A stretch of 64,000 nt of DNA from Bacillus sp. FSL H8-0547 (GTDB taxonomy: Bacteria > Bacillota > Bacilli > Bacillales > Bacillaceae). The translations under genes were made by a program, and so were the position numbers. The DNA lies in assembly GCA_038002745.1 (NCBI GenBank), contig JBBODD010000001.1, positions 3,348,001-3,412,000 of the forward strand. Direction: 5' to 3'. The notes under the pieces are model-generated. The model ran no database searches and had not been told where the DNA came from. It saw only the letters and a list, made by a program, of their open reading frames with translations. Position 1 is the stretch's first letter; every line of letters starts with the position of its first letter. Positions 1 to 64,000 of the stretch are shown here, one piece after another.

Positions 1-10
1 ATAAAGACAA

Positions 11-46
11 AAAACAGCCCTGCTCTCATGAGCAGGGCTGTTTTTT
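11..46. terminator. bidirectional intrinsic terminator
   Basis: A 15-bp perfect inverted repeat (11-25 and 30-44) with a 4-nt loop is flanked by A-run and T-run. It would stop an upstream gene lying outside the window, and it insulates the following germination operon. Confidence 0.9.
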
Positions 47-57
47 GAGGGGAAAAC

Positions 58-87
58 TCATACTTTACCAGTGTTTACCTCATACTA
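58..87 (+). promoter_or_regulatory. candidate sigma-G promoter of the ger operon
   Basis: CATACTA at 81-87 matches the sigma-G -10 consensus CATNHTA exactly. TCATA at 58-62, 18 bp upstream, fits the -35 consensus gHATR in four of five positions. Forespore expression is the expected pattern for germinant-receptor operons. The same -10 with the same 18-bp spacing recurs before spoVAA. Confidence 0.65.
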
Positions 88-124
88 CGTGTAATAATCT
101 GTTACCAGGAGGTGAAGGCCGGAC

Positions 125-1666
125 ATGAATGGACCAACCAATGAAACAAAGAAGCTTCAGCAGATTCAGAAGGAACAGGGCGAGCTCGAGCAATTTGCAG
201 GTGAGGAAATCCGGGAAAATGCCTGTGAAAACATGGAGCGCTTATCCGCCATATTCGGAAAAAGCGCTGATCTGAAGACATTGGTTTATGAACAGGAGGC
301 CTTCACATTCGGCATCGCCTATCTAGACGGAATCATCAATAAACATCAGCTTGAAGAAACGGTCATTGAACCGCTCATTGTCCATCAGCAATCTTTGAAA
401 GCCGGGGGTGCAGACAGAGAGACCCTGATTGAGAATCTTATTTCTCCTGCTGCGGTGCTTTCAGCAGCCTTTCATTACAAGCAGCTGCTCGAATCACTGT
501 TAAACGGCAGCGTTCTTCTATTCATTGACGGCCTGAAAGTAGCGTATACCATTCCTTTGGAATACTGGCCTTACAGGTCAATTGAAGAGCCTCAGACTCA
601 AACGATGGTAAAAGGGCCGAGAGAAGGCTTTATTGAGTCTCTTCAAATTAACATGACACTGCTGAGGAGGAGAATTGCCACGCCGTCCCTGCATTTTCTT
701 CCGCGCACAATCGGGAATGTGACAAGAACGAAACTTCTTGTCTGTTATATGGAAAAGCTTGTAGACCGTGATGTTCTCAATAAACTGCTTGTAAAAATAG
801 ACAAAATCAAAACCGACAAGGTCTTTGATACGGGCATGCTGGAGGAGTTATTGGAGGAGAAGCGGTTTACCCCGTTTCCCGCTTTTCAGTCGACAGAAAG
901 GCCGGATGTTGCAGCCGCCGCCATTGCCGAGGGCAAGGTGGTCATTATGATGGAAGGAACGCCTTTTGCCATTATTGTACCGGCCACTTTCTGGTCCTTT
1001 TTTCAGGCTGCAGAGGATTATTACAATCACTTTGACCTGGCGACCTTTATTCGCTTCATCCGGCTGATTTCATACATCATTGCCCTTGCGCTGCCGGCGT
1101 CCTATATTGCGGTAACCACCTTCCATCAGGAACTGATTCCTCCGAATCTTCTGGTCAGTCTCGCAGCCCAGAGAGAGGGCGTTCCGTTTCCCGCCTTTCT
1201 CGAGGCCCTTCTGATGGAGCTGATCTTTGAGATATTAAGAGAAGCTGGAATTCGGATGCCGAGGCCGATCGGTTCTGCGGTTTCCATTGTCGGCGCAATT
1301 GTCATCGGAGAATCCGCCGTTGCTGCAGGGCTTGTGTCGCCAGCAATTGTTATTGTCGTCTCCCTGACAGCTATTGCGAGTTTTGTATCTCCTTACTATT
1401 CTTTCAGCGGAACAGGAAGGCTGCTCCGGTTTATTCTGATGATTCTTGCCTCAACACTTGGAATTTACGGGATGATTATGTTTATGATTGCACTTGCTAT
1501 TCATCTGAGTTCGCTGCAGACCTTCGGTGTGCCGTACTTTGAACCTTTCGCTCCTTTTAAAGCGGAGAAACAAAAAGACAGCTTTCTGCGGTTTCCTCTC
1601 TGGTGGACGCAGACAGCTTTCTACTTAAAGTACAGAAGAAAACTGGAAAGCGGGAAACCGAAATGA
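125..1666 (+). CDS. spore germination receptor A subunit (GerA/GerKA type)
   Basis: 513 aa. Seen: a long soluble N-terminal part (about residues 1-290) followed by hydrophobic segments near 310-330, 390-425 and 435-465, the layout of the GerA family. The family supplies the A subunit of nutrient germinant receptors in the spore inner membrane, working with B and C subunits. The start is the ATG preceded by AGGAGGTGA. Its stop overlaps the start of the C-subunit gene (ATGA), so translation is coupled. The A-C-B order resembles B. subtilis gerK and yndDEF rather than gerA (A-B-C). The nutrient ligand cannot be told from sequence. Confidence 0.93.
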   Translation: MNGPTNETKKLQQIQKEQGELEQFAGEEIRENACENMERLSAIFGKSADLKTLVYEQEAFTFGIAYLDGIINKHQLEETVIEPLIVHQQSLKAGGADRETLIENLISPAAVLSAAFHYKQLLESLLNGSVLLFIDGLKVAYTIPLEYWPYRSIEEPQTQTMVKGPREGFIESLQINMTLLRRRIATPSLHFLPRTIGNVTRTKLLVCYMEKLVDRDVLNKLLVKIDKIKTDKVFDTGMLEELLEEKRFTPFPAFQSTERPDVAAAAIAEGKVVIMMEGTPFAIIVPATFWSFFQAAEDYYNHFDLATFIRFIRLISYIIALALPASYIAVTTFHQELIPPNLLVSLAAQREGVPFPAFLEALLMELIFEILREAGIRMPRPIGSAVSIVGAIVIGESAVAAGLVSPAIVIVVSLTAIASFVSPYYSFSGTGRLLRFILMILASTLGIYGMIMFMIALAIHLSSLQTFGVPYFEPFAPFKAEKQKDSFLRFPLWWTQTAFYLKYRRKLESGKPK

Positions 1667-2862
1667 AAGCATACCTTGTATTTTTCCTCCTTCTTTTTCT
1701 GATAACCGGCTGCGGCCGGACAGAGCTGAATGATCTTATTGTTGTATCGGGAATCGGAATTGATAAGAGCGGGGAGGGGCTGCTGATGCACTTTCAGGTC
1801 ATCAATCCAAGCGGTACGGCTGCTTCGCAGAGCGGTGCGCCTAGCGGCGGATCGGGAGGCCCGGTGTACACGTATTCTTTTGAGGGGAAAAATGCGAGCG
1901 AAATTCTGCAAAAGGCTAAAAACACTATTTCGCGGAAACTCTATTTCTCCCATGTATCTACCATTGTCGTGAGTGAGCGTTTTGCAGCCGAAGAGGGCCT
2001 TCTGCCGGTACTTGAATTTACCGAACGGTTTTATCAGATCAGAAGGAACGTCAATTTTCTGATTGCCAAAGATGCGGATTCCTCCTCCATTTTGAAAATG
2101 TATACGCCCATCCAGAAGATGCCGGCATTATCGCTTGAATCACGGATTCCAAACACAAAAAGTTCAATGGGTTTCAGAGCCGGAATCACATTAAAATACA
2201 TTTTAAAATGGTTTTCCAATCCTCATCAGGAGCCCTTCATTTTCGGAGTGGAAAAACAGCAAAATCAAAAGGCAGCCAGCAAAACGGAAGATTTGTCCAG
2301 CATCGATGGAAATCCGAACAGCTTTACGATTACCGGTCTGGCATTATTTAAAAAAGACAAGCTGATTGACTGGCTCACATATGATGAATCACGTTCGCTC
2401 GGACTGATGAAGGGACTTGTGTCAGGGCCGTCTGTCTACACGATTGATTGTCCAAATGCGAAATCCGGTTCCATCATTCTTGTTGCGCAGCATATGAAAG
2501 GCTCCCTATCATATGTAAAAGCAGATGTCCCGTCTTTTCAGACCCGCATCCGCATCAAGGGCTTCGTCCAGGAAGCATCCTGCAGCAAGTCCCTCGACAA
2601 TTCCGGGCAGATTAAACAAATTGAGAAACTGGCAGAAAAGAAAATCAGCGGGGAACTTCAAGCTGTATTTGAAAAGATAAAAGAAAACAGCACCGATTCT
2701 TTCGGTTTAAGACGGATCATTTTTGAAGCCGATCCTCAACTGTTTAAAAAGTGGGAGCCAAGATGGGACGAACTGTACCAGGAGGCCAGACTGAGTACAG
2801 ATGTTACATTTACGATTGAAAATACCGGGTTAAGGATGAAGAGCATGTATGAAGACAACTAA
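1663..2862 (+). CDS. spore germination receptor C subunit, lipoprotein (GerC family)
   Basis: 399 aa from ATG 1663, which overlaps the A-subunit stop. An upstream in-frame ATG at 1603 would lie inside the A gene and would bury the signal peptide. The N-terminus is a classic lipoprotein signal: Lys, a hydrophobic run and the lipobox LITGC, so Cys17 should be diacylglycerylated. Ger(x)C proteins are the lipid-anchored C subunit of germinant receptors on the outer face of the spore inner membrane. Its end overlaps the small D-like gene by 14 bp. Confidence 0.93.
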   Translation: MKAYLVFFLLLFLITGCGRTELNDLIVVSGIGIDKSGEGLLMHFQVINPSGTAASQSGAPSGGSGGPVYTYSFEGKNASEILQKAKNTISRKLYFSHVSTIVVSERFAAEEGLLPVLEFTERFYQIRRNVNFLIAKDADSSSILKMYTPIQKMPALSLESRIPNTKSSMGFRAGITLKYILKWFSNPHQEPFIFGVEKQQNQKAASKTEDLSSIDGNPNSFTITGLALFKKDKLIDWLTYDESRSLGLMKGLVSGPSVYTIDCPNAKSGSIILVAQHMKGSLSYVKADVPSFQTRIRIKGFVQEASCSKSLDNSGQIKQIEKLAEKKISGELQAVFEKIKENSTDSFGLRRIIFEADPQLFKKWEPRWDELYQEARLSTDVTFTIENTGLRMKSMYEDN

Positions 2863-3016
2863 TCGCCGTTTTGTACTTGTCCTTTCTGTCTTTTGGCTTT
2901 TTACTCTGGCATATACAGCGGATTATATGATGAAGATTGGCCTGTTCCAGTTTGCCGACTGGACCCGGGCCGTCTTCAGCCCGGTTATCCGGTTCATCCT
3001 TGGAGGTATGCAATGA
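2849..3016 (+). CDS. small membrane protein inside ger operon (germinant-receptor 'D' type candidate)
   Basis: 55 aa, read from ATG 2849 to TGA 3014-3016. It begins MKTTNRRFVLVLSVFWLFTL and has one clear hydrophobic segment (about residues 8-25) and a second amphipathic or hydrophobic stretch near the C-terminus. It overlaps the C-subunit gene by 14 bp and the B-subunit start by 4 bp, so it is embedded between two translationally coupled genes. Small D proteins inside or next to receptor operons, which modulate germination, are known in B. megaterium and B. subtilis. Membership here rests on size, position and hydrophobicity, not on recognised homology. Confidence 0.65.
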   Translation: MKTTNRRFVLVLSVFWLFTLAYTADYMMKIGLFQFADWTRAVFSPVIRFILGGMQ

Positions 3017-4107
3017 ATCACAAACTTACTGAGGCGCAGCTCTTTCTGCTTAATATCAGCTTTGTAACAGGCAGTTCGATCCTGATGGCACCGGGACTGA
3101 CGGCAGCCTATGCCAGAAATGACGCGTGGCTGTCCATGCTTTTCGCTTTGGGTGCAGGACTGCTGCTGAACGTTTTTTTTCTGCTCTGTCTGAAGCAGTT
3201 CCATTATGCCTCCATATTTTCTGTCATGGAGCAGGCGGCAGGCCGTTATGCAGGGACGGCAATAAACATCATCATTATTTTTTATTCTCTTCACTTAGCA
3301 GCCTATGTCGTCAGGAACCTGAGCAACTTTATGACTACCTCTATCAGCCCTGAGGCAAGCAGCTTCACGTTTCAGGCTGCCATTATTTTAATTTCGCTTT
3401 ATTCGGTCTATTTTGGGGCCAACAACCTGGCAAGGGTTAATCAGTTTTATGCGCCGATCGTCATGATGCTTCTCTTTTTTTCCTTTATTTTGGTCATCAA
3501 TCAGTTCGATTTCTCCAATCTGAAACCTGTTCTTTACCGGGGAATAAAACCTGTTTGGAGCGGAGCCTATACGACAATCGGCTTCCCCTTTCTTGAAATG
3601 CTGCTCCTTTTTTCTCTCACTGGCTATATGAGCAAGAAAAAAAACATTCCCGCGGCCTATCTTTTTTCCCTGTTTACAGGAGGAATCATCCTTGTGCTGA
3701 TCGTGCTGTTCAGCATTGGCATTCAGGGCTACGATCTCGTTCAGAGACAAACCTATTCAACCTTTGAACTTATGCGGGATATTGACATCATTGACCTGCT
3801 TGAACGGGTGGAAGTGCTGATCGGGATTGCCTGGATCTTTGGGATTTTTGTGAAAATCACAATTTGCTTTTTATGCGCCATGCTTGGCTTTCAGTCCATC
3901 TCCAGGCACCCTACCTACCGCCCTTTCTTATTGCCGGCAGGAGTTTTCGTTTTCGTGCTCTCAAATGGCATCCATGAAAATATTATCAGCTTTTCGGATT
4001 TCGTCTCAAGCTATTGGACGATTTGGTGGTTCGCCCTGTACCTCCTGTTAACCCTTACAATGATTGCCGGGATTCTTTTTAAGCGCCATACAAAAACGCT
4101 GAATTAA
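3013..4107 (+). CDS. spore germination receptor B subunit (GerB family permease-like)
   Basis: 364 aa from ATG 3013, preceded by GGAGG at 3002-3006. Longer in-frame extensions upstream would run through the D gene. The protein is hydrophobic throughout, with about ten membrane segments. It begins MNHKLTEAQLFLLN, typical of GerB proteins, which belong to the APC transporter superfamily (spore germination protein family). The B subunit is thought to contain the ligand-binding site. It is the last gene of the operon, and its 3' end lies in a 14-bp palindrome shared with yqzH. Confidence 0.92.
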   Translation: MNHKLTEAQLFLLNISFVTGSSILMAPGLTAAYARNDAWLSMLFALGAGLLLNVFFLLCLKQFHYASIFSVMEQAAGRYAGTAINIIIIFYSLHLAAYVVRNLSNFMTTSISPEASSFTFQAAIILISLYSVYFGANNLARVNQFYAPIVMMLLFFSFILVINQFDFSNLKPVLYRGIKPVWSGAYTTIGFPFLEMLLLFSLTGYMSKKKNIPAAYLFSLFTGGIILVLIVLFSIGIQGYDLVQRQTYSTFELMRDIDIIDLLERVEVLIGIAWIFGIFVKITICFLCAMLGFQSISRHPTYRPFLLPAGVFVFVLSNGIHENIISFSDFVSSYWTIWWFALYLLLTLTMIAGILFKRHTKTLN

Positions 4108-4135
4108 ATGGACCCGGCGTGCCATTTAATTCAGC
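4098..4135. terminator. 14-bp inverted repeat holding the stop codons of both convergent genes
   Basis: GCTGAATTAAATGG (4098-4111) pairs perfectly with 4122-4135 across a 10-nt loop. The stop codons of gerB (4105-4107) and of the opposite-strand yqzH (4126-4128) sit in the two arms, so both proteins end in Leu-Asn. No long T-run follows, so it may act as a weak bidirectional terminator or an mRNA 3'-end barrier. Confidence 0.6.
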
Positions 4136-4320
4136 TCCTGATTTGTGACATAGCCGTACACGGTATCTTCCACAGCCTCAAACCATTCGGATCCTTCCGT
4201 TTCTCTCTGTTCCCTTACTTTTGCAACAAGCTCAGCCGCTTCCTCTTCACTGAGCCTGCCATCCATCTCATACTGCTCAAAAGATTGCTGAATCATCTTC
4301 CAAATCCATTTCTCGTTCAT
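4126..4320 (-). CDS. yqzH: YqzH-like small acidic protein
   Basis: 64 aa. It starts at ATG 4320 with a good Shine-Dalgarno (AGGTGA) and begins MNEKWIWKMIQQSFEQY. It resembles the uncharacterised YqzH family in its opening pattern (K-x-I-x-K-M-I-x-x-x-F-x-Q-Y) and length. Position supports this, since B. subtilis yqzH also lies by the uvrX(yqjW)/yqjX pair. Function is unknown. It reads towards gerB and shares a palindrome with it. The family call is moderate, the reading frame is strong. Confidence 0.6.
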   Translation of the reverse strand: MNEKWIWKMIQQSFEQYEMDGRLSEEEAAELVAKVREQRETEGSEWFEAVEDTVYGYVTNQELN

Positions 4321-4475
4321 AGTTCACCTCGTTTGTATCCTGATTATATGAGGGTTTCCGGAGAATGCCAAGCTGAGATTTTTTGTCCGGCTTACGGGTG
4401 TTAGGGGAGGTCCGGCTTTTTAGTGTCCTCCATTTTTGATTTTTGGTTTTTGGGGGTAGGATACCGATGAATTCT

Positions 4476-5131
4476 TTTCTGTCCTTCGGAGCTAAACAAG
4501 GCGATTCCGCTTTTCGTGTTGTCCAGCTCCATCGCTCAACTCCTCTGTCAGAACGGAATCGCCGGTAAAGGCAAAAGGCGCCTTTTCCGGCGATTCCTTT
4601 TCTGACTCCCGGAGCTAAACGAGCGATTCCGCTTTTCGTATTGTCCAGCTCCATCGCCTAACTCCTCGGCCAGAACGGATCCGCCGCAAAAAGCAAGCCC
4701 GGCTTTTTCCGTCGGATCCTTTTCTGTCTTTCGGAGCTAAACAAGGCGATTCCGCTTTTCGTGTTGTCCAGCTCCGCCTCCTAGTCCTTCTGTCAGAACA
4801 AAATCCCCCAAAAAGTCAAACCCGGACTTTTCGGGTGATTTCTTATCTGACTGAAAGGATTGAACAGTCGGCTCCGCTTTTCGTGTTGTCCAGCTCCATC
4901 GCTCAACTCCTCTGTCAGAATGGAATCGCCGGTAAAGGCAAAAGGCGCCTTTTCCGTCGATTCCTTTTCTGTCCTTCGGAGCTAAACAAGGCGATTCCGC
5001 TTTTCGTGTTGTCCAGCTCCGCCTCCTAGTCCTTCTGTCAGAACAAAATCCCCCAAAAAGTCAAACCCGGACTTTTCGGGTGATTTCTTATCTGACTGCC
5101 AGGCCTGAACAGTCGGCTCCGCTTTTCGCAG
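4476..5131. repeat. array of five 122/123-bp composite hairpin repeats
   Basis: The landmark TTGTCCAGCTCC recurs at 4519, 4641, 4764, 4886 and 5009 (spacing 122, 123, 122, 123). Each unit contains a short landmark inverted repeat (TTGTCCAGCTCC facing CGGAGCTAAAC) and an inner palindrome of three alternative types: a (GGAATCGCC...), b (GGATCCGCC...), c (AAATCCCCC...). The order here is a, b, c, a, c. The same elements form a second array at 11.4 kb. Units a and c are almost identical between copies, pointing to recent homogenisation. This explains the gene-free stretch between yqzH and uvrX; short open frames in it have no start signals. Confidence 0.9.
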
Positions 5132-5150
5132 AAAAAACTACCATTGAAAT

Positions 5151-5164
5151 CGAACGTATATTCG
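5151..5164 (+). promoter_or_regulatory. LexA (SOS) box 1 of uvrX
   Basis: CGAACGTATATTCG matches the Bacillus LexA/DinR consensus CGAACNNNNGTTCG except for one base. It lies 58 bp before the polymerase start. Confidence 0.8.
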
Positions 5165-5188
5165 CTTACTATTAGCATATACTGAATG

Positions 5189-5202
5189 GGAACATATATT
5201 CT
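5189..5202 (+). promoter_or_regulatory. weaker LexA (SOS) box 2 of uvrX
   Basis: GGAACATATATTCT keeps the GAAC-N4-NTTC dyad with altered outer bases. Its centre is 38 bp downstream of box 1, and it lies just ahead of the ribosome-binding site. Two boxes in tandem would allow tight repression. Confidence 0.5.
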
Positions 5203-5221
5203 GTTGTGAGGAGTAAGAACG

Positions 5222-6484
5222 ATGATTGAGGATTACAGTCAATTTCCAAAACGAAAGATTCTGTGCATTGATATGAAGAGCTTTTATGCCAGCTGTGCCG
5301 CGGTTCTGGAAGGTCTTGACCCGCTTACGTGCCATTTGGCGGTGGTTGGTGACACAGAAAGGCAAGGGAGTATTGTTCTGGCAGCTTCGCCCTGTCTGAA
5401 AAAAGATTTTGGCATCAAGACCGGATCCCGTCTGTTCGAAATTCCGAAAGATTCCCGCATTCGGATTGTGAACGCAAAAATGGCTTCTTTTGTCCGTATT
5501 TCGACTGAACTGACGCGCCTTTTTCACCGGTATGTCCCGAAGGATGCCATCCACACGTACAGCGTCGACGAAAGCTTTATCCAGGTTGACGGAGTGGAGG
5601 GGATTTGGGGAGATGCGTGGGAGGTTGCTGCAAAAATCAGAGATGATATGGACCGTGAATTTTCGCTGCCGTGTGCAATCGGCATCGGACCCAATATGCT
5701 GCTTTCAAAAATCTGCCTTGATCTTGAGGCGAAGAAAAAGGGCATTGCGGAATGGACGTACGACGATGTGAAAGAAAAACTGTGGAAAGTGCAGCCGCTC
5801 CGGGAAATGTGGGGCATCGGCAGTAGAGTCGAAAAAACGCTGAACCGGATGGGTATTTTCAACGTAGGGCAGCTTGCCGCCCATCCGCTTGAAGTGCTTG
5901 AGAAAAAGTTCGGAATTATGGGCAACCAGCTTTATTACCATGCCTGGGGCGTTGATCTCTCTGAAATTGGTGCGCCGATTCTGCAGGGGCAGATCAGCTT
6001 CGGGAAGAGCCAGATTCTCATGCGGGATTATCCTGATCCGGAAGAAGTAAAGCACGTGATTCTTGAAATGTGCGAAGAAGTCGCAAGAAGGGCGCGCACG
6101 CACAGGAAGGCAGGCAGAACGATCAGTCTCGGCATCGGCTACAGCCATGATGAGCTTGGGGGCGGATTTCACCGCTCCCGGACGATGGACCGGCCGACCA
6201 ACATCACCATGGAGCTCTACGAAACATGCCTCGCCTTATTTGAACAATTTTACGCACATAAAACCGTCCGGAAAATTTCGATTGCCCTCTCCAACATTGA
6301 AGATGATTCCGAAATGCAGCTCGATTTATTCCAGCCAAACCGCGAAAAAGAACAGATCCTTGGCTATGTCATGGACTCCATCCGCGGGAAATACGGACCC
6401 AATGCCCTGCTGCGGGCCGTTTCCTATACAAACGCAGGCACAGCAAGGCACCGCGCCAAGCTTGTCGGCGGACACAAAGCGTAA
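5222..6484 (+). CDS. uvrX: Y-family DNA polymerase (UvrX/YqjW, DinB/UmuC type)
   Basis: 420 aa. Translesion polymerase acting at damaged templates. Seen: the palm motif CIDMKSFYASC (about residues 16-26) carrying the first metal ligand, the YSVDES motif near residue 115 with the catalytic Asp-Glu, the IGIGPNMLLSK segment, a helix-hairpin-helix zone around WGIGSRVEKTLNRMGI, and a little-finger domain after it. Family: B. subtilis YqjW (Pol Y2), SOS-induced. The two LexA-type boxes upstream fit that regulation. The start ATG follows GAGGAG. The YolD-like gene follows 14 bp later, the usual pairing. Confidence 0.95.
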   Translation: MIEDYSQFPKRKILCIDMKSFYASCAAVLEGLDPLTCHLAVVGDTERQGSIVLAASPCLKKDFGIKTGSRLFEIPKDSRIRIVNAKMASFVRISTELTRLFHRYVPKDAIHTYSVDESFIQVDGVEGIWGDAWEVAAKIRDDMDREFSLPCAIGIGPNMLLSKICLDLEAKKKGIAEWTYDDVKEKLWKVQPLREMWGIGSRVEKTLNRMGIFNVGQLAAHPLEVLEKKFGIMGNQLYYHAWGVDLSEIGAPILQGQISFGKSQILMRDYPDPEEVKHVILEMCEEVARRARTHRKAGRTISLGIGYSHDELGGGFHRSRTMDRPTNITMELYETCLALFEQFYAHKTVRKISIALSNIEDDSEMQLDLFQPNREKEQILGYVMDSIRGKYGPNALLRAVSYTNAGTARHRAKLVGGHKA

Positions 6485-6498
6485 AAGGAGGGATACTC

Positions 6499-6831
6499 AT
6501 GATTCGGGATCGGGGCAATATCAAATGGACATCCATGATGCTGCCTGAGCATGTAAAAATCTTAAGAGAACTTGAAATTGAACAGGGCTATAAAACGAAG
6601 CCCGCAGTAGACGAACAGCAGCTCGAGCATTTTAACGAAATCATCAGTCTCGCCATGGAGGAGAACCGCGAGCTTGCGTTCACCTACTACGAACATCACG
6701 ATTTTCACGTGCTCAAAGGCCGCGTACACTACGTAGATCCGATCCGCGGATGCCTGCGGATCATCGGCGAAGACCACACGCGCGTTGATCTGCCAATAGA
6801 AAAAATAACGGATATAGGGGAGAAGGAGTGA
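6499..6831 (+). CDS. yqjX: YolD-like protein (YqjX)
   Basis: 110 aa, with AAAGGAGGG before the ATG. Begins MIRDRGNIKWTSMMLPEH, the hallmark opening of the YolD-like family (RGxIKWxxMxLPEH). These small proteins are encoded directly after Y-family polymerases in bacilli and are SOS co-regulated. Their biochemical role is not settled; a polymerase accessory role is inferred from the constant pairing. Same operon as uvrX. Confidence 0.9.
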   Translation: MIRDRGNIKWTSMMLPEHVKILRELEIEQGYKTKPAVDEQQLEHFNEIISLAMEENRELAFTYYEHHDFHVLKGRVHYVDPIRGCLRIIGEDHTRVDLPIEKITDIGEKE

Positions 6832-6910
6832 GGTGAAGGCGGGAGGAGGATGCCTGCCTTTTCTTGCGAAGATGTGAGAATGGGCGTGATCATACTGATC
6901 ATGCTCTTTT

Positions 6911-7262
6911 TGTTGTATCGAGTTATAATCCTGTTTTAAAACACTTTGCAGGCGTTTGAGATGGGGAAAAGTGTTGTAATGGGATTTTAAGAACACTTTG
7001 GAGATGGGAGAGACGGGAGAAAGTGTTGTAATCGGATTTTATGAACACTTTGTGTATGGGAGGGGCGAGAGAAAGTGTTGTAATTGGTTTTTAAGAACAC
7101 TTTGAGAATGGAAGAAGCGGGTGTAATTGTTGTAATCGAGCTTTAAGAACACTTTGGAGATGGGAGAGGCGGGAGAATGTGTTGTAATCGGTTTTTAAGA
7201 ACAGTTTGGAGACGGGAGAGCCAAGGGAAAGTGCTGTAATCCTGTCTTAAGAACTTTGGAGG
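6911..7262. repeat. array A: seven-unit 52-bp palindromic tandem repeat
   Basis: AACACTTT(G) recurs at 6940, 6992, 7044, 7096, 7148, 7200 and 7252, exactly 52 bp apart each time (the last two copies are degenerate). In the better-preserved units an AAAGTGTT arm follows about 20 nt later, making a hairpin with a GGGAG-rich loop; the rest is TGTAATCGGATTTTAAG. It lies between the convergent ends of yqjX and the CDGSH gene. No ORF in it has a credible start. Confidence 0.92.
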
Positions 7263-7340
7263 CTCCGCCGGAAAAAGCAAACCCTGCTCTTTCCGGTGGA
7301 TTTTTTTAACCTTCTGAACTAAACGGCCGCCTCCGACCTC
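7259..7340. repeat. degenerate single copy of the 122-bp composite element
   Basis: An inner palindrome like type b (CCGCCGGAAAAAGC facing GCTCTTTCCGGTGG) is followed by TCTGAACTAAACGG, the diverged right end of the elements at 4.5 and 11.4 kb. It abuts array A and the stop codon of the CDGSH gene, where its hairpin may also terminate that gene. Confidence 0.6.
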
Positions 7341-7538
7341 CTACTCCGCCCTAACCACCGACTGAAACACGCCCTTATGCGAACCGTCGCAAAACGGCAT
7401 TTTTTTGGAGAGTCCGCAGCGGCAGAGAGAGAAGCTCTGTTTGGTCTGGAAGACGTTTCCTTCTGCGTCGATGAGTTCGATGTCTCCTGTTATGCGCAGG
7501 GAGCCGTTGTCGTTTACTTTAATTACGGGTTTGGTCAT
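7341..7538 (-). CDS. CDGSH iron-sulfur domain protein
   Basis: 65 aa, from ATG 7538 preceded by AGAAGGAGTG. A longer reading to 7739 would overlap the divergent yqkB gene and lacks a ribosome-binding site. The C-terminal half carries CRCGLSKKMPFCDGSHKG, the C-x-C...C-D-G-S-H signature that binds a [2Fe-2S] cluster with three Cys and one His (mitoNEET type). Probable electron-transfer or Fe-S handling role. It is divergent from the Fe-S protein yqkB, a suggestive pairing. Confidence 0.9.
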   Translation of the reverse strand: MTKPVIKVNDNGSLRITGDIELIDAEGNVFQTKQSFSLCRCGLSKKMPFCDGSHKGVFQSVVRAE

Positions 7539-7667
7539 CTTATCACTCCTTCTATATTTAGACGTTATTCGGCTGGGGCATGGGGTATGACAGGCAAGCC
7601 TCGGTGCGCATCTGACCGAGTTGTGATAAAATGTCCCTAAGCAACCTGAAACGAGGAGACATGACGT

Positions 7668-7991
7668 ATGGAAATTAAATGGACAGACCGTGCCATGAAA
7701 AAAATAGAAGGCAGTGTGCAGGCTCACTCCGATAAACAAGTGAAGCTCAAATATGATACGGACGGCTGCGGATGCGTGGTCAGCGGAGTGACTGCACTCT
7801 GGCTTGTTGATGAAAAAGACGGGGATGATGTTCAGATTGAGACGAACGCATATCCGGTTCTGGTTGAAAAATCAAAGATGGTGTTTCTGGATGAAAAGAT
7901 GACAATTGATTTTAACGAGACAGCGAACAGCTACATGCTGACATGTCCTTCGCAAATCTTGAATCCGCGCATGAGTCTGACTGTAAAGTGA
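7668..7991 (+). CDS. yqkB: YqkB, HesB/IscA-like iron-sulfur biosynthesis family protein
   Basis: 107 aa, the same length as I recall for B. subtilis YqkB. Opens [13 protein letters not shown] and contains [16 protein letters not shown], the cysteine-bearing segment of this A-type-carrier-like family, plus a late Cys (MLTCPSQ). The canonical C-terminal CGCG motif of IscA is absent, as in YqkB, so function as a cluster carrier is uncertain. The ATG at 7668 follows ACGAGGAGACA. yqkC follows 13 bp downstream. Confidence 0.85.
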
Positions 7992-8004
7992 GGTGGAGAG
8001 AAAG

Positions 8005-8247
8005 ATGAAGGACCGCTTAACAACTCTTAAAAACATCGCATTAAATAAAACATGGGTTTCGTTTTTGAACAGCAACCATCCGTACACCCTGCTTCACTGG
8101 TCGATCGGCGGAGTGTTTGAGGAAAAGAAGGATGTCTGGCTGCTTCAGGATGAAATGACATTTGAAGCACAGGAATTTGCCACAATTGATGAAGCAATTG
8201 CCTGGCTTGATGAACATATGCATGACATTACGGACGTGCTTGGATAA
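8005..8247 (+). CDS. yqkC: YqkC-like small protein (DUF2552 type)
   Basis: 80 aa. ATG 8005 is chosen because AGGTGGAG stands at the right distance; the in-frame GTG at 7993 overlaps that site. Soluble, Trp- and His-rich ([28 protein letters not shown]). Position between yqkB and yqkD matches B. subtilis yqkC. Function unknown. Probably co-transcribed with yqkB and ended by the hairpin at 8253. Confidence 0.7.
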
Positions 8248-8252
8248 ACCCC

Positions 8253-8288
8253 AAAAAGCCCTGATTCAGTTGGAATCAGGGCTTTTTT
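8253..8288. terminator. intrinsic terminator between yqkC and yqkD
   Basis: AAAAAGCCCTGATTC pairs with GAATCAGGGCTTTTTT across a 6-nt loop. It is symmetric, so it can serve both convergent genes. Confidence 0.92.
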
Positions 8289-8293
8289 ACGTT

Positions 8294-9214
8294 TTATACA
8301 GTTGCTTCCTGTTCTTTCATTTCTTCATAAAATTCATCAATGATCCGTTCATATTCCTCGCGGTTTTCGGTGTAGGACATGGCGTGGGCGCCTTTTTCAG
8401 CAAAGTACAGCTTTTTCATCCCGGATTTTTTCTCGAACAGCTGCTGGGTCATCGCTGACGGTATGTAATCGTCGTCTTTGCTGTGGATAAACAGAACAGG
8501 ATGCTGAATTCTGTCCATCACCGCAATCGGTGAAACGTCCTGGATGGTGTACCCGTCCCGCAGTTTCAGAAACCGCCTTGCAATCGGCATCACAAGGTAG
8601 CCGGGAAGCTTGAAGTCGGATTTCAGACGGTATAGCAGCTGCTCTTGAAGATCTGAAAACGGACAGTCGGCAATATAGTAATCAGCACCGTCTTCTACGA
8701 GTCCTGCATAAAGCAGCGTCGTGACGGCGCCCATGGATTCCCCGTGAATGCCGAGGTGCAGGTCATCGCCGACACGGTCCTTCAGCCAATGCACGACAGA
8801 CTGAAGGTCGTACTTTTCATAATGCCCGAAGCTTGTTGTTTTACCGCCTGTTTCTCCATGCCTTCTGTGATCATAGATCAGCACATTGATGCCCCGTTTT
8901 AAAAACAGCTTCATGTACTTGACGGAGTTAATCCGGTTCATGGTAACTCCGTGGCAGATAATGACATAGGAGGAGGTGCTGTGGGGGGCAATCAGATGGC
9001 CCCTGATGTCATATCCGAATTGGGACGGGATGGACACTTCAATTTTGTTGTAGGCTTCATACTCGCTTTCGTCGTAATGGCCGTCTTTTGTTTCGCGGTC
9101 AATAATTTCTTTGTCTGACTTCTTTCGCATGTACATCATCTGGTTGGTGAAAAAGAATCCTACGACAAAGATGTAGGAGAGGATGATGCCAGCTCCGATC
9201 AGCCACTTTTTCAT
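8294..9214 (-). CDS. yqkD: membrane-anchored alpha/beta hydrolase (YqkD)
   Basis: 306 aa. ATG 9214 is chosen because GGAAGGAAG is 7 nt upstream; ATG 9220 is too close. An N-terminal hydrophobic segment (about residues 3-22) anchors an extracytoplasmic domain. Seen: IICHGVTMN (oxyanion region), DHRRHGETGG, the nucleophile elbow GIHGESMGAV (Ser), a later Asp in HSKDDDYIPS and His in EKGAHAMSY, completing a Ser-Asp-His triad. B. subtilis YqkD has the same place and form. The substrate is unknown. Confidence 0.88.
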   Translation of the reverse strand: MKKWLIGAGIILSYIFVVGFFFTNQMMYMRKKSDKEIIDRETKDGHYDESEYEAYNKIEVSIPSQFGYDIRGHLIAPHSTSSYVIICHGVTMNRINSVKYMKLFLKRGINVLIYDHRRHGETGGKTTSFGHYEKYDLQSVVHWLKDRVGDDLHLGIHGESMGAVTTLLYAGLVEDGADYYIADCPFSDLQEQLLYRLKSDFKLPGYLVMPIARRFLKLRDGYTIQDVSPIAVMDRIQHPVLFIHSKDDDYIPSAMTQQLFEKKSGMKKLYFAEKGAHAMSYTENREEYERIIDEFYEEMKEQEATV

Positions 9215-9271
9215 CTGCATTCTTCCTTCCGCTGTATAATACATCCATTTTATCACGAAGAAGGAAAAGGA

Positions 9272-9308
9272 GAAAAACAAAAGCAGCAAGCACATGGGGC
9301 TTGCTGCC
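9272..9308 (-). terminator. terminator of the 42-aa gene
   Basis: Read on the minus strand, GCAGCAAGC pairs with GCTTGCTGC and is followed by TTTTGTTTTT. It sits directly downstream of the small ORF at 9312-9440. Confidence 0.8.
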
Positions 9309-9311
9309 GCG

Positions 9312-9440
9312 TTATTGTTCCGAGTTTTGGCGTTTTGTCGGATGTACAGCCTTTTCCATTTCTTCAAAAGCCATCATTTGCTTTGGCGTATCTGCATTCG
9401 GCTTGCCTTTTTGGCTCTTAGATGCCTTTTCGTTTGTCAT
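9312..9440 (-). CDS. small hydrophilic protein, 42 aa, unknown
   Basis: Too short for standard ORF cut-offs. ATG 9440 follows AGAAAGGAGCGG, a near-ideal Shine-Dalgarno, and a terminator follows the stop. Begins MTNEKASKSQKGKPNADTPK and is strongly charged and Lys/Gln rich, with no membrane segment. This style is seen in minor small acid-soluble spore proteins, but I do not recognise the family. Signals on both sides make it a real gene. Confidence 0.65.
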   Translation of the reverse strand: MTNEKASKSQKGKPNADTPKQMMAFEEMEKAVHPTKRQNSEQ

Positions 9441-9551
9441 GATATCCGCTCCTTTCTGTCATCTAAGATGTGAAATAAGAGGGAGAAATATACATGGAGG
9501 TGAAACAACTTGTCCGTTCGCTCCGTATAGATAAAAAGGAGAGTGACTGTA

Positions 9552-9845
9552 ATGAAATTAACAGGAATCGGTATAGCTGTTTCAAGCGCTGCAGGCTTCA
9601 TCAGCTATACAGCTGGAGATCTGCAGCTGCTGTTTATCGTGATGTGCGGGATCTCGCTTATCTGTTTTGGCATCTCGGGTTTTATGACCTATGCTTTTCT
9701 TGGAGGAGAGGCTATGCACACAAATTTCCAATCAGAAATAGCCGTGCATAGAAAGACAAGGGCAGATTGGGCAAAGGACTTATTTCTTGCAGGTCTGCCA
9801 AGCTTCGGGGCGGCAGTTATATCCACTGCTGTTTTATTCAGTTAA
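9552..9845 (+). CDS. small membrane protein (DUF5316-like)
   Basis: 97 aa, starting at ATG 9552 with AAAGGAG upstream; GTG 9543 overlaps that site. Three hydrophobic segments (about residues 4-20, 25-48, 75-95) separated by a charged stretch (NFQSEIAVHRKTRADWAKD). The layout resembles DUF5316 proteins (small, three helices, charged loop); that assignment is tentative. Its last 8 bp overlap the convergent mvaB gene. Function unknown. Confidence 0.6.
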   Translation: MKLTGIGIAVSSAAGFISYTAGDLQLLFIVMCGISLICFGISGFMTYAFLGGEAMHTNFQSEIAVHRKTRADWAKDLFLAGLPSFGAAVISTAVLFS

Positions 9846-10746
9846 GAAGCGTTTTTGACCGTTTGCTGAGCTGATACTGTTTGCTTTGAACACTTCCTGA
9901 AAGATGCGGCTCGATTACCTCAACTGCTTTCAGAAGCTGGCTCATGTCAATGCCTGTTTCGATGTTCAGAGCCTGCAGCATATGCAGCACGTCCTCTGTT
10001 GCAGCATTTCCTGTAGCACCGGGTGCGAAAGGACAGCCGCCGAGTCCGCCTGCAGAAGTGTCAAACCTGTCAACACCTGCCTGCAGCGCTGCGTATATGT
10101 TGGCAAGCGCCATGCCTCTTGTATCATGGAAATGGGCCGTAATCAGCACGTCCGGCAGCGCTTTTTTCAGCCGTGAAAAAAGCTCATGCACCTCAAGTGG
10201 ATTTGCCATGCCAATGGTGTCAGCTACACTTAAGTCATCAACTCCCGCATCTGCAAACTGTCTGCAAAGATCAACAACGGCATCCGCTTCTATTTTTCCT
10301 TCATACGGGCAATAAAAAGAAGTCGAAATACACGCCCTCACAAAAAAGTCTTCTTCTTTGAGCGAGCGGATCAGCGGCAGAAGCTTCTGCATGCTTTCTT
10401 CTGTTGTCGCGTTAATATTCTTTTGATTGAAGGTGCTGCTGACTCCCACAAAAAAAGCCACGTCTTTGCAGTTTGCTTCTTTTGCACGCGCAATCCCTTT
10501 TTCGTTCGGAGTCAGAACAAGGTTTCTGTTCTCATCGGAACAATAGGTGATGATGTCTCCAGCATCCTTCAGCTGGGGAACCCACTTTGGCGAGACAAAA
10601 GAGGTCAGTTCCATTTCTTTGAATCCTGCCTTTTTAAGTTCTTTAATAAACTGAATTTTAACGTCTGTCGGAATTTCATTTTTTTCATTTTGCAGCCCGT
10701 CGCGGGGACCGACCTCAATTAATGTCGCCTGTTTTGGCAGATTCAT
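9838..10746 (-). CDS. mvaB: hydroxymethylglutaryl-CoA lyase
   Basis: 302 aa. Cleaves HMG-CoA to acetyl-CoA and acetoacetate, the last step of leucine degradation. Seen: the TIM-barrel opening VGPRDGLQNE with the catalytic Arg-Asp, the metal-site motif AHFHDTRGMALAN, and the C-terminal lyase signature GGLGGCPFAPGATGN with its active Cys. These distinguish it from isopropylmalate and citramalate synthases. The start ATG 10746 is chosen over GTG 10755; neither has a strong ribosome site. The product acetoacetate is the substrate of the divergent thiolase/CoA-transferase operon at 12.0 kb. Confidence 0.95.
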   Translation of the reverse strand: MNLPKQATLIEVGPRDGLQNEKNEIPTDVKIQFIKELKKAGFKEMELTSFVSPKWVPQLKDAGDIITYCSDENRNLVLTPNEKGIARAKEANCKDVAFFVGVSSTFNQKNINATTEESMQKLLPLIRSLKEEDFFVRACISTSFYCPYEGKIEADAVVDLCRQFADAGVDDLSVADTIGMANPLEVHELFSRLKKALPDVLITAHFHDTRGMALANIYAALQAGVDRFDTSAGGLGGCPFAPGATGNAATEDVLHMLQALNIETGIDMSQLLKAVEVIEPHLSGSVQSKQYQLSKRSKTLLN

Positions 10747-10751
10747 AGGAA

Positions 10752-11397
10752 GCACCAGCCTTTCGGATTTTTGAGTACCTTCAATTTCTGGTTTTCAGGT
10801 TTTGAGGGTGCGATTCAGCAATTTGCGTACCCTCAAATTTTGATTTTGAGGTTTTGAGGGTACGATTCAGCATTTTGCGTACCCTCAAATTCAGATTTTT
10901 AGGTTTTGAGGGTACGAATCGGGATTTTGCGTGCCCTCAATTTTGGATTTTGAGGTTTTGAGGGTACGATTCCGCATTTTGCGTACCCTCAAATTTTGAT
11001 TTTCGGGTTTTGAGGGTACGAATCAGCATTTTGCGTACCCTCAAATCTTGATTTTCGGGTTTTGAGGGTACGATTCCGCAATTTGCGTACCCTCAATTTT
11101 GGATATTGAGGTTTTGAGGGTACGAATCGGCAATTTGCGTACCCTCAATTTTGGATTTTTGGGTTTTGAGGGTACGAATCAGCAATTTGCGTACCCTCAA
11201 TTTCGGATTTTGAGGTTTTTGTGGTACGAATCGGCATTTTGCATACCCTCAAATTTTGATTTTGAGGTTTTGAGGGTACGATTCAGCATTTTGCGTACCC
11301 TCAAATTCAGATTTTTAGGTTTTGAGGGTACGAATCGGCATTTTGCGTACCCTCAAATTCAGGTTTTTAGGTTTTGAGGGTACGATTCCGCATTTCT
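10752..11397. repeat. array B: twelve-unit 52-bp palindromic tandem repeat
   Basis: GAGGGTACG recurs at 10804, 10856, 10908, 10960, 11012, 11064, 11116, 11168, 11220, 11272, 11324 and 11376, always 52 bp apart; a decayed unit precedes it. In each unit TTTGAGGGTACG faces CGTACCCTCAAA across about 13 nt, followed by a T-rich TTTTGATTTTGAGG spacer. The central bases vary between a few forms (ATTCAG, AATCGG, ATTCCG), and palindromic arms are conserved. No unique spacers, so not a CRISPR array. Confidence 0.95.
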
Positions 11398-11886
11398 CAT
11401 TGTCCAGCTCCATCGCCCAGCTCCTCCGTCAGAACAAAATCCCCCAAAAAGTCAAACCCGGACTTTTCGGGTGATTTCTTTTCTGCCTGTCGGAGCTAAA
11501 CGGACGATTCCACTTTTCTCATTGTCCAGCTCCATCGCCTAACTCCTCGGCCAGAACGGATCCGCCGCAAAAAGCAAGCCCGGCTTTTTCCGACGGATCC
11601 TTTTCTGTCCTTCGGAGCTGACCAAGGCGATTCCGCTTTTCTCATTGTCCAGCTCCATCGCCCAGCTCCTCCGTCAGAACAAAATCCCCCAAAAAGTCAA
11701 ACCCGGACTTTTCGGGTGATTTCTTTTCTGCCTGTCGGAGCTAAACGGACGATTCCGCTTTTCGTATTGTCCAGCTCCGCCTCCTAGTCCTTCTGTCAGA
11801 ACAAAATCCCCGAAAAAGTCAAAACCGGACTTTTCGGTGATTTCTTATCTGACTGCCAGGCCTGAACAGTCGGCTCCGCTTTTCTG
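11392..11886. repeat. second array of 122/123-bp composite hairpin repeats (four units)
   Basis: TTGTCCAGCTCC recurs at 11400, 11522, 11645 and 11767 (122, 123, 122). Inner palindrome types run c, b, c, c. The first unit fuses directly to the last palindrome of array B, and the right end (CAGTCGGCTCCGCTTTTC) equals that of the 4.5-kb array. Between it and the thiolase start only about 140 bp of AT-rich promoter sequence remain. Confidence 0.9.
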
Positions 11887-12028
11887 ATGTAAGGGTTTAC
11901 ATATTCCCATATTAATAGTTTACTAAGAGTGTATGCAACTGAAAGCTGAATTTTGAAAAGATTGCAGGAATTTATCAGGATTTAGCGAAACCAATGGATA
12001 AAGCCATGACAAAGGGGATGAGTGTAGT

Positions 12029-13228
12029 ATGAGCAGCAATGAAGTAGTCATCGTGAGTGCTGTCCGCACGGCAATCGGGAGTTTCGGAGGAGCGCTTAAG
12101 GGTGTGTCTGCGCCGGAGCTTGGAGCGATTGTGATTAAGGATGCTCTTGAAAAAGCGGGTTTAAAGGGAGAGCAGGTTGATGAAGTCATTATGGGGAATG
12201 TGCTGCAGGCGGGACTTGGTCAGAATCCGGCGCGCCAGGCGGCTATGAAAGCGGGCCTTCCTGAAAATGTGCCGTCTATGACGATTAATAAAGTGTGCGG
12301 ATCCGGTTTGAAAACGGTCCATCTTGCTGCACAGGCAATTTTATCAGGGGATGCAGAGATTGTGGTTGCAGGCGGTATGGAAAATATGAGCCAGGCGCCT
12401 TACATATTGAAGAATGCGCGGGACGGATTTAAGATGGGCGATCAGAAGCTGATTGATACGATGGTTTCTGATGGTCTGACGTGTGCGTTCAATAATTATC
12501 ATATGGGTGTGACAGCAGAGAATTTATGCGATAAATATGAGATTAAGAGAGAAGAGCAGGATGAGTTTGCAGCATGGAGCCAGCAAAAAGCAGTGAAGGC
12601 GATCGAGTCCGGTACGTTCAAATCGGAGATTACTCCTGTAGTGATTCCTCAGCGAAAAGGGGATGCTGTAACGTTTGACACAGATGAATTCCCGCGAGCC
12701 GGCACAACGGCAGAGAAGCTCGGCGGACTTCGTGCAGCGTTTAAAAAAGAAGGATCTGTGACGGCAGGAAATGCGTCCGGTATTAATGACGGTGCGGCAG
12801 CTGTCGTGGTCATGAGCAGAAAAAAAGCAGAAGAGCTTGGCATTCAGCCCCTTGTTAAAATCACAGCCAATGGAAATGCAGGCGTAGATCCAAGCATTAT
12901 GGGGATTGGACCTGTCGCAGCTGTTCAAAAAGCGTTCCAAAAAAGCGGGCTGACAATGAATGACATGGACCTTGTCGAAGCGAACGAAGCGTTTGCGGCC
13001 CAGTCGATTGCCGTTGACCGCGAACTTCATTTTGAGAAAGAAAAACTGAATGTAAACGGCGGCGCCATTGCTCTTGGGCATCCAATCGGAGCAAGCGGCA
13101 CGCGCATTTTGGTCACGCTGATTCACGAAATGAAGCGCAGAAATGCAAAGCACGGCCTTGCCACCCTTTGCATCGGCGGCGGACAGGGTGTTGCGACAAT
13201 CGTTGAAAATCTTTCATTGGAGGGATAA
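12029..13228 (+). CDS. acetyl-CoA C-acetyltransferase (thiolase)
   Basis: 399 aa. Joins or splits acetoacetyl-CoA and acetyl-CoA. Seen: nucleophilic Cys in [12 protein letters not shown] (about residue 89), the [10 protein letters not shown] and EANEAFAAQ segments with an active His/Asn region, [14 protein letters not shown] with its His, and the C-terminal CIGGGQGVA Cys. The start ATG follows AAGGGGATGAG. First gene of an operon with scoA and scoB: the CoA-transferase makes acetoacetyl-CoA, which thiolase cleaves. With HMG-CoA lyase alongside, leucine and ketone-body catabolism is the likely purpose. Confidence 0.95.
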
Positions 13229-13927
13229 ATGATGAAGAAGATCTATACATCTTTTACAGAAGCGGTAAGCGGGATTAAAGATGGTTCCAATCTGATGGTA
13301 GGCGGGTTTGGGCTGTGCGGCATTCCTGAAAACCTCATCCTTGCCCTTGTTGAAACAGGCGTAAAGGATCTTACGATTATTTCAAACAACTGCGGTGTAG
13401 ACGACTGGGGCCTCGGGCTTCTTTTGAAAAATAAGCAAATCAAAAAGATGATCAGCTCGTATGTCGGCGAGAACAAGGAATTTGAACGCCAGGTGCTCTC
13501 GGGCGAGATTGAAGTCGAGCTTGTTCCTCAAGGGACGCTTGCTGAAAAAATCCGCGCAGGCGGAGCAGGCATTCCTGCATTCTATACGCCTGCAGGAGTG
13601 GGAACGCCGATTGCTGAAGGAAAAGAAACGCGGAACTTCAACGGGAAAGAATACTTGCTTGAAGAAGCGCTGACAGCAGACTTCAGCCTTGTACGCGCGA
13701 GCAAAGCGGATAAAATGGGCAACTTGCTCTATAACAAAACGGCTCAGAATTTTAATCCGATGATTGCAGCGGCCGGGAAAGTCACGATTGCTGAAGTGGA
13801 AGAGATGGTGGAGACGGGGAGCATTCAGCCGGATGGAATTCATACACCGGGCATTTACGTTCAGGCACTCATTCTCGGAGAGCAGCAGAAGCGCATAGAG
13901 CGTCTGACTGTACAAAAGACAGGATGA
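13229..13927 (+). CDS. scoA: 3-oxoacid CoA-transferase subunit A (operon 1)
   Basis: 232 aa. The ATG directly follows the thiolase stop. Subunit A of succinyl-CoA:acetoacetate CoA-transferase. Seen: [14 protein letters not shown] (glycine-rich CoA-binding loop), the [15 protein letters not shown] motif, and [20 protein letters not shown], the signature of CoA-transferase family I alpha subunits. A paralogue sits at 43.4 kb in the sigma-54-type operon. Coupled to scoB 14 bp downstream. Confidence 0.93.
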
Positions 13928-13941
13928 CAGGAGGCAGAGCT

Positions 13942-14610
13942 ATGATCCAAAACAAAGCAGAAGTCCGCGAGAAAATTGCCAAACGGGCTGAACAGGAAAT
14001 TGAAAACGGTTTCTATGTGAATCTCGGAATTGGCATGCCGACACTGGTCGCCAATTATATCAGTGAAAACAAAGAAGTTGTGCTGCAGTCAGAAAACGGC
14101 CTTCTCGGCATCGGTCCGTATCCGAAAGAGGGAGATGTCGATCCTGATTTAATCAATGCGGGTAAAGAGACAGTCACAGCGATTCCTGGTTCTGCTTATT
14201 TTGACAGTTCGGAATCATTCGCGATGATCCGCGGTGGGCACGTAAATGTCGCCATTCTAGGCGGTATGGAAGTGTCAGAAAGCGGAGATCTTGCTAACTG
14301 GATGATTCCGGGCAAAATGATTAAAGGGATGGGCGGCGCGATGGACCTCGTTCATGGAGCGCAGCGCATCATTGTCATTATGGAGCATGTGAATAAAAAC
14401 GGCGAACCGAAGATCCTGAACACGTGCACCCTGCCGCTGACAGGCAAAGGGGTTGTGAACCGGATCATAACGGATCAGGCTGTCATTGATGTCACAGAAC
14501 TCGGCCTCAAACTGAAAGAAGTCGCAAAAGGCTATACAGTGGAGGATATCAAGCGCTCCACTGAACCTGAGCTGATCGTCGGCGACGATGTTATCCTGGA
14601 CGCCTATTAA
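13942..14610 (+). CDS. scoB: 3-oxoacid CoA-transferase subunit B (operon 1)
   Basis: 222 aa from ATG 13942, with AGGAGGCAG just ahead; an earlier in-frame ATG at 13924 overlaps the end of scoA and lacks a site. The catalytic glutamate lies in [12 protein letters not shown] (the SENG motif) near residue 50. The [28 protein letters not shown] block is typical of the beta subunit, written here only as its key residues GGH...LGGMEV. Works as a heterotetramer with ScoA. Paralogue at 44.1 kb. Confidence 0.93.
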
Positions 14611-14676
14611 TCAGTCAAATCCCTTTCTAACATCGCCTTTTCTTGTATATAATGTGTGTATATAGGAGTGATCATC

Positions 14677-14934
14677 ATGGCGAAAAAACAGAAAAAACAT
14701 CAAAAGGCACAGCCGAAAAAAACAGACGATGGGTCCCTGAATCTTAAGGACCGCCTCGATTCCGGCCTGTTCGAACAGCTATCCGGAATGAAAAAAGGAC
14801 TGCTTGAAGAACAGGAACAAAAGCAGGAGCAGGAACGCCTGCAGAAGCTTAAGGAAAAGAAAGAAAAAGAGAAAAACAAAAGCTTTGAAGAACTGCTCAA
14901 CGATAGTCAGTTGAAGTGGTCGGATTATAAATAG
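14677..14934 (+). CDS. yqkE: YqkE (DUF3886-like) charged coiled-coil protein
   Basis: 85 aa from ATG 14677 behind ATAGGAGTG; an upstream in-frame ATG has no site. Begins MAKKQKKHQKAQPKK; the middle LKDRLDSGLFEQLSGMKKGL is followed by a Glu/Lys/Gln-rich helix (about residues 50-75) and ends in WSDYK. B. subtilis yqkE occupies this place before yqkF. Function unknown. A TATAAT box at 14648 gives a probable own promoter. A decayed copy of its 3' half occurs at 17.85 kb. Confidence 0.8.
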   Translation: MAKKQKKHQKAQPKKTDDGSLNLKDRLDSGLFEQLSGMKKGLLEEQEQKQEQERLQKLKEKKEKEKNKSFEELLNDSQLKWSDYK

Positions 14935-14968
14935 AAAAATGCCTTCGCAGATGCGGAGGCATTTTTCT
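14935..14968 (+). terminator. yqkE terminator
   Basis: AAAAATGCCT..CGC pairs with GCG.AGGCATTTTT around AGAT, directly after the stop codon. Confidence 0.9.
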
Positions 14969-15004
14969 GTCGTTCATGGAAGATTGAAACGCAGTATACA
15001 AAAA

Positions 15005-15030
15005 TAGCCTTCCTGAACGGAAGGCTAAAA
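15005..15030 (-). terminator. terminator of the AraC-type gene
   Basis: TAGCCTTCC pairs with GGAAGGCTA around a short loop; on the minus strand it is followed by TTTTTGT. It lies about 130 bp past the regulator stop. The sequence between (15031-15156) holds no other recognisable feature. Confidence 0.75.
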
Positions 15031-15156
15031 GGGGGATATGTATCTTTTGAAATCCCCTTCATCCACCATCAGCATACTTAAAAGCTCAGAAAAGCACAAT
15101 CTTATGGCATTAGCCGTAACAAAATGTTCAAAGATCTATGACGATTTCCTGACATG

Positions 15157-16029
15157 TTAGTTCATTCTTCTGAACTCACCGGGACTTTTGCCAAGCTGCT
15201 GTTTGAAGCGTTTATGAAAATGAGACAGACTCTTGTAGCCGCACGAATCAGAAATGAAGGAAACGCTGTGGTCTGAGGTCAGCAGCAGCTCCTTGGCTTT
15301 TACAAGACGCTTCATTTCCAGAAAAGCAGGGAGTGTAAAACCTGTCGTCTTTTTAAATGTTCTGCTGAAATGGGCAGGGCTTACCAATGCTTGATCGGCA
15401 AGGACGGTGAGGGACAGATGGGAATTCGTATAGTGAGAGTCAATGTAATTCAGGACATCCTTCATCCACCAGTCCCTTTTATCCGGTATGTGCCCGTTTT
15501 TCGCATGTTCAAAGTGCGTATTCATTCTGCTGATTTGAAGGAGCATCCAGTGAAGCAGGAGAATCACTGCGCTGCGGTTTCCTTTTTCAGCGCTGCCATA
15601 TTCATCATCCATCATGACAAGCAGCTTTTCAAATTCCTTCATCCGCTCCGCTGAAAGACGCAGCTTAAACCGGCCGCTGCGAATAAGGTCATGAAATGGC
15701 CCAAGATAGGAAAAAGAATCTCCTACTTCAGCTATCTGAATAAGCATGGGGTGAAAGAGAATGACTGAGCATGTATAAGGGGCTGTTTTTTCAGCGGATG
15801 CCTTATGAATGACATCCCCCGGAATCAAATAAAGATCATTTTTCTCCATATTAAAAAAATGCTTATCAATTAAAAAGGACCCTTTTCCGTCGTGAACAAA
15901 AACAAGTTCATACCAGTTATGAAAATGATAAAAAGGTACATTCTCACCTGGATTCCCAGTTAATTTTGGGAGGTACACAAGGGGGAAAAGCGGGTCATAT
16001 TCGTGCCGTTCCTTTACTGCTTTCATCAT
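15157..16029 (-). CDS. AraC-family transcriptional regulator
   Basis: 290 aa. N-terminal cupin-like sensing domain (about residues 25-110: FYHFHNWYELVFVHDGKGSF, then LIPGDVIHKA) and a C-terminal pair of helix-turn-helix units (about 190-288: LSLTVLADQALVSPAHFSRTF and VSFISDSCGYKSLSHFHKRF). Reads divergently from the dioxygenase-isomerase genes across about 180 bp and so probably controls them; the inducer is likely a sugar or polyol derivative handled by them. ATG 16029 and ATG 16026 are both possible; the ribosome site is weak. Confidence 0.88.
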   Translation of the reverse strand: MMKAVKERHEYDPLFPLVYLPKLTGNPGENVPFYHFHNWYELVFVHDGKGSFLIDKHFFNMEKNDLYLIPGDVIHKASAEKTAPYTCSVILFHPMLIQIAEVGDSFSYLGPFHDLIRSGRFKLRLSAERMKEFEKLLVMMDDEYGSAEKGNRSAVILLLHWMLLQISRMNTHFEHAKNGHIPDKRDWWMKDVLNYIDSHYTNSHLSLTVLADQALVSPAHFSRTFKKTTGFTLPAFLEMKRLVKAKELLLTSDHSVSFISDSCGYKSLSHFHKRFKQQLGKSPGEFRRMN

Positions 16030-16212
16030 AATCTGTCCAATCTCTTTTTCATTAGAATAGCAAAGAAAAACGGACTTTGCTCATGAATGCTTCTTTTCAT
16101 CAAAAAATCGCACATTGGCAGCAAAAAAAGCAAACTTTATGCGCTTTCATTCTTTTATGATCATTGTAGAGACAAAGTCTGCAAGACAATTTATAAAGAA
16201 AGAGGGATCGCA

Positions 16213-17064
16213 ATGACAGAGAAAACCAAGCAGGAGCTTCCGGATTTAAAGGGAGAATACGAGCTTTCAAAAGAGCAGATTGCAGCATATCAGGAGGATG
16301 GGCATATTTGTCTTAGAGCAGTTGCTTCAGAAGAGGAAGTTGCATCCTACAGGGACGCTGTCCAACAATCTGTGCAGCGCCACGCAGAGAAGCTTGCGCC
16401 ATTGGAAGAAAGGGATACGTATGGAAAAGCGTTTATTCAGGTCATGAATGTGTGGGAGCATTCGGAGGATGTGAAGAAATTCGTCATGGCAGAAAGATTT
16501 GCCAAAATTGCAGCCGACCTTCTCGGTGCAGACGGAGTAAGGATATATCATGATCAGGCGCTTTACAAAGAACCGGGCGGGGGACACACACCCTGGCATC
16601 AGGATCAGACATACTGGCCTGTCGATACGGAGAAGACGATCACTATGTGGATGCCGCTTGTGGATGTGACAGATCAAATGGGCTCCATGAGTTTTGCTTC
16701 AGGCTCCCATAAACAAGGATACATCAGCAAGCTCGGCATTTCTGATGAATCTCACCGGACACTCGGTGAGTATATTGACCAAAATGATTATAAGAAGGTG
16801 ACTTATGGCGCCATGAACGCAGGGGACGCCACATTTCACTATGGATGGACGCTGCACAGCGCACCGGGAAATCCGTCGGACTCAACCCGTGAAGTGATGA
16901 CCGTCATTTACATGGCAGACGGAACAAGAGTTGCTGAAATAGACAATGAAGCAAGAGCAAATGACTTAAAACAATGGATGCCCGGGCTTGTTACCGGGGA
17001 TGTTGTGAACAGTCCTCTTAACCCGCTTGTTTATCATAAAACGAAAAAAGCAGATGAGAAATGA
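16213..17064 (+). CDS. phytanoyl-CoA dioxygenase (PhyH) family protein
   Basis: 283 aa from ATG 16213; upstream in-frame codons to 16087 lie in the promoter region. Non-haem Fe(II)/2-oxoglutarate oxygenase fold. Seen: the iron ligands in TPWHQDQTYW (His-x-Asp, about residue 123) and the distal His in YGWTLHSAPGNPS, followed by an Arg (STREV) for 2-oxoglutarate. The substrate is unknown: bacterial PhyH relatives hydroxylate small molecules as well as CoA esters. Its stop overlaps the isomerase start (ATGA). Confidence 0.9.
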   Translation: MTEKTKQELPDLKGEYELSKEQIAAYQEDGHICLRAVASEEEVASYRDAVQQSVQRHAEKLAPLEERDTYGKAFIQVMNVWEHSEDVKKFVMAERFAKIAADLLGADGVRIYHDQALYKEPGGGHTPWHQDQTYWPVDTEKTITMWMPLVDVTDQMGSMSFASGSHKQGYISKLGISDESHRTLGEYIDQNDYKKVTYGAMNAGDATFHYGWTLHSAPGNPSDSTREVMTVIYMADGTRVAEIDNEARANDLKQWMPGLVTGDVVNSPLNPLVYHKTKKADEK

Positions 17065-17885
17065 CGGCAGAGTTAATCAGCATAAAGTCGCTTTGGGGAA
17101 TGCCTGAACCTTTAGAAACACAATTTCAGCGTATTTACGATGCCGGCTATAAAGGAATTGAATGCCCGCTGCCGGACAGCGGAAAAAGGTCCGAATTAAA
17201 GGAGCTTCTGCATCAGTACGGGTTTGTTTATGTCGCGCAGATCTTTGCGGACGACAGCAAAAGCTTTGAGGACCAGGTTCAAAAAGCCGCTGAATTAAAC
17301 CCGCTGCTGATCAATTCCCAAAGCGGCAAAGACTCCATGCCGTTTGACAGGCAGCTGGATTTTTTCCGGAGGGCAGTGGAGGTCGAAAAGGGGATTGGCC
17401 TTCCTGTTGCGCACGAAACACACAGGGGAAGAGCAATGTACAGCCCTTGGACAACAGAACGGCTTCTAAACGAGATAGAGGATCTCAAGCTTACTGCCGA
17501 TTTCAGCCACTGGGTATGTGTGTGCGAGTCACTGCTTGAAGAGCATGCAGAATGTCTCGAGCTTGCGGCAGGCAGAACCATCCACGTGCATACGAGAACC
17601 GGCCATGCGCAGGGGCCGCAGGTGCCTGACCCGAGAGATCCGGTCTGGCGGAAAGAACACGATGCCCATTTGAAATGGTGGCGGTCGATCTTTACCCGTC
17701 ATCAACGCGCGGGAACCGATTTAACCTTTACGCCTGAATACGGTCCGCCGGGCTATATGCCGACAGTTCCTTACACACAGGATCCGGTAAGCGATTTGTG
17801 GGAGATCTGCCTCTGGAAAAAATGGGTTATAGAGAACGAATGGACAAAAAAAGACCTTCTTGAAGAACAAGAGCAAAAACAGTAA
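17061..17885 (+). CDS. sugar phosphate isomerase/epimerase-like TIM barrel, C-terminus fused to a yqkE fragment
   Basis: 274 aa, translationally coupled to the dioxygenase. AP-endonuclease-2-like TIM barrel: a Glu in AHETHRGRAMYSPW, TADFSHWVC with Asp/His, HVHTRTGHAQGPQ, and a final Glu in FTPEYGPPGY are the usual metal ligands. The natural domain seems to end near LWKKWVIENEWT. The last 12 residues, KKDLLEEQEQKQ, are almost identical to YqkE residues (KKGLLEEQEQKQ) and come from a duplicated yqkE 3' segment with a TAA where yqkE has GAG. The substrate is unknown; oxidation plus isomerisation of a sugar or inositol is plausible. Confidence 0.85.
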   Translation: MTAELISIKSLWGMPEPLETQFQRIYDAGYKGIECPLPDSGKRSELKELLHQYGFVYVAQIFADDSKSFEDQVQKAAELNPLLINSQSGKDSMPFDRQLDFFRRAVEVEKGIGLPVAHETHRGRAMYSPWTTERLLNEIEDLKLTADFSHWVCVCESLLEEHAECLELAAGRTIHVHTRTGHAQGPQVPDPRDPVWRKEHDAHLKWWRSIFTRHQRAGTDLTFTPEYGPPGYMPTVPYTQDPVSDLWEICLWKKWVIENEWTKKDLLEEQEQKQ

Positions 17886-17990
17886 CAGGAACGCCTGCAG
17901 AAGCTGAAGGAAAAGAAAGAAGAAGAGAAAAAAACAAAAGCTTTGATGAACTGCTTAATACAGTAATTTAAAGGGGTCGGATTATAAATA
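17850..17990 (+). pseudogene. decayed duplicate of the yqkE 3' end
   Basis: From codons for LLEEQEQKQ through AGGAACGCCTGCAGAAGCT to GGTCGGATTATAAATAG, this tract aligns with yqkE 14800-14934. It carries a TAA for GAG substitution, a 2-bp expansion in the A-tract, and a scrambled stretch before GGTCGGATTAT. A weak relic of the yqkE terminator (AAACGCCTCCGC...) follows. It marks the right edge of the AraC-dioxygenase-isomerase insertion. Confidence 0.85.
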
Positions 17991-18046
17991 GGAAACGCCT
18001 CCGCTTAAGTTTAAGTTGTGGAGGGAGAACTGAAAATACGAAAAAC

Positions 18047-18086
18047 AGCAGGTTAATTCGCATGTGAATTTAGCCTGCTATTTTTT
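18047..18086 (+). terminator. terminator after the isomerase/yqkE relic
   Basis: AGCAGGTTAATTC pairs with GAATTTAGCCTGCT (one bulge) and is followed by ATTTTTT. It ends transcription before the argS leader. Confidence 0.8.
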
Positions 18087-18088
18087 GG

Positions 18089-18375
18089 TTGCTTTTCAGA
18101 AGTAAATGGATATAATATACATTAATAGATAATAAAATCATTGATAAAGAGAGTAATTATTTGTGGAAAATAAGCGAGTCAGGGATGGTGTAAGCCTGTC
18201 ATGAAGCAAGTAATGAACCGGACTTTTGAGATGCTTTCCTGAAATCAGTAGGGGGAGCCGGGGGAAACCTCGTTACTAATTGTGAGTGGTTTTTTAATTT
18301 TAAAAAACAAGTAGAGTGGTACCACGGGAATAAAAAGCTCCCGTCTCTTTTTTAAGAGACGGGAGCTTTTTTATT
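18089..18375 (+). promoter_or_regulatory. T-box riboswitch leader (argS)
   Basis: A TTGCTT-N16-TATAAT promoter (18089-18116) is followed by a structured leader. The T-box core GAGTGGTACCACGGG lies near 18313-18327, and a terminator stem AGCTCCCGTCTCTT / AAGAGACGGGAGCT with a T-run ends at about 18374. The stem I loop GGTGTAAGCC is present. A candidate specifier is CGG (18219-18221) after GAAC, an arginine codon, fitting the downstream gene. Uncharged tRNA-Arg binding the T-box would favour the antiterminator. Specifier call is tentative; T-box call is strong. Confidence 0.92.
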
Positions 18376-18391
18376 TTGGAGGAGGAAACGT

Positions 18392-20068
18392 ATGGACTTT
18401 AAAATTATTTATGCAGACATATTATTTAAGGTGTTGAATGGTCAGCTTGAAAAGAACAAAATCATCCTGATGATAGAAAAACCGAAATTTGAGAACATGG
18501 GAGATATGTCATTTCCTTGTTTTGAATTGGCAAAAAGCTTTCGAAAATCACCTCAAAACATCGCACTTGAGATTGCTGCAGAAATTGATGCATCGATCTT
18601 TGAAAAGGCAGAAGCAGTTAGTGGATATGTGAATGTATTTCTCGATAAGCAAAAGGTTTCATCTATTGTGCTAAAAGAAATTCTGTCTGAAAAGAATCAC
18701 TATGGGGATTTAAACCTTGGAAACAACGAGGTTATTACAATTGATTTTTCATCACCTAATATCGCGAAACCTTTTTCAATGGGACATTTACGTTCAACGG
18801 TTATCGGCAATTCTCTGGCTCTTATAGCAGAAAAATGCGGTTATTCACCAGTGAGAATTAACCATTTAGGAGACTGGGGTACTCAATTTGGCAAGTTAAT
18901 TGTTGCTTATAAACGATGGGGAAAAGAAGAAGAAGTAAAGAATCAGCCTATAAAAGAGCTGCTGAAATTGTATGTGAAGTTCCATGAAGAAGCAGAAAAG
19001 GATCCTAAGCTTGAGAATGAAGCGCGAGCGTGGTTCAAAAACCTGGAAAATTCAGATCCTGAAGCCATTCAACTATGGGAATGGTTTCGGGAGGAATCAT
19101 TAAAGGAGTTTTCAAAAATATATGATTTAATGGGGATAGAATTTGACTCCTATCATGGGGAAGCGTTTTATAATGACAAGATGGACAGGGTCGTTCAACT
19201 GCTTGAGGACATGAACCTGGCAGAGGAGTCTGAAGGTGCTCAAGTTGTTCCGCTCAAAGAGTTACCGCCATGCCTGATTAAAAAAAGAGATGGAACAACC
19301 CTTTATGCTACCCGCGATTTAGCGGCAGCCATTTATCGTCAGGAAACCTATCATTTCGTAAAATCTTTATACGTAGTAGGAAACGAGCAAACCCTTCACT
19401 TTAAACAACTGTTCGCTGTGTTAGATAAGATGGGATATCAATGGCAGATGAAGCACGTGCCTTTTGGCATGATGTTAAAGGACGGAAAAAAGATGTCTAC
19501 CCGTAAAGGAAAAGTTGTATTGCTTGAAGAGGTTTTAGATAACGCAATTAAATTAGCATCGGACCAAATTAACAAGAAAAATCCAAATCTTGTTTCTAAG
19601 GTGGAAGTTGCCCGTCAGGTAGGGACGGGGGCGGTTATCTTTCAAGACTTGAAAAATTACCGTCAAAACGATATCGAATTTTCCTTTGAAGACATGTTGA
19701 AATTTGAGGGTGAAACCGGGCCATACGTTCAATATACGCATGCTCGGGCTTCTTCCCTTTTAAGAAAAGGGCTCTTCTTGAAGAATCACGAAGCCGTAAG
19801 CATAAGAGATATCGAAGCTTGGCCTATTATTACTACCTTACGATCATTCAAGGATGTTATTAAAAGAGCAATGGAAGAATACGATCCATCCCTTGTTGCA
19901 AAATATGTGATTGAACTGGCAAGGGCATTTAATAAGTATTATGCATCAATCCGAATTCTAGATGACAGCCATTTAAAACAGGAAAGGCTGACACTTGTTT
20001 GTGCAGTTACAGTAGTCCTTAAAGAAGGGCTGCGTTTATTGGGGATGAAAGCTCCGGAGGAAATGTAA
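18392..20068 (+). CDS. argS: arginyl-tRNA synthetase (T-box-controlled, probably a second copy)
   Basis: 558 aa, class I aminoacyl-tRNA synthetase charging tRNA-Arg. Seen: a HIGH-type motif in PFSMGHLRSTVIGN, INHLGDWGTQFGKLI, a KMSK-type loop KKMSTRKGKVV, and the C-terminal DALR anticodon-binding domain (AFNKYYASIRIL). GGAGGAGG precedes the ATG. Its sequence is more AT-rich than its neighbours, and the housekeeping argS of bacilli is elsewhere. Together with the T-box this suggests an acquired, starvation-induced second enzyme; that is inference. Confidence 0.95.
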   Translation: MDFKIIYADILFKVLNGQLEKNKIILMIEKPKFENMGDMSFPCFELAKSFRKSPQNIALEIAAEIDASIFEKAEAVSGYVNVFLDKQKVSSIVLKEILSEKNHYGDLNLGNNEVITIDFSSPNIAKPFSMGHLRSTVIGNSLALIAEKCGYSPVRINHLGDWGTQFGKLIVAYKRWGKEEEVKNQPIKELLKLYVKFHEEAEKDPKLENEARAWFKNLENSDPEAIQLWEWFREESLKEFSKIYDLMGIEFDSYHGEAFYNDKMDRVVQLLEDMNLAEESEGAQVVPLKELPPCLIKKRDGTTLYATRDLAAAIYRQETYHFVKSLYVVGNEQTLHFKQLFAVLDKMGYQWQMKHVPFGMMLKDGKKMSTRKGKVVLLEEVLDNAIKLASDQINKKNPNLVSKVEVARQVGTGAVIFQDLKNYRQNDIEFSFEDMLKFEGETGPYVQYTHARASSLLRKGLFLKNHEAVSIRDIEAWPIITTLRSFKDVIKRAMEEYDPSLVAKYVIELARAFNKYYASIRILDDSHLKQERLTLVCAVTVVLKEGLRLLGMKAPEEM

Positions 20069-20240
20069 TAGGAACTCAATTTATTTAAGGTCTATTCTAA
20101 TTGCAGTATCTTTAGATAAAAAAGCTCGAGTATAAATTAGTTAGCTCTATGGCTATTTTTATTACCTAACTCATCAATTTCTTTAAGTGATTTATGGTAA
20201 AATCAGGATAAATAATGAGTGGACAGGGGATGCTGCTGGA

Positions 20241-20855
20241 TTGATTATGATTAATGGAGGTTCTATTATCTTATTGGGTTTTATAGGTTCTCTCATAACT
20301 CGGAGTATTGTAATAGCAAGGAAACACAGAAACCAGATACACGTAAGCTGGTTTAAAGAAATGATCACCTTTCTTTTTATCATGTACCTATGTATGGTTG
20401 CTGCTGTGACGTTATTTCCTCTCCCAATCGGATATGATTTTCAATACGTGAATGTTGTTCACTTTATCAACTTTGTGCCACTTGTAGCTATTTTTGACGC
20501 TATTAATCAAATAGGAACTGCCTATGATGGTGATGTGCTGTTTATGGTCTCGCTTATTCTCAGAAACGTAGGCGGGAATATTTTATTATTGATGCCTCTT
20601 GGTTTTTTGGCACCGGTTGTATGGAATAAATTTAGGGGATTTAAAGAAGTTATTTTATTAGGCCTGGCAGTATCGGTAACCATTGAGATTTTACAGCTTG
20701 TAGAAAATGTTGCTGGTGCATGGGGACGAATAACAGATATTGATGATGTGATTTGCAATGTTTTGGGTGTCGGTTTTGGATACCTTATATACAGTCTTAT
20801 TTTAAAAGCTGGTGAAAAATATCAAATCAAAGGATTGAAAAATTTCAGTTCATAA
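20241..20855 (+). CDS. VanZ-like family membrane protein
   Basis: About 204 aa. Hydrophobic, with about five membrane segments; the C-terminal part has the VanZ-family layout, with GRITDIDDVICNVLGVGFGY containing the conserved Asp-Asp and Asn-x-x-Gly. VanZ relatives affect teicoplanin susceptibility in enterococci; the role of most members is unknown. The start is uncertain: TTG 20241 has ACAGGGGA upstream, GTG 20187 would add 18 residues, ATG 20247 is two codons later. AT-rich like argS; probably part of the same inserted segment. Confidence 0.75.
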   Translation: MIMINGGSIILLGFIGSLITRSIVIARKHRNQIHVSWFKEMITFLFIMYLCMVAAVTLFPLPIGYDFQYVNVVHFINFVPLVAIFDAINQIGTAYDGDVLFMVSLILRNVGGNILLLMPLGFLAPVVWNKFRGFKEVILLGLAVSVTIEILQLVENVAGAWGRITDIDDVICNVLGVGFGYLIYSLILKAGEKYQIKGLKNFSS

Positions 20856-20857
20856 AC

Positions 20858-20892
20858 AACGGCAGAAAGAGTGATTCACTCTCTCTGCCGTT
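20858..20892. terminator. bidirectional terminator between vanZ-like gene and yqkF
   Basis: AACGGCAGA.AGAGTG pairs with CACTCT.TCTGCCGTT, directly after the vanZ-like stop and 20 bp before the end of yqkF. Confidence 0.85.
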
Positions 20893-20912
20893 ATTCGTTC
20901 CAATTGAAATCC

Positions 20913-21815
20913 TCAGCGATGCGCCTCATATTTATCAAACTTCGTCAATGCCTGCAGCGCAACAAACTCTTCGCCTGAAAGCGGGCGAGTCTCTGCAGCG
21001 CGGCAGTTTGCCTGAACCTGTTCGATTTTGCTTGCGCCGGGAACGATGGTTCCGACTGTCTGCTGTTTCAGGCAGTACTGGATGGCCGTTTCGGTCATGG
21101 AAAGTCCGCTTTCTGCAGCGATTTGCGGAAGCAGTCTGCGCAGGTCTTCTTCGCTGTATGATAGGTAGCCTTTTTCATTCAGCTTTGTTTCCCAGTTGTC
21201 TGTAAGCAGTCCCTTGGCCATTGGACCGCGGCCGATGACGCTGACCCCATGGTCGTTTAGAAGGGGAAACCATTCTTCTGGACGGCGGTCAAGAAGGCTG
21301 TATTGCATCATGACAGAGACGATGGAGGATTTCTCCAGGTACTGTTTAATGACATTTGGACGAATGGAGGAGATGCCGTAGTAGCGGATCAATCCCTCTT
21401 TTTTCAATTCCTCGAAAGCCTCGATGGTTTCATCGATATTATCTTCGATTGTGCCTCCGTGGAGCTGGTAAAGGTCGATGTAATCTGTTTTCAGGCGTTT
21501 CAGACTGTTTTTGACGGCTTCTTTTATGTAGCTTTTAGAAGCGTCCCACGTCCAGCCGTCTTTTGCTTCGTTCCAGCGGTTGCCCGCTTTTGTGGCGAGA
21601 ATGATTTCTTTTCGTTTCTTTTTCAGGGCAGCTCCGACAAACTCTTCATTCAGGCCGAAATCGTATAGATCGGCCGTGTCAAAATAGTTGATGCCTTCAT
21701 GAAGCGCTGCATCGATGATGGATTCTGCCTGCTCCTTGTCAGTGCCAAGGGACATGCAGCCGAGTCCGACTTCACTTACCAGTAAATCAGATGTGCCAAG
21801 CTGTCTTTTTTTCAT
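20913..21815 (-). CDS. yqkF: aldo/keto reductase YqkF
   Basis: 300 aa from ATG 21815, with GCAGGAGTGAG upstream; GTG 21824 overlaps it. NADPH-dependent oxidoreductase fold. Seen: GLGCMSLG, the catalytic Asp and Tyr in YFDTADLYDFG, Lys in ILATKAG, and His in YQLHGG, plus the coenzyme-binding C-terminal TIVPGASKIEQVQANC. In B. subtilis yqkF follows yqkE directly; here about 6 kb separates them. The physiological substrate is unknown. Confidence 0.9.
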   Translation of the reverse strand: MKKRQLGTSDLLVSEVGLGCMSLGTDKEQAESIIDAALHEGINYFDTADLYDFGLNEEFVGAALKKKRKEIILATKAGNRWNEAKDGWTWDASKSYIKEAVKNSLKRLKTDYIDLYQLHGGTIEDNIDETIEAFEELKKEGLIRYYGISSIRPNVIKQYLEKSSIVSVMMQYSLLDRRPEEWFPLLNDHGVSVIGRGPMAKGLLTDNWETKLNEKGYLSYSEEDLRRLLPQIAAESGLSMTETAIQYCLKQQTVGTIVPGASKIEQVQANCRAAETRPLSGEEFVALQALTKFDKYEAHR

Positions 21816-21886
21816 GCGTCTCACTCCTGCCTGATAGTCTTTCTTCTGACATTAGTACAAGCAGGAGGAAAAAGCAATTGTGACGC

Positions 21887-22009
21887 TTATTTGTCCTTTG
21901 TCCACTGTTCAATTGTTTCATATTTTCTGCTGTATTCCTTCAGCTTCTCCCGGACTTCCCAGGCTTTGCCGACCAGCACGATGCCCTTTTCAAGAAGGTA
22001 GATCTTCAT
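21887..22009 (-). CDS. mciZ: MciZ, mother-cell inhibitor of FtsZ
   Basis: 40 aa, the exact length of B. subtilis MciZ, and in the same place between yqkF and nudF. Reads MKIYLLEKGIVLVGKAWEVR then EKLKEYSRKYETIEQWTKDK; from memory B. subtilis MciZ shares K-G-VVLVGKAWE-R-KLKEY and a late W. MciZ caps FtsZ filaments during sporulation, blocking Z-ring assembly in the mother cell. GAGGCG precedes the ATG. In B. subtilis it is sigma-E dependent; I see only a partial -10 here (CATACTGA). Confidence 0.88.
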   Translation of the reverse strand: MKIYLLEKGIVLVGKAWEVREKLKEYSRKYETIEQWTKDK

Positions 22010-22148
22010 GTTTATTCGCCTCGCTTCCCGTGTAGTGGATATCAGTATGTCCATTAAAGCGGTGTTTCAGGCGGTGCCTCTGATGCTTGTTAAGAATGTG
22101 GTAGAATATATGTATTCATGAGAATTTGTAGAACGCGGAGGTACGGAA

Positions 22149-22700
22149 ATGAACCACTTAAAGGAAACCACTAAAACATCAGAAAAATTATTTTCAGGAC
22201 GCATTATTGATTTATACCTGGAAGAGGTGGAACTGCCTAACGGAAAAACAAGCACGCGTGAAATTATCAAGCATCCAGGTGCTGTCGCTGTCCTTGCACT
22301 GACGAAAGACAAAAAGCTTGTGATGGTTCAGCAGTACCGAAAAGCCATGGAGCGGGTGCTTGTTGAGATTCCTGCAGGCAAGCTTGAAAAAGGAGAGCTT
22401 CCGGAAGTGACGGCAAAGCGTGAGCTTGAGGAAGAAACAGGCTATACAACACAATCGCTGCAGCATCTGATTTCTTTTTATACATCTCCGGGATTTGCCG
22501 ATGAACTTGTGCATGTTTACTACACGGATGACCTGCACGTACTTGAAGAGAAGGCAGAGCTTGATGAGGACGAGTTTGTCGATGTGCTGGAGGTGACGCT
22601 TGAAGAGGCGCAGCAGCTGATTGATGAGCAGCGGATTTTTGATGCGAAAACCGCCTATGCAGTTCAATATCTGCAGTTAAAGCAGGCTCTTCAAAGATAG
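22149..22700 (+). CDS. nudF: ADP-ribose pyrophosphatase (Nudix)
   Basis: 183 aa. Hydrolyses ADP-ribose to AMP and ribose 5-phosphate. The Nudix box is seen as GKLEKGELPEVTAKRELEEE followed by TGY (about residues 78-100), fitting G-x5-E-x7-REUxEExGU. Upstream IIKHPGAVAVLAL is typical of the ADPRase subfamily. GCGGAGGT precedes the ATG. The EndoQ-type gene starts 2 bp after its stop, so the two are co-transcribed. Confidence 0.94.
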   Translation: MNHLKETTKTSEKLFSGRIIDLYLEEVELPNGKTSTREIIKHPGAVAVLALTKDKKLVMVQQYRKAMERVLVEIPAGKLEKGELPEVTAKRELEEETGYTTQSLQHLISFYTSPGFADELVHVYYTDDLHVLEEKAELDEDEFVDVLEVTLEEAQQLIDEQRIFDAKTAYAVQYLQLKQALQR

Positions 22701-22701
22701 C

Positions 22702-23871
22702 ATGAACGATTATTATGCGGACTTACATATTCATATAGGCCGGACTTCTTCCGGAAAGCCTGTAAAAATAACGGCTTCTAAGCAGCTTACGCTTGAAAAC
22801 ATTTTAATAGAAGCAAGCGGGCACAAAGGGATGGACATCATAGGAGTCATAGACTGTCACGTTCCTGAAGTTCTTATGACGCTTGAAAACGGCATTTTGG
22901 AAGGAAAATGGAGCGAGCTTCCGGGCGGAGGGATTCAATTTGAAAAAACGGTCCTCCTGCTTGGCTGTGAAATAGAAGTGTATGATTCTCTTTGCAAAGG
23001 GCCGCTGCACGTTCTGGTGTTCATGCCGACACTTGAAAGGATGAAGGACTTTTCCAATTGGCTCAGCAGCCGGGTGAAAAATCTGACGCTTAGTACACAG
23101 AGAATGTACGGGGAAGCCAAAACGCTGCAGAAGAAAGTAAGGGAGCTTGACGGGCTTTTTATCCCAGCCCATATCTTCACTCCGCATAAAAGTCTGTATG
23201 GAAGCGGAGTCCGTGCATCACTTGGAGAGATTCTTGATCCGGAACTGATTGATGCCGTTGAGCTTGGCCTGAGTTCAGACACAGAGATGGCATCGAAGGT
23301 CACCGAGCTTGACAAGTATCCGTTTCTGACCAATTCGGATGCTCATTCGACGGCCAAAATCGGAAGAGAATATCAGAAGCTCAAGCTTGCCGAACCGTCA
23401 TTTGAAGAGGTCCGGATGGCGCTGAAAGAGGAAGGGAACCGCAGGATTGCATCCAACCACGGGCTGAATCCGCTGCTTGGAAAGTATTACAGAACCGTCT
23501 GTGAGACATGCGGTGCTGCAAAAGAAGGACATGAACAGGCATGCAAAAACTGCGGCAGTTCCCGGTTTACAAAAGGGGTCAGCACCCGGCTGGCTGAACT
23601 GGCGGACAGAAGGGCCGGAAGCGGCAGGGAGCGCCCGCCTTATCTGCACCAGGTTCCGCTGCAGTTTATACCCGGCATTGGCCCGAAAACACTGGAAAAA
23701 CTGAAGACTGCATTCGGAACGGAAATGACAATCCTGAATGTGGTTTCAAAGGAACGTCTCGAGAACGTACTTCCTGCTAAAACAGCAGCATACATACTTG
23801 CTGCAAGGGAAGGCAGGCTTGGGGCCGAACCAGGCGGAGGCGGGATTTACGGCAGGGTTTCTAGAGTGTAA
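22702..23871 (+). CDS. yqxK: endonuclease Q-like PHP-domain nuclease (YqxK)
   Basis: 389 aa. PHP metal-binding motifs: YYADLHIHIG near the N-terminus, IDCHVPE, PAHIFTPH, and TNSDAHS. A zinc-finger CETCG...CKNCG (about residues 262-285) and a helix-hairpin-helix-like end (FIPGIGPKTLEKLK) follow. This domain order matches endonuclease Q, which nicks 5' of deaminated bases and abasic sites and is known from archaea and from Bacillus pumilus. Older annotations call it a UvrD-type helicase, which the sequence does not support. Overlapping transcription with nudF. Confidence 0.88.
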   Translation: MNDYYADLHIHIGRTSSGKPVKITASKQLTLENILIEASGHKGMDIIGVIDCHVPEVLMTLENGILEGKWSELPGGGIQFEKTVLLLGCEIEVYDSLCKGPLHVLVFMPTLERMKDFSNWLSSRVKNLTLSTQRMYGEAKTLQKKVRELDGLFIPAHIFTPHKSLYGSGVRASLGEILDPELIDAVELGLSSDTEMASKVTELDKYPFLTNSDAHSTAKIGREYQKLKLAEPSFEEVRMALKEEGNRRIASNHGLNPLLGKYYRTVCETCGAAKEGHEQACKNCGSSRFTKGVSTRLAELADRRAGSGRERPPYLHQVPLQFIPGIGPKTLEKLKTAFGTEMTILNVVSKERLENVLPAKTAAYILAAREGRLGAEPGGGGIYGRVSRV

Positions 23872-24200
23872 AAGAGGTAGGGACATAAATAAAAAAAGGG
23901 TGAATTTGAGTGTGAACTAGTCAAATTCATCCTCTTTCATTTTTCTTATATTGCTTTGTGATTTGCTGCTAGGTCCCTATAACGAACAATTAACCTTCTT
24001 TATACGGTATAATTAACGGCCGGAGCAAAAATAGCATAAGATTCACGCGCAATCGTACGGTATAATCTACAGCTGATGTTTAAATAGCATAATGTAGACG
24101 CCTTTTTGTAGGGATTTTCAGCTCTGAATCAATTCAGCGCACAAAGAATCAATTTTTCAATTAGTGTGAACTGTTCTATGTTTTGTCCCAGCCTCTCTTG
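23872..24200. repeat. MITE-like element with inverted ends and internal 53-bp doublet
   Basis: The left end AAGAGGTAGGGACATAA (23873-23889) is matched in inverse by the right end TATGTTTTGTCCCAGCCTCTCTT (about 24177-24199), core AGAGGNNGGGACA. Subterminal AGTGTGAACT motifs follow, in direct orientation. Inside are a hairpin TGAATTTGA/TCAAATTCA (about 23902-23930) and two related units, TACGGTATAAT...AAATAGCATAA, 53 bp apart (24003 and 24056). Related AGAGGCTGGGACA termini are common intergenic repeats in Firmicutes. No coding frame. Confidence 0.7.
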
Positions 24201-24202
24201 CG

Positions 24203-24766
24203 TTAAAAGATTTTAGCGAATACACACGTATCTCTGAGAGTACCTCCGTCTGCAGAAACATCGTCTTGCCTCAGTATGCCTTCCAGCTGATAACCGAGTT
24301 TTTCAGGGATGCGGCGGCTTTTTGTGTTCTCCGGATCGCACCTGATTTCCACACGTTTGGCGCCGAATTCTCTGGCGGCAAAGGCAGTCAGTGCTTCAAC
24401 AGCCTCAGTCATATATCCTTTTCCGGAGTGCTTTGTCGAAATCCAGTAGCCGATTTCCACTTTCGGAACATCCCAGTTCATACGGTGGAAGCCGGTGCTT
24501 CCTATAAACTCGCCGGTGATCCGATCAAAAATAAGAAGACGCAGATCCTCCCGCAGCATGAATTTAGCACAGGATTCCCTAATATTTGCTTCCGTGTCTT
24601 CTATGGTCTGGGTTTTCTGGGCAAACGGCATCCATGGCTTTAACTCCTCAAGCGATTCGTTTACGGCGGCGTTCACTGCCTTGCCGTCACCTGGACGCGG
24701 AGCGCGGATCAGGAGTCTGTCTGTTGTCAGTTCATTCGGAAAATCAAGTAAGATTGGTCGTTTCAT
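24203..24766 (-). CDS. GNAT family N-acetyltransferase (RimJ/RimL-like)
   Basis: 187 aa. Begins with the RimJ-like LTTDRLLIRAPRPGDGKAVN, followed by strand-turn GEFIGSTGFHRMNW, the acetyl-CoA pyrophosphate loop region STKHSGKGYMTEAV (variant of Q/R-x-x-G-x-G/A) and a late ENTKSRRIPEKLGY. The family acetylates ribosomal protein N-termini or small molecules. GGCGGTG stands before the ATG. A lone gene opposed to the flanking operons. The target cannot be named. Confidence 0.88.
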   Translation of the reverse strand: MKRPILLDFPNELTTDRLLIRAPRPGDGKAVNAAVNESLEELKPWMPFAQKTQTIEDTEANIRESCAKFMLREDLRLLIFDRITGEFIGSTGFHRMNWDVPKVEIGYWISTKHSGKGYMTEAVEALTAFAAREFGAKRVEIRCDPENTKSRRIPEKLGYQLEGILRQDDVSADGGTLRDTCVFAKIF

Positions 24767-24889
24767 AGGAACACCGCCTTGTCAGTTTTTAAGAATTATA
24801 ACCTTTTTGGAAAATAATGCAATAGGGGCTTGTCATAGTTTCTTCCGTTTTTTCATACAATCTAGTAAGTGAAAAACCGGGAGGAAGAA

Positions 24890-25543
24890 ATGATGCGCAA
24901 ACATCCATTAAAAGCAATGATGATCCAGCATATGAAAGAACGCTCGTCGCTCTACCTGTTTGTTTTTGTATTGTTTTTGATGGGGGTTATTTTCGGGGCG
25001 GTCATCGTCAACAGCATGAACTTTACTCAAAAGGAAGATTTGTATTTTTATTTAAGCCGCTTTTTCGGACAAGTTTCTGAAGGGAAAGTGGCAAGCTCGG
25101 TGGAAATGCTGCAGCAGAGTTTTTTTCATAATCTGAAATATTTGGGCCTGATGTGGGTGCTCGGCATTTCAATCATAGGTTTGCCGGTAATTCTGATTAT
25201 GTTATTCTTAAAGGGAATTGTCGTTGGCTTTACTGTCGGTTTTCTGGTCAATCAAATGGGCTGGCAGGGCTTTTTGCTTTCATTTGTTTCGGTTATGCCG
25301 CAGAATATGATTTTAATACCGGCATTTATTATTATGGGTACGACAGCCATCTCGTTTTCTCTTAAAATTGTAAAGCAGCTCTTGAATAAAAAATCAAATT
25401 TGTCAGAGTCGCCGTTTTCGATGTTCGCGCGGTACGCAGCATTCTTTGTAGGTATTGCTGTGCTGACTGCCGCCGCATCAGGGCTTGAGGCATATGCGTC
25501 GCCTGTATTAATGAAAAATGTCATTGAGATTGTATCTAAATAG
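24890..25543 (+). CDS. spoIIM: stage II sporulation protein M
   Basis: 217 aa from ATG 24890 behind GGGAGGAAG (ATG 24893 and GTG 24869 are alternatives). Five membrane segments with the conserved [20 protein letters not shown] core. SpoIIM, with SpoIID and SpoIIP, forms the DMP peptidoglycan-degrading machine that drives engulfment; SpoIIM is the membrane scaffold in the mother cell. Lies just before fur, as in B. subtilis. Confidence 0.94.
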
Positions 25544-25553
25544 AATGATTTTT

Positions 25554-25580
25554 ATCTAATAATCATTTTATTTATTAGAT
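25554..25580 (+). promoter_or_regulatory. AT-rich dyad upstream of fur (possible Fur/PerR operator)
   Basis: ATCTAATAA and TTATTAGAT form a 9-bp inverted repeat with a 9-nt centre. TAATAATCATTTTAT inside it loosely resembles the 7-1-7 operators of the Fur/PerR family. It may instead be the end-of-transcript hairpin of spoIIM. B. subtilis fur is PerR-controlled, which makes an operator here reasonable but unproven. Confidence 0.35.
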
Positions 25581-25656
25581 TGGAATGATTTTCGTTGGAC
25601 ACATCCCTTTCTTTTGATATAATGGATGAGGAACGCGGCGAGGGAGGAATGTGTGT

Positions 25657-26121
25657 ATGGAAAGCAGAATTGAGCGGATAAAAAAGCAGTTGCATTCATC
25701 CAGCTACAAGCTGACTCCTCAGCGCGAAGCTACTGTCAGAGTACTGCTTGAGCGCGAAGAAGATCACTTGAGTGCTGAAGATGTTTACCTCCTCGTTAAG
25801 GAAAAAGCGCCAGAGATTGGTTTAGCAACTGTTTATCGTACGTTGGAGCTACTTACAGAACTTAAAATTGTCGATAAAATAAACTTTGGAGACGGCGTAT
25901 CGCGCTATGATTTGAGAAAAGAAGGCGCAGCGCACTTTCATCATCATCTTGTCTGCATTGATTGCGGCGCGGTCGCTGAAATAGAAGAAGATCTTCTTGA
26001 GGATGTAGAACAGATTGTTGAGCGGGACTTTCAATTTAAAATTAAAGATCACCGTCTGACCTTTCACGGCATTTGCCGCCGGTGTCAGGAGAAAGAACAG
26101 AAGGATGAAGAGCAGGAGTAA
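25657..26121 (+). CDS. fur: ferric uptake regulator Fur
   Basis: 154 aa from ATG 25657 (AGGGAGGA upstream). Iron-sensing repressor. Winged helix: LTPQREATVRVLLE, IGLATVYRTLELL recognition region. Metal sites: HHHLVCIDCGA and CRRCQ, two CxxC pairs for structural zinc, and the His/Glu cluster HFHHHL. The retained CxxC pairs and position between spoIIM and yqzK-xerD support Fur rather than PerR or Zur. Followed by a weak terminator. Confidence 0.94.
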   Translation: MESRIERIKKQLHSSSYKLTPQREATVRVLLEREEDHLSAEDVYLLVKEKAPEIGLATVYRTLELLTELKIVDKINFGDGVSRYDLRKEGAAHFHHHLVCIDCGAVAEIEEDLLEDVEQIVERDFQFKIKDHRLTFHGICRRCQEKEQKDEEQE

Positions 26122-26152
26122 ACCTTTCCTAATTATTGGAGAGGTTTTTTTG
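26118..26152 (+). terminator. fur terminator
   Basis: AAACCTTTCC pairs imperfectly with GGAGAGGTTT and is followed by TTTT. Confidence 0.65.
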
Positions 26153-26227
26153 CGTTTTTTCGTATAAAGTTTGTCCTTTTTGGCATATGTTTAGGTAAGA
26201 TGCCGGGTTCTTAAGGAGGCAATGCGA

Positions 26228-26452
26228 GTGAGAGCAGCACGGACCATGTTTGATATGATCAAAGTGTTTATTTTGTTTACCGGATTTACGATTCTTTTCT
26301 ATTATGCTATCATTTGGGTTAACTTAGAGTATGAAGAAATGCACCGTTATGACCAGCCCGAGGGTGCAGCGCTTAAGGTCACCAAGATGGTGGCCGATGA
26401 AGAGGAGCACTGGCTGAACAGGCTGCTTTTCTTTTACTTAAACGGGGAGTAG
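26228..26452 (+). CDS. yqzK: YqzK (DUF4227) single-pass membrane protein
   Basis: 74 aa from GTG 26228, which is 8 nt past AAGGAGG; the ATG at 26222 is only 2 nt from it. Opening VRAARTMFDMIKVFILFTGF runs into one membrane helix (about residues 8-30), then a charged tail. Same place as B. subtilis yqzK between fur and xerD. Function unknown; constant linkage to xerD is notable. Six bp separate it from xerD. Confidence 0.82.
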   Translation: MRAARTMFDMIKVFILFTGFTILFYYAIIWVNLEYEEMHRYDQPEGAALKVTKMVADEEEHWLNRLLFFYLNGE

Positions 26453-26458
26453 AGGAAA

Positions 26459-27352
26459 TTGAAAGATCAAATTCAGGATTTCATGCATTACCTGGTGGTG
26501 GAGCGGGGGCTTTCCCACAATACCATTGTTTCGTATGAACGTGATTTAAAAAGCTACCATCACTATTTGACTGAAAAAGAAGAGCTTTCGTCTTTTCAGG
26601 ACGTGACGCGACTTTCAATTATCCATTTCTTAAAATCCTTAAAGGAAGCGGGAAAATCAAGCAAAACGATCGCCCGGCACACTGCTTCCATCCGCAGCTT
26701 TCACCAGTTTCTTTTAAGAGAAAAGGCCGCAGACCACGATCCAACTGTACATATTGAATCTCCCCAGGTCGAACGGACCCTTCCTAAAGTGCTTTCACTG
26801 ACAGAAGTTGAAAAACTGCTTGATACGCCAAAACTTACTTCGCCGTTTGGCTACAGGGATAAAGCCATGCTTGAGCTGCTTTACGCGACAGGCATACGGG
26901 TGAGTGAGATGATTAACCTTGATATAACTGATGTGCATCTAACGATGGGCTTTGTCCGCTGCATCGGAAAAGGCAATAAAGAGCGGATTGTTCCGATTGG
27001 AAGAACCGCTGCAGAAGCGCTTGAGACGTACATCGACAGGGGAAGAACAAAGCTTGCATCGAAGAAAAACCAGACAGATGCCCTGTTTTTAAACCATCAC
27101 GGAAACAGAATGACACGCCAGGGCTACTGGAAGAATCTGAAGAAGCTTGCTCTTGAAGCAGGCATCAGCAAAGAGCTTACGCCGCATACTCTCCGCCATT
27201 CGTTTGCAACGCATCTTCTAGAAAATGGAGCAGATCTCCGGGCAGTGCAGGAAATGCTTGGCCATGCAGATATCTCCACAACTCAAATTTACACACACGT
27301 TTCAAAGACGAGACTGAAAGACGTCTACAGACAATATCATCCAAGAGCATAA
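26459..27352 (+). CDS. xerD: tyrosine recombinase XerD
   Basis: 297 aa, TTG start with AGAGGAAA ahead. Resolves chromosome dimers at dif with XerC. N-terminal SAM-like DNA-binding domain (about 1-90); the catalytic domain shows Arg in [11 protein letters not shown], a Lys in the beta-hairpin ([11 protein letters not shown]), H-x-x-R in [18 protein letters not shown], His in [16 protein letters not shown] with the nucleophile Tyr in that block. In B. subtilis this locus is ripX/xerD. Confidence 0.95.
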
Positions 27353-27377
27353 GCCATCCTGAGGGGTGGCTTTTTAT
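27351..27377 (+). terminator. xerD terminator
   Basis: AGCCATCC pairs with GGGTGGCT, with one mismatch, and is followed by TTTTAT. Confidence 0.8.
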
Positions 27378-27426
27378 CATTTTTTTGCCAAAAAGGTTTT
27401 CGAACAAATAAAACAAGGAAAAAGAA

Positions 27427-27466
27427 AGATAATGATTGTCAGAATCCGTGAAAACGGTTTATACTT
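27427..27466 (+). promoter_or_regulatory. sigma-A promoter of deoB with Fur-box-like and cre-like sites
   Basis: TTGTCA (27437-27442) and TATACT (27461-27466) are 18 bp apart. AGATAATGATTGTCA (27427-27441) matches 13 of 15 bases of the Fur/7-1-7 consensus TGATAATNATTATCA and overlaps the -35. TGAAAACGGTTTAT (27449-27462) matches 12 of 14 of the CcpA cre consensus and covers the spacer. The promoter is well supported, the operators less so. Confidence 0.55.
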
Positions 27467-27564
27467 TAGATGTCAGACTTCTGACCAATGAAAACGCGTA
27501 AATCAATCTTCATCGATTTGGAAATGGTAGTAAAGAGCAACTTTAAGTCATAAGGAGGATCTAC

Positions 27565-28752
27565 ATGTCTGATTATACATATAAAAGAGTTTTTCTGATC
27601 GTCATGGATTCAGTCGGCATCGGGGAAGCACCGGATGCAGCTGATTTTGGCGACAAAGGCTCCCACACACTCGGCCACATTGCAGAGCATATGAAAGGCC
27701 TTAACATGCCGAACATGGCAAAGCTTGGACTGAGCAACATAGAAGAAATCGAAGGAATTCCTGCTCAGGAAAAACCGCAGGCATTCTATACAAAAATGAA
27801 GGAAGCTTCAAACGGCAAGGATACGATGACTGGTCACTGGGAAATCATGGGCCTTCGTATTGATACACCGTTTAAAGTGTTTCCGGACGGTTTTCCTGAT
27901 GAACTGATTTCTGCTATAGAAGAAAAAACAGGCAGAAAAGTGATTGGAAACAAGCCTGCATCGGGAACGGAGATTCTGGATGAACTCGGTGAAGAGCATA
28001 TGAAAACCGGAGCGCTGATTGTCTACACATCTGCGGATTCAGTTCTTCAGATTGCGGCTCATGAGGACATCATACCGATTGAAGAGCAGCTAAAAATCTG
28101 TGAAATGGCACGCGAGATGACCCTTGATGAAAAGTATATGGTCGGACGCGTCATTGCCCGTCCTTTTGTCGGAAATCCGGGGGATTTCAAGCGTACGGCA
28201 AACCGCCACGACTATGCGCTGAAGCCATTTGAGCGCACAGTTATGAATGAGCTTCAGGACGGCGGGCTCGACGTCATTGCCATCGGCAAAATTTCGGATA
28301 TTTATGACGGTGAAGGCATTACAGATGCGCTCCGCACGAAATCCAATATGGACGGAATGGATAAAATCGTTCAGACGGCAGACCGTGATTTTACTGGCTT
28401 AAGCTTTGTAAACCTTGTTGATTTTGATGCGCTGTTCGGGCACAGAAGAGATCCTGAGGGATATGGACGTGCACTTGAAGAATATGATGCACGCCTGCCT
28501 GAATTAATGTCCAAATTAAATGAAGATGACCTGCTCATCATTACGGCTGACCACGGAAATGACCCTGTTCATCATGGGACAGACCATACACGTGAATATG
28601 TTCCGCTTTTGGTGTACAGCCCGCGAATGAAGCAGGGCACGGAACTGCCTGTCCGCGAAACATTTGCTGATATCGGCGCAACGATTGCCGACAATTTTAA
28701 AGTGACTATGCCAAAGCATGGAAAAAGCTTTTTGAGCGAATTGAAAAACTAA
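27565..28752 (+). CDS. deoB: phosphopentomutase
   Basis: 395 aa. Interconverts (deoxy)ribose 1- and 5-phosphate. Alkaline-phosphatase-like metalloenzyme. Seen: [20 protein letters not shown] (metal Asp), the phospho-acceptor Thr in [12 protein letters not shown], and metal residues in [21 protein letters not shown], cited as DHGND and HTRE. AAGGAGG precedes the ATG. First gene of the deoB-punA-pdp nucleoside-salvage operon (drm-pupG-pdp in B. subtilis). Confidence 0.96.
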
Positions 28753-28765
28753 GGGGGAACGTGAC

Positions 28766-29599
28766 ATGCTGCAAGAAATCAAACAGTCTGCAGAATTCAT
28801 GAAGGAAAAAGTAAAAAATCTTCCTGAGATCGGTCTGATTCTTGGATCTGGTCTTGGTGTTCTGGCGGATGAAATCGAAAATCCGGTTAAAATTCCATAT
28901 GAGGACATTCCAAACTTTCCGGTATCCACTGTTGAGGGTCATGCCGGACAGCTTGTATTCGGAACGCTCAAAGGAGCAAACGTTGCTGCTATGCAGGGCC
29001 GTTTCCACTTTTACGAAGGCTATGACATGAAAAAAGTGACGTTCCCTGTTCGTGTTTTAAAGGAAATGGGCGTAAAAACGATTATCGTCACTAATGCAGC
29101 AGGCGGGGTAAATGAATCGTTTCAACCCGGTGATTTAATGATTATCTCTGATCATATCAATAATATGGGGACTAGCCCGTTAATCGGACCAAATGATTCA
29201 GACCTTGGCGTGCGTTTCCCTGACATGTCCCAGGCCTATAGCCGCAAACTGAGAACTCTTGCTAAAGATGCTGCCGCAGAGCTTGGGATCAAAGTACAGG
29301 AAGGCGTGTATGTTGGAAATACCGGACCTGCTTATGAAACACCTGCAGAAGTTCGTCTGGCGAGAGTGCTTGGCGGCGATGCGGTCGGCATGTCTACTGT
29401 GCCTGAAGTTATTGTAGCGAACCATGCAGGCATGAACGTGCTTGGCATTTCCTGTATTTCAAACATGGCTGCCGGTATTCTGGACCAGCCGCTTTCACAT
29501 GACGAAGTAATGGAAACAACAGAAATGGTAAAAGCGAATTTCCTGGATTTAGTGAAGAAGATCGTTTCAGATATTCACAGCGAGGTGGAGAAAAAATGA
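28766..29599 (+). CDS. punA: purine nucleoside phosphorylase
   Basis: 277 aa. Splits guanosine/inosine-type nucleosides to base and ribose 1-phosphate (trimeric PNP family). Seen: [14 protein letters not shown] (phosphate loop), [36 protein letters not shown] and the [17 protein letters not shown] block with Met and Asn of the base site. AAGGGGGAAC before ATG 28766. Its stop overlaps the pdp start. Confidence 0.95.
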
Positions 29600-30900
29600 G
29601 AATTGTTGACTTAATTGAAAAAAAACGTGACGGAAAAGAACTGACAAAAGAAGAAATCAGCTTTATCATCAAAGGCTATACAAACGGTGACATTCCTGAC
29701 TATCAAATGAGTGCTCTTACAATGGCGATCTTTTTTAAAGGCATGACAAAAGAAGAGCGCGCAAACTTAACGATGGAAATGGTTCATTCAGGCGACACGA
29801 TCGACCTCAGCAAGATTGAAGGCATCAAGGTTGATAAGCACAGCACAGGCGGAGTAGGCGATACAACGACACTTGTTCTTGGACCTCTTGTCGCTGCAGT
29901 CGGCGTGCCGGTTGCGAAAATGTCAGGACGCGGTCTTGGCCACACTGGCGGAACGATTGATAAACTTGAAGCCGTACCTGGATTCCACGTTGAAATTGAA
30001 AACGAAGAGTTCATTAAGCTTGTAAACCAAAACAAAATCGCGGTTATCGGCCAGAGCGGCAACTTAACTCCTGCTGATAAAAAGCTTTACGCTCTTCGTG
30101 ACGTAACAGCTACCGTTGACAGCATTCCGCTGATTGCAAGCTCCATTATGAGCAAAAAAATTGCAGCAGGCGCAGATGCAATTGTTCTTGATGTAAAAAC
30201 AGGCGCAGGCGCATTTATGAAAGACCTTGATGATGCAAGAGAGCTTGCACAGGCAATGGTTGAGATCGGAAATGCAGTCGGACGCAAAACGATGGCCGTT
30301 ATTTCTGATATGAGCCAGCCGCTTGGCTACGCAATCGGAAATGCCCTTGAAATCAAAGAAGCGATTGATACGTTAAAAGGAGAAGGTCCGGAAGATCTTC
30401 ACGAGCTGTGCTTAACGCTTGGAAGCTACATGGTATTCCTTGCAGAAAAAGCGTCATCACTTGAAGAAGCGCGCAGCATGCTTGAAGAAGTGATTCAAAA
30501 CGGAAAAGCTCTTGAAACGCTCAAAGTTTTCCTTGAAGCACAGGGGGGAGACGGTTCAGTTGTTGATGACCCGAGCAAAATGCCGCAGGCAAAATACAAG
30601 GTTGAACTTCCTGCAAAAGAAGACGGCTATGTATCTGAAATCGTAGCAGATTCTGTAGGGGTTGCTGCGATGTGGCTTGGAGCCGGACGCGCTACGAAAG
30701 AATCTGAAATCGACCTTGCAGTCGGTCTGATGCTGAACAAAAAAATTGGAGAGGCCGTCAAAAAAGGCGATTCTCTAGTGACTATTTACAGCAACCAGGA
30801 AGATGTGGAGCAAGTAAAAGCAAAGCTTTATGAGAGCATCAAAGTGTCACAGCAGTCAGTGGAAGCACCGCCGCTTGTGCATGATACAGTAAAAGAATAA
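29596..30900 (+). CDS. pdp: pyrimidine-nucleoside phosphorylase
   Basis: 434 aa. Acts on uridine, deoxyuridine and thymidine. Seen: the thymidine/pyrimidine phosphorylase signature [20 protein letters not shown], the phosphate site [11 protein letters not shown], and [19 protein letters not shown], quoted as [11 protein letters not shown]. An AAGCTTTATGAGAGC end and C-terminal domain are complete. ATG overlaps the punA stop (ATGA). Terminator follows at 30911. Confidence 0.95.
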
Positions 30901-30910
30901 GAACAGCCAG

Positions 30911-30935
30911 AGCCGGGATGAACTCCCGGCTTTTT
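30911..30935 (+). terminator. pdp terminator
   Basis: AGCCGGG pairs with CCCGGCT across ATGAACT, then TTTT. Confidence 0.88.
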
Positions 30936-31017
30936 GCATGCAAAAATTTTGGTGTCCATAAGTATATTTTTTCATCACATGGAAAAAATGGGAAGTATAT
31001 GAATGGAGGGCTTGGAG

Positions 31018-32178
31018 ATGAAACGTCTACTATCAACCGCAGTGCTCAGCACCATGATATTGACCATTGCAACACCTGCTTTTGCAGAAGAAGGCTCAGT
31101 CCAGCTTGCGGATAAAGCAAAATCGGCTGTGCTGATCGAACGCGACACCGGCAACATTCTCTATGATAAAAACAGTGATGAAAAGCTTCCTCCGGCGAGC
31201 ATGACAAAAATTATGACCATGCTGCTGATTATGGAAGAGATCGATAAAGGGCAGCTGAAAATGGACGAAAAAGTCCGCACAAGCGAATACGCCGCTTCCA
31301 TGGGCGGATCCCAGATTTTTCTTGAACCGGGAGAAGAGATGACTGTTCATGAAATGCTTAAAGGAATTGCTATTGCATCCGGAAATGATGCGTCTGTTGC
31401 CATGGCCGAGCGCATTTCCGGCTCAGAAGATGCATTTGTAGAAAAAATGAACAAACGCGTGAAAGCGCTTGGACTGAAGAATACAGCTTTTCAAAATCCA
31501 ACAGGCCTGCCTGAAAAAGGCCATTACAGCACAGCACATGACATGGCCGTGATGGCGAAAGAACTGCTGAAGTTTGAAAAAATCACACAATACACCGGAT
31601 CTTATGAAGACTACCTTCGCGAAGATACCGATAAAAAATTCTGGCTCGTCAACACGAACCGCCTTGTAAAGTTTTATAAAGGCGTCGACGGTGTGAAAAC
31701 AGGCTTTACAAATGAAGCAAAATACTGCCTGACTGCCACTGCCAAAAAAGACAACATGCGTGTCATTGCCGTTGTTATGGGAGCACCGACTCCAAAAGAC
31801 AGAAATGCACAAGTGACAAAAATGCTTGATTACGCATTCAGCCAATATGAAACGCACCCTCTGTTCAAACGGAACGAAGTCGTTGCAAAAATGAAGATCA
31901 GCAAAGGAAACAGCAAAACGCTAAATCTTGTCACATCTGAACCGATTTCAGTACTGACGAAAAAAGGCGGAAGTGTAAAAGATGTCACTCAGGAAGTTGT
32001 CATGAAACAAAATCTTCAGGCGCCGCTTAAAAAAGGCGATGAGCTTGGAAAATTGATTCTGAAAAAAGACAGCAAAACCGTTGTTGAAAGCCCTCTTGTA
32101 GCAGAAGGCGATATCGAGCAGGCCGGCTGGTGGACACTCTTTAAACGAGTTCTTTCAGACTTTACGAAATCAGGCTGA
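31018..32178 (+). CDS. dacF: sporulation D-alanyl-D-alanine carboxypeptidase DacF
   Basis: 386 aa from ATG 31018 (GGAGGG at 31006-31011). Signal peptide to about AFA (residue 23). Penicillin-binding-protein motifs: S61-M-T-K64, S121-G-N, and K-T-G-F in GVKTGFTNEA; then a C-terminal beta domain and an amphipathic end anchor. DacF trims stem peptides during spore cortex formation. Lies directly before spoIIA, as in B. subtilis, where it can be co-transcribed with it from the forespore. A GCATG...CATAAGT pair at 30936-30963 is a weak sigma-F/G-like candidate. Confidence 0.94.
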   Translation: MKRLLSTAVLSTMILTIATPAFAEEGSVQLADKAKSAVLIERDTGNILYDKNSDEKLPPASMTKIMTMLLIMEEIDKGQLKMDEKVRTSEYAASMGGSQIFLEPGEEMTVHEMLKGIAIASGNDASVAMAERISGSEDAFVEKMNKRVKALGLKNTAFQNPTGLPEKGHYSTAHDMAVMAKELLKFEKITQYTGSYEDYLREDTDKKFWLVNTNRLVKFYKGVDGVKTGFTNEAKYCLTATAKKDNMRVIAVVMGAPTPKDRNAQVTKMLDYAFSQYETHPLFKRNEVVAKMKISKGNSKTLNLVTSEPISVLTKKGGSVKDVTQEVVMKQNLQAPLKKGDELGKLILKKDSKTVVESPLVAEGDIEQAGWWTLFKRVLSDFTKSG

Positions 32179-32227
32179 AAACAGAAACTGGCTAATGTTG
32201 GCGAATAGGCACTAGTTTTGTCACAGG

Positions 32228-32255
32228 GCAGGAAAAAAGCGTCAAAACCTCGAAA
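32228..32255 (+). promoter_or_regulatory. candidate sigma-H promoter and Spo0A boxes of spoIIA
   Basis: GCAGGAAAA (32228-32236) fits the sigma-H -35 RNAGGAWWW; 12 bp on, CTCGAAA (32249-32255) is an imperfect RNNGAAT. TTTTGTCAC (from about 32216) and GCGTCAAAA (32239-32247) each resemble the Spo0A box TTTGTCRAA. B. subtilis spoIIA is sigma-H dependent and Spo0A~P activated, so the site is expected here. Confidence 0.55.
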
Positions 32256-32288
32256 CTGACTATATCCGGAATTTAGGGAGGAATAGGG

Positions 32289-32642
32289 ATGAGTCTAGCA
32301 GTAGAGCTTGATGTCAAACAATCTGTCCTGTGCATTCGTCTGATCGGTGAACTCGATCATCATACCGCGGAAGAACTGCGCCAGAAAGTGACAGACATTC
32401 TTGCATCTGAAAATGTTCAGCATATCGTACTGAACCTTGAGCACCTGTCTTTTATGGACAGTTCAGGGCTTGGCGTCATTTTGGGAAGATACAAACAAGT
32501 GAAGCAAATCGGCGGGGAAATGGTCGTCTGTGCCATATCGCCGGCAGTCAAACGCCTGTTTGATATGTCAGGCCTGTTTAAAATCATCCGCCTGGAATCG
32601 TCTGAAGAAAGAGCGCTCGTCACACTGGGGGTGGCATCATGA
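32289..32642 (+). CDS. spoIIAA: anti-sigma F factor antagonist SpoIIAA
   Basis: 117 aa, STAS domain. Unphosphorylated SpoIIAA releases sigma-F from SpoIIAB in the forespore. The phosphorylated serine lies in [18 protein letters not shown] (about residue 58). TAGGGAGGAATAGGG precedes ATG. Overlaps spoIIAB by the ATGA junction. Confidence 0.96.
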
Positions 32643-33079
32643 GAAATGAGATGAACCTTCAATTTTCCGCGCTCAGCCAGAACGAATCCTTTGCACGGGT
32701 GACAGTTGCGGCATTTATTGCCCAGCTTGACCCGACACTTGATGAACTGACTGAAATCAAAACGGTCGTATCTGAGGCGGTCACAAACGCCATCATTCAC
32801 GGCTATGACAACGACCCAAGCGGAATTGTCTATATTTCTGTCACACTGGAAGACAGCATTGTCAAACTGTCCATCCGCGATGAGGGTATGGGAATCAGCG
32901 ATGTAGAAGAAGCAAGGCAGCCTCTTTATACAACTAAGCCGGAACTTGAACGGTCAGGAATGGGCTTTACCATCATGGAAAACTTCATGGATGAAGTGGA
33001 AATTGAATCGTCAAAATCCCGCGGAACATCGGTAAAGCTTACAAAACACTTATCGAAAAGCAAAGCTTTAGTAAACTAA
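32639..33079 (+). CDS. spoIIAB: anti-sigma F factor / serine kinase SpoIIAB
   Basis: 146 aa. GHKL-type ATPase: N box [16 protein letters not shown]1 box [10 protein letters not shown]2 region [15 protein letters not shown]. Binds and inhibits sigma-F and phosphorylates SpoIIAA. Start ATG within the spoIIAA stop; sigF follows 11 bp downstream. Confidence 0.96.
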
Positions 33080-33090
33080 GGAGACTTGCT

Positions 33091-33849
33091 ATGGATGTGG
33101 AGGTCAAGAACGATATCTCGAAAACTCAGCTTAAGGACCATGAAGTAAAGGAACTGATCAAACGCAGCCAGGAAGGCGACCAGACGGCAAGAGATACGAT
33201 TGTTGAAAAAAACATGCGCTTAGTGTGGTCTGTCGTTCAAAGATTCCTGAACAGGGGCTATGAAGCAGATGACCTGTTTCAAATTGGCTGCATCGGCCTT
33301 TTAAAATCGGTTGATAAATTTGACCTGTCCTACGACGTTAAATTTTCAACCTATGCGGTTCCGATGATTATCGGCGAAATTCAGCGCTTTATCCGGGATG
33401 ACGGCACAGTAAAGGTGAGCCGCTCTCTAAAAGAACTGGGCAACAAAATCAGAAGAGCAAAAGATGATTTATCAAAATCGCTCGGCAAAATGCCGACTGT
33501 CTCTGAGATCGCAGACTACCTTGAGATCACACCTGAAGAAGTCGTTCTTGCACAGGAAGCCGTACGCGCGCCATCCTCCATCCACGAAACCGTCTACGAA
33601 AACGATGGCGACCCGATCACCCTTCTCGATCAAATCGCTGACTCGGGCGAGACGAAGTGGTTTGACAAAATCGTCCTGAAAGATGCCATAAAAGAACTCG
33701 ATGAGCGGGAAAAGCTGATCGTGTATCTCAGATACTACAAAGACCAGACCCAATCAGAAGTGGCCGAACGCCTCGGCATCTCACAGGTGCAGGTATCCCG
33801 GCTCGAAAAAAAGATCCTCCAGCAGATGAAAGACCGGATGGATCAATAA
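33091..33849 (+). CDS. sigF: RNA polymerase sigma-F factor
   Basis: 252 aa. First forespore-specific sigma. Region 2: RNMRLVWSVVQRFLNRGYE-like core with DLFQIGCIGLLKSVDKFD and FSTYAVPMIIGEIQRF; region 3 RSLKELGNKIRRAK; region 4 helix-turn-helix KDQTQSEVAERLGISQVQVS. CTAAGGAGAC precedes ATG. Third gene of spoIIA; a terminator follows. Confidence 0.97.
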   Translation: MDVEVKNDISKTQLKDHEVKELIKRSQEGDQTARDTIVEKNMRLVWSVVQRFLNRGYEADDLFQIGCIGLLKSVDKFDLSYDVKFSTYAVPMIIGEIQRFIRDDGTVKVSRSLKELGNKIRRAKDDLSKSLGKMPTVSEIADYLEITPEEVVLAQEAVRAPSSIHETVYENDGDPITLLDQIADSGETKWFDKIVLKDAIKELDEREKLIVYLRYYKDQTQSEVAERLGISQVQVSRLEKKILQQMKDRMDQ

Positions 33850-33856
33850 TTTTTCA

Positions 33857-33886
33857 AAAAGACATATCATGCGATGTGTCTTTTTT
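33857..33886 (+). terminator. spoIIA operon terminator
   Basis: AAAAAGACA.ATC pairs with GAT.TGTCTTTTTT around a short loop just after the sigF stop. Confidence 0.9.
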
Positions 33887-33963
33887 GAGTTTTCGAAAAT
33901 ACTAAGGGAGATGGATTGAGGTTGAGGTGGCAGCAGGCTGTGAACGATACCCGGATTTTGAGA

Positions 33964-34355
33964 GTTGGTAGTAAAACCTGAAAAGTTGGTAGTAATTCAA
34001 CGAATGTTGGTAATTGCAGCTGAGTAGTTGGCAGTAAATCAGGAGAAGCTGGTAGTAAATGCGGAAATCTGATTGCTGACGGGGCGCTTGCGGCACAGAA
34101 TCGGACATTGAATTGATTGCCGACTGCAGGAACCGCAAAATCGGAAGATAATCGGAAATCTGCAGCCGTATTATTGCCGATCTGCTTCAAAATTTTAAAG
34201 GTTGGTTGTAAAAATCGGAAAGTTGGCTGTATTTCACGAAAGTTGGTAGTTGCAGCAGAGAAGTTGGTAGTAAATCAGGAGAAGCTGGTAGTAAATGCGG
34301 AAACCTGATTGCTGTCAGACTGCCGACAGCACACAATCGTGCAATTGATCGCTTA
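33964..34355. repeat. 21-bp tandem array, duplicated as a 236-bp block
   Basis: GTTGGTAGTAA-type units begin at 33964, 33985, 34006, 34027 and 34048 (21 bp apart) and again at 34201, 34222, 34242, 34263 and 34284. The second set, with its tail (GATTGCTG..., then CACA-ATCG...AATTGAT), repeats the first at an offset of 236-237 bp, so the block was duplicated. It fills the gap between the sigF terminator and the spoVA promoter. Reading frames in it are low-complexity and lack start signals. Confidence 0.88.
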
Positions 34356-34494
34356 TTTGAAGCTGTATTTCAAATCTAATTCGAATTTTCCTTTAATCGC
34401 ATCACCATTTCCCCCTCCAGCCGCATTTTCGCGCACAGCCCCGAGTACTCCCTTAATAAAAACTCCTTTGGTAATTAATGGCCCGCTGCAAGTT

Positions 34495-34524
34495 GCATGA
34501 TATAAATTCTTCCAATGCATACTA
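34495..34524 (+). promoter_or_regulatory. sigma-G promoter of the spoVA operon
   Basis: GCATG (34495-34499) and CATACTA (34518-34524), 18 bp apart, match gHATR and CATNHTA perfectly. Located 34 bp before the spoVAA start. B. subtilis spoVA is sigma-G dependent. Confidence 0.8.
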
Positions 34525-34557
34525 CAGGTACAATCCTATTTTCAGGAAGTGAATGTG

Positions 34558-35178
34558 ATGGAAAAAACGGTATACATCCGGCTGCGTCACAGAGTGCAGG
34601 TCCGCCCTGACGATTGTATTACCGTCTCAAAAATTGCTCAGATTGTGGCTGAAGAGGAGCTCCGGACCCGGATATCATCTCTTGTTGTTCACAGGGTAGA
34701 GCCGAGTGATAAGAATATCGTCGTGATTGATGTCATGCGGGTGCTTGCAGAGGTACATAAGACAGACCCGGATATTGATGTTCAGGCTGTTGGGCCTGCG
34801 CAGACAATTGTTGAGATTGTGTTTCAGAAAAAATCATATTCGCCTGTTTTGTTCGCGCTTGTCTGGATTCTGCTCTTTGTTGGAGCTGCGCTTGCGATTA
34901 TGAATTTTCATGAAGATGTCAGCATGCAGCTTGTGCATAAACGGCTGTATACGATTATTACCGGAAAAACGTCTGAGCATCCGCTTCTTCTGCAAATCCC
35001 ATATTCGATCGGACTCGGTCTTGGGATGATTCTGTTTTTCAATCATCTCTTTAAAAAGAGAATTAATGAAGAGCCCAGTCCGCTTGAGGTCGAGATGTTC
35101 AATTATCAGCTCGACATGGATATGTATGTGTCCATGAAAGAAAACAAAGAAAGCATGAAAAAAATCGATGATCATTAA
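34558..35178 (+). CDS. spoVAA: stage V sporulation protein AA
   Basis: 206 aa from ATG 34558 (AGGAAGTGA upstream), equal to the B. subtilis length. Soluble N-terminal half, then two membrane helices (about residues 96-116 and 145-165). Part of the SpoVA channel that carries Ca-dipicolinate into the forespore and out on germination. Overlaps spoVAB by 11 bp. Confidence 0.94.
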
Positions 35179-35590
35179 CCTTCTGATCACGATGCTGATC
35201 GGGCTTGCAGGGGGTCTTGCTGTAGGGTCGGGGTTTGTCGCATTTTTAGCGGTTCTCGGGATCATTCCCCGTCTCACCCAGCTGACGAAAACCGTCGATA
35301 TGATTCAGGCGTACGAGTGGGCCATTGTAGCCGGGGCCATTACAGGGGGATGGGTCAGCTTAAGGGATTCGAAACTGTTCTTGCCGGAGTTTTTTCTTTT
35401 GCCCGTCGGCTTAATCAACGGGATCTTTATCGGCATGCTTGCCGCAGCGCTCACTGAAGTACTGAATGTTTTTCCGATTCTCGCAAAAAGAATCGGAATT
35501 GCCGACAAGATTGTCATTCTCTTAATGGCGATTGTGTTTGGAAAAGTGGCAGGGTCCCTGTTTCACTGGATCTATTTCGTCTATCAATAA
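35168..35590 (+). CDS. spoVAB: stage V sporulation protein AB
   Basis: 140 aa integral membrane protein with four helices; [20 protein letters not shown] opens it. Required for full SpoVA function in B. subtilis. Starts inside the end of spoVAA, so coupled. Confidence 0.93.
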
Positions 35591-35607
35591 TTCCGGGAGG
35601 AGAAAAC

Positions 35608-36057
35608 ATGGCAAATTTAAAGGACGATTACAAAAACAAGGTAAAGACGTATCAGCCGAAGCCGCCGTATTTTTTGAACTGCCTGAAGGCTTTTTTAGTG
35701 GGAGGTCTGATCTGCACGCTTGGCCAGGCCATATCAAACATGTATATTCACTTCTTTAATTTTACGGAAAAAACCGCCGGAAACCCTACGGTCGCAACAC
35801 TTATATTAATTTCAGCTCTCCTTACGGGTTTTGGCATCTACGACAGGATCGGCCAGTTTGCAGGAGCCGGTTCAGCCGTGCCTGTTACCGGCTTTGCCAA
35901 TTCTATGACAAGTGCGGCCCTTGAGCACAGAAGTGAAGGGATTGTGCTCGGAGTTGCGACAAACATGTTTAAGCTTGCCGGGTCGGTCATTGTTTTCGGT
36001 GTTGTGGCAGCGTACGTGGTAGGGATTATCAGATATGTTTACGGACTGGCATTTTAA
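35608..36057 (+). CDS. spoVAC: stage V sporulation protein AC
   Basis: 149 aa, behind GGGAGGAG. Membrane protein of the SpoVAC/SpoVAEB family, with GLICTLGQAISNMYI, LLTGFGIYDRIGQFAGAGSAVP and VVAAYVVGIIRY. In B. subtilis SpoVAC forms a mechanosensitive channel that can release Ca-DPA. Homologous to SpoVAEB three genes on. Confidence 0.95.
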   Translation: MANLKDDYKNKVKTYQPKPPYFLNCLKAFLVGGLICTLGQAISNMYIHFFNFTEKTAGNPTVATLILISALLTGFGIYDRIGQFAGAGSAVPVTGFANSMTSAALEHRSEGIVLGVATNMFKLAGSVIVFGVVAAYVVGIIRYVYGLAF

Positions 36058-36079
36058 AAAGAAGGAGGGGCTATAAAAA

Positions 36080-37114
36080 ATGAGATTAACCGGTAAGCAG
36101 ACGTGGGTTTTTGAAAATCCTGTTTATGTTCAGTCAAGCGGAACGGCTGTCGGGCCAAAAGAAGCAGATGGACCGCTCGGCAGCGGATTTGATAAAACAT
36201 ATGACAATCTCCACTGCAATGAGGACAACTGGGAACTTGCGGAACGGCGGCTGATGGAGGATGCGATCGATTTTGCCCTGAAGAAAGGAAATTTCACAAA
36301 GGAAGACATTGATTTTTTCCTTGCAGGAGATCTCCTCAATCAGAACGTGACAGCAAACTATACAGCAAGGCATAACAAGATCCCTTTTCTCTGCATGTTT
36401 GGAGCATGCTCAACCTCCATGGAAACACTGGCTGTGAGTTCGGCGCTAGTTGACGGGGGATTTGCAAACAGGGTGTTAGCCGCTACGAGCAGCCATAACG
36501 CAACAGCAGAGCGGCAGTTCAGGTACCCTACCGAATATGGCGGTCAAAAGCCGAAAACAGCCCAGTCCACCATTTCAGGTTCAGGAGCCGTCATTGTCAG
36601 CCGCGACGAGAGTGACATCAGAATTACGTCAGCGACCATCGGCAGTGTGGCAGACCTTGGAATAACGGATCCCTTTGATATGGGATCTGCGATGGCACCA
36701 GCGGCTGCGGATACCATTGCGCAGCACTTTAAAGACTTAAACGTATCTCCAGCCGAGTACGATTTGATTGCAACGGGCGATCTGGCTTCTGTTGGCAGCC
36801 CGATCTTGAAGGATCTTTTAAAAGAAGAAGGATTTGACGTCTATGCCAATCATAACGACTGCGGCATTATGATTTACCGGCCTGACCAGAACGTGTTTGC
36901 AGGGGGCAGCGGCTGCGGATGTTCGGCTGTTGTCACGTATAGCCATCTTTTTAACGAAATGAGAAACGGCAATTTGAAAAAAGTGATGGTGGTCGCAACG
37001 GGCGCTCTCTTAAGCCCGACGATGATTCAGCAAAAAGAATCCATTCCGACAATTGCTCATGCAGTTGTTTTCGAGAGAGTGGACAGGGGTGGGAACAATA
37101 CATGGAATACTTAA
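36080..37114 (+). CDS. spoVAD: stage V sporulation protein AD (DPA-binding)
   Basis: 344 aa, thiolase-like fold without thiolase chemistry: [21 protein letters not shown] resembles the thiolase Cys loop (quoted key part GACSTSME), and a late [13 protein letters not shown]. SpoVAD binds dipicolinic acid on the spore inner membrane. GAAGGAGGGG precedes the ATG. Its end overlaps spoVAEB by 13 bp. Confidence 0.95.
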
Positions 37115-37452
37115 TTGCGTTTGCAGTAGGCGGGGCCATATGTGTCATCGGCCAGATTCTCCTTGATTTTGCAAAGCTTACACCGGCACATGTTATGAGT
37201 ACGTTCGTCGTGTCAGGTGCGATTCTTGACGGCTTCGGCATTTATGATAATTTTATAAAATTTGCAGGAGCAGGCGCCACCGTTCCGATTACAAGCTTCG
37301 GCCATTCCCTTTTGCACGGGGCAATGAAGCAGGCGGAGGAACACGGCATTATCGGGATCGGAATCGGTATTTTCGAACTGACATCTGCAGGGATCTCAGC
37401 TGCTATTGTGTTTGCTTTTTTCGTGGCACTTATTTTTAAGCCGAAAGGATAA
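37102..37452 (+). CDS. spoVAE: stage V sporulation protein AEB
   Basis: 116 aa; four-helix membrane protein similar to Spo[24 protein letters not shown], quoted key part [12 protein letters not shown], then [20 protein letters not shown]. Channel component for Ca-DPA. ATG lies within the end of spoVAD. Confidence 0.93.
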
Positions 37453-37461
37453 GATCATCCT

Positions 37462-38070
37462 ATGACAGAGACAAGAAGGGTCATTATCGTGACAGATGGA
37501 GATGTGTATGCGGCCAAAACGATTGCTTATGCGGCAAAGAAAGTCGGCGGCAGATGCATTTCCCAGTCTAAAGGAAATCCCACTTTTTTGACAGGTCCGG
37601 AGATTGTGAAGCTAATCTTAAAAACCCCATATGACCCTGTCTTTGTCATGTTTGATGATTGCGGTCTTTTAGAAGAAGGTCCAGGTGAAAGAGCGCTTAT
37701 ACATGTGGCGGAGCATCCTCAAATTGAAGTGCTTGGGGTCATTGCCGTTGCAGCGAAAACGCACGGATCTGAATGGACGAATATTGATGTATCCATCGAC
37801 CGGGACGGACAGATTTCCGAATATGGGGTCGATAAAAGCGGCATAAGAGAATTTGAAGTTGGAAAAATGACGGGAGACACCGTTTATTGCCTGGACAGAC
37901 TGAATGTGCCGATTATCGTCGGAATCGGCGACATTGGAAAAATGTCCCGAAAAGACAGCGTTGACCGCGGTTCTCCAATCACCATGAAAGCAGTTGAATT
38001 AATCCTGGAAAGGAGCGGTATGGCAGATGAGCGAAAAAAAAGCAGAACAGAAGACGAAAATTTCATCTAA
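37462..38070 (+). CDS. spoVAEA: stage V sporulation protein AEA
   Basis: 202 aa soluble protein. [40 protein letters not shown] and [13 protein letters not shown]-like patterns (here [13 protein letters not shown]) are the family hallmarks. Associated with SpoVAD and receptors in spores. The last 44 bp overlap the start of spoVAF. Confidence 0.93.
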
Positions 38071-39505
38071 ACTATCCGTCAATGAAAACTATTTTAAAAA
38101 CCATGTCGGGTTAAATCAAAGCTTTGACCTCGGTGTCCGGAAAATTTTTGTCCTGGGCGTAGAGGTCAATATGTACTACGTGACAGGCCTTTGCGATACT
38201 TCTTTTCTGATTCCGATTTTAAAAGAACTCGTCGAAATCAATGACTTTGAGTTTGAACGGATGAAAGTCAATGAAATTATCGAAAACAGGCTTGCCCATC
38301 AGCAGGTGCAAAAGCTTAAAACGATGGATGAAGCAGTCGATCAGGTCCTTTCCGGATTAGTTGTCTTCATGATTGAAGGCTTTGATTACGGAATTGTCGT
38401 TGATGTGCGGAGCTATCCCGGCAGAAACCCTGAAGAACCGGATACAGAAAAAGTGGTCCGGGGTTCAAGAGACGGTTTTGTTGAAAACATCATTGTGAAC
38501 ACTGCTTTGATGCGCAGAAGAATCCGGGATGAAGGCTTGCGGTTTTCGATGATGAAGATCGGTGAACGCTCGAAAACGGATGTATGCCTGTGCTACATAG
38601 AAGATGTTGCAGACCCTGATATGGTTGAAGTGGTAAAAAAAGAGCTTGAGACCATTAAGATAGACGGACTTACGATGTCAGATAAAACGGTGGAAGAATT
38701 CCTGGTGAAACAGGGATATAATCCGTTTCCTCTTGTCAGATACACAGAGCGGGCTGATGTTGCGGCCAATCATTTGCTTGAAGGGCATGTATTAATTATT
38801 GTTGATACATCTCCAAGTGTGATCATTACGCCAACCACGTACTTTCATCATGTTCAGCACGCGGAAGAATACCGCCAGGCCCCTGCTGTCGGAACGTTTT
38901 TAAGATGGGTGAGGTTTCTCGGCATCATAGGATCGATTTTTATCGTCCCTCTATGGTTTGCTTATGTGCTTGAACCATCGCTTTTGCCAGAAGCAATCAA
39001 TTACATTGGTCCTAATGAAAAGAAAAATATTCCGATAGTCGTACAGTTGTTTCTCGCTGATCTGGGAATCGAATTTTTAAGGATGGCGGCCATTCATACT
39101 CCGACCGCATTATCCGTTGCGATGGGCTTGATTGCGGCAGCTCTGATCGGGCAGATTGCCATTGATGTCGGACTTTTTGTTCCCGAGGTCATTCTCTACG
39201 TTGCCATCGCTGCCATCGGGACTTTTGCAACACCGAGCTATGAGCTCAGCATTGCCAATAAAATGGTGAGGCTGGTACTCCTTGTGGCGGTTGCACTGTT
39301 TCACGCAGAAGGACTTGTCGTCGGGACTACCTTGATTTTCTTATACTTAGCGAGCATCAGATCGTTGAACACGCCATATCTATGGCCGTTCCTTCCATTT
39401 AACGCCAAAGCTCTGTGGCAGGTTTTCATCCGTACATCGGTGCCAGGGGCAAAGGTCAGACCAAGCATCGTACACCCCCAGAATATCAGGAAACAGCCGC
39501 GCTAA
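38027..39505 (+). CDS. spoVAF: stage V sporulation protein AF (GerA-family)
   Basis: 492 aa, homologous to GerA A subunits: [49 protein letters not shown] and four to five C-terminal membrane segments. With a small partner it forms a channel-like complex that enhances germination. AAAGGAGCGG before ATG 38027, inside spoVAEA. Last gene of spoVA. Confidence 0.95.
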
Positions 39506-39570
39506 AAGGATTGAAAGTGCAGGGATTTTGTGATATTGTAAGCTTAATTTACCTGAAGGACCAGAAGTGC

Positions 39571-39609
39571 GGAACAGCTGTTCACCCAAAAGGTAGCAGC
39601 TGTTCTTTT
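39571..39609 (+). terminator. spoVA operon terminator
   Basis: GGAACAGCTG pairs with CAGCTGTTC across a 16-nt loop, followed by TTTTGTCCTTTT. It stands 30 bp before lysA, so lysA needs its own promoter or read-through. Confidence 0.8.
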
Positions 39610-39641
39610 GTCCTTTTACGGAATGAAAGAGGGATGCTAAA

Positions 39642-40964
39642 TTGTTCTTACACGGAAGCAGCAAAGTCAACGAGCAGAATCACCTTGAAATCGGGGGAGT
39701 AGATGCAACTGAACTTGCATCTAAATATGGTACACCTCTTTATATTTACGATGTCGCGCTTATTCGCGAACGTGCGAGAAGCTTTAAACATACATTTGAA
39801 AAACTTGGCGTGAAGGCGCAGGTTGCCTATGCAAGCAAAGCGTTTTCATCCGTTGCCATGTTTCAGCTGGTCGAAGAAGAAGGACTTTCCCTTGATGTCG
39901 TATCAGGAGGAGAGCTTTATACAGCTGTAACAGCAGGCTTTCCGGCAGACAGAATTCATTTCCACGGCAATAATAAAAGCAGAGAAGAGCTGGAAATGGC
40001 GATCAAGCTGAACATAGGCTGCGTTGTTGTTGACAATTTCAGAGAAATCGAGCTTATCAAAGAGATTGCCGCTGGTGAAAAAACGACTGTTCCGGTTCTA
40101 TTGAGGGTAACTCCAGGTGTTGAAGCGCATACACATGACTACATTACGACCGGACAGGAAGATTCAAAATTTGGCTTTGACCTTCAAAACGGCCAGGTAG
40201 AACGCGCGATGGAAAGTGTTCTTTCATCAGATGCATTCGATCTTCTCGGCTATCACTGCCATATTGGTTCACAGATCTTCGATGCAACGGGCTTCGTTCT
40301 GGCTGCTGAAAAAATCTTCACTAAAGTGACGTACTGGAAAGAAACGTTTCAGTATGAACCGAAAGTGGTCAATCTAGGCGGCGGATTCGGCATCCGCTAT
40401 ACAGAAGAAGATGAGCCGATGCCGGCAACGTATTATGTTGAAAAAATCGTTGAAAGCATCAAGCAGCAGGTGAAGGAAAGCGGGATTGCCATGCCTGAAA
40501 TCTGGATTGAACCGGGCCGTTCGCTTGTAGGTGACGCCGGCACAACCATTTATTCCATCGGCTCAGAAAAAGTGGTGCCGAATGTCCGCAAATATGTCTC
40601 TGTCGACGGCGGCATGAGCGACAACATCCGTCCTGCCCTTTATCAGGCAAAATACGAAGCAGCCCTTGCGAACCGGATGAATGATCCAAAGGATGACTCT
40701 GTTTCCATCGCCGGCAAATGCTGCGAGAGCGGGGACATGCTTATTTGGGATCTTCCTCTGCCGCAAGCAAACCCAGATGATCTGCTGGCAGTCTTCTGCA
40801 CAGGTGCATACGGATACTCCATGGCAAACAACTATAACCGCATTCCGCGTCCTCCGGTTGTTTTTGCAGAAAATGGAGAAGCACAGCTTGTCATTAAAAG
40901 AGAAACGTATCAGGATCTGGTCGCACTGGATCTGCCGTTAAAATCAAAAGTGTCTCAATGCTGA
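39642..40964 (+). CDS. lysA: diaminopimelate decarboxylase
   Basis: 440 aa, TTG start (MFLHGSSKVN, the usual Bacillus LysA opening) after AGAGGGATGC. PLP enzyme making L-lysine from meso-DAP. Seen: YASKAF with the Schiff-base Lys66, the HFHGNNKSREELEMA strand, CHIGSQI, NLGGGFGIRY for phosphate binding and GKCCESGDM with the active Cys from the second subunit. No lysine riboswitch is visible in the 130-bp gap upstream. Position after spoVAF is ancestral in bacilli. Confidence 0.96.
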   Translation: MFLHGSSKVNEQNHLEIGGVDATELASKYGTPLYIYDVALIRERARSFKHTFEKLGVKAQVAYASKAFSSVAMFQLVEEEGLSLDVVSGGELYTAVTAGFPADRIHFHGNNKSREELEMAIKLNIGCVVVDNFREIELIKEIAAGEKTTVPVLLRVTPGVEAHTHDYITTGQEDSKFGFDLQNGQVERAMESVLSSDAFDLLGYHCHIGSQIFDATGFVLAAEKIFTKVTYWKETFQYEPKVVNLGGGFGIRYTEEDEPMPATYYVEKIVESIKQQVKESGIAMPEIWIEPGRSLVGDAGTTIYSIGSEKVVPNVRKYVSVDGGMSDNIRPALYQAKYEAALANRMNDPKDDSVSIAGKCCESGDMLIWDLPLPQANPDDLLAVFCTGAYGYSMANNYNRIPRPPVVFAENGEAQLVIKRETYQDLVALDLPLKSKVSQC

Positions 40965-40973
40965 TAGATTGAA

Positions 40974-41010
40974 AAAGCCGCTTCCGGTTGGGGGCGGCTA
41001 TTTTGTTTTT
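40974..41010 (+). terminator. lysA terminator
   Basis: AAAAGCCGC pairs with GGCGGCT, followed by ATTTTGTTTTT. Confidence 0.85.
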
Positions 41011-41044
41011 GGGGAAGGGGTAAAAGGCTGGCTATTACAGTGGA

Positions 41045-41575
41045 TGCATCCCTATAGAATTGAGCAGGTGAAATATGGGGTAGGAAATGCATCCCTATAA
41101 AATGGGGCGGGTGAGATATGGGGTAGGAAAAGAAGAAAATGCATCCTTATAAAATTGGGATGCGGAAATATAGGAGAGGAAAAGAGTGGAATGCATCCCT
41201 ATAAAATGGGGCGGGTGAGATATGGGGTAGCAAAAGAAAAAACTGCTACCCTATAAATCGGAGCTGCGGAAATATAGGGTATCAAAAAGGGAAAATGTAA
41301 CCCTATAAAAAGGAGCGGGTGAAATATAGGGTAGCAAAAGAAAAAACTGCATCCCTATAAATTGGAGCTGCGGAAATATAGGGTAGCAAAAGAAGAAACT
41401 GCATTCCTATAAAACGGAGCTGCGGAAATATAGGGTAGCAAAAGAAGAAACTGCATCCTCATCCCTATAAATCGGAGCTGCGGAAATATAGGGTAGTAAA
41501 AGACAAAAGTGCATCCCTATAAAATGGAGCTTCGGAATTATAAGGTTCCAATAAGAAAAACGCAACCTCTATATA
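41045..41575. repeat. array C: 52-bp palindromic tandem repeat (about eleven units)
   Basis: The ATCCCTATA landmark falls at 41048, 41091, 41143, 41195, 41247, 41299, 41351, 41403, 41455/41461, 41513 and 41565. All steps are 52 bp except one 43-bp step (9 bp lost from the spacer) and one 6-bp internal insertion. CCCTATA and TATAGGG arms flank about 18 nt (AAATCGGAGCTGCGGAAA-like), and the spacer GTAGCAAAAGAAGAAACTGC is purine-rich. Lies between the lysA terminator and the sigma-54 promoter region. Confidence 0.93.
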
Positions 41576-41608
41576 TACACCGTATTAAAAATGCGTAATA
41601 ATAGCCCA

Positions 41609-41673
41609 TTCCGCATATCCGGAATATTCCGATATCCCGGAATGAAATGAGGTGCATTTCCGAAATTGCGGAA
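41609..41673 (+). promoter_or_regulatory. three upstream activator palindromes TTCCG-N6-CGGAA
   Basis: Perfect 16-bp palindromic sites at 41609-41624, 41627-41642 and 41658-41673, each TTCCG-N6-CGGAA. Centres are 18 and 31 bp apart, and the last ends 107 bp before the -24 element. This is the expected position for enhancer sites of a sigma-54 activator; the PAS-AAA+ protein at 45.7 kb is the obvious candidate. Confidence 0.8.
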
Positions 41674-41780
41674 GATATCATCCTTTTAAAAATGAATTTT
41701 AAATCTTATAGAAACTAACAAGCCAAGCGGTCACTGAATTTAAGTCAATTTTCCGAATTTTTTATAAAGAAAGGCTATGT

Positions 41781-41796
41781 TGGCACGCATCTTGCA
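41781..41796 (+). promoter_or_regulatory. sigma-54 (SigL) -24/-12 promoter
   Basis: TGGCACGCATCTTGCA matches the TGGCAC-N5-TTGCA consensus at every defined position, with GG and GC exactly spaced. It would start transcription about 12 bp downstream, giving a leader of roughly 110 nt before the permease. Confidence 0.92.
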
Positions 41797-41856
41797 AGTT
41801 ATTACTGTGAGCTGGTCATTTGGATGGGTAGCGCAAGCGGGCAGGGGTACCTAATT

Positions 41857-41870
41857 TGTAAGCGCTTTCC
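41857..41870 (+). promoter_or_regulatory. CcpA cre site
   Basis: TGTAAGCGCTTTCC matches the cre consensus TGWAARCGYTWNCW at all but the last base. Lying downstream of the sigma-54 start, it would act as a transcription roadblock when glucose is present. Confidence 0.75.
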
Positions 41871-41920
41871 GTTAAATGGGCTGCTAATGCAGAAGAACAC
41901 TTAGGCTAAGGGGGATGTTT

Positions 41921-43363
41921 GTGGAAATCATTATTATTTTATTGTCGCTGAGTTTATTGATGTTTGTGGCATACCGGGGATTTTCGGTTATTTTGTTTGC
42001 TCCGATCTGTGCACTGTTTGCTGTGCTGCTGACAGATCCGAGTTATGTCCTGCCGTTTTTCTCCAATGTGTTTATGGAAAAAATGGTCGGGTTCATTAAA
42101 CTTTACTTTCCTGTGTTCCTGCTTGGGGCCATTTTTGGGAAAGTTGTTGAAATGTCTGGCCTTGCTGAATCGATTGCCAAGACGATTGTCAAACTTGTCG
42201 GTGCAAAGAGAGCCATTCTTGCCATCGTTCTGATGGGTGCGATTTTAACGTACAGCGGCGTCAGTCTGTTTGTTGTTGTGTTTGCCGTCTATCCATTTGC
42301 GAAGAACCTTTTCATCCAGGCAGACATTCCAAAACGCCTGATTCCGGGAACGATTGCTCTCGGTGCGTTTACCTTTACAATGGATGCCCTTCCAGGTACT
42401 CCGCAGATTCAAAACGTAATCCCGACTACTTTCTTCAAAACAGATATCTATGCAGCGCCTGTTCTTGGAATCATTGGTGCGATCTTCGTCCTCTCAATTG
42501 GGATGTGGTATCTGGAATCAAGACGCAAAAAAGCTGAGAAAGCCGGAGAAGGATATGCCGGATTTCATTCAGAGACGGCTGCCGGGCTTGATCCTGAGAT
42601 CGTCCGCGAAAAGGAAGAGGCGACATTATCGGCTGGAACTGAACCGAGTGTGGCGCGCCAGATTTTGGCTTTTGTGCCGCTGATTCTTGTTGGAGTCATG
42701 AATAAGTTTTTCACAGTTTCGTTTCCAAAATGGTATCCAAACGGATTTGATTTTTCAGCCATCGGGCTTGAAGCGTTCGGAAAGATCGAACTGCCGTCCG
42801 TTGTAGCCATCTGGTCTGTTGAACTTGCGCTGCTGATTGGAATCATCGCGACGATTGCTTTTGACTGGAAAGCTGTAACCGCCAACATTAAAGAAGGTCT
42901 GAATGCCGGTATCGGCGGTGCCCTGCTTGCAGCTATGAATACAGGCGCTGAGTACGGGTTCGGCGGCGTTATTGCTGCATTGCCTGGATTTAAAGCAGTA
43001 AGCAACGGAATTTCTTCTACTTTCACAGATCCGCTCGTAAACGGTGCGGTTACGACGACGACACTTGCAGGTATTACCGGCTCTGCATCAGGCGGTATGG
43101 GAATTGCGCTTAGCGCGATGTCTGATAAGTACCTTGAGGCGATTGAAAAGTTCAATATTCCTCCTGAGGTTATGCACAGGGTCATTTCGATGGCTTCCGG
43201 CGGTATGGATACGCTTCCTCACAATGGAGCGGTTATCACGCTTCTTGCTGTTACCGGATTGACTCACAGACAATCCTACCGTGATATTTTTGCCATTACG
43301 ATTATTAAAACAGTTGCCGTGTTTGTCATCATCGGAATTTACAGTCTATTCGGTCTAGTATAA
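41921..43363 (+). CDS. yxjC: GntP-family permease, probably for 3-hydroxybutyrate/acetoacetate (YxjC-like)
   Basis: 480 aa from GTG 41921, 6 nt past AAGGGGG; the ATG at 41915 touches that site. About twelve membrane helices. Conserved GntP patterns: VFLLGAIFGKVVEMSG, ILTYSGVSLFVVVF, MDALPGTPQIQNVIPT and a late MASGGMDTLPHNGAVITLL. Leads an operon with CoA-transferase and 3-hydroxybutyrate dehydrogenase, the order of B. subtilis yxjC-scoA-scoB-yxjF. Substrate inferred from this context. Confidence 0.88.
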   Translation: MEIIIILLSLSLLMFVAYRGFSVILFAPICALFAVLLTDPSYVLPFFSNVFMEKMVGFIKLYFPVFLLGAIFGKVVEMSGLAESIAKTIVKLVGAKRAILAIVLMGAILTYSGVSLFVVVFAVYPFAKNLFIQADIPKRLIPGTIALGAFTFTMDALPGTPQIQNVIPTTFFKTDIYAAPVLGIIGAIFVLSIGMWYLESRRKKAEKAGEGYAGFHSETAAGLDPEIVREKEEATLSAGTEPSVARQILAFVPLILVGVMNKFFTVSFPKWYPNGFDFSAIGLEAFGKIELPSVVAIWSVELALLIGIIATIAFDWKAVTANIKEGLNAGIGGALLAAMNTGAEYGFGGVIAALPGFKAVSNGISSTFTDPLVNGAVTTTTLAGITGSASGGMGIALSAMSDKYLEAIEKFNIPPEVMHRVISMASGGMDTLPHNGAVITLLAVTGLTHRQSYRDIFAITIIKTVAVFVIIGIYSLFGLV

Positions 43364-43393
43364 AAAAACATCGGGGAAAGAGAGGGAACAGTG

Positions 43394-44095
43394 ATGGGAA
43401 AAGGGAAAGTGCTCGATTCATTTGAACAGGCAATAGAAAAAATAGAAGACGGTGCAACATTGGTCGTTGGAGGCTTCGGCCTCTGCGGCATTCCGGAAAA
43501 AGCGATTCTGGCATTAAGAGATAAAGGGGTAAAAGACCTGACAGTTGTCAGCAATAACTGCGGAGTGGATGATTGGGGTCTCGGCCTTCTTCTCGCCAAC
43601 AAACAAATTAAGAAAATGATGTCCTCTTATGTAGGGGAAAACAAAATTTTTGAACGACAGTATTTAAGCGGCGAATTGGAAGTGGAACTGATTCCGCAGG
43701 GAACGCTCGCCGAGAGAATGAGAGCGGGCGGTGCAGGCATTCCGGGTTTTTATACAGCCACAGGGGTGGGAACAAAGGTCGCAGAAGGAAAAGAACATAA
43801 GAATTTTGACGGCAGGACCTATATTCTTGAAAGAGGGATTGTCGGTGATTTTGCCCTCGTAAAAGCGTGGAAAGCAGATACCCTCGGCAATTTGGTCTTC
43901 CGGAAAACATCAAGGAATTTTAACCCGGTAGCTGCAATGGCAGGGAAAATAACGATTGCAGAAGTGGAAGAAATTGTAGAAGCAGGCGAACTGGATCCGG
44001 ACGAAATTCATACACCGGGCATCTATGTCCAGCATGTATTGCTTGGATCAAACTATGAAAAGCGCATTGAACGCCTGACTGTGCGCCAGGCATAA
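43394..44095 (+). CDS. scoA: 3-oxoacid CoA-transferase subunit A (operon 2)
   Basis: 233 aa from ATG 43394; the preceding in-frame GTG (43391) is less likely. Same motifs as the first copy: [49 protein letters not shown]. Converts acetoacetate to acetoacetyl-CoA with ScoB. The two copies are clearly paralogous but differ along their length, so they are not a recent duplication. Controlled here by the sigma-54 promoter. Confidence 0.93.
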
Positions 44096-44110
44096 GGGGG
44101 AGGCAAAAAC

Positions 44111-44764
44111 ATGAATGACAGCAGACGGAAAATGGTGCAGAGAGCAGTAAAAGAAATTCAGGACGGAATGAACGTGAATCTCGGAATCGGAATGCCGACG
44201 CTTGTGGCTAACGAAATTCCGGATGATTACAATGTTCTTTTGCAATCAGAGAATGGCCTCCTTGGGATCGGTCCTTACCCGGTTTCTGGAACAGAAGATC
44301 CAGACCTGATCAACGCAGGGAAAGAAACGGTAACAAGTGTGCCTGGAGCTTCCTACTTCGACAGTGCCGAATCCTTCGCCATGATCCGCGGAGGGCATAT
44401 TGATCTTGCTATTCTTGGGGGCATGGAGGTATCTGAAGAGGGGGACCTTGCCAACTGGATGATCCCGGGGAAAATGGTAAAAGGAATGGGTGGTGCCATG
44501 GATCTTGTAAACGGCGCCAAAAGAATCATTGTTATTATGGAGCATGTGAATAAATACGGCGAATCCAAGGTGAAGAAGGAATGCAGCCTTCCGCTGACAG
44601 GGAAGCATGTAGTCAACCGCCTCATTACAGATCTTGCCGTCTTTGATTTTGCGGATGGTGCGATGGAGCTTGTCGAACTGCAGGACGGAGTGACCATTGA
44701 AGAGGTAAAAGAGAAAACAGAGGCCGCGTTTACGGTCAACCAATCATTGATGACCGCCCATTAA
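44111..44764 (+). CDS. scoB: 3-oxoacid CoA-transferase subunit B (operon 2)
   Basis: 217 aa, behind AAGGGGGAGG. Catalytic Glu in [15 protein letters not shown] (about residue 46). [15 protein letters not shown] opens the fold as in the first copy. C-terminus diverges from the first copy (ends with NQSLMTAH). Partner of the ScoA at 43.4 kb. Confidence 0.93.
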   Translation: MNDSRRKMVQRAVKEIQDGMNVNLGIGMPTLVANEIPDDYNVLLQSENGLLGIGPYPVSGTEDPDLINAGKETVTSVPGASYFDSAESFAMIRGGHIDLAILGGMEVSEEGDLANWMIPGKMVKGMGGAMDLVNGAKRIIVIMEHVNKYGESKVKKECSLPLTGKHVVNRLITDLAVFDFADGAMELVELQDGVTIEEVKEKTEAAFTVNQSLMTAH

Positions 44765-44794
44765 GGCGAGCTACAGACAGAAAGGAACATGGCG

Positions 44795-45580
44795 ATGAAC
44801 CAATTACTCAGCGGAAAAACAGCGCTGATCACAGGCGCTGCAGGCGGGATCGGCTTTGAAATAGCAAAAGAGTATGCAAGAGAAGGTGCTGCGGTCGTAA
44901 TTTCAGATATTAATAGAGAAGCAGCAGAAGCAGCGGCATCAAAGCTGAAGGATGAAGGATTTGAATCCATTGCGGCAGCGTGCGATGTAACAAAGGAAGA
45001 CGAGATGATTGGAGCAATCGAAACCGTCCAAAAGCAATATGGACGACTGGATATTCTGGTCAACAATGCAGGACTGCAGCACGTTTCTCCAATTGACGAA
45101 TTTCCGACTGACCGGTTTGAATTTCTGATTAAAGTCATGCTGACAGCTCCGTTTGTCGCAACAAAACATGCTTTCCCGATTATGAAAAAACAAAAATTCG
45201 GCAGAATCATCAACATGGCATCCATAAACGGAGTCATCGGTTTTGCTGGAAAAGCGGCATATAACAGCGCCAAGCATGGTGTCATCGGATTAACAAAAGT
45301 AGCGGCGCTTGAAGGGGCAGAACATGGCATTACCGTTAACGCACTTTGTCCAGGTTACGTGGATACACCGCTTGTGCGCAATCAGCTCGCAGACCTTGCA
45401 AAAACAAGAAATGTAGAGCTCGAACGCGTGCTCGAGCAGGTCATCTATCCGCTCGTTCCGCAAAAGAGACTGCTCGCTGTTCAGGAAATTGCGGATTATG
45501 CCGTCTTCCTTGCAAGCGACAAAGCGAAAGGAATAACTGGTCAGGCAGCGATTCTTGACGGCGGGTATACGGTTCAATAA
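44795..45580 (+). CDS. bdhA: D-3-hydroxybutyrate dehydrogenase (short-chain dehydrogenase)
   Basis: 261 aa; ATG 44795 is 8 nt after AAAGGA, whereas ATG 44789 is only 2 nt away. SDR signatures: ALITGAAGGIGFEIAKEYA (NAD-binding TGxxxGIG), LVNNAGLQHVSPIDEFP, catalytic Ser in INMASINGVIGF, and the Y-x-x-x-K in AAYNSAKHGVIGLTK. LQHVSPIDEFP and the ending of the protein suit the bacterial 3-hydroxybutyrate dehydrogenase group. It oxidises 3-hydroxybutyrate to acetoacetate, feeding ScoAB. Corresponds to B. subtilis yxjF. Confidence 0.92.
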   Translation: MNQLLSGKTALITGAAGGIGFEIAKEYAREGAAVVISDINREAAEAAASKLKDEGFESIAAACDVTKEDEMIGAIETVQKQYGRLDILVNNAGLQHVSPIDEFPTDRFEFLIKVMLTAPFVATKHAFPIMKKQKFGRIINMASINGVIGFAGKAAYNSAKHGVIGLTKVAALEGAEHGITVNALCPGYVDTPLVRNQLADLAKTRNVELERVLEQVIYPLVPQKRLLAVQEIADYAVFLASDKAKGITGQAAILDGGYTVQ

Positions 45581-45585
45581 GAGTG

Positions 45586-45617
45586 AAAAAAAGACAGCGT
45601 GCCATGCTGTCTTTTTT
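45586..45617 (+). terminator. ketone-body operon terminator
   Basis: AAAAAAGACAGC pairs with GCTGTCTTTTTT across GTGCCAT, directly after bdhA. It separates the operon from its regulator gene. Confidence 0.93.
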
Positions 45618-45715
45618 ATGTGCTGAATCTCTTAATCTATTGATTTTTGTCAATGCGTCCGTGTAAGATGAACATAAAATGTAAACGGTTTATAGAAAGG
45701 AAAGAGGTGGAGAGA

Positions 45716-47140
45716 ATGAAAGGGCTCATGGAAAAGCTTCCTGCAGACTGGATCGAAGAGGTCGTCAACTTAGCAGCTGAATGCATGGTAGTAGTGGATC
45801 ATGAGGGGACAGTTCTTTATCTCAATTCTGCCTATTGTGAGTTCTTACATGTGAATGCGGAAGAATCAATCGGAAAGCCTGTTCAGGATGTGATTGAAAA
45901 CACGAGAATGCAGATTGTGGCCAAAACCGGACAGGCCGAGGTGGCGTCCATTCATCCTATTAAGGGCAGCGAGATGATTGCAAACCGCTATCCCCTATAC
46001 GTAAAAGGAGAGCTCGTTGGCGCTGTGGGAACGGTCATGTTCCGCAATGCACAGGAATGGATCGACTACTCAAAGAAAATCCAGCCAATCATGGAAGAGT
46101 TAAACTATTATAAAAGAAAATTTGAAAAAGAGCTCTTCAGCAAATATCATTTCGGGGATCTTGTGGGAAACAGTCCGAAATTCACGGAAGCAAAGCGGCT
46201 CGCAGAAAGAGTTTCAGACAGTCAGTCAGCCGTGCTCCTCCTTGGAGCGTCCGGAACCGGAAAAGAACTGTTTGCGCACGCCATCCATCAGACAAGCGGC
46301 AGAAAATTTGCCCCTTTCATGAGAGTCAACTGCGCATCCATCCCCGAGCACCTTTTTGAATCGGAAATCTTCGGGTATGAAGAAGGCTCCTTTACCGGTG
46401 CTAAAAGAGGAGGGAAAAAAGGGAAATTTGAGCTCGCGCACGGGGGCACGATTTTTCTCGACGAGATAGGTGACCTTCCCCTGCAGATGCAAAGCAAGCT
46501 GCTTCGCGTACTGCAGGAAAAAGAGATTGAACGCATCGGCGGCAGGGGGCCTGTTCAAATTGATGTCAGGGTCATTGCCGCTACCCACAGGAATCTGGAG
46601 AAGATGGTTTTGGACGGAGAATTCAGAGAGGACCTCTACTACAGGCTGAATGTCATAAAAATTGAGATTCCCTCCCTTGCAGACAGAAAGGAAGACATTG
46701 TTCCAATCTCAAGAGTTCTTTTGAAAAAACTTGAGACGAAATTTCACAGATATGGTCTGGATCTATCTGAAGAAGCGATGCTTGATCTTGAAAGGCATTC
46801 ATGGCCCGGAAACATCCGGGAACTTGAAAACGTGCTCGAACGGGCTGTGAATGTGCTCGACGGACAAATCATCTTCCCTGAACATCTGCCTCTTTATCTT
46901 CAGAAAGAAGAACACAGCCAGAGCATGCCATACACTGCCGGCTTGCCGCTGCAGCCAGTAAACAGAAACACGTTCGAAGGTCCTGTGAAACCGCTAAAGA
47001 GCATTGTAGCTGATGCTGAGAAGGGAGCCATTCTCCATGCTTTATCAGAAGCAAAAGGAAACAAATTGGAGGCGGCAAAGCTTCTTGGCATTGGGAAAAC
47101 AAGCTTTTATGAAAAATGCAGAGAATATGAAATCAGATAA
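45716..47140 (+). CDS. sigma-54-dependent PAS-AAA+ transcriptional activator
   Basis: 474 aa from ATG 45716 (AGAGGTGGAG ahead); an upstream in-frame ATG lies in the promoter. PAS-like sensor (about residues 15-120: AAECMVVVDHEGTVLYLNSA), AAA+ domain with Walker A GASGTGKELFAH, the sigma-54-contact loop EGSFTGAKRGG (a GAFTGA variant), Walker B GGTIFLDEIGDLP, arginine finger zone FREDLYYRLNV, and a Fis-type helix-turn-helix (KLEAAKLLGIGKTSFYEKC). It should activate the -24/-12 promoter at 41.78 kb through the TTCCG-N6-CGGAA sites. A near-cre TGTAAACGGTTTAT (45680-45693) precedes it. Confidence 0.93.
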   Translation: MKGLMEKLPADWIEEVVNLAAECMVVVDHEGTVLYLNSAYCEFLHVNAEESIGKPVQDVIENTRMQIVAKTGQAEVASIHPIKGSEMIANRYPLYVKGELVGAVGTVMFRNAQEWIDYSKKIQPIMEELNYYKRKFEKELFSKYHFGDLVGNSPKFTEAKRLAERVSDSQSAVLLLGASGTGKELFAHAIHQTSGRKFAPFMRVNCASIPEHLFESEIFGYEEGSFTGAKRGGKKGKFELAHGGTIFLDEIGDLPLQMQSKLLRVLQEKEIERIGGRGPVQIDVRVIAATHRNLEKMVLDGEFREDLYYRLNVIKIEIPSLADRKEDIVPISRVLLKKLETKFHRYGLDLSEEAMLDLERHSWPGNIRELENVLERAVNVLDGQIIFPEHLPLYLQKEEHSQSMPYTAGLPLQPVNRNTFEGPVKPLKSIVADAEKGAILHALSEAKGNKLEAAKLLGIGKTSFYEKCREYEIR

Positions 47141-47177
47141 AAAACAGCCTGCAGAAATAGTTTCTGCAGGCTGTTTG
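47141..47177. terminator. bidirectional terminator between activator and ypuA
   Basis: AAACAGCCTGCAGAAA pairs with TTTCTGCAGGCTGTTT around a 3- to 4-nt loop, two bp before the stop of ypuA. Confidence 0.93.
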
Positions 47178-47179
47178 CT

Positions 47180-48061
47180 TCAGGCATTATCTTTATTGCT
47201 GAAAATAGCGATGATCGCATCCCAAAGAGCAATAAAAAACTCTTTCAGTTGATCAAGGAAGTTTTGGCCTTCCTCTGAATCTATGAATTTTGAAATCTTG
47301 TCTTTTGCTTGATCAAGCTGCTGTCCTACTTGATTCCAGTCGATGTTGACGTCTTTCATTTTATTGAACAGGTCTACAAGGCTGTTGATTTCTTCTTCAG
47401 ACAGTGTAATGCCAAGGTCGTTTGCTGATGTTTCAATCAGTTCGCGGAACTCGGCATCTGTCTCTGGAACTCCGTTGTTCGCGATTTCTTCTTTAATTTT
47501 AGCCATGAGTGCACTGGCGTTTTCCTGTCCAACTTTGTCGCCTAGCTCAGCTGTTTTGACAAGTTCTTCGTTCGCCACCTGTTTCACATCTTCCGGAATG
47601 GCCTCATCTGAACTTACTTCATAAGCTTTCAGCAAACCTGTCAAAGCTGCTGTGCCGGATACCTCAAATGGCGCTGAAACCTGGATGGAAGCATCTTTTA
47701 CACCCGCTGTCATCAGGGCGTTCAAATACATTTCATCTGTTACCCAATTGACATTTTTCGTATTAACTTCAAGGCCTGCGCCGCTCTCTTCAATCGTAAT
47801 GGCTGAAGAGGAAATCGCTCTCGTCCCAATTTGCGCCTTCGGAATATAGTTTCCGAGATATTTATGTTCTTCTTCGTTTGTCACTTCTATGACTTGAGCA
47901 CTGTCATCCGCTCCCATTTCAGAAAGCATGGAATCCTTCTGTGCTTCTGTTAAGTTCTTTCCAAGTGTAATAATTTTGTCTCCGGGTGCTGCATCGGCAA
48001 GTCCCATTGACGGAAAAGCAAGCAGTGCCAGTGAGAATGCAGTAATCATTATCTTTTTCAA
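47180..48061 (-). CDS. ypuA: YpuA, DUF1002 secreted protein
   Basis: 293 aa, TTG start at 48061, 6 nt past AAGGAGGTC; a longer reading to 48097 is not supported. Signal peptide ([20 protein letters not shown], cleaved near ADA). DUF1002 body: [20 protein letters not shown] with a long alpha-helical C-terminal part. Same place as B. subtilis ypuA by ppiB. Function unknown; an extracytoplasmic role is all that can be said. Confidence 0.9.
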
Positions 48062-48233
48062 AAAAAAGACCTCCTTCTTTATGACAGCAATCTTCATTAT
48101 AATCTGTTTATCGGTTTGGCGACAGGTTTTTTCAGGAAAACAGCGAACTGTTTGGCTTTATGAAACGTTATATAGTAGAATGAATAACGTTCAGTCTATT
48201 AGACGAAAAAAAGATGCAGGAGGTTTCATACAT

Positions 48234-48668
48234 ATGAAAAAAGGTCAAATCACAATGGAAAACGGCGATCAAATGGTGATCGAATTTTATCCTGAAGCAG
48301 CACCTAAAACAGTAGAAAACTTTGAAAAGCTTGCTAAAGAAGGCTTCTACAACGGCGTAACATTCCACCGCGTTATCCCTGGCTTCGTTGCACAAGGCGG
48401 AGATCCAACTGGAACTGGCGCAGGCGGCCCTGGCTACTCAATCAAATGTGAAACAGCAGGAAACCCTCACAAGCACGTTGCCGGAGCTCTTTCAATGGCG
48501 CATGCAGGAAAAGACACAGGCGGAAGCCAATTCTTCATCGTTCACGAGCCTCAGCCTCATTTGAACGGCGTCCATACTGTATTCGGACAAGTTGTTGAAG
48601 GACTAGACAACGTCTACAAAATCAAACAGGGCGATGCAATGAAAGAAGTTAAAGTCTGGGAAGAATAA
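48234..48668 (+). CDS. ppiB: peptidyl-prolyl cis-trans isomerase B (cyclophilin)
   Basis: 144 aa from ATG 48234 behind CAGGAGG; the open frame further upstream runs through the divergent ypuA gene. Cyclophilin core: [20 protein letters not shown] with catalytic Arg, [19 protein letters not shown], and [15 protein letters not shown]. Cytoplasmic, no signal peptide. Terminator follows. Confidence 0.96.
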
Positions 48669-48676
48669 GATAGATG

Positions 48677-48708
48677 GAAAGCTGTCCTTATAGGGGCGGC
48701 TTTTTTTG
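48677..48708 (+). terminator. ppiB terminator
   Basis: AAAGCTGTCC pairs, with wobble, with GGGGCGGCTTTT around TTATA, then a T-run. Confidence 0.75.
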
Positions 48709-48780
48709 TGCGAAAATTTGATTTTCGTAATTTGCCGGAATCTGCCTCCTGTAATACGATTTTGAAAAGGAGGAATGCAT

Positions 48781-49698
48781 GTGAAAGATCTGCGAGAATC
48801 AAAAGAACTGCTAATGTACCGGAAGCTGAATGCCCGAAAGGCTTTGGATGCAGAAGAAGCAGCCCATTATCTTAACCTTGAAAAAGGATTTGATGGGGAG
48901 AAGGAGTTCGAGGTGTGGCTTAAACTTCATCAAGGGAACGGAATCATTCTGAGTGATCTGCTGCTTGAAACCAATCAAACAACTTATCAGGTTGATTCTT
49001 TGTACATCTCGCCGCAAAAAATCTATTTGTTTGAAGTAAAGAACTTAGAAGGAGATTACCACCTGGACAAAGATAAGTGGCTCTCTCCGGCTAAAAAAGA
49101 AGTCAAAAACCCCTTGCTGCAGCTGAGCAGAAACGAAACTCTGTTTCGAATCCTGCTGCAGGAACACCACTTTCAGCTACCCGTAGAAGCCATCCTGGTT
49201 TTTATCAATCCCCGTTTTCATCTCTATCAAGCATCATCCTCACACCCCATCGTTTTCCATTCCCAGCTGGACCGATTTGCAAAAACACTAAAAAAGAATT
49301 GTGTCTCCCCTCTAAAAGCCATTCACTCGAAGCTTGCGGAGAAGCTTTTGACACTTCATCAGGAGGATTCCCGTTTTGCGCGGCTGCCTGAGTATGGGTA
49401 TGACGAGCTTGAGAAGGGGGTGGGGTGCGGGTTTTGCGGGTCAATCTACTCTACTTTCCAAAACTCCAAGTTTCATTGCTCCAATTGTGAATTCGCGGAA
49501 TCTCATTTTCCAGCCATCCTGCGTGCGATAGAAGAATTTCAGTTTCTCTTTCCTGAAAGAAAGCTTACTGTTGAGCAGGTTTGGGAATGGTGTCATTTGG
49601 TAAAATCGAAAAAGACCATCAGGAAGATCTTAAACAATCATTTTTTACAGACAGGTAATGGCAGAGCAATTCATTATGTGCCACGTGAAAAAGTGTAA
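48781..49698 (+). CDS. NERD-domain (nuclease-related) protein with zinc ribbon
   Basis: 305 aa; GTG 48781 lies 7 nt past AGGAGG, while ATG 48775 nearly touches it. NERD domain about residues 35-150: EKGFDGEKEFEVWL, then YQVDSLYISPQKIYLFEVKN, which carries the D...E-x-K catalytic pattern of restriction-endonuclease-like folds. A C-terminal CGFCGS...CSNC ribbon (about residues 216-238) and a helix-turn-helix-like tail follow. NERD proteins are linked with DNA processing but mostly uncharacterised. Lone gene between ppiB and array D. Confidence 0.85.
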   Translation: MKDLRESKELLMYRKLNARKALDAEEAAHYLNLEKGFDGEKEFEVWLKLHQGNGIILSDLLLETNQTTYQVDSLYISPQKIYLFEVKNLEGDYHLDKDKWLSPAKKEVKNPLLQLSRNETLFRILLQEHHFQLPVEAILVFINPRFHLYQASSSHPIVFHSQLDRFAKTLKKNCVSPLKAIHSKLAEKLLTLHQEDSRFARLPEYGYDELEKGVGCGFCGSIYSTFQNSKFHCSNCEFAESHFPAILRAIEEFQFLFPERKLTVEQVWEWCHLVKSKKTIRKILNNHFLQTGNGRAIHYVPREKV

Positions 49699-49717
49699 AT
49701 TTAGTTAAATCCTCCTC

Positions 49718-50285
49718 CGCAAAGCGGAAAAAACAGGTGAGCTGGGTAAGCAAAGGGAGGAATCTTACCCAGCAAAGAGGAAAAAGCGGGCGAGCTGGGT
49801 AAGCAAAGGGAGGAATCTTACCCAGCAAAGCGGAAAAAACGGGTCAACTGGGTAATCAAAGGGAAGAATCTTACCCCGCAAAGAGAAAAAAGCGGGCGAG
49901 CTGGGTAAGCAAAGGGAGGAATCTTACCCAGCAAAGCGGAAAAAACGGGTGAGCTGGGTAATCAAAGGGAAGAATCTTACCCCGCAAAGAGAAAAAAGCG
50001 GGCGAGCAGGGTAAGCAAAGGGAGGAATCTTACCCAGCAAAGCGGAAAAAACGGGTAAGCAGGGTAAGCAAAGGGAGGAATCTTACCCAGCAAAGCGAAA
50101 AAAACGGGTAAGCAGGGTAAGCAAAGAGAGGAATCTTACCCAGCAAAGCGGAAAAAACGGGTCAACTGGGTAAGCAAAGGGAGGAATCTTACCCCGCAAA
50201 GCGGAAAAAACGGGTGAGCAGGGTAAGCAAAGGGAGGAATCTTACCCAGCAAAGCGGAAAAAACGGGTGAGCAGGGTAAGTAAAC
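49718..50285. repeat. array D: eleven-unit 53-bp palindromic tandem repeat
   Basis: GGGTAA occurs at 49744, 49797, 49850 (variant), 49903, 49956, 50009, 50062, 50115, 50168, 50221 and 50274, every step 53 bp. GGGTAAG pairs with CTTACCC across about 13 nt (CAAAGGGAGGAAT), and the spacer AGCAAAGCGGAAAAAACGGG is purine-rich. Units are nearly identical, pointing to recent homogenisation. Between the array and the FMN riboswitch (50286-50429) I see only AT-rich sequence that should hold the rib promoter. Confidence 0.95.
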
Positions 50286-50429
50286 GCATAAAACGTACTC
50301 TCAAAAAACCAGTATCCTTTTCTAAGCTGAAAATTCAATCTCCAATCAGAAAACCCCGGAATTAAATCGTTGCAATCTTCCGCATATCCGGATAAGATGA
50401 TAGAAAGGAACAATTTCATACTCATTGTT

Positions 50430-50572
50430 TTCCTTCGGGGCAGGGTGAAATTCCCAACCGGCGGTGATAAAGCAGATGCTTTTCAGTCCGTGACCCGGCT
50501 GCACATGGTGCAGGCGGTGGATCCAGTGAAATTCTGGAGCCGACAGTATAGTCTGGATGGGAGAAGGAACAC
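50430..50572 (+). ncRNA. FMN riboswitch (RFN element)
   Basis: TTCGGGGCAGGGTGAAATTC and CCAACCGGCGGT open the conserved FMN aptamer, with the later conserved blocks CCCGGCTGC, GGTGGATCCAGTGAAATTCT and GGATGGGAGAAGGA in order. FMN binding should favour the terminator at 50659 and switch off ribD-ribT. Confidence 0.97.
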
Positions 50573-50658
50573 AGTGTTGACGTGCGGGTATTATTTTTCT
50601 GAAAAAACAGAGGAATGGTACTCTTGTTTGGCATGCGAATGTGACCAATAATCCCTGA

Positions 50659-50692
50659 CAAGCCCCCAGGTATCAAACCTGCGGGCTTTTTT
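50659..50692 (+). terminator. riboswitch expression-platform terminator
   Basis: AAGCCC..AGGT pairs with ACCT..GGGCTTTTTT around ATCAA. Lies between the FMN aptamer and ribD. Confidence 0.92.
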
Positions 50693-50719
50693 GCATTCTA
50701 AAAGAAAGGGGATATGGTT

Positions 50720-51805
50720 TTGGAAGATCGCGAGTATATGATGACGGCTCTTCGCCTGGCAGAACAGGGAATCGGGCAGACGTCGCCCAATCCTCATGTT
50801 GGTGCGGCTGTGGTGAAAGACGGCAGGATTGTCGGTCTTGGTGCACATCTTAAAGCGGGTGAGCCGCACGCGGAAGTTCATGCGATCAGGATGGCGGGTG
50901 CTGAGGCTGAAGGGTCGACTGTTTATGTCACGCTTGAGCCCTGCAGTCATCACGGGAAGACTCCGCCATGTGCGGATCTGCTTATTCAGTCCAAAGTGAA
51001 AAGAGTGGTTGTGGCTGTTGAAGACCCGAATCCCGCAGTTGCCGGCAGAGGAATAAGGAAACTCCGTGATGCCGGAATTGAAGTGGAGCTTGGCGTCTTG
51101 AAAGAAGAAGCTGAAGAGCTGAACAAAATATTTTTCCATTATATTCAAAATAAACGTCCGTTTGTTACGCTGAAGTGGGCTGGGAGTCTTGACGGCAAAA
51201 CAGCCACTGTAACGGGAGAGAGCAAATGGATCACCGGGGAAGAGGCAAGGAAAGATGTCCACTCCTACAGAGATAGGCATGATGCCATCCTTACCGGTAT
51301 TGAAACAGTTATAAAAGATAATCCGTCTTTAACATGCAGGACGGAACATGCTAAAAAGCAGCCTGTCCGAATTGTGCTTGATACGCATCTGAGAATTCCG
51401 GAAACAGCCGCCGTGCTGAATGACGGTCTTGCGGAAACGTGGCTGATCGCCGGCAGCGGTGCATCTGCTGAAAAGATAAGCCTGCTTGAAAAGAAAGCCA
51501 AAGTGATAAAAATGAACACGCCGTCCATAAGAATTGAGGAATTGCTGCAGACCCTCGGTGAGATGGGAGTGACGTCATTATTTGTTGAAGGCGGCGCAAC
51601 GGTACATGGAAGTTTTATTGAAAGCGGCATGTTCAATGAAGTCATCAGCTATACGGCTCCCGTTCTGATTGGAGGGGAAGGTGCCCCGTCTCTTGCAGGA
51701 GGAACAGGGATTAAGGAAATTAATAAAGCGGTCCGACTGAAAATTCAGTCAGCTGAGCTGATTGGAGAAGATTTGAAGCTTGTCTGCGTGAAAAAGGAGG
51801 GGTAA
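50720..51805 (+). CDS. ribD: bifunctional riboflavin deaminase/reductase RibD
   Basis: 361 aa from TTG 50720, 8 nt past AAAGGGG and equal to the B. subtilis length; ATG 50714 is only 2 nt from the site. Deaminase domain (about 1-145): zinc ligands in EPHAEVHAIRM and LEPCSHHGKTPPCADL. Reductase domain after: TLKWAGSLDGKTATVTGESK (quoted key SLDGKTA) and TSLFVEGGATVHGSFIE. Catalyses two steps from the GTP-derived pyrimidine. First gene of the rib operon. Confidence 0.95.
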   Translation: MEDREYMMTALRLAEQGIGQTSPNPHVGAAVVKDGRIVGLGAHLKAGEPHAEVHAIRMAGAEAEGSTVYVTLEPCSHHGKTPPCADLLIQSKVKRVVVAVEDPNPAVAGRGIRKLRDAGIEVELGVLKEEAEELNKIFFHYIQNKRPFVTLKWAGSLDGKTATVTGESKWITGEEARKDVHSYRDRHDAILTGIETVIKDNPSLTCRTEHAKKQPVRIVLDTHLRIPETAAVLNDGLAETWLIAGSGASAEKISLLEKKAKVIKMNTPSIRIEELLQTLGEMGVTSLFVEGGATVHGSFIESGMFNEVISYTAPVLIGGEGAPSLAGGTGIKEINKAVRLKIQSAELIGEDLKLVCVKKEG

Positions 51806-51811
51806 AGCGAA

Positions 51812-52453
51812 ATGTTTACAGGAATTATTGAAGAAATCGGCACGATCGGCAGCATGAGCGGAAGCGATAAAGCCATTGAAATGACCATACATGCATCAAA
51901 AGTTTTGGAAGATGTGAGGCTTGGGGACAGTATATCAGTGAACGGCGTGTGCCTGACGGTAACAAAGTTCACATTCACCTCCTTTACAGTGGATGTAATG
52001 CCTGAAACCGTGAAAGCTACCTCGCTGAATGCCCTGAAACAGGGATCAAACGTAAATCTTGAGCGGGCGATGGCGGCAGGAGGAAGGTTCGGCGGGCATT
52101 TTGTCACCGGACATGTGGATGGAACAGGTACGATTATCCGCAAACGGCCGTCTGCAAATGCGGTTTATTACGATATAAAAACGAGCAGGGACCTGACTTC
52201 ATCACTTGTGATGAAAGGCTCAATCGCCATTGATGGAATCAGCCTGACGATTTTCGGCCTTGAGAATGAACAAGTAACTGTGTCCATCATCCCGCATACT
52301 CTCTCTGAAACCGTTCTTGGAGGCAAAGAGGCAGGGGACGTTGTTAACATCGAATGTGACATGCTCGGCAAGTATGTGAAGAAATTCATCGATCAGTCAC
52401 AGGGATCTTCATCGATTACACCTGATTTTTTAAAAGAAAACGGATTTTACTAG
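51812..52453 (+). CDS. ribE: riboflavin synthase alpha chain
   Basis: 213 aa behind AAAAGGAGGGG. Two lumazine-binding repeats: MFTGIIEEIG...VNGVCLTV in the first and FGGHFVTGHVDGTGTI...IDGISLTI in the second. Dismutates two 6,7-dimethyl-8-ribityllumazine into riboflavin. Six bp after ribD. Confidence 0.96.
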   Translation: MFTGIIEEIGTIGSMSGSDKAIEMTIHASKVLEDVRLGDSISVNGVCLTVTKFTFTSFTVDVMPETVKATSLNALKQGSNVNLERAMAAGGRFGGHFVTGHVDGTGTIIRKRPSANAVYYDIKTSRDLTSSLVMKGSIAIDGISLTIFGLENEQVTVSIIPHTLSETVLGGKEAGDVVNIECDMLGKYVKKFIDQSQGSSSITPDFLKENGFY

Positions 52454-52468
52454 AATGGAGGATACACC

Positions 52469-53665
52469 ATGGCATTTCATTCCATAAGTGAGGCAATTGA
52501 GGATTTGAAAAACGGCAGGGTTGTGATTGTCGTAGATGATGAAGACCGTGAAAACGAAGGCGATTTTGTAGCCCTTGCAGACCATGCTACTCCTGAAGTG
52601 ATCAATTTCATGATTAAACACGGCAGAGGACTTGTCTGTGTGCCGCTGTCAGCAGAATACGCGGAAAAGTTTCAGTTTCATCCGATGGTCAGCGACAATA
52701 CGGACCCGCATGGAACGGCGTTTACAGTGAGTATTGACTATAAAACCACTAAAACAGGGATAAGCGCTTCTGAACGATCAGATACGATAAAAGCGATTTT
52801 AAATGAAGATGCCGTTCCATCCGACTTTAAACGTCCGGGTCATATTTTTCCGCTTGTAGCGAAGCAGGGAGGCGTGCTGAGACGGGCAGGACATACAGAA
52901 GCTGCTGTTGATCTTGCGAGGCTCTCTGGTGCAAGCCCGGCAGGCGTCATCTGTGAAATTATTAAAGAAGACGGAGAAATGGCACGGGTTCCGGATTTAA
53001 TGGAAATTGCCGAGCACCACGGTTTAAAAATGATCACCATTAAAGATTTGATTCACTACCGCAATGTGTCTGATGCTCTTGTAAAAAGAGAAGCGGATAT
53101 TAAGCTTCCAACTGAGTTCGGCATGTTCAGAGCGGTCGGATATTCAAACGTTCTTGACGGCAAAGAGCATATCGCTCTTGTAAAAGGAGAAATTTCTCCT
53201 GATCAGCCAACTCTTGTGCGCGTCCATTCAGAATGTCTGACAGGTGATGTGTTCGGGTCAAACCGCTGCGACTGCGGACCCCAGCTCCATGCAGCGCTTG
53301 CCCAGATTGAAGAAGCCGGAAGCGGGATTCTTTTATATATGAGACAGGAAGGCAGAGGAATCGGTCTTTTAAATAAGATGAAAGCCTATGCCCTTCAGGA
53401 AGAAGGCTATGATACAGTCGAAGCCAATCATAAGCTTGGATTTGCCGATGATCTGAGGGATTACGGAATTGGTGCCCAGATTTTAAAAGATCTTGGCGTG
53501 GCAGAGATGAAGCTTCTGACGAACAATCCGAGAAAAATCGCAGGGCTTGAAGGGTACGGACTGACAGTTGTGGACCGTATACCGATTCAAATGCCTTCTA
53601 AAGAAGAAAATGAAGGCTATATGCAAACGAAAAAAGGAAAGCTTGGACATTTACTTAACCTATAA
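52469..53665 (+). CDS. ribBA: bifunctional DHBP synthase / GTP cyclohydrolase II RibBA
   Basis: 398 aa, AATGGAGGATAC before ATG. N-terminal DHBP synthase (about 1-200): [17 protein letters not shown] and [15 protein letters not shown]-terminal GTP cyclohydrolase [22 protein letters not shown] with the zinc cysteines, and [12 protein letters not shown]. Supplies both riboflavin precursors. Confidence 0.96.
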
Positions 53666-53682
53666 TATTGGAGGAAACAGTC

Positions 53683-54147
53683 ATGAAAACATACGAAGGT
53701 AATTTAGTCGGATCAGGATTAAAAGTAGCGGTTATCGTAGGGAGATTTAATGAATTCATTACAAGCAAGCTTTTGAGCGGGGCAACAGACGCACTGAAGC
53801 GCCACGGCGTAGAGGAAGAGAACGTTGAAATCGCATGGGTGCCTGGCGCATTTGAAATTCCGCTGGTTGCCAAAAAAATGGCCGCTTCAAACAAATATGA
53901 TGCAGTGATCACACTTGGAACGGTCATAAGAGGATCTACGACTCATTATGACTATGTCTGCAATGAGGCGGCTAAAGGAGTGTCGCAGGCATCCATGTCG
54001 ACAGGCGTTCCAGTGATTTTCGGTGTCCTGACGACTGAATCGATTGAACAGGCGATTGAGCGTGCCGGCACAAAAGCTGGGAATAAAGGCTATGAAGCAG
54101 CTGTTGCGGCCATCGAAATGGCGAATTTAATGCGCACATTGGATTAA
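53683..54147 (+). CDS. ribH: 6,7-dimethyl-8-ribityllumazine synthase
   Basis: 154 aa from ATG 53683 with TTGGAGGAAAC ahead; a TTG at 53668 in frame overlaps that site. Motifs [24 protein letters not shown] and the active His in [15 protein letters not shown]. Forms the icosahedral shell around RibE in bacilli. Confidence 0.96.
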
Positions 54148-54326
54148 TTTCGCTGAAAAGTGTTTAAAAAGCCCGGAAAACTGTTTATAATGTTCTGAGA
54201 GTGATTCTTGCCTGATTCGGGATCTGCTTAGGTGAACGGAAGAAACATGGACCGAACATCAGTCTGATGACAGGCTTTCATTTTTTGTTTTTGCTTTCTC
54301 TAATCGGAAGGTTATTTCGTTAATGA

Positions 54327-54692
<366 letters not shown>

Positions 54693-54742
54693 CTGCAGAC
54701 TTTCAGGACGTTGGGCAGGGACAGTATTAGTACCTGCTTTTA

Positions 54743-54780
54743 AAAAAACAGATGAAGCATATGCTTCATCTGTTTTTTTT
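54743..54780. terminator. bidirectional terminator, rib operon/ypuF
   Basis: AAAACAGATGAAGCAT is a self-complementary 16+16 hairpin with ATGCTTCATCTGTTTT and long flanking A and T runs. The distal arm overlaps the 3' end of ypuF on the other strand, encoding its LLLKKKNR tail. Confidence 0.95.
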
Positions 54781-55287
54781 CTTTAGCAGAAGACTTCTGT
54801 TCCGTTCTGCAATAACATCCGATCTGTCCCTCGTGGAATGTCTGTGAACGAGGGAGGCATCGGTAAGATTGCTTGGGTTTCCCCACGTCATGCCGTTTTC
54901 TTTACAGTGTGACTTCGCCTGCTTCAGAAGCTCTTCATCAGAAACCGGAAGACTGATGCTTTCATATGGCCGCTTTTGTTCGATTGCGAGAGATGTTTTT
55001 CTCATCAGCTCAAGAAGAGATTCGGGGTGCAGACCGAGTGAAGCAACCGCATCTTTTTCCTGCGAACAAATGGAAATGGCATTTTTAATCATCCGCTCTG
55101 CCCCGTTCCAGTTTTCCCTTCTGTAATGATAAAGCCCGACCGCAAGCTGAATGAGTCCGACCCAGTATGCCTTGCGCTTTCCGGGAGGATCTTCCTTCCA
55201 GTGTTCTTCAAGCACTTCATGGCATTCAAAATAGTCGCGGTCTCCGTGGAAGTGAACTAAATAATCTAAATAGGCTTCAGGATACAG
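54766..55287 (-). CDS. ypuF: YpuF, DUF309 protein with apparent CTG start
   Basis: 173 aa when read from CTG 55287: (L)YPEAYLDYLVHFHGDRDYF then ECHEVLEEHWKEDPPGKRK. The HGDRDYFECHEVLEEHW core is the DUF309 hallmark and needs this N-terminus. The first ordinary start (GTG 55215) falls inside the motif, and an in-frame TGA lies three codons upstream of the CTG. GAGGGTGAT sits 5 nt before the CTG, so initiation there is credible. Helical, function unknown; same place as B. subtilis ypuF, whose length is about the same. A sequencing or real ATG-to-CTG change is the alternative. Confidence 0.8.
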   Translation of the reverse strand: MYPEAYLDYLVHFHGDRDYFECHEVLEEHWKEDPPGKRKAYWVGLIQLAVGLYHYRRENWNGAERMIKNAISICSQEKDAVASLGLHPESLLELMRKTSLAIEQKRPYESISLPVSDEELLKQAKSHCKENGMTWGNPSNLTDASLVHRHSTRDRSDVIAERNRSLLLKKKNR

Positions 55288-55365
55288 ATAACATCACCCT
55301 CACATCAGAAAATATGTATCTTCAGTTTAGCATAAAGGGGCATCTTCCATGAAGAAATGAAACAC

Positions 55366-55392
55366 AAAAGGTGCTCATTAGCCTGAGCACCA
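55366..55392 (-). terminator. terminator of the YjcZ-type gene
   Basis: GGTGCTC pairs with GAGCACC; on the minus strand TTTTGTGTTT follows. Confidence 0.75.
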
Positions 55393-55420
55393 GAATGTTG
55401 CGGTCTTTAATAGGCGCTGA

Positions 55421-55516
55421 TTAGTACAGCCAAGCAGCTCCAACGATAATTAACAAAATGAACAATACAACGATCAGCGCAAATCCAGAACCGTAGCCAA
55501 AACCTTTATCTCCCAT
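55421..55516 (-). CDS. YjcZ-family sporulation protein, 31 aa
   Basis: MGDKGFGYGSGFALIVVLFI followed by LLIIVGAAWLY: a Gly-rich N-terminus and one membrane helix. This is the YjcZ/sporulation small-protein family (GYGSGFALIVVLFILLIIVG core), found in coats and membranes of spores. TAAGGAGGAATTAG precedes ATG 55516, and a sigma-K-like promoter lies 39 bp upstream. Below ordinary ORF cut-offs but unmistakable. Confidence 0.92.
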   Translation of the reverse strand: MGDKGFGYGSGFALIVVLFILLIIVGAAWLY

Positions 55517-55554
55517 TACTAATTCCTCCTTAAGAACTTTCGAATTTACATTGG

Positions 55555-55581
55555 TATCTTATGCAGGGCGCATTGATGTGT
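55555..55581 (-). promoter_or_regulatory. candidate sigma-K promoter of the YjcZ-type gene
   Basis: On the minus strand CATAAGATA (55563-55555) fits the sigma-K -10 CATANNNTA exactly, and ACAC (55581-55578) stands 14 bp upstream as the -35 (mACm). Confidence 0.55.
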
Positions 55582-55720
55582 ATGGGCGAATATCCCGGTT
55601 CTGGACTTTTTTCTCATTGTTCTCTGAATCACCTAAAATAGTAATGGAGATTGATCACATTATGTTCTATACTAAAGGGTAGTCTGCTTAAGCGGTACAG
55701 AATGAAGTGGTGGGATGAAC

Positions 55721-56464
55721 GTGCAGTACAAAGTGAAAATCGATGCATTTGAAGGGCCGCTGGATCTTCTCCTGCATTTAATCAATACACTTGAGATTGA
55801 TATTTATGATATACCGGTTGCTGAAATAACCGAGCAGTATATGCTCTATATACATACAATGAAAGAACTTCAGCTTGATGTGGCGTCTGAGTATCTGGTA
55901 ATGGCAGCAACGCTTTTGTCCATTAAAAGCGGAATGCTTCTTCCAAAACATGAAGAAGAGCTTGAAGAGGATGACTTTGGGTTTGAACCTGAAGAAGATC
56001 CGCGCGACGAACTGATGAGAAGACTGATTGAATACCGTAAGTACAAAGAAGCTGCAGATGATTTAAGACACATGGAAGAAGAACGGTCAAAGGTTTTTAC
56101 AAAGCCGCCCAGTGACCTTAGCGCATATGCCGCTGAGCCTGCTGCAGGATCAGATCCGGTGAATGTCACCATTTATGATATGCTAGGGGCTTTCCAGAAG
56201 ATGATGCGCAGAAAAAAATTGCAGAAGCCACTGCAGACGAAAATCGCCAGACAGGAAATTCCGATTGAGAAGCGGATGGATGAGATACTTGATGAATTCA
56301 GGCGAAATCCCCGCAGACGCAAATTTACCGAGCTGTTTCCCTCAGACCAGAAGGATCATCTAGTGGTAACCTTTCTAGCCATCTTGGAATTGATGAAAAA
56401 CAACAGCATCATGATCGAACAGGAAGAAAATTTTTCAGATATTTATATTCTGGGGAGGGTTTAA
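55721..56464 (+). CDS. scpA: segregation and condensation protein A
   Basis: 247 aa; GTG 55721 is placed 6 nt past GGTGGG, ATG 55715 touches it. Kleisin that bridges the SMC dimer: N-terminal [21 protein letters not shown], middle acidic linker ([19 protein letters not shown]), C-terminal winged helix ([25 protein letters not shown]). Coupled to scpB four bp on. Confidence 0.95.
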
Positions 56465-56468
56465 AGCC

Positions 56469-57053
56469 TTGGAGAAATGGAAATCCATTATGGAAGCCCT
56501 GCTGTTTGCTGCAGGTGATGAGGGGCTTTCAAAGAAACAGCTCACAGCCGTGCTTGAGATTGAAGAAGAGGTTGTAGCAGAAGCAATAGAAGAACTTCAA
56601 AAAGAGTATAAGAAAAAGCAGCGGGGCATTGAATTGATTGAAGTCGCAGGTGTTTATCAGCTGACAACGAAGAAAAAGCATGCCGCTTATTTAAAGAAAC
56701 TGGTTGAAACACCAAACCACAGCTCCCTGTCACAGGCAGCCCTTGAAATTCTTGCAATCGTAGCCTACAGACAGCCGATTACAAGAGCTGAAATTGAAGA
56801 GATAAGAGGAGTCAAGTCCGAGCGGCCCCTTCAGACACTCACAGCCAAGGTTCTTGTGAAAGAAGTCGGACGGGCGGAAGGAACAGGACGGGCCATTCTC
56901 TATGGAACGACCAAGGAATTTCTCGAGCATTTCGGCCTGAAGAACATTAAGGAGCTTCCTCCACTTCCCGAAAAAGAAGACGACGAGGCCTTCGGAGAAG
57001 AAGCAGATCTCTTTTTTGAAAATTTCAATCAGACATTTGAAGAAATCAAATAA
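56469..57053 (+). CDS. scpB: segregation and condensation protein B
   Basis: 194 aa, TTG start with GGGAGGG about 10 nt ahead. Two winged-helix domains: [22 protein letters not shown], then [20 protein letters not shown] and [20 protein letters not shown], with [19 protein letters not shown]. Acidic tail [16 protein letters not shown]. Forms the SMC-ScpAB condensin with ScpA. Confidence 0.95.
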
Positions 57054-57096
57054 TTTACACAATTGAAGCAGAACCTGTGGTAAAATAGGGTACAAC

Positions 57097-57127
57097 GGAA
57101 CAAAGGACACTCTTTGTTCCTTTTTTT
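57097..57127 (+). terminator. strong terminator/attenuator between scpB and the 135-aa gene
   Basis: GGAACAAAG pairs perfectly with CTTTGTTCC around GACACT, then TTTTTTT. Its T-run ends 25 bp before the next start codon, too close for a promoter in between. TAAAAT (57080-57085) upstream suggests a promoter whose transcript meets this hairpin first. Confidence 0.88.
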
Positions 57128-57152
57128 GAATCTAAATCAGGAGGGCAATCAG

Positions 57153-57560
57153 GTGTACATAACCATGTGCAGAGGCTATGAGTTAGAAAAAGAGATGCCG
57201 AATACATCCGAGGATTTTTTTAACCGCTCTGAAATCACGATTGTCACAGGTAAAACCGAAAAAACGTTTCACGTCCTGTATGTCAGGTACTTTGAAGAGG
57301 TGTTTGCCGGTCAAAACCCTGCCCTTTTCAAAGATGCAACAATAAAGGATGTGTTGGCGTTAATTTGCATTATTCAAAATGAATCGCTCTTAAAGCGGAA
57401 ACGATTTTATGTAAATGAGCAGGATGTTTTCCTCAAGTACTTGGATGGAATCAATCTTCAGCAGGCCCTGGAGATTCCGGCTCACGTAAAAGAGCATGGC
57501 AGGATCAGCCTCTTGGATGCTGCTGAAAAAATAAAAATGACAGTACATAAAGAAATCTAA
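57153..57560 (+). CDS. unrecognised 135-aa protein between scpB and ypuI
   Basis: GTG start at 57153 behind AGGAGGGC; extension to a TTG at 57114 would run through the terminator T-run. Begins VYITMCRGYELEKEMPNTSE, soluble, mixed alpha/beta, ending LLDAAEKIKMTVHKEI. I do not recognise the family. Middle part FHVLYVRYFEEVFAGQNPAL and LLKRKRFYVNEQDVFLKYLD look ordered. Sixteen bp before ypuI and probably co-transcribed with it. Reading frame well supported by the ribosome site. Confidence 0.7.
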   Translation: MYITMCRGYELEKEMPNTSEDFFNRSEITIVTGKTEKTFHVLYVRYFEEVFAGQNPALFKDATIKDVLALICIIQNESLLKRKRFYVNEQDVFLKYLDGINLQQALEIPAHVKEHGRISLLDAAEKIKMTVHKEI

Positions 57561-57575
57561 ACAAACGGAAGGGAA

Positions 57576-58076
57576 GTGTCTCAAGTGGGAAATGCCATTG
57601 TAAAAGCACAAACAGAACAAGTGGAACGTTTTTTGGGGAATGTCGTAAATGAGCTGAATACGTTTTTAAACCATGCGACAATCTCATCCTTTTTAAACGA
57701 GGAAGCGGGAGGAGAAGAGGAGTATTATGAAGATCTTTTCCGCAATCTGAGAAGGCTGTCCGTTTACTGCGAGGAAGGGCTTGAAGCGTGCAGAATTGTG
57801 CTTCAGAATGAGCCTTTCAGGAAGCCTGCTGCCGAAAAGGCGCTTTATAAAATATATCATCAGTGCATTGAAGAGTTTTATAATCCGAAAAATGATGTGT
57901 GGTATGAAGACAGCAGGTCCGCCTATACAGGCAAAAACGCCATCAAATACCGCCATGCTGCACCGGCAACCCTTCAAACGATGATTGCTTCACTCGAAAG
58001 CGGCTTTCAGGAAATCCGCGAAGAGCTTGAATACTACGAAACCGATTACCGTACAAAAATGATTCAATCCAAATAA
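57576..58076 (+). CDS. ypuI: YpuI (DUF3907)
   Basis: 166 aa from GTG 57576, or 163 aa from GTG 57585 (VGNAIVKAQTEQVERFL); the Shine-Dalgarno GGAAGGG is 2 nt from the first and 11 nt from the second, so the start is unsettled. All-helical soluble protein: LRRLSVYCEEGLEACRIVL, YHQCIEEFYNPKNDVWYED. B. subtilis ypuI lies in the same spot after scpB. Function unknown. Confidence 0.85.
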   Translation: MSQVGNAIVKAQTEQVERFLGNVVNELNTFLNHATISSFLNEEAGGEEEYYEDLFRNLRRLSVYCEEGLEACRIVLQNEPFRKPAAEKALYKIYHQCIEEFYNPKNDVWYEDSRSAYTGKNAIKYRHAAPATLQTMIASLESGFQEIREELEYYETDYRTKMIQSK

Positions 58077-58084
58077 ACGATGTG

Positions 58085-58113
58085 AACAGCTGTCCAGTGG
58101 GCAGCTGTTTTTT
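58085..58113 (+). terminator. ypuI terminator
   Basis: AACAGCTG pairs with CAGCTGTT across TCCAGTGGG, then TTTTT. Confidence 0.9.
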
Positions 58114-58129
58114 TGGTTTGCGGTATTGT

Positions 58130-58395
58130 TATGAGGTGCGGGCACGGTAATCGCACCCTCGGAAACCGAAAAACGATTTGGGAGGGTAAGCAACGTGGCA
58201 AATCGTACCCTCGGAAACCGAAAAACGATTTGAGAGGGTAAGCAACGTCCTGAATCGTACCCTCGGTAACTGAGAAACGATCTGCGAGGGTAAGCAACGT
58301 CGTGAATTGTACCCTCGGAAACCGAAAAACGATTTGAGAGGGTAAGCAATGTGGCGACTCGTACCCTCCCAAGCTGTAATTCGATTTCAGAGGAC
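58130..58395. repeat. array E: five- to six-unit 52-bp palindromic tandem repeat
   Basis: GAGGGTAAGC occurs at 58182, 58234, 58286 and 58338, with decayed units at about 58130 and 58390; steps are 52 bp. GAGGGTA faces TACCCTC across about 17 nt (AGCAACGTNNNNAATCG), and the spacer is CGGAAACCGAAAAACGATTT, itself containing a short CGGAAACCG dyad. Lies between the ypuI terminator and the dacB promoter. Confidence 0.92.
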
Positions 58396-58449
58396 AAGCA
58401 TCAAACTTCAGAATCACAACACTTTTCATCCAAAAGAAGAAATTATTCC

Positions 58450-58478
58450 TTCATAACCTTTGTCCACCTGCATAAACT
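58450..58478 (+). promoter_or_regulatory. sigma-E promoter of dacB-spmAB
   Basis: TTCATAACC (-35 region, 58450-58458) and CATAAACT (58471-58478) agree with GTCATATT and CATACAMT (seven of eight in the -10), at about 13-bp spacing. B. subtilis dacB-spmA-spmB is sigma-E dependent. Confidence 0.65.
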
Positions 58479-58499
58479 TGTACAAAACGATCAAAGGAC

Positions 58500-59660
58500 G
58501 TGGGGGCTGTGCGGCAATGGAAACAGATCGCAGTGACCGCACTTGTTTGCCTTTTGCTTATTTCGGGTCTGCCGCATAAGGCTGATGCGATGGGCGTCAG
58601 TGCAAGAAGTGCTGTACTGCTTGAACAGGAATCAGGAAGAATCCTTTTTGAAAAAGATGCCCATACAAAACGGAGGATTGCGAGCATTACTAAAATTATG
58701 ACGGCCATTCTTGCGATTGAATCCGGGAAGATGGATGAAAAAGCAACGGTCAGCAATCGAGCGATACATACTGAAGGGTCGGCGGTCTACCTTCAGGAGG
58801 GTGAGAAGATTAAGCTTGAGGACCTTGTGTACGGCCTGATGCTCCGTTCCGGAAATGATGCGGCTGTCGCCATAGCAGAGCATGTCGGGGGAAGTGTTGA
58901 AGGGTTTGTCCATATGATGAACCAGAAGGCAGCGGAAATCGGCATGATGAATACGGAGTTTGCGAATCCGCATGGTCTGGATGATCATGAAAATCATTAT
59001 TCAACTGCCTATGATATGGCGATCCTGACAAGGTATGCCATGGAAAACCCGATGTATCAGAAAATATCAGGAACTAAGGTGCACCGTGCCCCTAATCCGA
59101 ATGAGCAGTGGGACCGGGTGTGGAGAAATAAAAATAAACTGCTGACAAGTCTTTATGAGTACAGCACCGGCGGGAAAACGGGGTATACGAAACGGGCGAA
59201 GCGGACGCTTGTGTCAACTGCTTCTAAAGAGGGCATGAACCTTGTGGCTGTTACGATTGATGCTTCTGATGACTGGAATGATCATATTGCCATGTTCAAT
59301 ATGGCATACAGAGATTATGATCTTTTTAAAGTGAAAGAGTCTGGAACGCTGAAAGATATTCAGGAGAAAATCTATAAGAACCGGCTGTTCATCAAAAGAG
59401 ATGTGTACTATCCGCTGAACGATGAGGAGGAGGATGAAATCAGAATCGACATCACGCTCATCAAACCGGATAAAAAATGGGATAAGCCGGAAGATGTGCC
59501 GAATGTCGTCGGGAAAATGTCCGTTATTGTAGAAGATGAACGTGTCGATGAGGTGCCCATTTACTATGATAATGGCCTGACCAACAAACCGAATGCCCCT
59601 CTTTGGGAAAAATTCCGGAAGCTATTCTTTATCGGAGCGGGCTACAGCGGACATGATTAA
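58500..59660 (+). CDS. dacB: spore cortex D-alanyl-D-alanine carboxypeptidase DacB (PBP5*)
   Basis: 386 aa from GTG 58500; GTG 58509 is an alternative (AAAGGA ahead). Signal peptide ends near ADA-MG (about residue 30). Motifs S62-I-T-K65, S116-G-N, and K-T-G-Y in GGKTGYTKRAK. Trims peptide cross-links in spore cortex under mother-cell control. The 3' end overlaps spmA by 8 bp, giving the classic dacB-spmA-spmB operon. Confidence 0.94.
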   Translation: MGAVRQWKQIAVTALVCLLLISGLPHKADAMGVSARSAVLLEQESGRILFEKDAHTKRRIASITKIMTAILAIESGKMDEKATVSNRAIHTEGSAVYLQEGEKIKLEDLVYGLMLRSGNDAAVAIAEHVGGSVEGFVHMMNQKAAEIGMMNTEFANPHGLDDHENHYSTAYDMAILTRYAMENPMYQKISGTKVHRAPNPNEQWDRVWRNKNKLLTSLYEYSTGGKTGYTKRAKRTLVSTASKEGMNLVAVTIDASDDWNDHIAMFNMAYRDYDLFKVKESGTLKDIQEKIYKNRLFIKRDVYYPLNDEEEDEIRIDITLIKPDKKWDKPEDVPNVVGKMSVIVEDERVDEVPIYYDNGLTNKPNAPLWEKFRKLFFIGAGYSGHD

Positions 59661-60246
59661 CATCATATGGGTGGGGCTGACCGTCATCGGAATAGTGTTT
59701 GCCATGGTGAACGGCACGATGGAAGAAGTGAACGCTGCGGTTTTTAAAGGGGCAAAAGACGCTGTTACCATCAGCATCGGCTTGATCAGTGTGCTTGTGT
59801 TCTGGCTTGGTCTGATGAAGGTGGCGGAAAAAGCCGGACTGCTTGAAAAATTGAGCAATTTGTTTAAGCCGCTTGTTAAAAGACTCTTTCCGGAGATTCC
59901 TCCTGAACACCCGGCAATGGGCTACATTCTGTCGAACATGATGGCGAACCTTTTCGGACTCGGCAATGCAGCCACACCTCTTGGCATTAAAGCGATGGAA
60001 CAGATGAAAAAGCTGAATGGGAATAAACCTGATGCAAGCAGGTCGATGATTACGTTTCTCGCGCTGAACACATCAAGCATTACGCTGATTCCAACGACTG
60101 TCATTGCGGTGAGGATGACATACGGGTCAAAGTCACCCACTGATATTGTTGGGCCGACACTGCTTGCAACCATTATTTCCGCCATTGGCGCCATTCTGAT
60201 AGACCGCTATTTCTACCATAGAAGAATGCGGAAGGAGAGGAGATAG
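59653..60246 (+). CDS. spmA: spore maturation protein A
   Basis: 197 aa from ATG 59653 inside the end of dacB; the open frame from 59593 is out of register with any site. Membrane protein with a Gate domain: LISVLVFWLGLMKVAEKAGL, MANLFGLGNAATPLGIKAME, FLALNTSSITLIPTTVIAVR. Needed with SpmB for spore-core dehydration; transported ligand unknown. Confidence 0.93.
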   Translation: MINIIWVGLTVIGIVFAMVNGTMEEVNAAVFKGAKDAVTISIGLISVLVFWLGLMKVAEKAGLLEKLSNLFKPLVKRLFPEIPPEHPAMGYILSNMMANLFGLGNAATPLGIKAMEQMKKLNGNKPDASRSMITFLALNTSSITLIPTTVIAVRMTYGSKSPTDIVGPTLLATIISAIGAILIDRYFYHRRMRKERR

Positions 60247-60248
60247 GA

Positions 60249-60776
60249 ATGGGGCTTGTCAGCATCATATCTCTATGGATGATTCCCCTGATGATCGGGT
60301 TCATTCTTGTTTACGGCACGTTTAAGAAAGTGCCGACCTATGAAACGTTTGTTGAAGGCGGCAAGGAAGGAATTGAAATTGCCTTTTCTATTATTCCTTA
60401 TTTAGTGGGAATGCTCGTAGCCATCACCATTTTTCGCGCATCTGGTGCGCTTGAATTTTTCGTCGGGATGATGAAACCCGCACTGGATGCAATCGGTGTG
60501 CCGAGTGAAATTGTACCGCTCGCTTTTATCCGGCCGATTTCAGGGACTGCCGCTCTTGGCATGACGACAGATTTGATTGCAGCCTACGGACCGGATTCTT
60601 TTATCGGAAGGCTGGCTGCCGTCATGCAGGGAAGCACGGATACAACGCTCTACATCCTGACGGTTTACTTCGGGGCGGTCGGTGTGAAAAAAATGGGGGA
60701 TGCGCTGAAAGTGGGGCTCCTCGCAGACTTGCTGGGGATTGCGGCTGCTATCTTTATTGTGATGCTTGCTTTTTAA
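60249..60776 (+). CDS. spmB: spore maturation protein B
   Basis: 175 aa, GGAGAGGAGATAGG before ATG. Gate-domain membrane protein paralogous to SpmA: FVEGGKEGIEIAFSIIPYLV, RPISGTAALGMTTDLIAAYG, GSTDTTLYILTVYFGAVG. Partner of SpmA. A terminator hairpin follows. Confidence 0.94.
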   Translation: MGLVSIISLWMIPLMIGFILVYGTFKKVPTYETFVEGGKEGIEIAFSIIPYLVGMLVAITIFRASGALEFFVGMMKPALDAIGVPSEIVPLAFIRPISGTAALGMTTDLIAAYGPDSFIGRLAAVMQGSTDTTLYILTVYFGAVGVKKMGDALKVGLLADLLGIAAAIFIVMLAF

Positions 60777-60789
60777 TGGCATAGAATAC

Positions 60790-60818
60790 AAGTCTTCCTC
60801 ATCCGGAAGGCTTTTTTA
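60790..60818 (+). terminator. dacB-spmAB terminator
   Basis: AGTCTTCC pairs with GGAAGGCT across TCATCC, then TTTTT. Confidence 0.85.
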
Positions 60819-60950
60819 TATGCCTGTTTCGGCAGTTATGAAGATTTTTGAGCAGGCGCATCATTTTTGTGAGATAATAAGGCTTCGTGCATGCCACGAG
60901 AACTTGTCTAATCAAATTTTTAGCAGTAAGATGTTAACGAGGTGAAAAGA

Positions 60951-61676
60951 ATGGAACGTTTGCAAAAAGTGATAGCTCACGCAGGCCTTGCATCAAGAAG
61001 GAAAGCGGAAGAGCTTATATTAGAAGGAAAAGTTACAGTGAATGGCAAAACCGTCCGGGAGCTTGGGATAAAAGTATCCGGAAATGACCGTGTTGAGGTT
61101 GCCGGAGTTCCTGTTGAAAAAGAAGAACCTGTGTATTTTATTCTTTACAAACCGCGCGGAGTGGTCTCGACTGCTTCTGACGATAAAGGAAGAAAAACGG
61201 TGACAGATTTCTTCCAGCATATTAAAGAGCGCATCTATCCCGTTGGAAGGCTTGATTATGATACGTCCGGCCTTGTCATCATGACTAATGACGGCGAATT
61301 TGCCAATTTGATGATGCACCCCAAGAGCGAAGTTGAAAAAACCTATGTGGCAAAAATCAAAGGCATTCCTCCGCGTGAAACGCTGAGATCGCTTGAAAAA
61401 GGAATCATGCTTGAAGACGGGAAAACGGCCCCTGCAAAGGTGAAGTTTGTATCTCTTGATAAAAAGAAGCAGACAAGCATTGTGGAACTGACCATCCATG
61501 AAGGCAGAAACAGACAGGTGCGCCGCATGTTTGAAGCGATCGGACACCCTGTTCTAAAGCTTAAGCGCGAAACATACGGCTTCCTTGACCTGAAGGGACT
61601 GAAAACAGGCGATGCCCGCGAGCTTTCCCCGCATGAGGTGAAACAGCTCAGATCCCTTGCCAAATTTGGAAAGTAA
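60951..61676 (+). CDS. rluB: 23S rRNA pseudouridine synthase RluB
   Basis: 241 aa from ATG 60951 behind GAGGTGA; GTG 60942 overlaps it. S4 domain (about 1-60: VIAHAGLASRRKAEELILEG) then RsuA/RluB catalytic domain with the Asp in YPVGRLDYDTSGLVIMTNDG and the late EGRNRQVRRMFEAIGHPVLK. Modifies 23S rRNA (U2605 in E. coli numbering, inferred from family). Lies between spmB and resA as in B. subtilis. Confidence 0.95.
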   Translation: MERLQKVIAHAGLASRRKAEELILEGKVTVNGKTVRELGIKVSGNDRVEVAGVPVEKEEPVYFILYKPRGVVSTASDDKGRKTVTDFFQHIKERIYPVGRLDYDTSGLVIMTNDGEFANLMMHPKSEVEKTYVAKIKGIPPRETLRSLEKGIMLEDGKTAPAKVKFVSLDKKKQTSIVELTIHEGRNRQVRRMFEAIGHPVLKLKRETYGFLDLKGLKTGDARELSPHEVKQLRSLAKFGK

Positions 61677-61776
61677 GCGCCTTAATTTTCACATAAACTT
61701 CAAATTATCAGGAAAATGTTCCAAAAAAACAGTGATATAATGAGTTGAAATGTATGAGGATATGGGAGAGTTTTCA

Positions 61777-62301
61777 ATGAAGAAAAAAAGACGTCTGATC
61801 ATGAGATCCATTATCCTCGCCCTGCTTGCCGGGGCGCTGGGATATACGTTATACACAAATTTTTTCTCAAGCAAAGAAAAGGTGAAGGTTGGCAGCGAGG
61901 CGCCTGATTTCGTATTAACAGACCTGAAAGGGGAAAAGCACCAGCTTTCTGATTACAAAGGAAAAGGTGTTTTTCTGAATTTCTGGGGAACATGGTGCGA
62001 GCCGTGCAAACGCGAGATGCCCTATATGCAGAACCAGTATGATTATTATTCAGACCAGGGCGTTGAAATTCTCGCAGTGAACATTGAAGAATCAAACGTT
62101 GCCGTGCAGAGCTTTATGGAAACATATGATTTATCTTTTCCCGTAGTCCTTGATAAAGACTCACAGGTGCTTGAGGCATATGGAGTTGTCCCGCTTCCGA
62201 CTACATTTCTCATTGACAAAAATGGAGTAGTGAAAGAAATTATCACTGGCCAGATGAATGAGCGGATGGTCAGGGATTATATGGAATCAATCAAGCCGTA
62301 A
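61777..62301 (+). CDS. resA: thiol-disulfide oxidoreductase ResA
   Basis: 174 aa from ATG 61777 (GGGAGAG ahead); a TATAAT box stands at 61736-61741. N-terminal membrane anchor (about 9-28), then a thioredoxin fold facing outward with WGTWC74-E-P-C77. Reduces apocytochrome c haem-binding cysteines. First gene of resABC; cis-Pro loop VPLPTTFLI is present. Confidence 0.95.
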
Positions 62302-62317
62302 ACGGGGAGTTTTCATC

Positions 62318-63943
62318 ATGAATGAAGTGAAATGCTTATGCGGCCACAGCAATCCGCATGGAACGGTTCTCTGCGAATCCTGCGGCCGTCCTATTCAGGA
62401 AAAGGAGAACGGAAGCAAGCTGCTTGATATGAAGTATGACGGCAGTGCAAGACGGTCCCAGACCTATAAAAGAACCCCGGTCGACAAGATCTGGAATTTC
62501 TTTTCTTCCGTAAAAGTCGGGATTTGGATTATCGTCCTGATTTTAATAGCGTCAGCGATCGGCACCATTCTTCCTCAAGTGATGTACATACCGCCGAATG
62601 TGACGCCTAAAGATTTCTACCGGGAAGAATATGGCGTAATCGGCCAGCTTTATTATCAGCTTGGATTTCATGAACTTTTCAGCTCGTGGTGGTATATTGT
62701 CCTGATCGGGGCACTGGCAGCTTCGCTTGTCATTGCAAGCCTTGACAGATTCGTACCGCTTTACAGGGCGCTGAAAAAGCAGGGCGTCACACGCCATGAA
62801 AGTTTTATGAGAAGACAGCGCCTGTTCAGCGAGACACCGTCTGTCACAGACGCAGATGCGCAGCTGAAAATGGTGAAAGAAAAGCTTGAGAGAAAACGCT
62901 ATCATGTCAGAGAAGAGAACGGCAGCCTTCTGGCTGAAAAAAACCGTTTTTCAAGATGGGGACCCTATGTCAACCACATCGGTCTGATCATCTTTTTGTT
63001 TGGAGCAATGCTCAGGTTCGTGCCGGGCATGTATGTGGATGATGTCTTGTGGATTCGCGAAGGAGAAACAAAGGTCATCCCTGGAACAGACGGCAAGTAT
63101 TTTCTGAAAAGCGATCAGTTCATTATGGAAACCTACCAGAAAGAAAGCGAAGATGAAGTATTTGAAAACGCGATTACTAGAGTAGGAGACGGCAGTGTAG
63201 CCAAAAACTATCAGACAAACGTCACCTTATTTGAACGAAAAGGGGAAGCGCTCGTTGGCGCAGATCCTGAGCTTGAGAAAGTAAAGGATGAGCAGATTAA
63301 AGTAAATCAGCCGTTAAAGCATGATTCGTATGCTCTTTATCAAGTTGACTTCAAACTGAACGAATTAAACAAGATGAAATTCAGTCTGATAGACAAAGAG
63401 ACGGAAGAAAGCTACGGTGAGCTTGCCATTGATCTGCTGGATCCGAAAAAACAGTACGACCTTGGAAATGGCTATAAAGTTGAAGTCGCAAGCTACCTTC
63501 CTGATTTTTATTTCAACAGCGAGGGAGAGCCGGCAACGAAAACAAGAATACCGGATAACCCGGCATTTGTTTTTAAAATGATTTCTCCTGATAAACCTGA
63601 GGGCGAAACGAGTTTTGTTGCGATTCAGCAGACAATTGAGCCGAGTGAAGATAATCAGATGAAGATGAAGTTTGAAGGAGTCGAAACGAAAAACCTTTCT
63701 GCTCTTACGGTAAGAAAAGACAATACCCTCTGGTTCCTTGGACTTGGCGGAGCCATTTTCATGATCGGTGTCACTCAGGGCATGTACTGGAATCACCGCC
63801 GCATTTGGATCAGGCGGAACGGGGATGCCATTCTCCTTGCAGGCCATACCAATAAAAACTGGTACGGCATTAAAAAGGAAATGGAAGCTGTGCTTGAAGG
63901 AACAGTGATTGAAAAGCCGGCTGACCAGTCAGATGAGAAATAA
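62318..63943 (+). CDS. resB: cytochrome c biogenesis protein ResB with N-terminal zinc ribbon
   Basis: 541 aa from ATG 62318 (GGGGAGT ahead); the frame from 62258 overlaps resA without a site. An N-terminal CLCG...CESCG ribbon (about residues 6-24) precedes membrane helices near 77, 130, 225 and 490 and a large extracytoplasmic loop. ResB with ResC forms the haem-delivery system (system II). B. subtilis ResB has the same start pattern. Confidence 0.94.
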   Translation: MNEVKCLCGHSNPHGTVLCESCGRPIQEKENGSKLLDMKYDGSARRSQTYKRTPVDKIWNFFSSVKVGIWIIVLILIASAIGTILPQVMYIPPNVTPKDFYREEYGVIGQLYYQLGFHELFSSWWYIVLIGALAASLVIASLDRFVPLYRALKKQGVTRHESFMRRQRLFSETPSVTDADAQLKMVKEKLERKRYHVREENGSLLAEKNRFSRWGPYVNHIGLIIFLFGAMLRFVPGMYVDDVLWIREGETKVIPGTDGKYFLKSDQFIMETYQKESEDEVFENAITRVGDGSVAKNYQTNVTLFERKGEALVGADPELEKVKDEQIKVNQPLKHDSYALYQVDFKLNELNKMKFSLIDKETEESYGELAIDLLDPKKQYDLGNGYKVEVASYLPDFYFNSEGEPATKTRIPDNPAFVFKMISPDKPEGETSFVAIQQTIEPSEDNQMKMKFEGVETKNLSALTVRKDNTLWFLGLGGAIFMIGVTQGMYWNHRRIWIRRNGDAILLAGHTNKNWYGIKKEMEAVLEGTVIEKPADQSDEK

Positions 63944-63963
63944 AGCGATGAGGAGGAAAAGGT

Positions 63964-64000
63964 GTGGCGGCTTTAAGCAGTAATTTGCTATTTGCAGCAT
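63964..64000 (+). CDS. resC: cytochrome c biogenesis protein ResC (5' end only)
   Basis: Twelve codons visible: GTG GCG GCT..., reading (M)AALSSNLLFAA, after GAGGAGGAAAAG. Cut off by the window end. Identity inferred from place after resB and the start pattern; resC is the haem-handling CcsA-type partner of ResB. Confidence 0.8.
   Translation, partial: MAALSSNLLFAA

Follow-up and report, generated by a model that had tools for sequence, protein, structure and literature searches.

Intergenic DNA in a Metabacillus relative carries tandem arrays of 52- or 53-bp units, which we propose to be phased arrays that bind one or more putative dimeric proteins and that have been dispersed with the replication fork, a reading to which we assign a probability of about one half. 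The repeat unit in most arrays is a dyad of inverted half-sites of around 13 bp, with G/C heads 20–21 bp apart and a centre of around 5 bp, and this layout is common to families of unlike sequence, many of them distantly related. The half-sites, heads most of all, vary least between units. In the main supercluster, unit orientation matches the chromosome arm in 32 of 35 arrays (Fisher p = 7e-7).

The window (the whole stretch of 64,000 nucleotides that was analysed) holds five of these arrays, as the preliminary description had claimed. Scanning the entire window by lag, together with TRF, places a tandem array in each of five gaps, with a period of 52 in four (6921-7270, 10737-11425, 41072-41489 and 58115-58410 in the scan) and 53 in one (49683-50329); below lag 130, the scan peaks only at 52, 53, 104, 106, 110, 122 and 123.

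Array 1, 6921..7270, strand (.): 52 bp, 5.4 copies (TRF), about six units; arms AAAGTGTT / AACACTTT of the GTGTT/AACAC type (arm 8 at 6964), heads GTG-N20-CAC.
Array 2, 10769..11395, strand (+): 52 bp, 12.1 copies (TRF); arms of 12 bp at 10769, CGTACCCTCAAA / TTTGAGGGTACG.
Array 3, 41044..41573, strand (.): 52 bp, 9.2 copies (TRF); arms TATAGGG / CCCTATA (arm 7 at 41088); it follows lysA and a terminator-like hairpin.
Array 4, 49719..50284, strand (-): 53 bp, 10.7 copies (TRF); arms of 10 bp at 49719, GCTGGGTAAG / CTTACCCAGC; upstream of an FMN riboswitch and ribD.
Array 5, 58149..58400, strand (-): 52 bp, 4.2 copies (TRF); dyad GAGGGTA-N17-TACCCTC (arm 7 at 58149); precedes a D-Ala-D-Ala carboxypeptidase-like gene.

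Arms of 7–12 bp, as claimed, are thus present throughout (12, 10, 8, 7 and 7 bp). The placement outside genes also holds, all five arrays being intergenic with respect to called genes (hexamer-scored ORFs made for this analysis), and for the placement of three past a terminator, direct reading of the sequence shows terminator-like hairpins with T runs ahead of three arrays (~6884-6914, ~40974-41014 and ~58086-58117). The window additionally carries two 122-bp arrays, at 4469-5128 and 11382-11855.

The five arrays are part of a genome-wide set. In 60 fixed 20-kb genome stretches and the window, together 1.264 Mb, we counted 65 tandem arrays no shorter than 100 bp; the period is 52 or 53 in 45 of them, a density of ~36 per Mb, and 21 in just one. 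Because 40 of the 58 arrays outside the window (1.2 Mb) share it, the 52/53 period is commoner than chance, in agreement with the predicted genome-wide peak rather than a broad spread of periods. The second contig yielded no array in the 60 kb scanned of its 112 kb, where about two were expected, too few for the absence to carry weight. Overlaps exceeding 60 bp with a called ORF, a short one in each case, occur in only 2 of 55 own-genome arrays. Convergent gaps hold 16 of 51 arrays with a crude gene caller and 14 of 48 with a better caller and both flanks known, compared with 143 of 780 background gaps; we do not press this enrichment, because a similarity search was the source of 10 of the 55 arrays.

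The window arrays are members of the published class of 52-nt Bacillus tandem repeats, described as constant in size, variable in sequence and enigmatic in function (Subirana and Messeguer 2021, PMC8161180), and no feature that we tested excludes membership. Like that class as characterized in the main text, they are non-coding repeats of 51–53 nt whose size is constant while sequence changes, with at least four copies each (5.4, 12.1, 9.2, 10.7 and 4.2), short sequences and their reverse within one unit, many sequence families per genome with other sizes rare (21 clusters among 29 arrays; 45 of 65) and a host in Bacillus or near Firmicutes, the nearest named relative by RibD here being Metabacillus idriensis. 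The preliminary description had taken prior publication as a named repeat family to count against its proposal; the class is indeed already published, although apparently under no family name. Dyad spacing, half-site constraint and fork polarity do not appear to be described in PMC8161180, whose main text contains none of the terms palindrom, orientation and leading.

Sequence comparison supports the proposal that the array families arose by distant common descent with local homogenisation. At a similarity of 0.40, the 29 own-genome arrays compared form 21 clusters, which are not fully independent of one another; at 0.25, 55 arrays form nine, with 35 in the main supercluster, and shuffled consensuses gave none of 1,485 pairs at 0.22 or above. 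The GGGTA/TACCC core ascribed to four window arrays is borne out in the same terms, those at 10769, 49719 and 58149 forming a single cluster at 0.40, which the 41088 array joins at 0.25, while the 6964 array remains outside. Arm changes between families are compensated (GAGGG/CCCTC, GATGG/CCATC, GAAGG/CCTTC, GTGG/CCAC), the part of the predicted compensation that stood. Since many families share distant ancestry, inheritance may account in part for the constancy of the period.

The dyad register emerges from both spacing and divergence. Inverted arms (at least 5 of 6 pairs, inner base G) peak at gaps of 20, 21, 22 and 23 bp, in 7, 8, 5 and 9 of the 21 clusters, respectively; in 200 shuffles, the maximum over all gaps averaged 3.2 and never exceeded 5. 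With any inner base permitted, a count made without a shuffle baseline, matches are raised across gaps 17–25 with no single spacing. Divergence within arrays was 17.2% in the centre (369/2150), 10.2% in the outer part (885/8663) and 6.1% in the half-sites, heads included (664/10933); the heads themselves diverge in 10 of 844 cells, compared with 12% for G/C columns not in heads. Half-sites diverge less than the centre (p = 7e-7) and the outer part (p = 3e-7) across 52 of the 55 arrays, a set that leaves out three arrays with no register (L069:16842, L193:10126 and L194:15970) and keeps six with weak registers (L045, L057:18551, L075:15937, L171, L173 and L180). None of 1,000 random rotations of the register matched these contrasts, and both contrasts persisted without the main cluster (27 arrays; p = 0.008 and 0.0025). 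Of the suggestion that period and phasing are under selection for a dimeric protein, constraint of the expected kind is therefore observed, with the reservation on inheritance of the period given above. The constraint could also stem from the recognition site of a copying enzyme.

In the main family, polarity is locked to replication. The 126 exact dyads of the main family, at 18 loci, switch strand at the origin without exception: 75 on the minus strand (10 loci, 0.108 to 1.784 Mb) and 51 on the plus strand (8 loci, 1.943 to 3.578 Mb), with dnaA at 1.801 Mb. Array 2 (10769..11395, +) is one of the three exceptions among the 35 supercluster arrays. A bias towards flanking-gene direction was seen first, but the transcription rule was discarded because convergent gaps follow the fork (10 of 10 main-supercluster arrays); the one array between genes running against the fork also keeps fork orientation. 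In M. idriensis (G002), 18 matches to family A fall at 17 loci, and 14 of the 16 loci tested agree with the fork, one of the two misses being a 59-bp fragment; in a second species (G003), agreement extends to three of the four stretches tested for skew, out of 28 family-A matches. Polarity is not evident outside the main supercluster, where the best agreement in five small clusters was 4/4, 3/3 (one arm only), 3/4, 2/3 and 2/3.

This polarity is common to unrelated repeats. A 122-bp repeat is fork-oriented at 30 of 31 loci, a count including one at 1,802,999 that adjoins dnaA and is uncertain in arm assignment, and other dispersed intergenic repeats are so oriented in 29 of 30 pairs. Shared in this way, polarity probably reflects the route by which small repeats spread, and the case for a function peculiar to the satellites is weakened. 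The preliminary description had offered a length-fixed copying mechanism as its alternative, and here fork-locked orientation, common to an unrelated repeat, points to replication-coupled dispersal. In 44 of 55 arrays, versus 151 of 243 array-free gaps, greater stability lies with the strand that reads in fork direction, and this strand is also purine-rich (mean 0.596, above 0.5 in 46 of 55; array-free gaps 0.518, 157 of 243); strand stability as the cause of polarity yielded no mechanism and was put aside.

In the mechanism that we favour, a putative dimeric DNA-binding protein would occupy each unit. One sequence-specific protein would not explain the wide sequence difference between families in one genome, and paralogues, one per family, may take its place. 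With a five-turn repeat and heads about two turns apart, the dimers would line up along one helix face, and occupied arrays would form nucleoid or chromosome-organising patches in intergenic DNA, for which selection would keep them. The arrays would reach new sites by way of single-stranded lagging-strand DNA, as other small repeats of this genome would too. More tentatively, the small non-coding repeats of the lineage, satellites and at least three unlike interspersed families, may all be copied through lagging-strand single-stranded DNA and hence be fork-locked, with the satellites the subset carrying a selected dyad operator for a putative dimeric protein family in five-turn register. For mutagenesis, the dyad register (head-N20/21-head with a free centre in a five-turn unit) singles out the bases to change, and it leads one to expect an array of dimers on a single face of the helix; fork-locked orientation common to unrelated repeats makes the spread of bacterial repeats testable.

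Comparison across the genus bears on a possible but doubtful alternative: that the arrays are selfish satellites without a cellular role, spread and lengthened by a fork-coupled process that recognises the conserved half-sites, either the annealing of displaced DNA from the lagging strand at a different fork or the action of a putative single-strand nuclease. Shared fork polarity fits such elements, as do changes of gap length, which also fit the favoured reading and which between two close species amount to about whole units in four of five gaps (G003 differs from the genome studied here by ~2, 7, 4, 1 and -1.5 units), and patchy presence, with gaps 1, 2 and 5 carrying a 52-bp array only in these two of seven species; the ribD gap (array 4) has a 52/53-bp array in five of the seven. 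However, Y1_Tnp (PF01797), the transposase family known for single-strand targeting, occurs in two of the seven genomes and is absent from five, with no match in the genome studied here. The one family-A array searched matched none of 72,556 plasmids or 50,697 phages, and a phage or plasmid origin was rejected for it. Spreading by itself also leaves unexplained a five-turn period in families of unlike sequence.

An RNA role, in which transcribed arrays form hairpin chains (a small RNA, a sponge or 3' end protection), is unlikely. It is suggested by the complementary arms and by RNA-seq of B. coagulans, in which transcription of 52-nt arrays is reported (PMC8625621; also PMC8161180), but orientation tracks replication rather than transcription, and the conserved inner part (3–9 bp from the axis) is by inspection mostly not self-complementary, with exceptions at 10769, 49719 and L193. 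Nor does compensation extend within arrays: the 3,871 pair cells contain 16 double changes, of which 7 are complementary (counted as distinct states, 4 of 11), too few to prove an RNA or cruciform hairpin. One-sided changes, with transcribed strands pooled, have no clear wobble preference (113 versus 89), and no curated Rfam model matches an array in the window or four other loci. Circular folding of consensus units gave uneven z values (+1.3 to -6.2) and was set aside. Polar guides for an FtsK/SpoIIIE-like chromosome translocase, which fork polarity might suggest, are very improbable, given that every unit is an inverted pair, that the polarity is common to unrelated repeats and that 24,474 bp of arrays contain, on both strands, the SpoIIIE octamer GAGAAGGG once and the FtsK motif GGGNAGGG not at all.

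REP/BIME elements also have intergenic inverted arms in clusters, and RAYT transposases are tied to REP; the arrays here differ in their strict five-turn tandem period, and a RAYT-driven origin was rejected, as the genome lacks Y1_Tnp. A single-strand transposase of IS200 type is described as targeting the lagging-strand template (PMC6006769), and REP palindrome super-families named in PMC3733652 include GTAG and CGTC. Unlike a CRISPR array, the whole unit repeats and unique spacers are absent. The 20–21-nt tandem repeats reported for Bacillus (PMC8161180) are likewise constant in length, at about two helical turns, and differ in unit and sequence. In a congener (G001), such a family runs in the same direction at 11 of 13 loci under an assumed skew, sampled only at 0.5, 1.5, 2.5, 3.39-3.47 and 4.5 Mb; four of these loci (1.570, 1.618, 1.945 and 1.968 Mb) lie between samples where the skew switches, and one is the query itself.

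The five tandem arrays of the window lie where the preliminary description placed them, between genes in every case, with a period of 52 bp in four and 53 bp in one and with palindrome arms of 7–12 bp. Three stand after terminator-like hairpins, as read directly from the sequence.

6921–7270, 52-bp array
10769–11395, 52-bp array
41044–41573, 52-bp array
49719–50284, 53-bp array
58149–58400, 52-bp array

Searching by period rather than by sequence, as that description had proposed, we obtained a sharp peak at 52/53 bp. The sample comprised 60 fixed-place 20-kb stretches of the own genome (4.23 Mb, two contigs) plus the window, 1.264 Mb in total. Among tandem arrays of at least 100 bp, the period was 52/53 in 29 of 42 in the first 864 kb and in 16 of 23 in the next 400 kb; the peak is called sharp because this amounts to 45 of 65 arrays overall (40 of 58 without the window), 34 with period 52 and 11 with period 53. 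Half of the remaining 20 are a 122/123-bp repeat. The 45 arrays occupy 19.3 kb of the 1.264 Mb, with a median of 7.7 copies, and constitute a real, genome-wide set.

The window arrays belong to an already published, unexplained class. The excerpted text of PMC8161180 counts 4029 tandem repeats across 176 genomes of Bacillus and assigns 1886 to the size range 51–53 nt; these keep their size and vary in sequence, one unit often holding short sequences plus their reverse. Its authors propose a nucleoid protein or small RNAs. Beyond PMC8161180, PMC8625621 and PMC6749651, no title on this class stood among the matches listed in searches for later work or for orientation. To this class we add a dyad register, a constraint on half-sites and a main-family fork polarity with its control.

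Unit anatomy was analysed in 55 arrays, comprising 29 from the first sample, 13 from congeners and 13 own-genome arrays recruited by similarity to the main family, which skews the set toward that family. At similarity 0.40 these fall into 27 clusters, of which the biggest has 25 arrays. A second set of 55 own-genome arrays, which joins the 45 of the sample to 10 recruited by similarity, leaves only nine clusters at 0.25, the biggest with 35, and many families are therefore distantly related. In the 21 clusters formed by the 29 arrays of the first sample, arms whose inner base is G concentrate at gaps of 20–23 bp (7, 8, 5 and 9 clusters), against a top count at any gap that averages 3.2 and never exceeds 5 in 200 shuffles; allowing any inner base raises arm counts more widely, at gaps of 17–25. 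Family registers include the following.

TTGAGGG-N21-CCCTCAA
TTGATGG-N21-CCATCAA
TGAAGGG-N21-CCCTTCA
AGTGG-N20-CCACT
AAAGTG-N20-CACTTT

These registers put the G/C heads about two turns apart in a unit of five turns.

With the register fixed from the consensus alone and the differences of each unit from its own consensus counted afterwards (52 of 55 arrays), divergence was 17.2% in the central 5 bp (369/2150 cells), 6.1% in the half-sites, 3–15 bp from the axis (664/10933), and 10.2% outside both (885/8663). The heads, which are part of the half-sites, diverge at 1.2% (10/844) versus 12% in G/C columns elsewhere. None of 1000 random rotations matched the centre, half-site or head value, and the order was unchanged when the main cluster was removed (27 arrays; p = 0.008 and 0.0025). 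This pattern is hard to get via neutral homogenisation alone. It fits a putative dimer-binding site with a free centre and does not prove a protein; we give phased arrays of such putative sites a probability of about one half.

The main family is also polarized along the chromosome. In the sampled stretches GC skew switches near 1.8 and 3.95 Mb, and we place the origin near 1.80 Mb because dnaA lies at 1,801,062–1,802,378. The main supercluster holds 35 arrays: left of the origin, 18 point one way and 1 the opposite way; to the right, 14 are in the reversed sense and 2 against it (Fisher p = 7e-7). Pairs agree in 88 of 90 cases at similarity of at least 0.5 (50 of the 52 spanning both arms being inverted) and in 187 of 225 at 0.22 or more. 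The exact dyad GGGTAAGCA-N13-TACCC, fully listed by two complementary patterns, has 126 genome copies: all 75 on the minus strand (10 loci) fall within 0.108–1.784 Mb, and all 51 on the plus strand (8 loci) within 1.943–3.578 Mb. Gene direction does not explain this, since all ten main-supercluster arrays in convergent gaps follow the fork, as does one flanked by genes running against it. The three misses occupy two codirectional gaps and one divergent gap; two of them resemble each other in sequence, the one at 3.359 Mb (array 10769 of the window) and the one at 1.019 Mb. Polarity was not evident in five smaller clusters (17 arrays), where the best agreement was 4/4, 3/3 (one arm only), 3/4, 2/3 and 2/3. 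Agreement with local skew was found for 14 of 16 stretches in Metabacillus idriensis and 3 of 4 in the close relative G003, and for 11 of 13 loci of a 21-nt family in the congener G001 if its skew switch lies past 1.97 Mb, a point between the sampled places.

Other small repeats alter how this polarity is read. The 122-bp repeat, whose sequence by inspection differs from that of the arrays, is fork-oriented at 30 of 31 loci in the 1.264-Mb sample, including 8/8 in convergent and 6/6 in divergent gaps. With tandem arrays, this repeat and gene overlaps removed, 29 of 30 residual dispersed intergenic pairs agree with the fork; they stem mostly from two families of ~190 and ~140 bp, one tested copy of each having no Rfam match. 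Loci are listed below; for these two families they are given by sampled stretch and start, the starts being our conversion from genome places.

Window 4469–5128, 122-bp tandem array with hairpin-like inverted parts, repeat also interspersed
Window 11382–11855, 122-bp tandem array with hairpin-like inverted parts, repeat also interspersed
L037:12684, L038:2895, L060:1728, L041:19570, L044:3436, L053:14702, ~190/~140-bp dispersed intergenic repeats, first group, fork-oriented
L061:4741, L042:8303, L047:11080, L072:13905 and 18540, ~190/~140-bp dispersed intergenic repeats, second group, fork-oriented

Small repeats of more than one kind in this genome, several in all, thus share fork polarity, which we interpret as a mark left by dispersal via lagging-strand DNA. 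The lagging-strand template is targeted by IS608 and ISDra2 according to an excerpt of PMC6006769; their transposase family is absent from the own genome and so does not account for the carrier. Selfish satellites carried by the fork are a less likely alternative to the putative dimer-binding arrays.

An RNA role is unlikely. The excerpted PMC8625621 reports transcription of such repeats in B. coagulans. Of the 3871 pair cells scored inside arrays, 380 show a one-sided change and only 16 a double change (7 complementary), so pairing within single units is not strictly maintained; one-sided changes yield wobble 113 times on the plus strand and 89 on the minus. As the inner conserved part also lacks self-complementarity in most families (by inspection), the data favour duplex DNA over RNA. 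That the polarized units guide a translocase is very improbable, the polarity being shared with other repeats.

M. idriensis is the closest named genome as judged by RibD (74%; the list may omit records very near the window). In a genus set of seven species, G003 is close (RibD 95%, most aligned DNA 91–95%) and carries arrays in all five orthologous gaps, whose lengths differ from the window by 102, 364, 204, 53 and −78 bp, or about 2, 7, 4, 1 and −1.5 units by arithmetic on gap anchors. Five of the seven species have a 52/53-bp array in the gap preceding ribD, with differing sequences, those of G004 and G006 being singletons at 0.40; the gene upstream of this gap could not be located in G001 or G005, whose whole 80-kb blocks contain no 52-bp array according to TRF. 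Gaps 1, 2 and 5 have 52-bp arrays in the own genome and G003 only, of the seven species, and the 41-kb gap could be anchored in G003 only.

In G001, a 21-nt array (L176:11500–11690), of the other published size class, sits in the gap orthologous to that of window array 10769, and for a 53-bp array (L194:15970–16665) TRF adds the periods 41, 94 and 135, as though 12 bp were missing from some of its units. Two ordinary elements occur in the window.

18132–18351, T-box leader
50427–50572, FMN riboswitch

The stretch at ~4421–4466 of the window resembles, by eye, one decayed GGGTA-family unit, close to the site where G003 carries a 4.9-copy 52-bp array (20253–20507 of its block).
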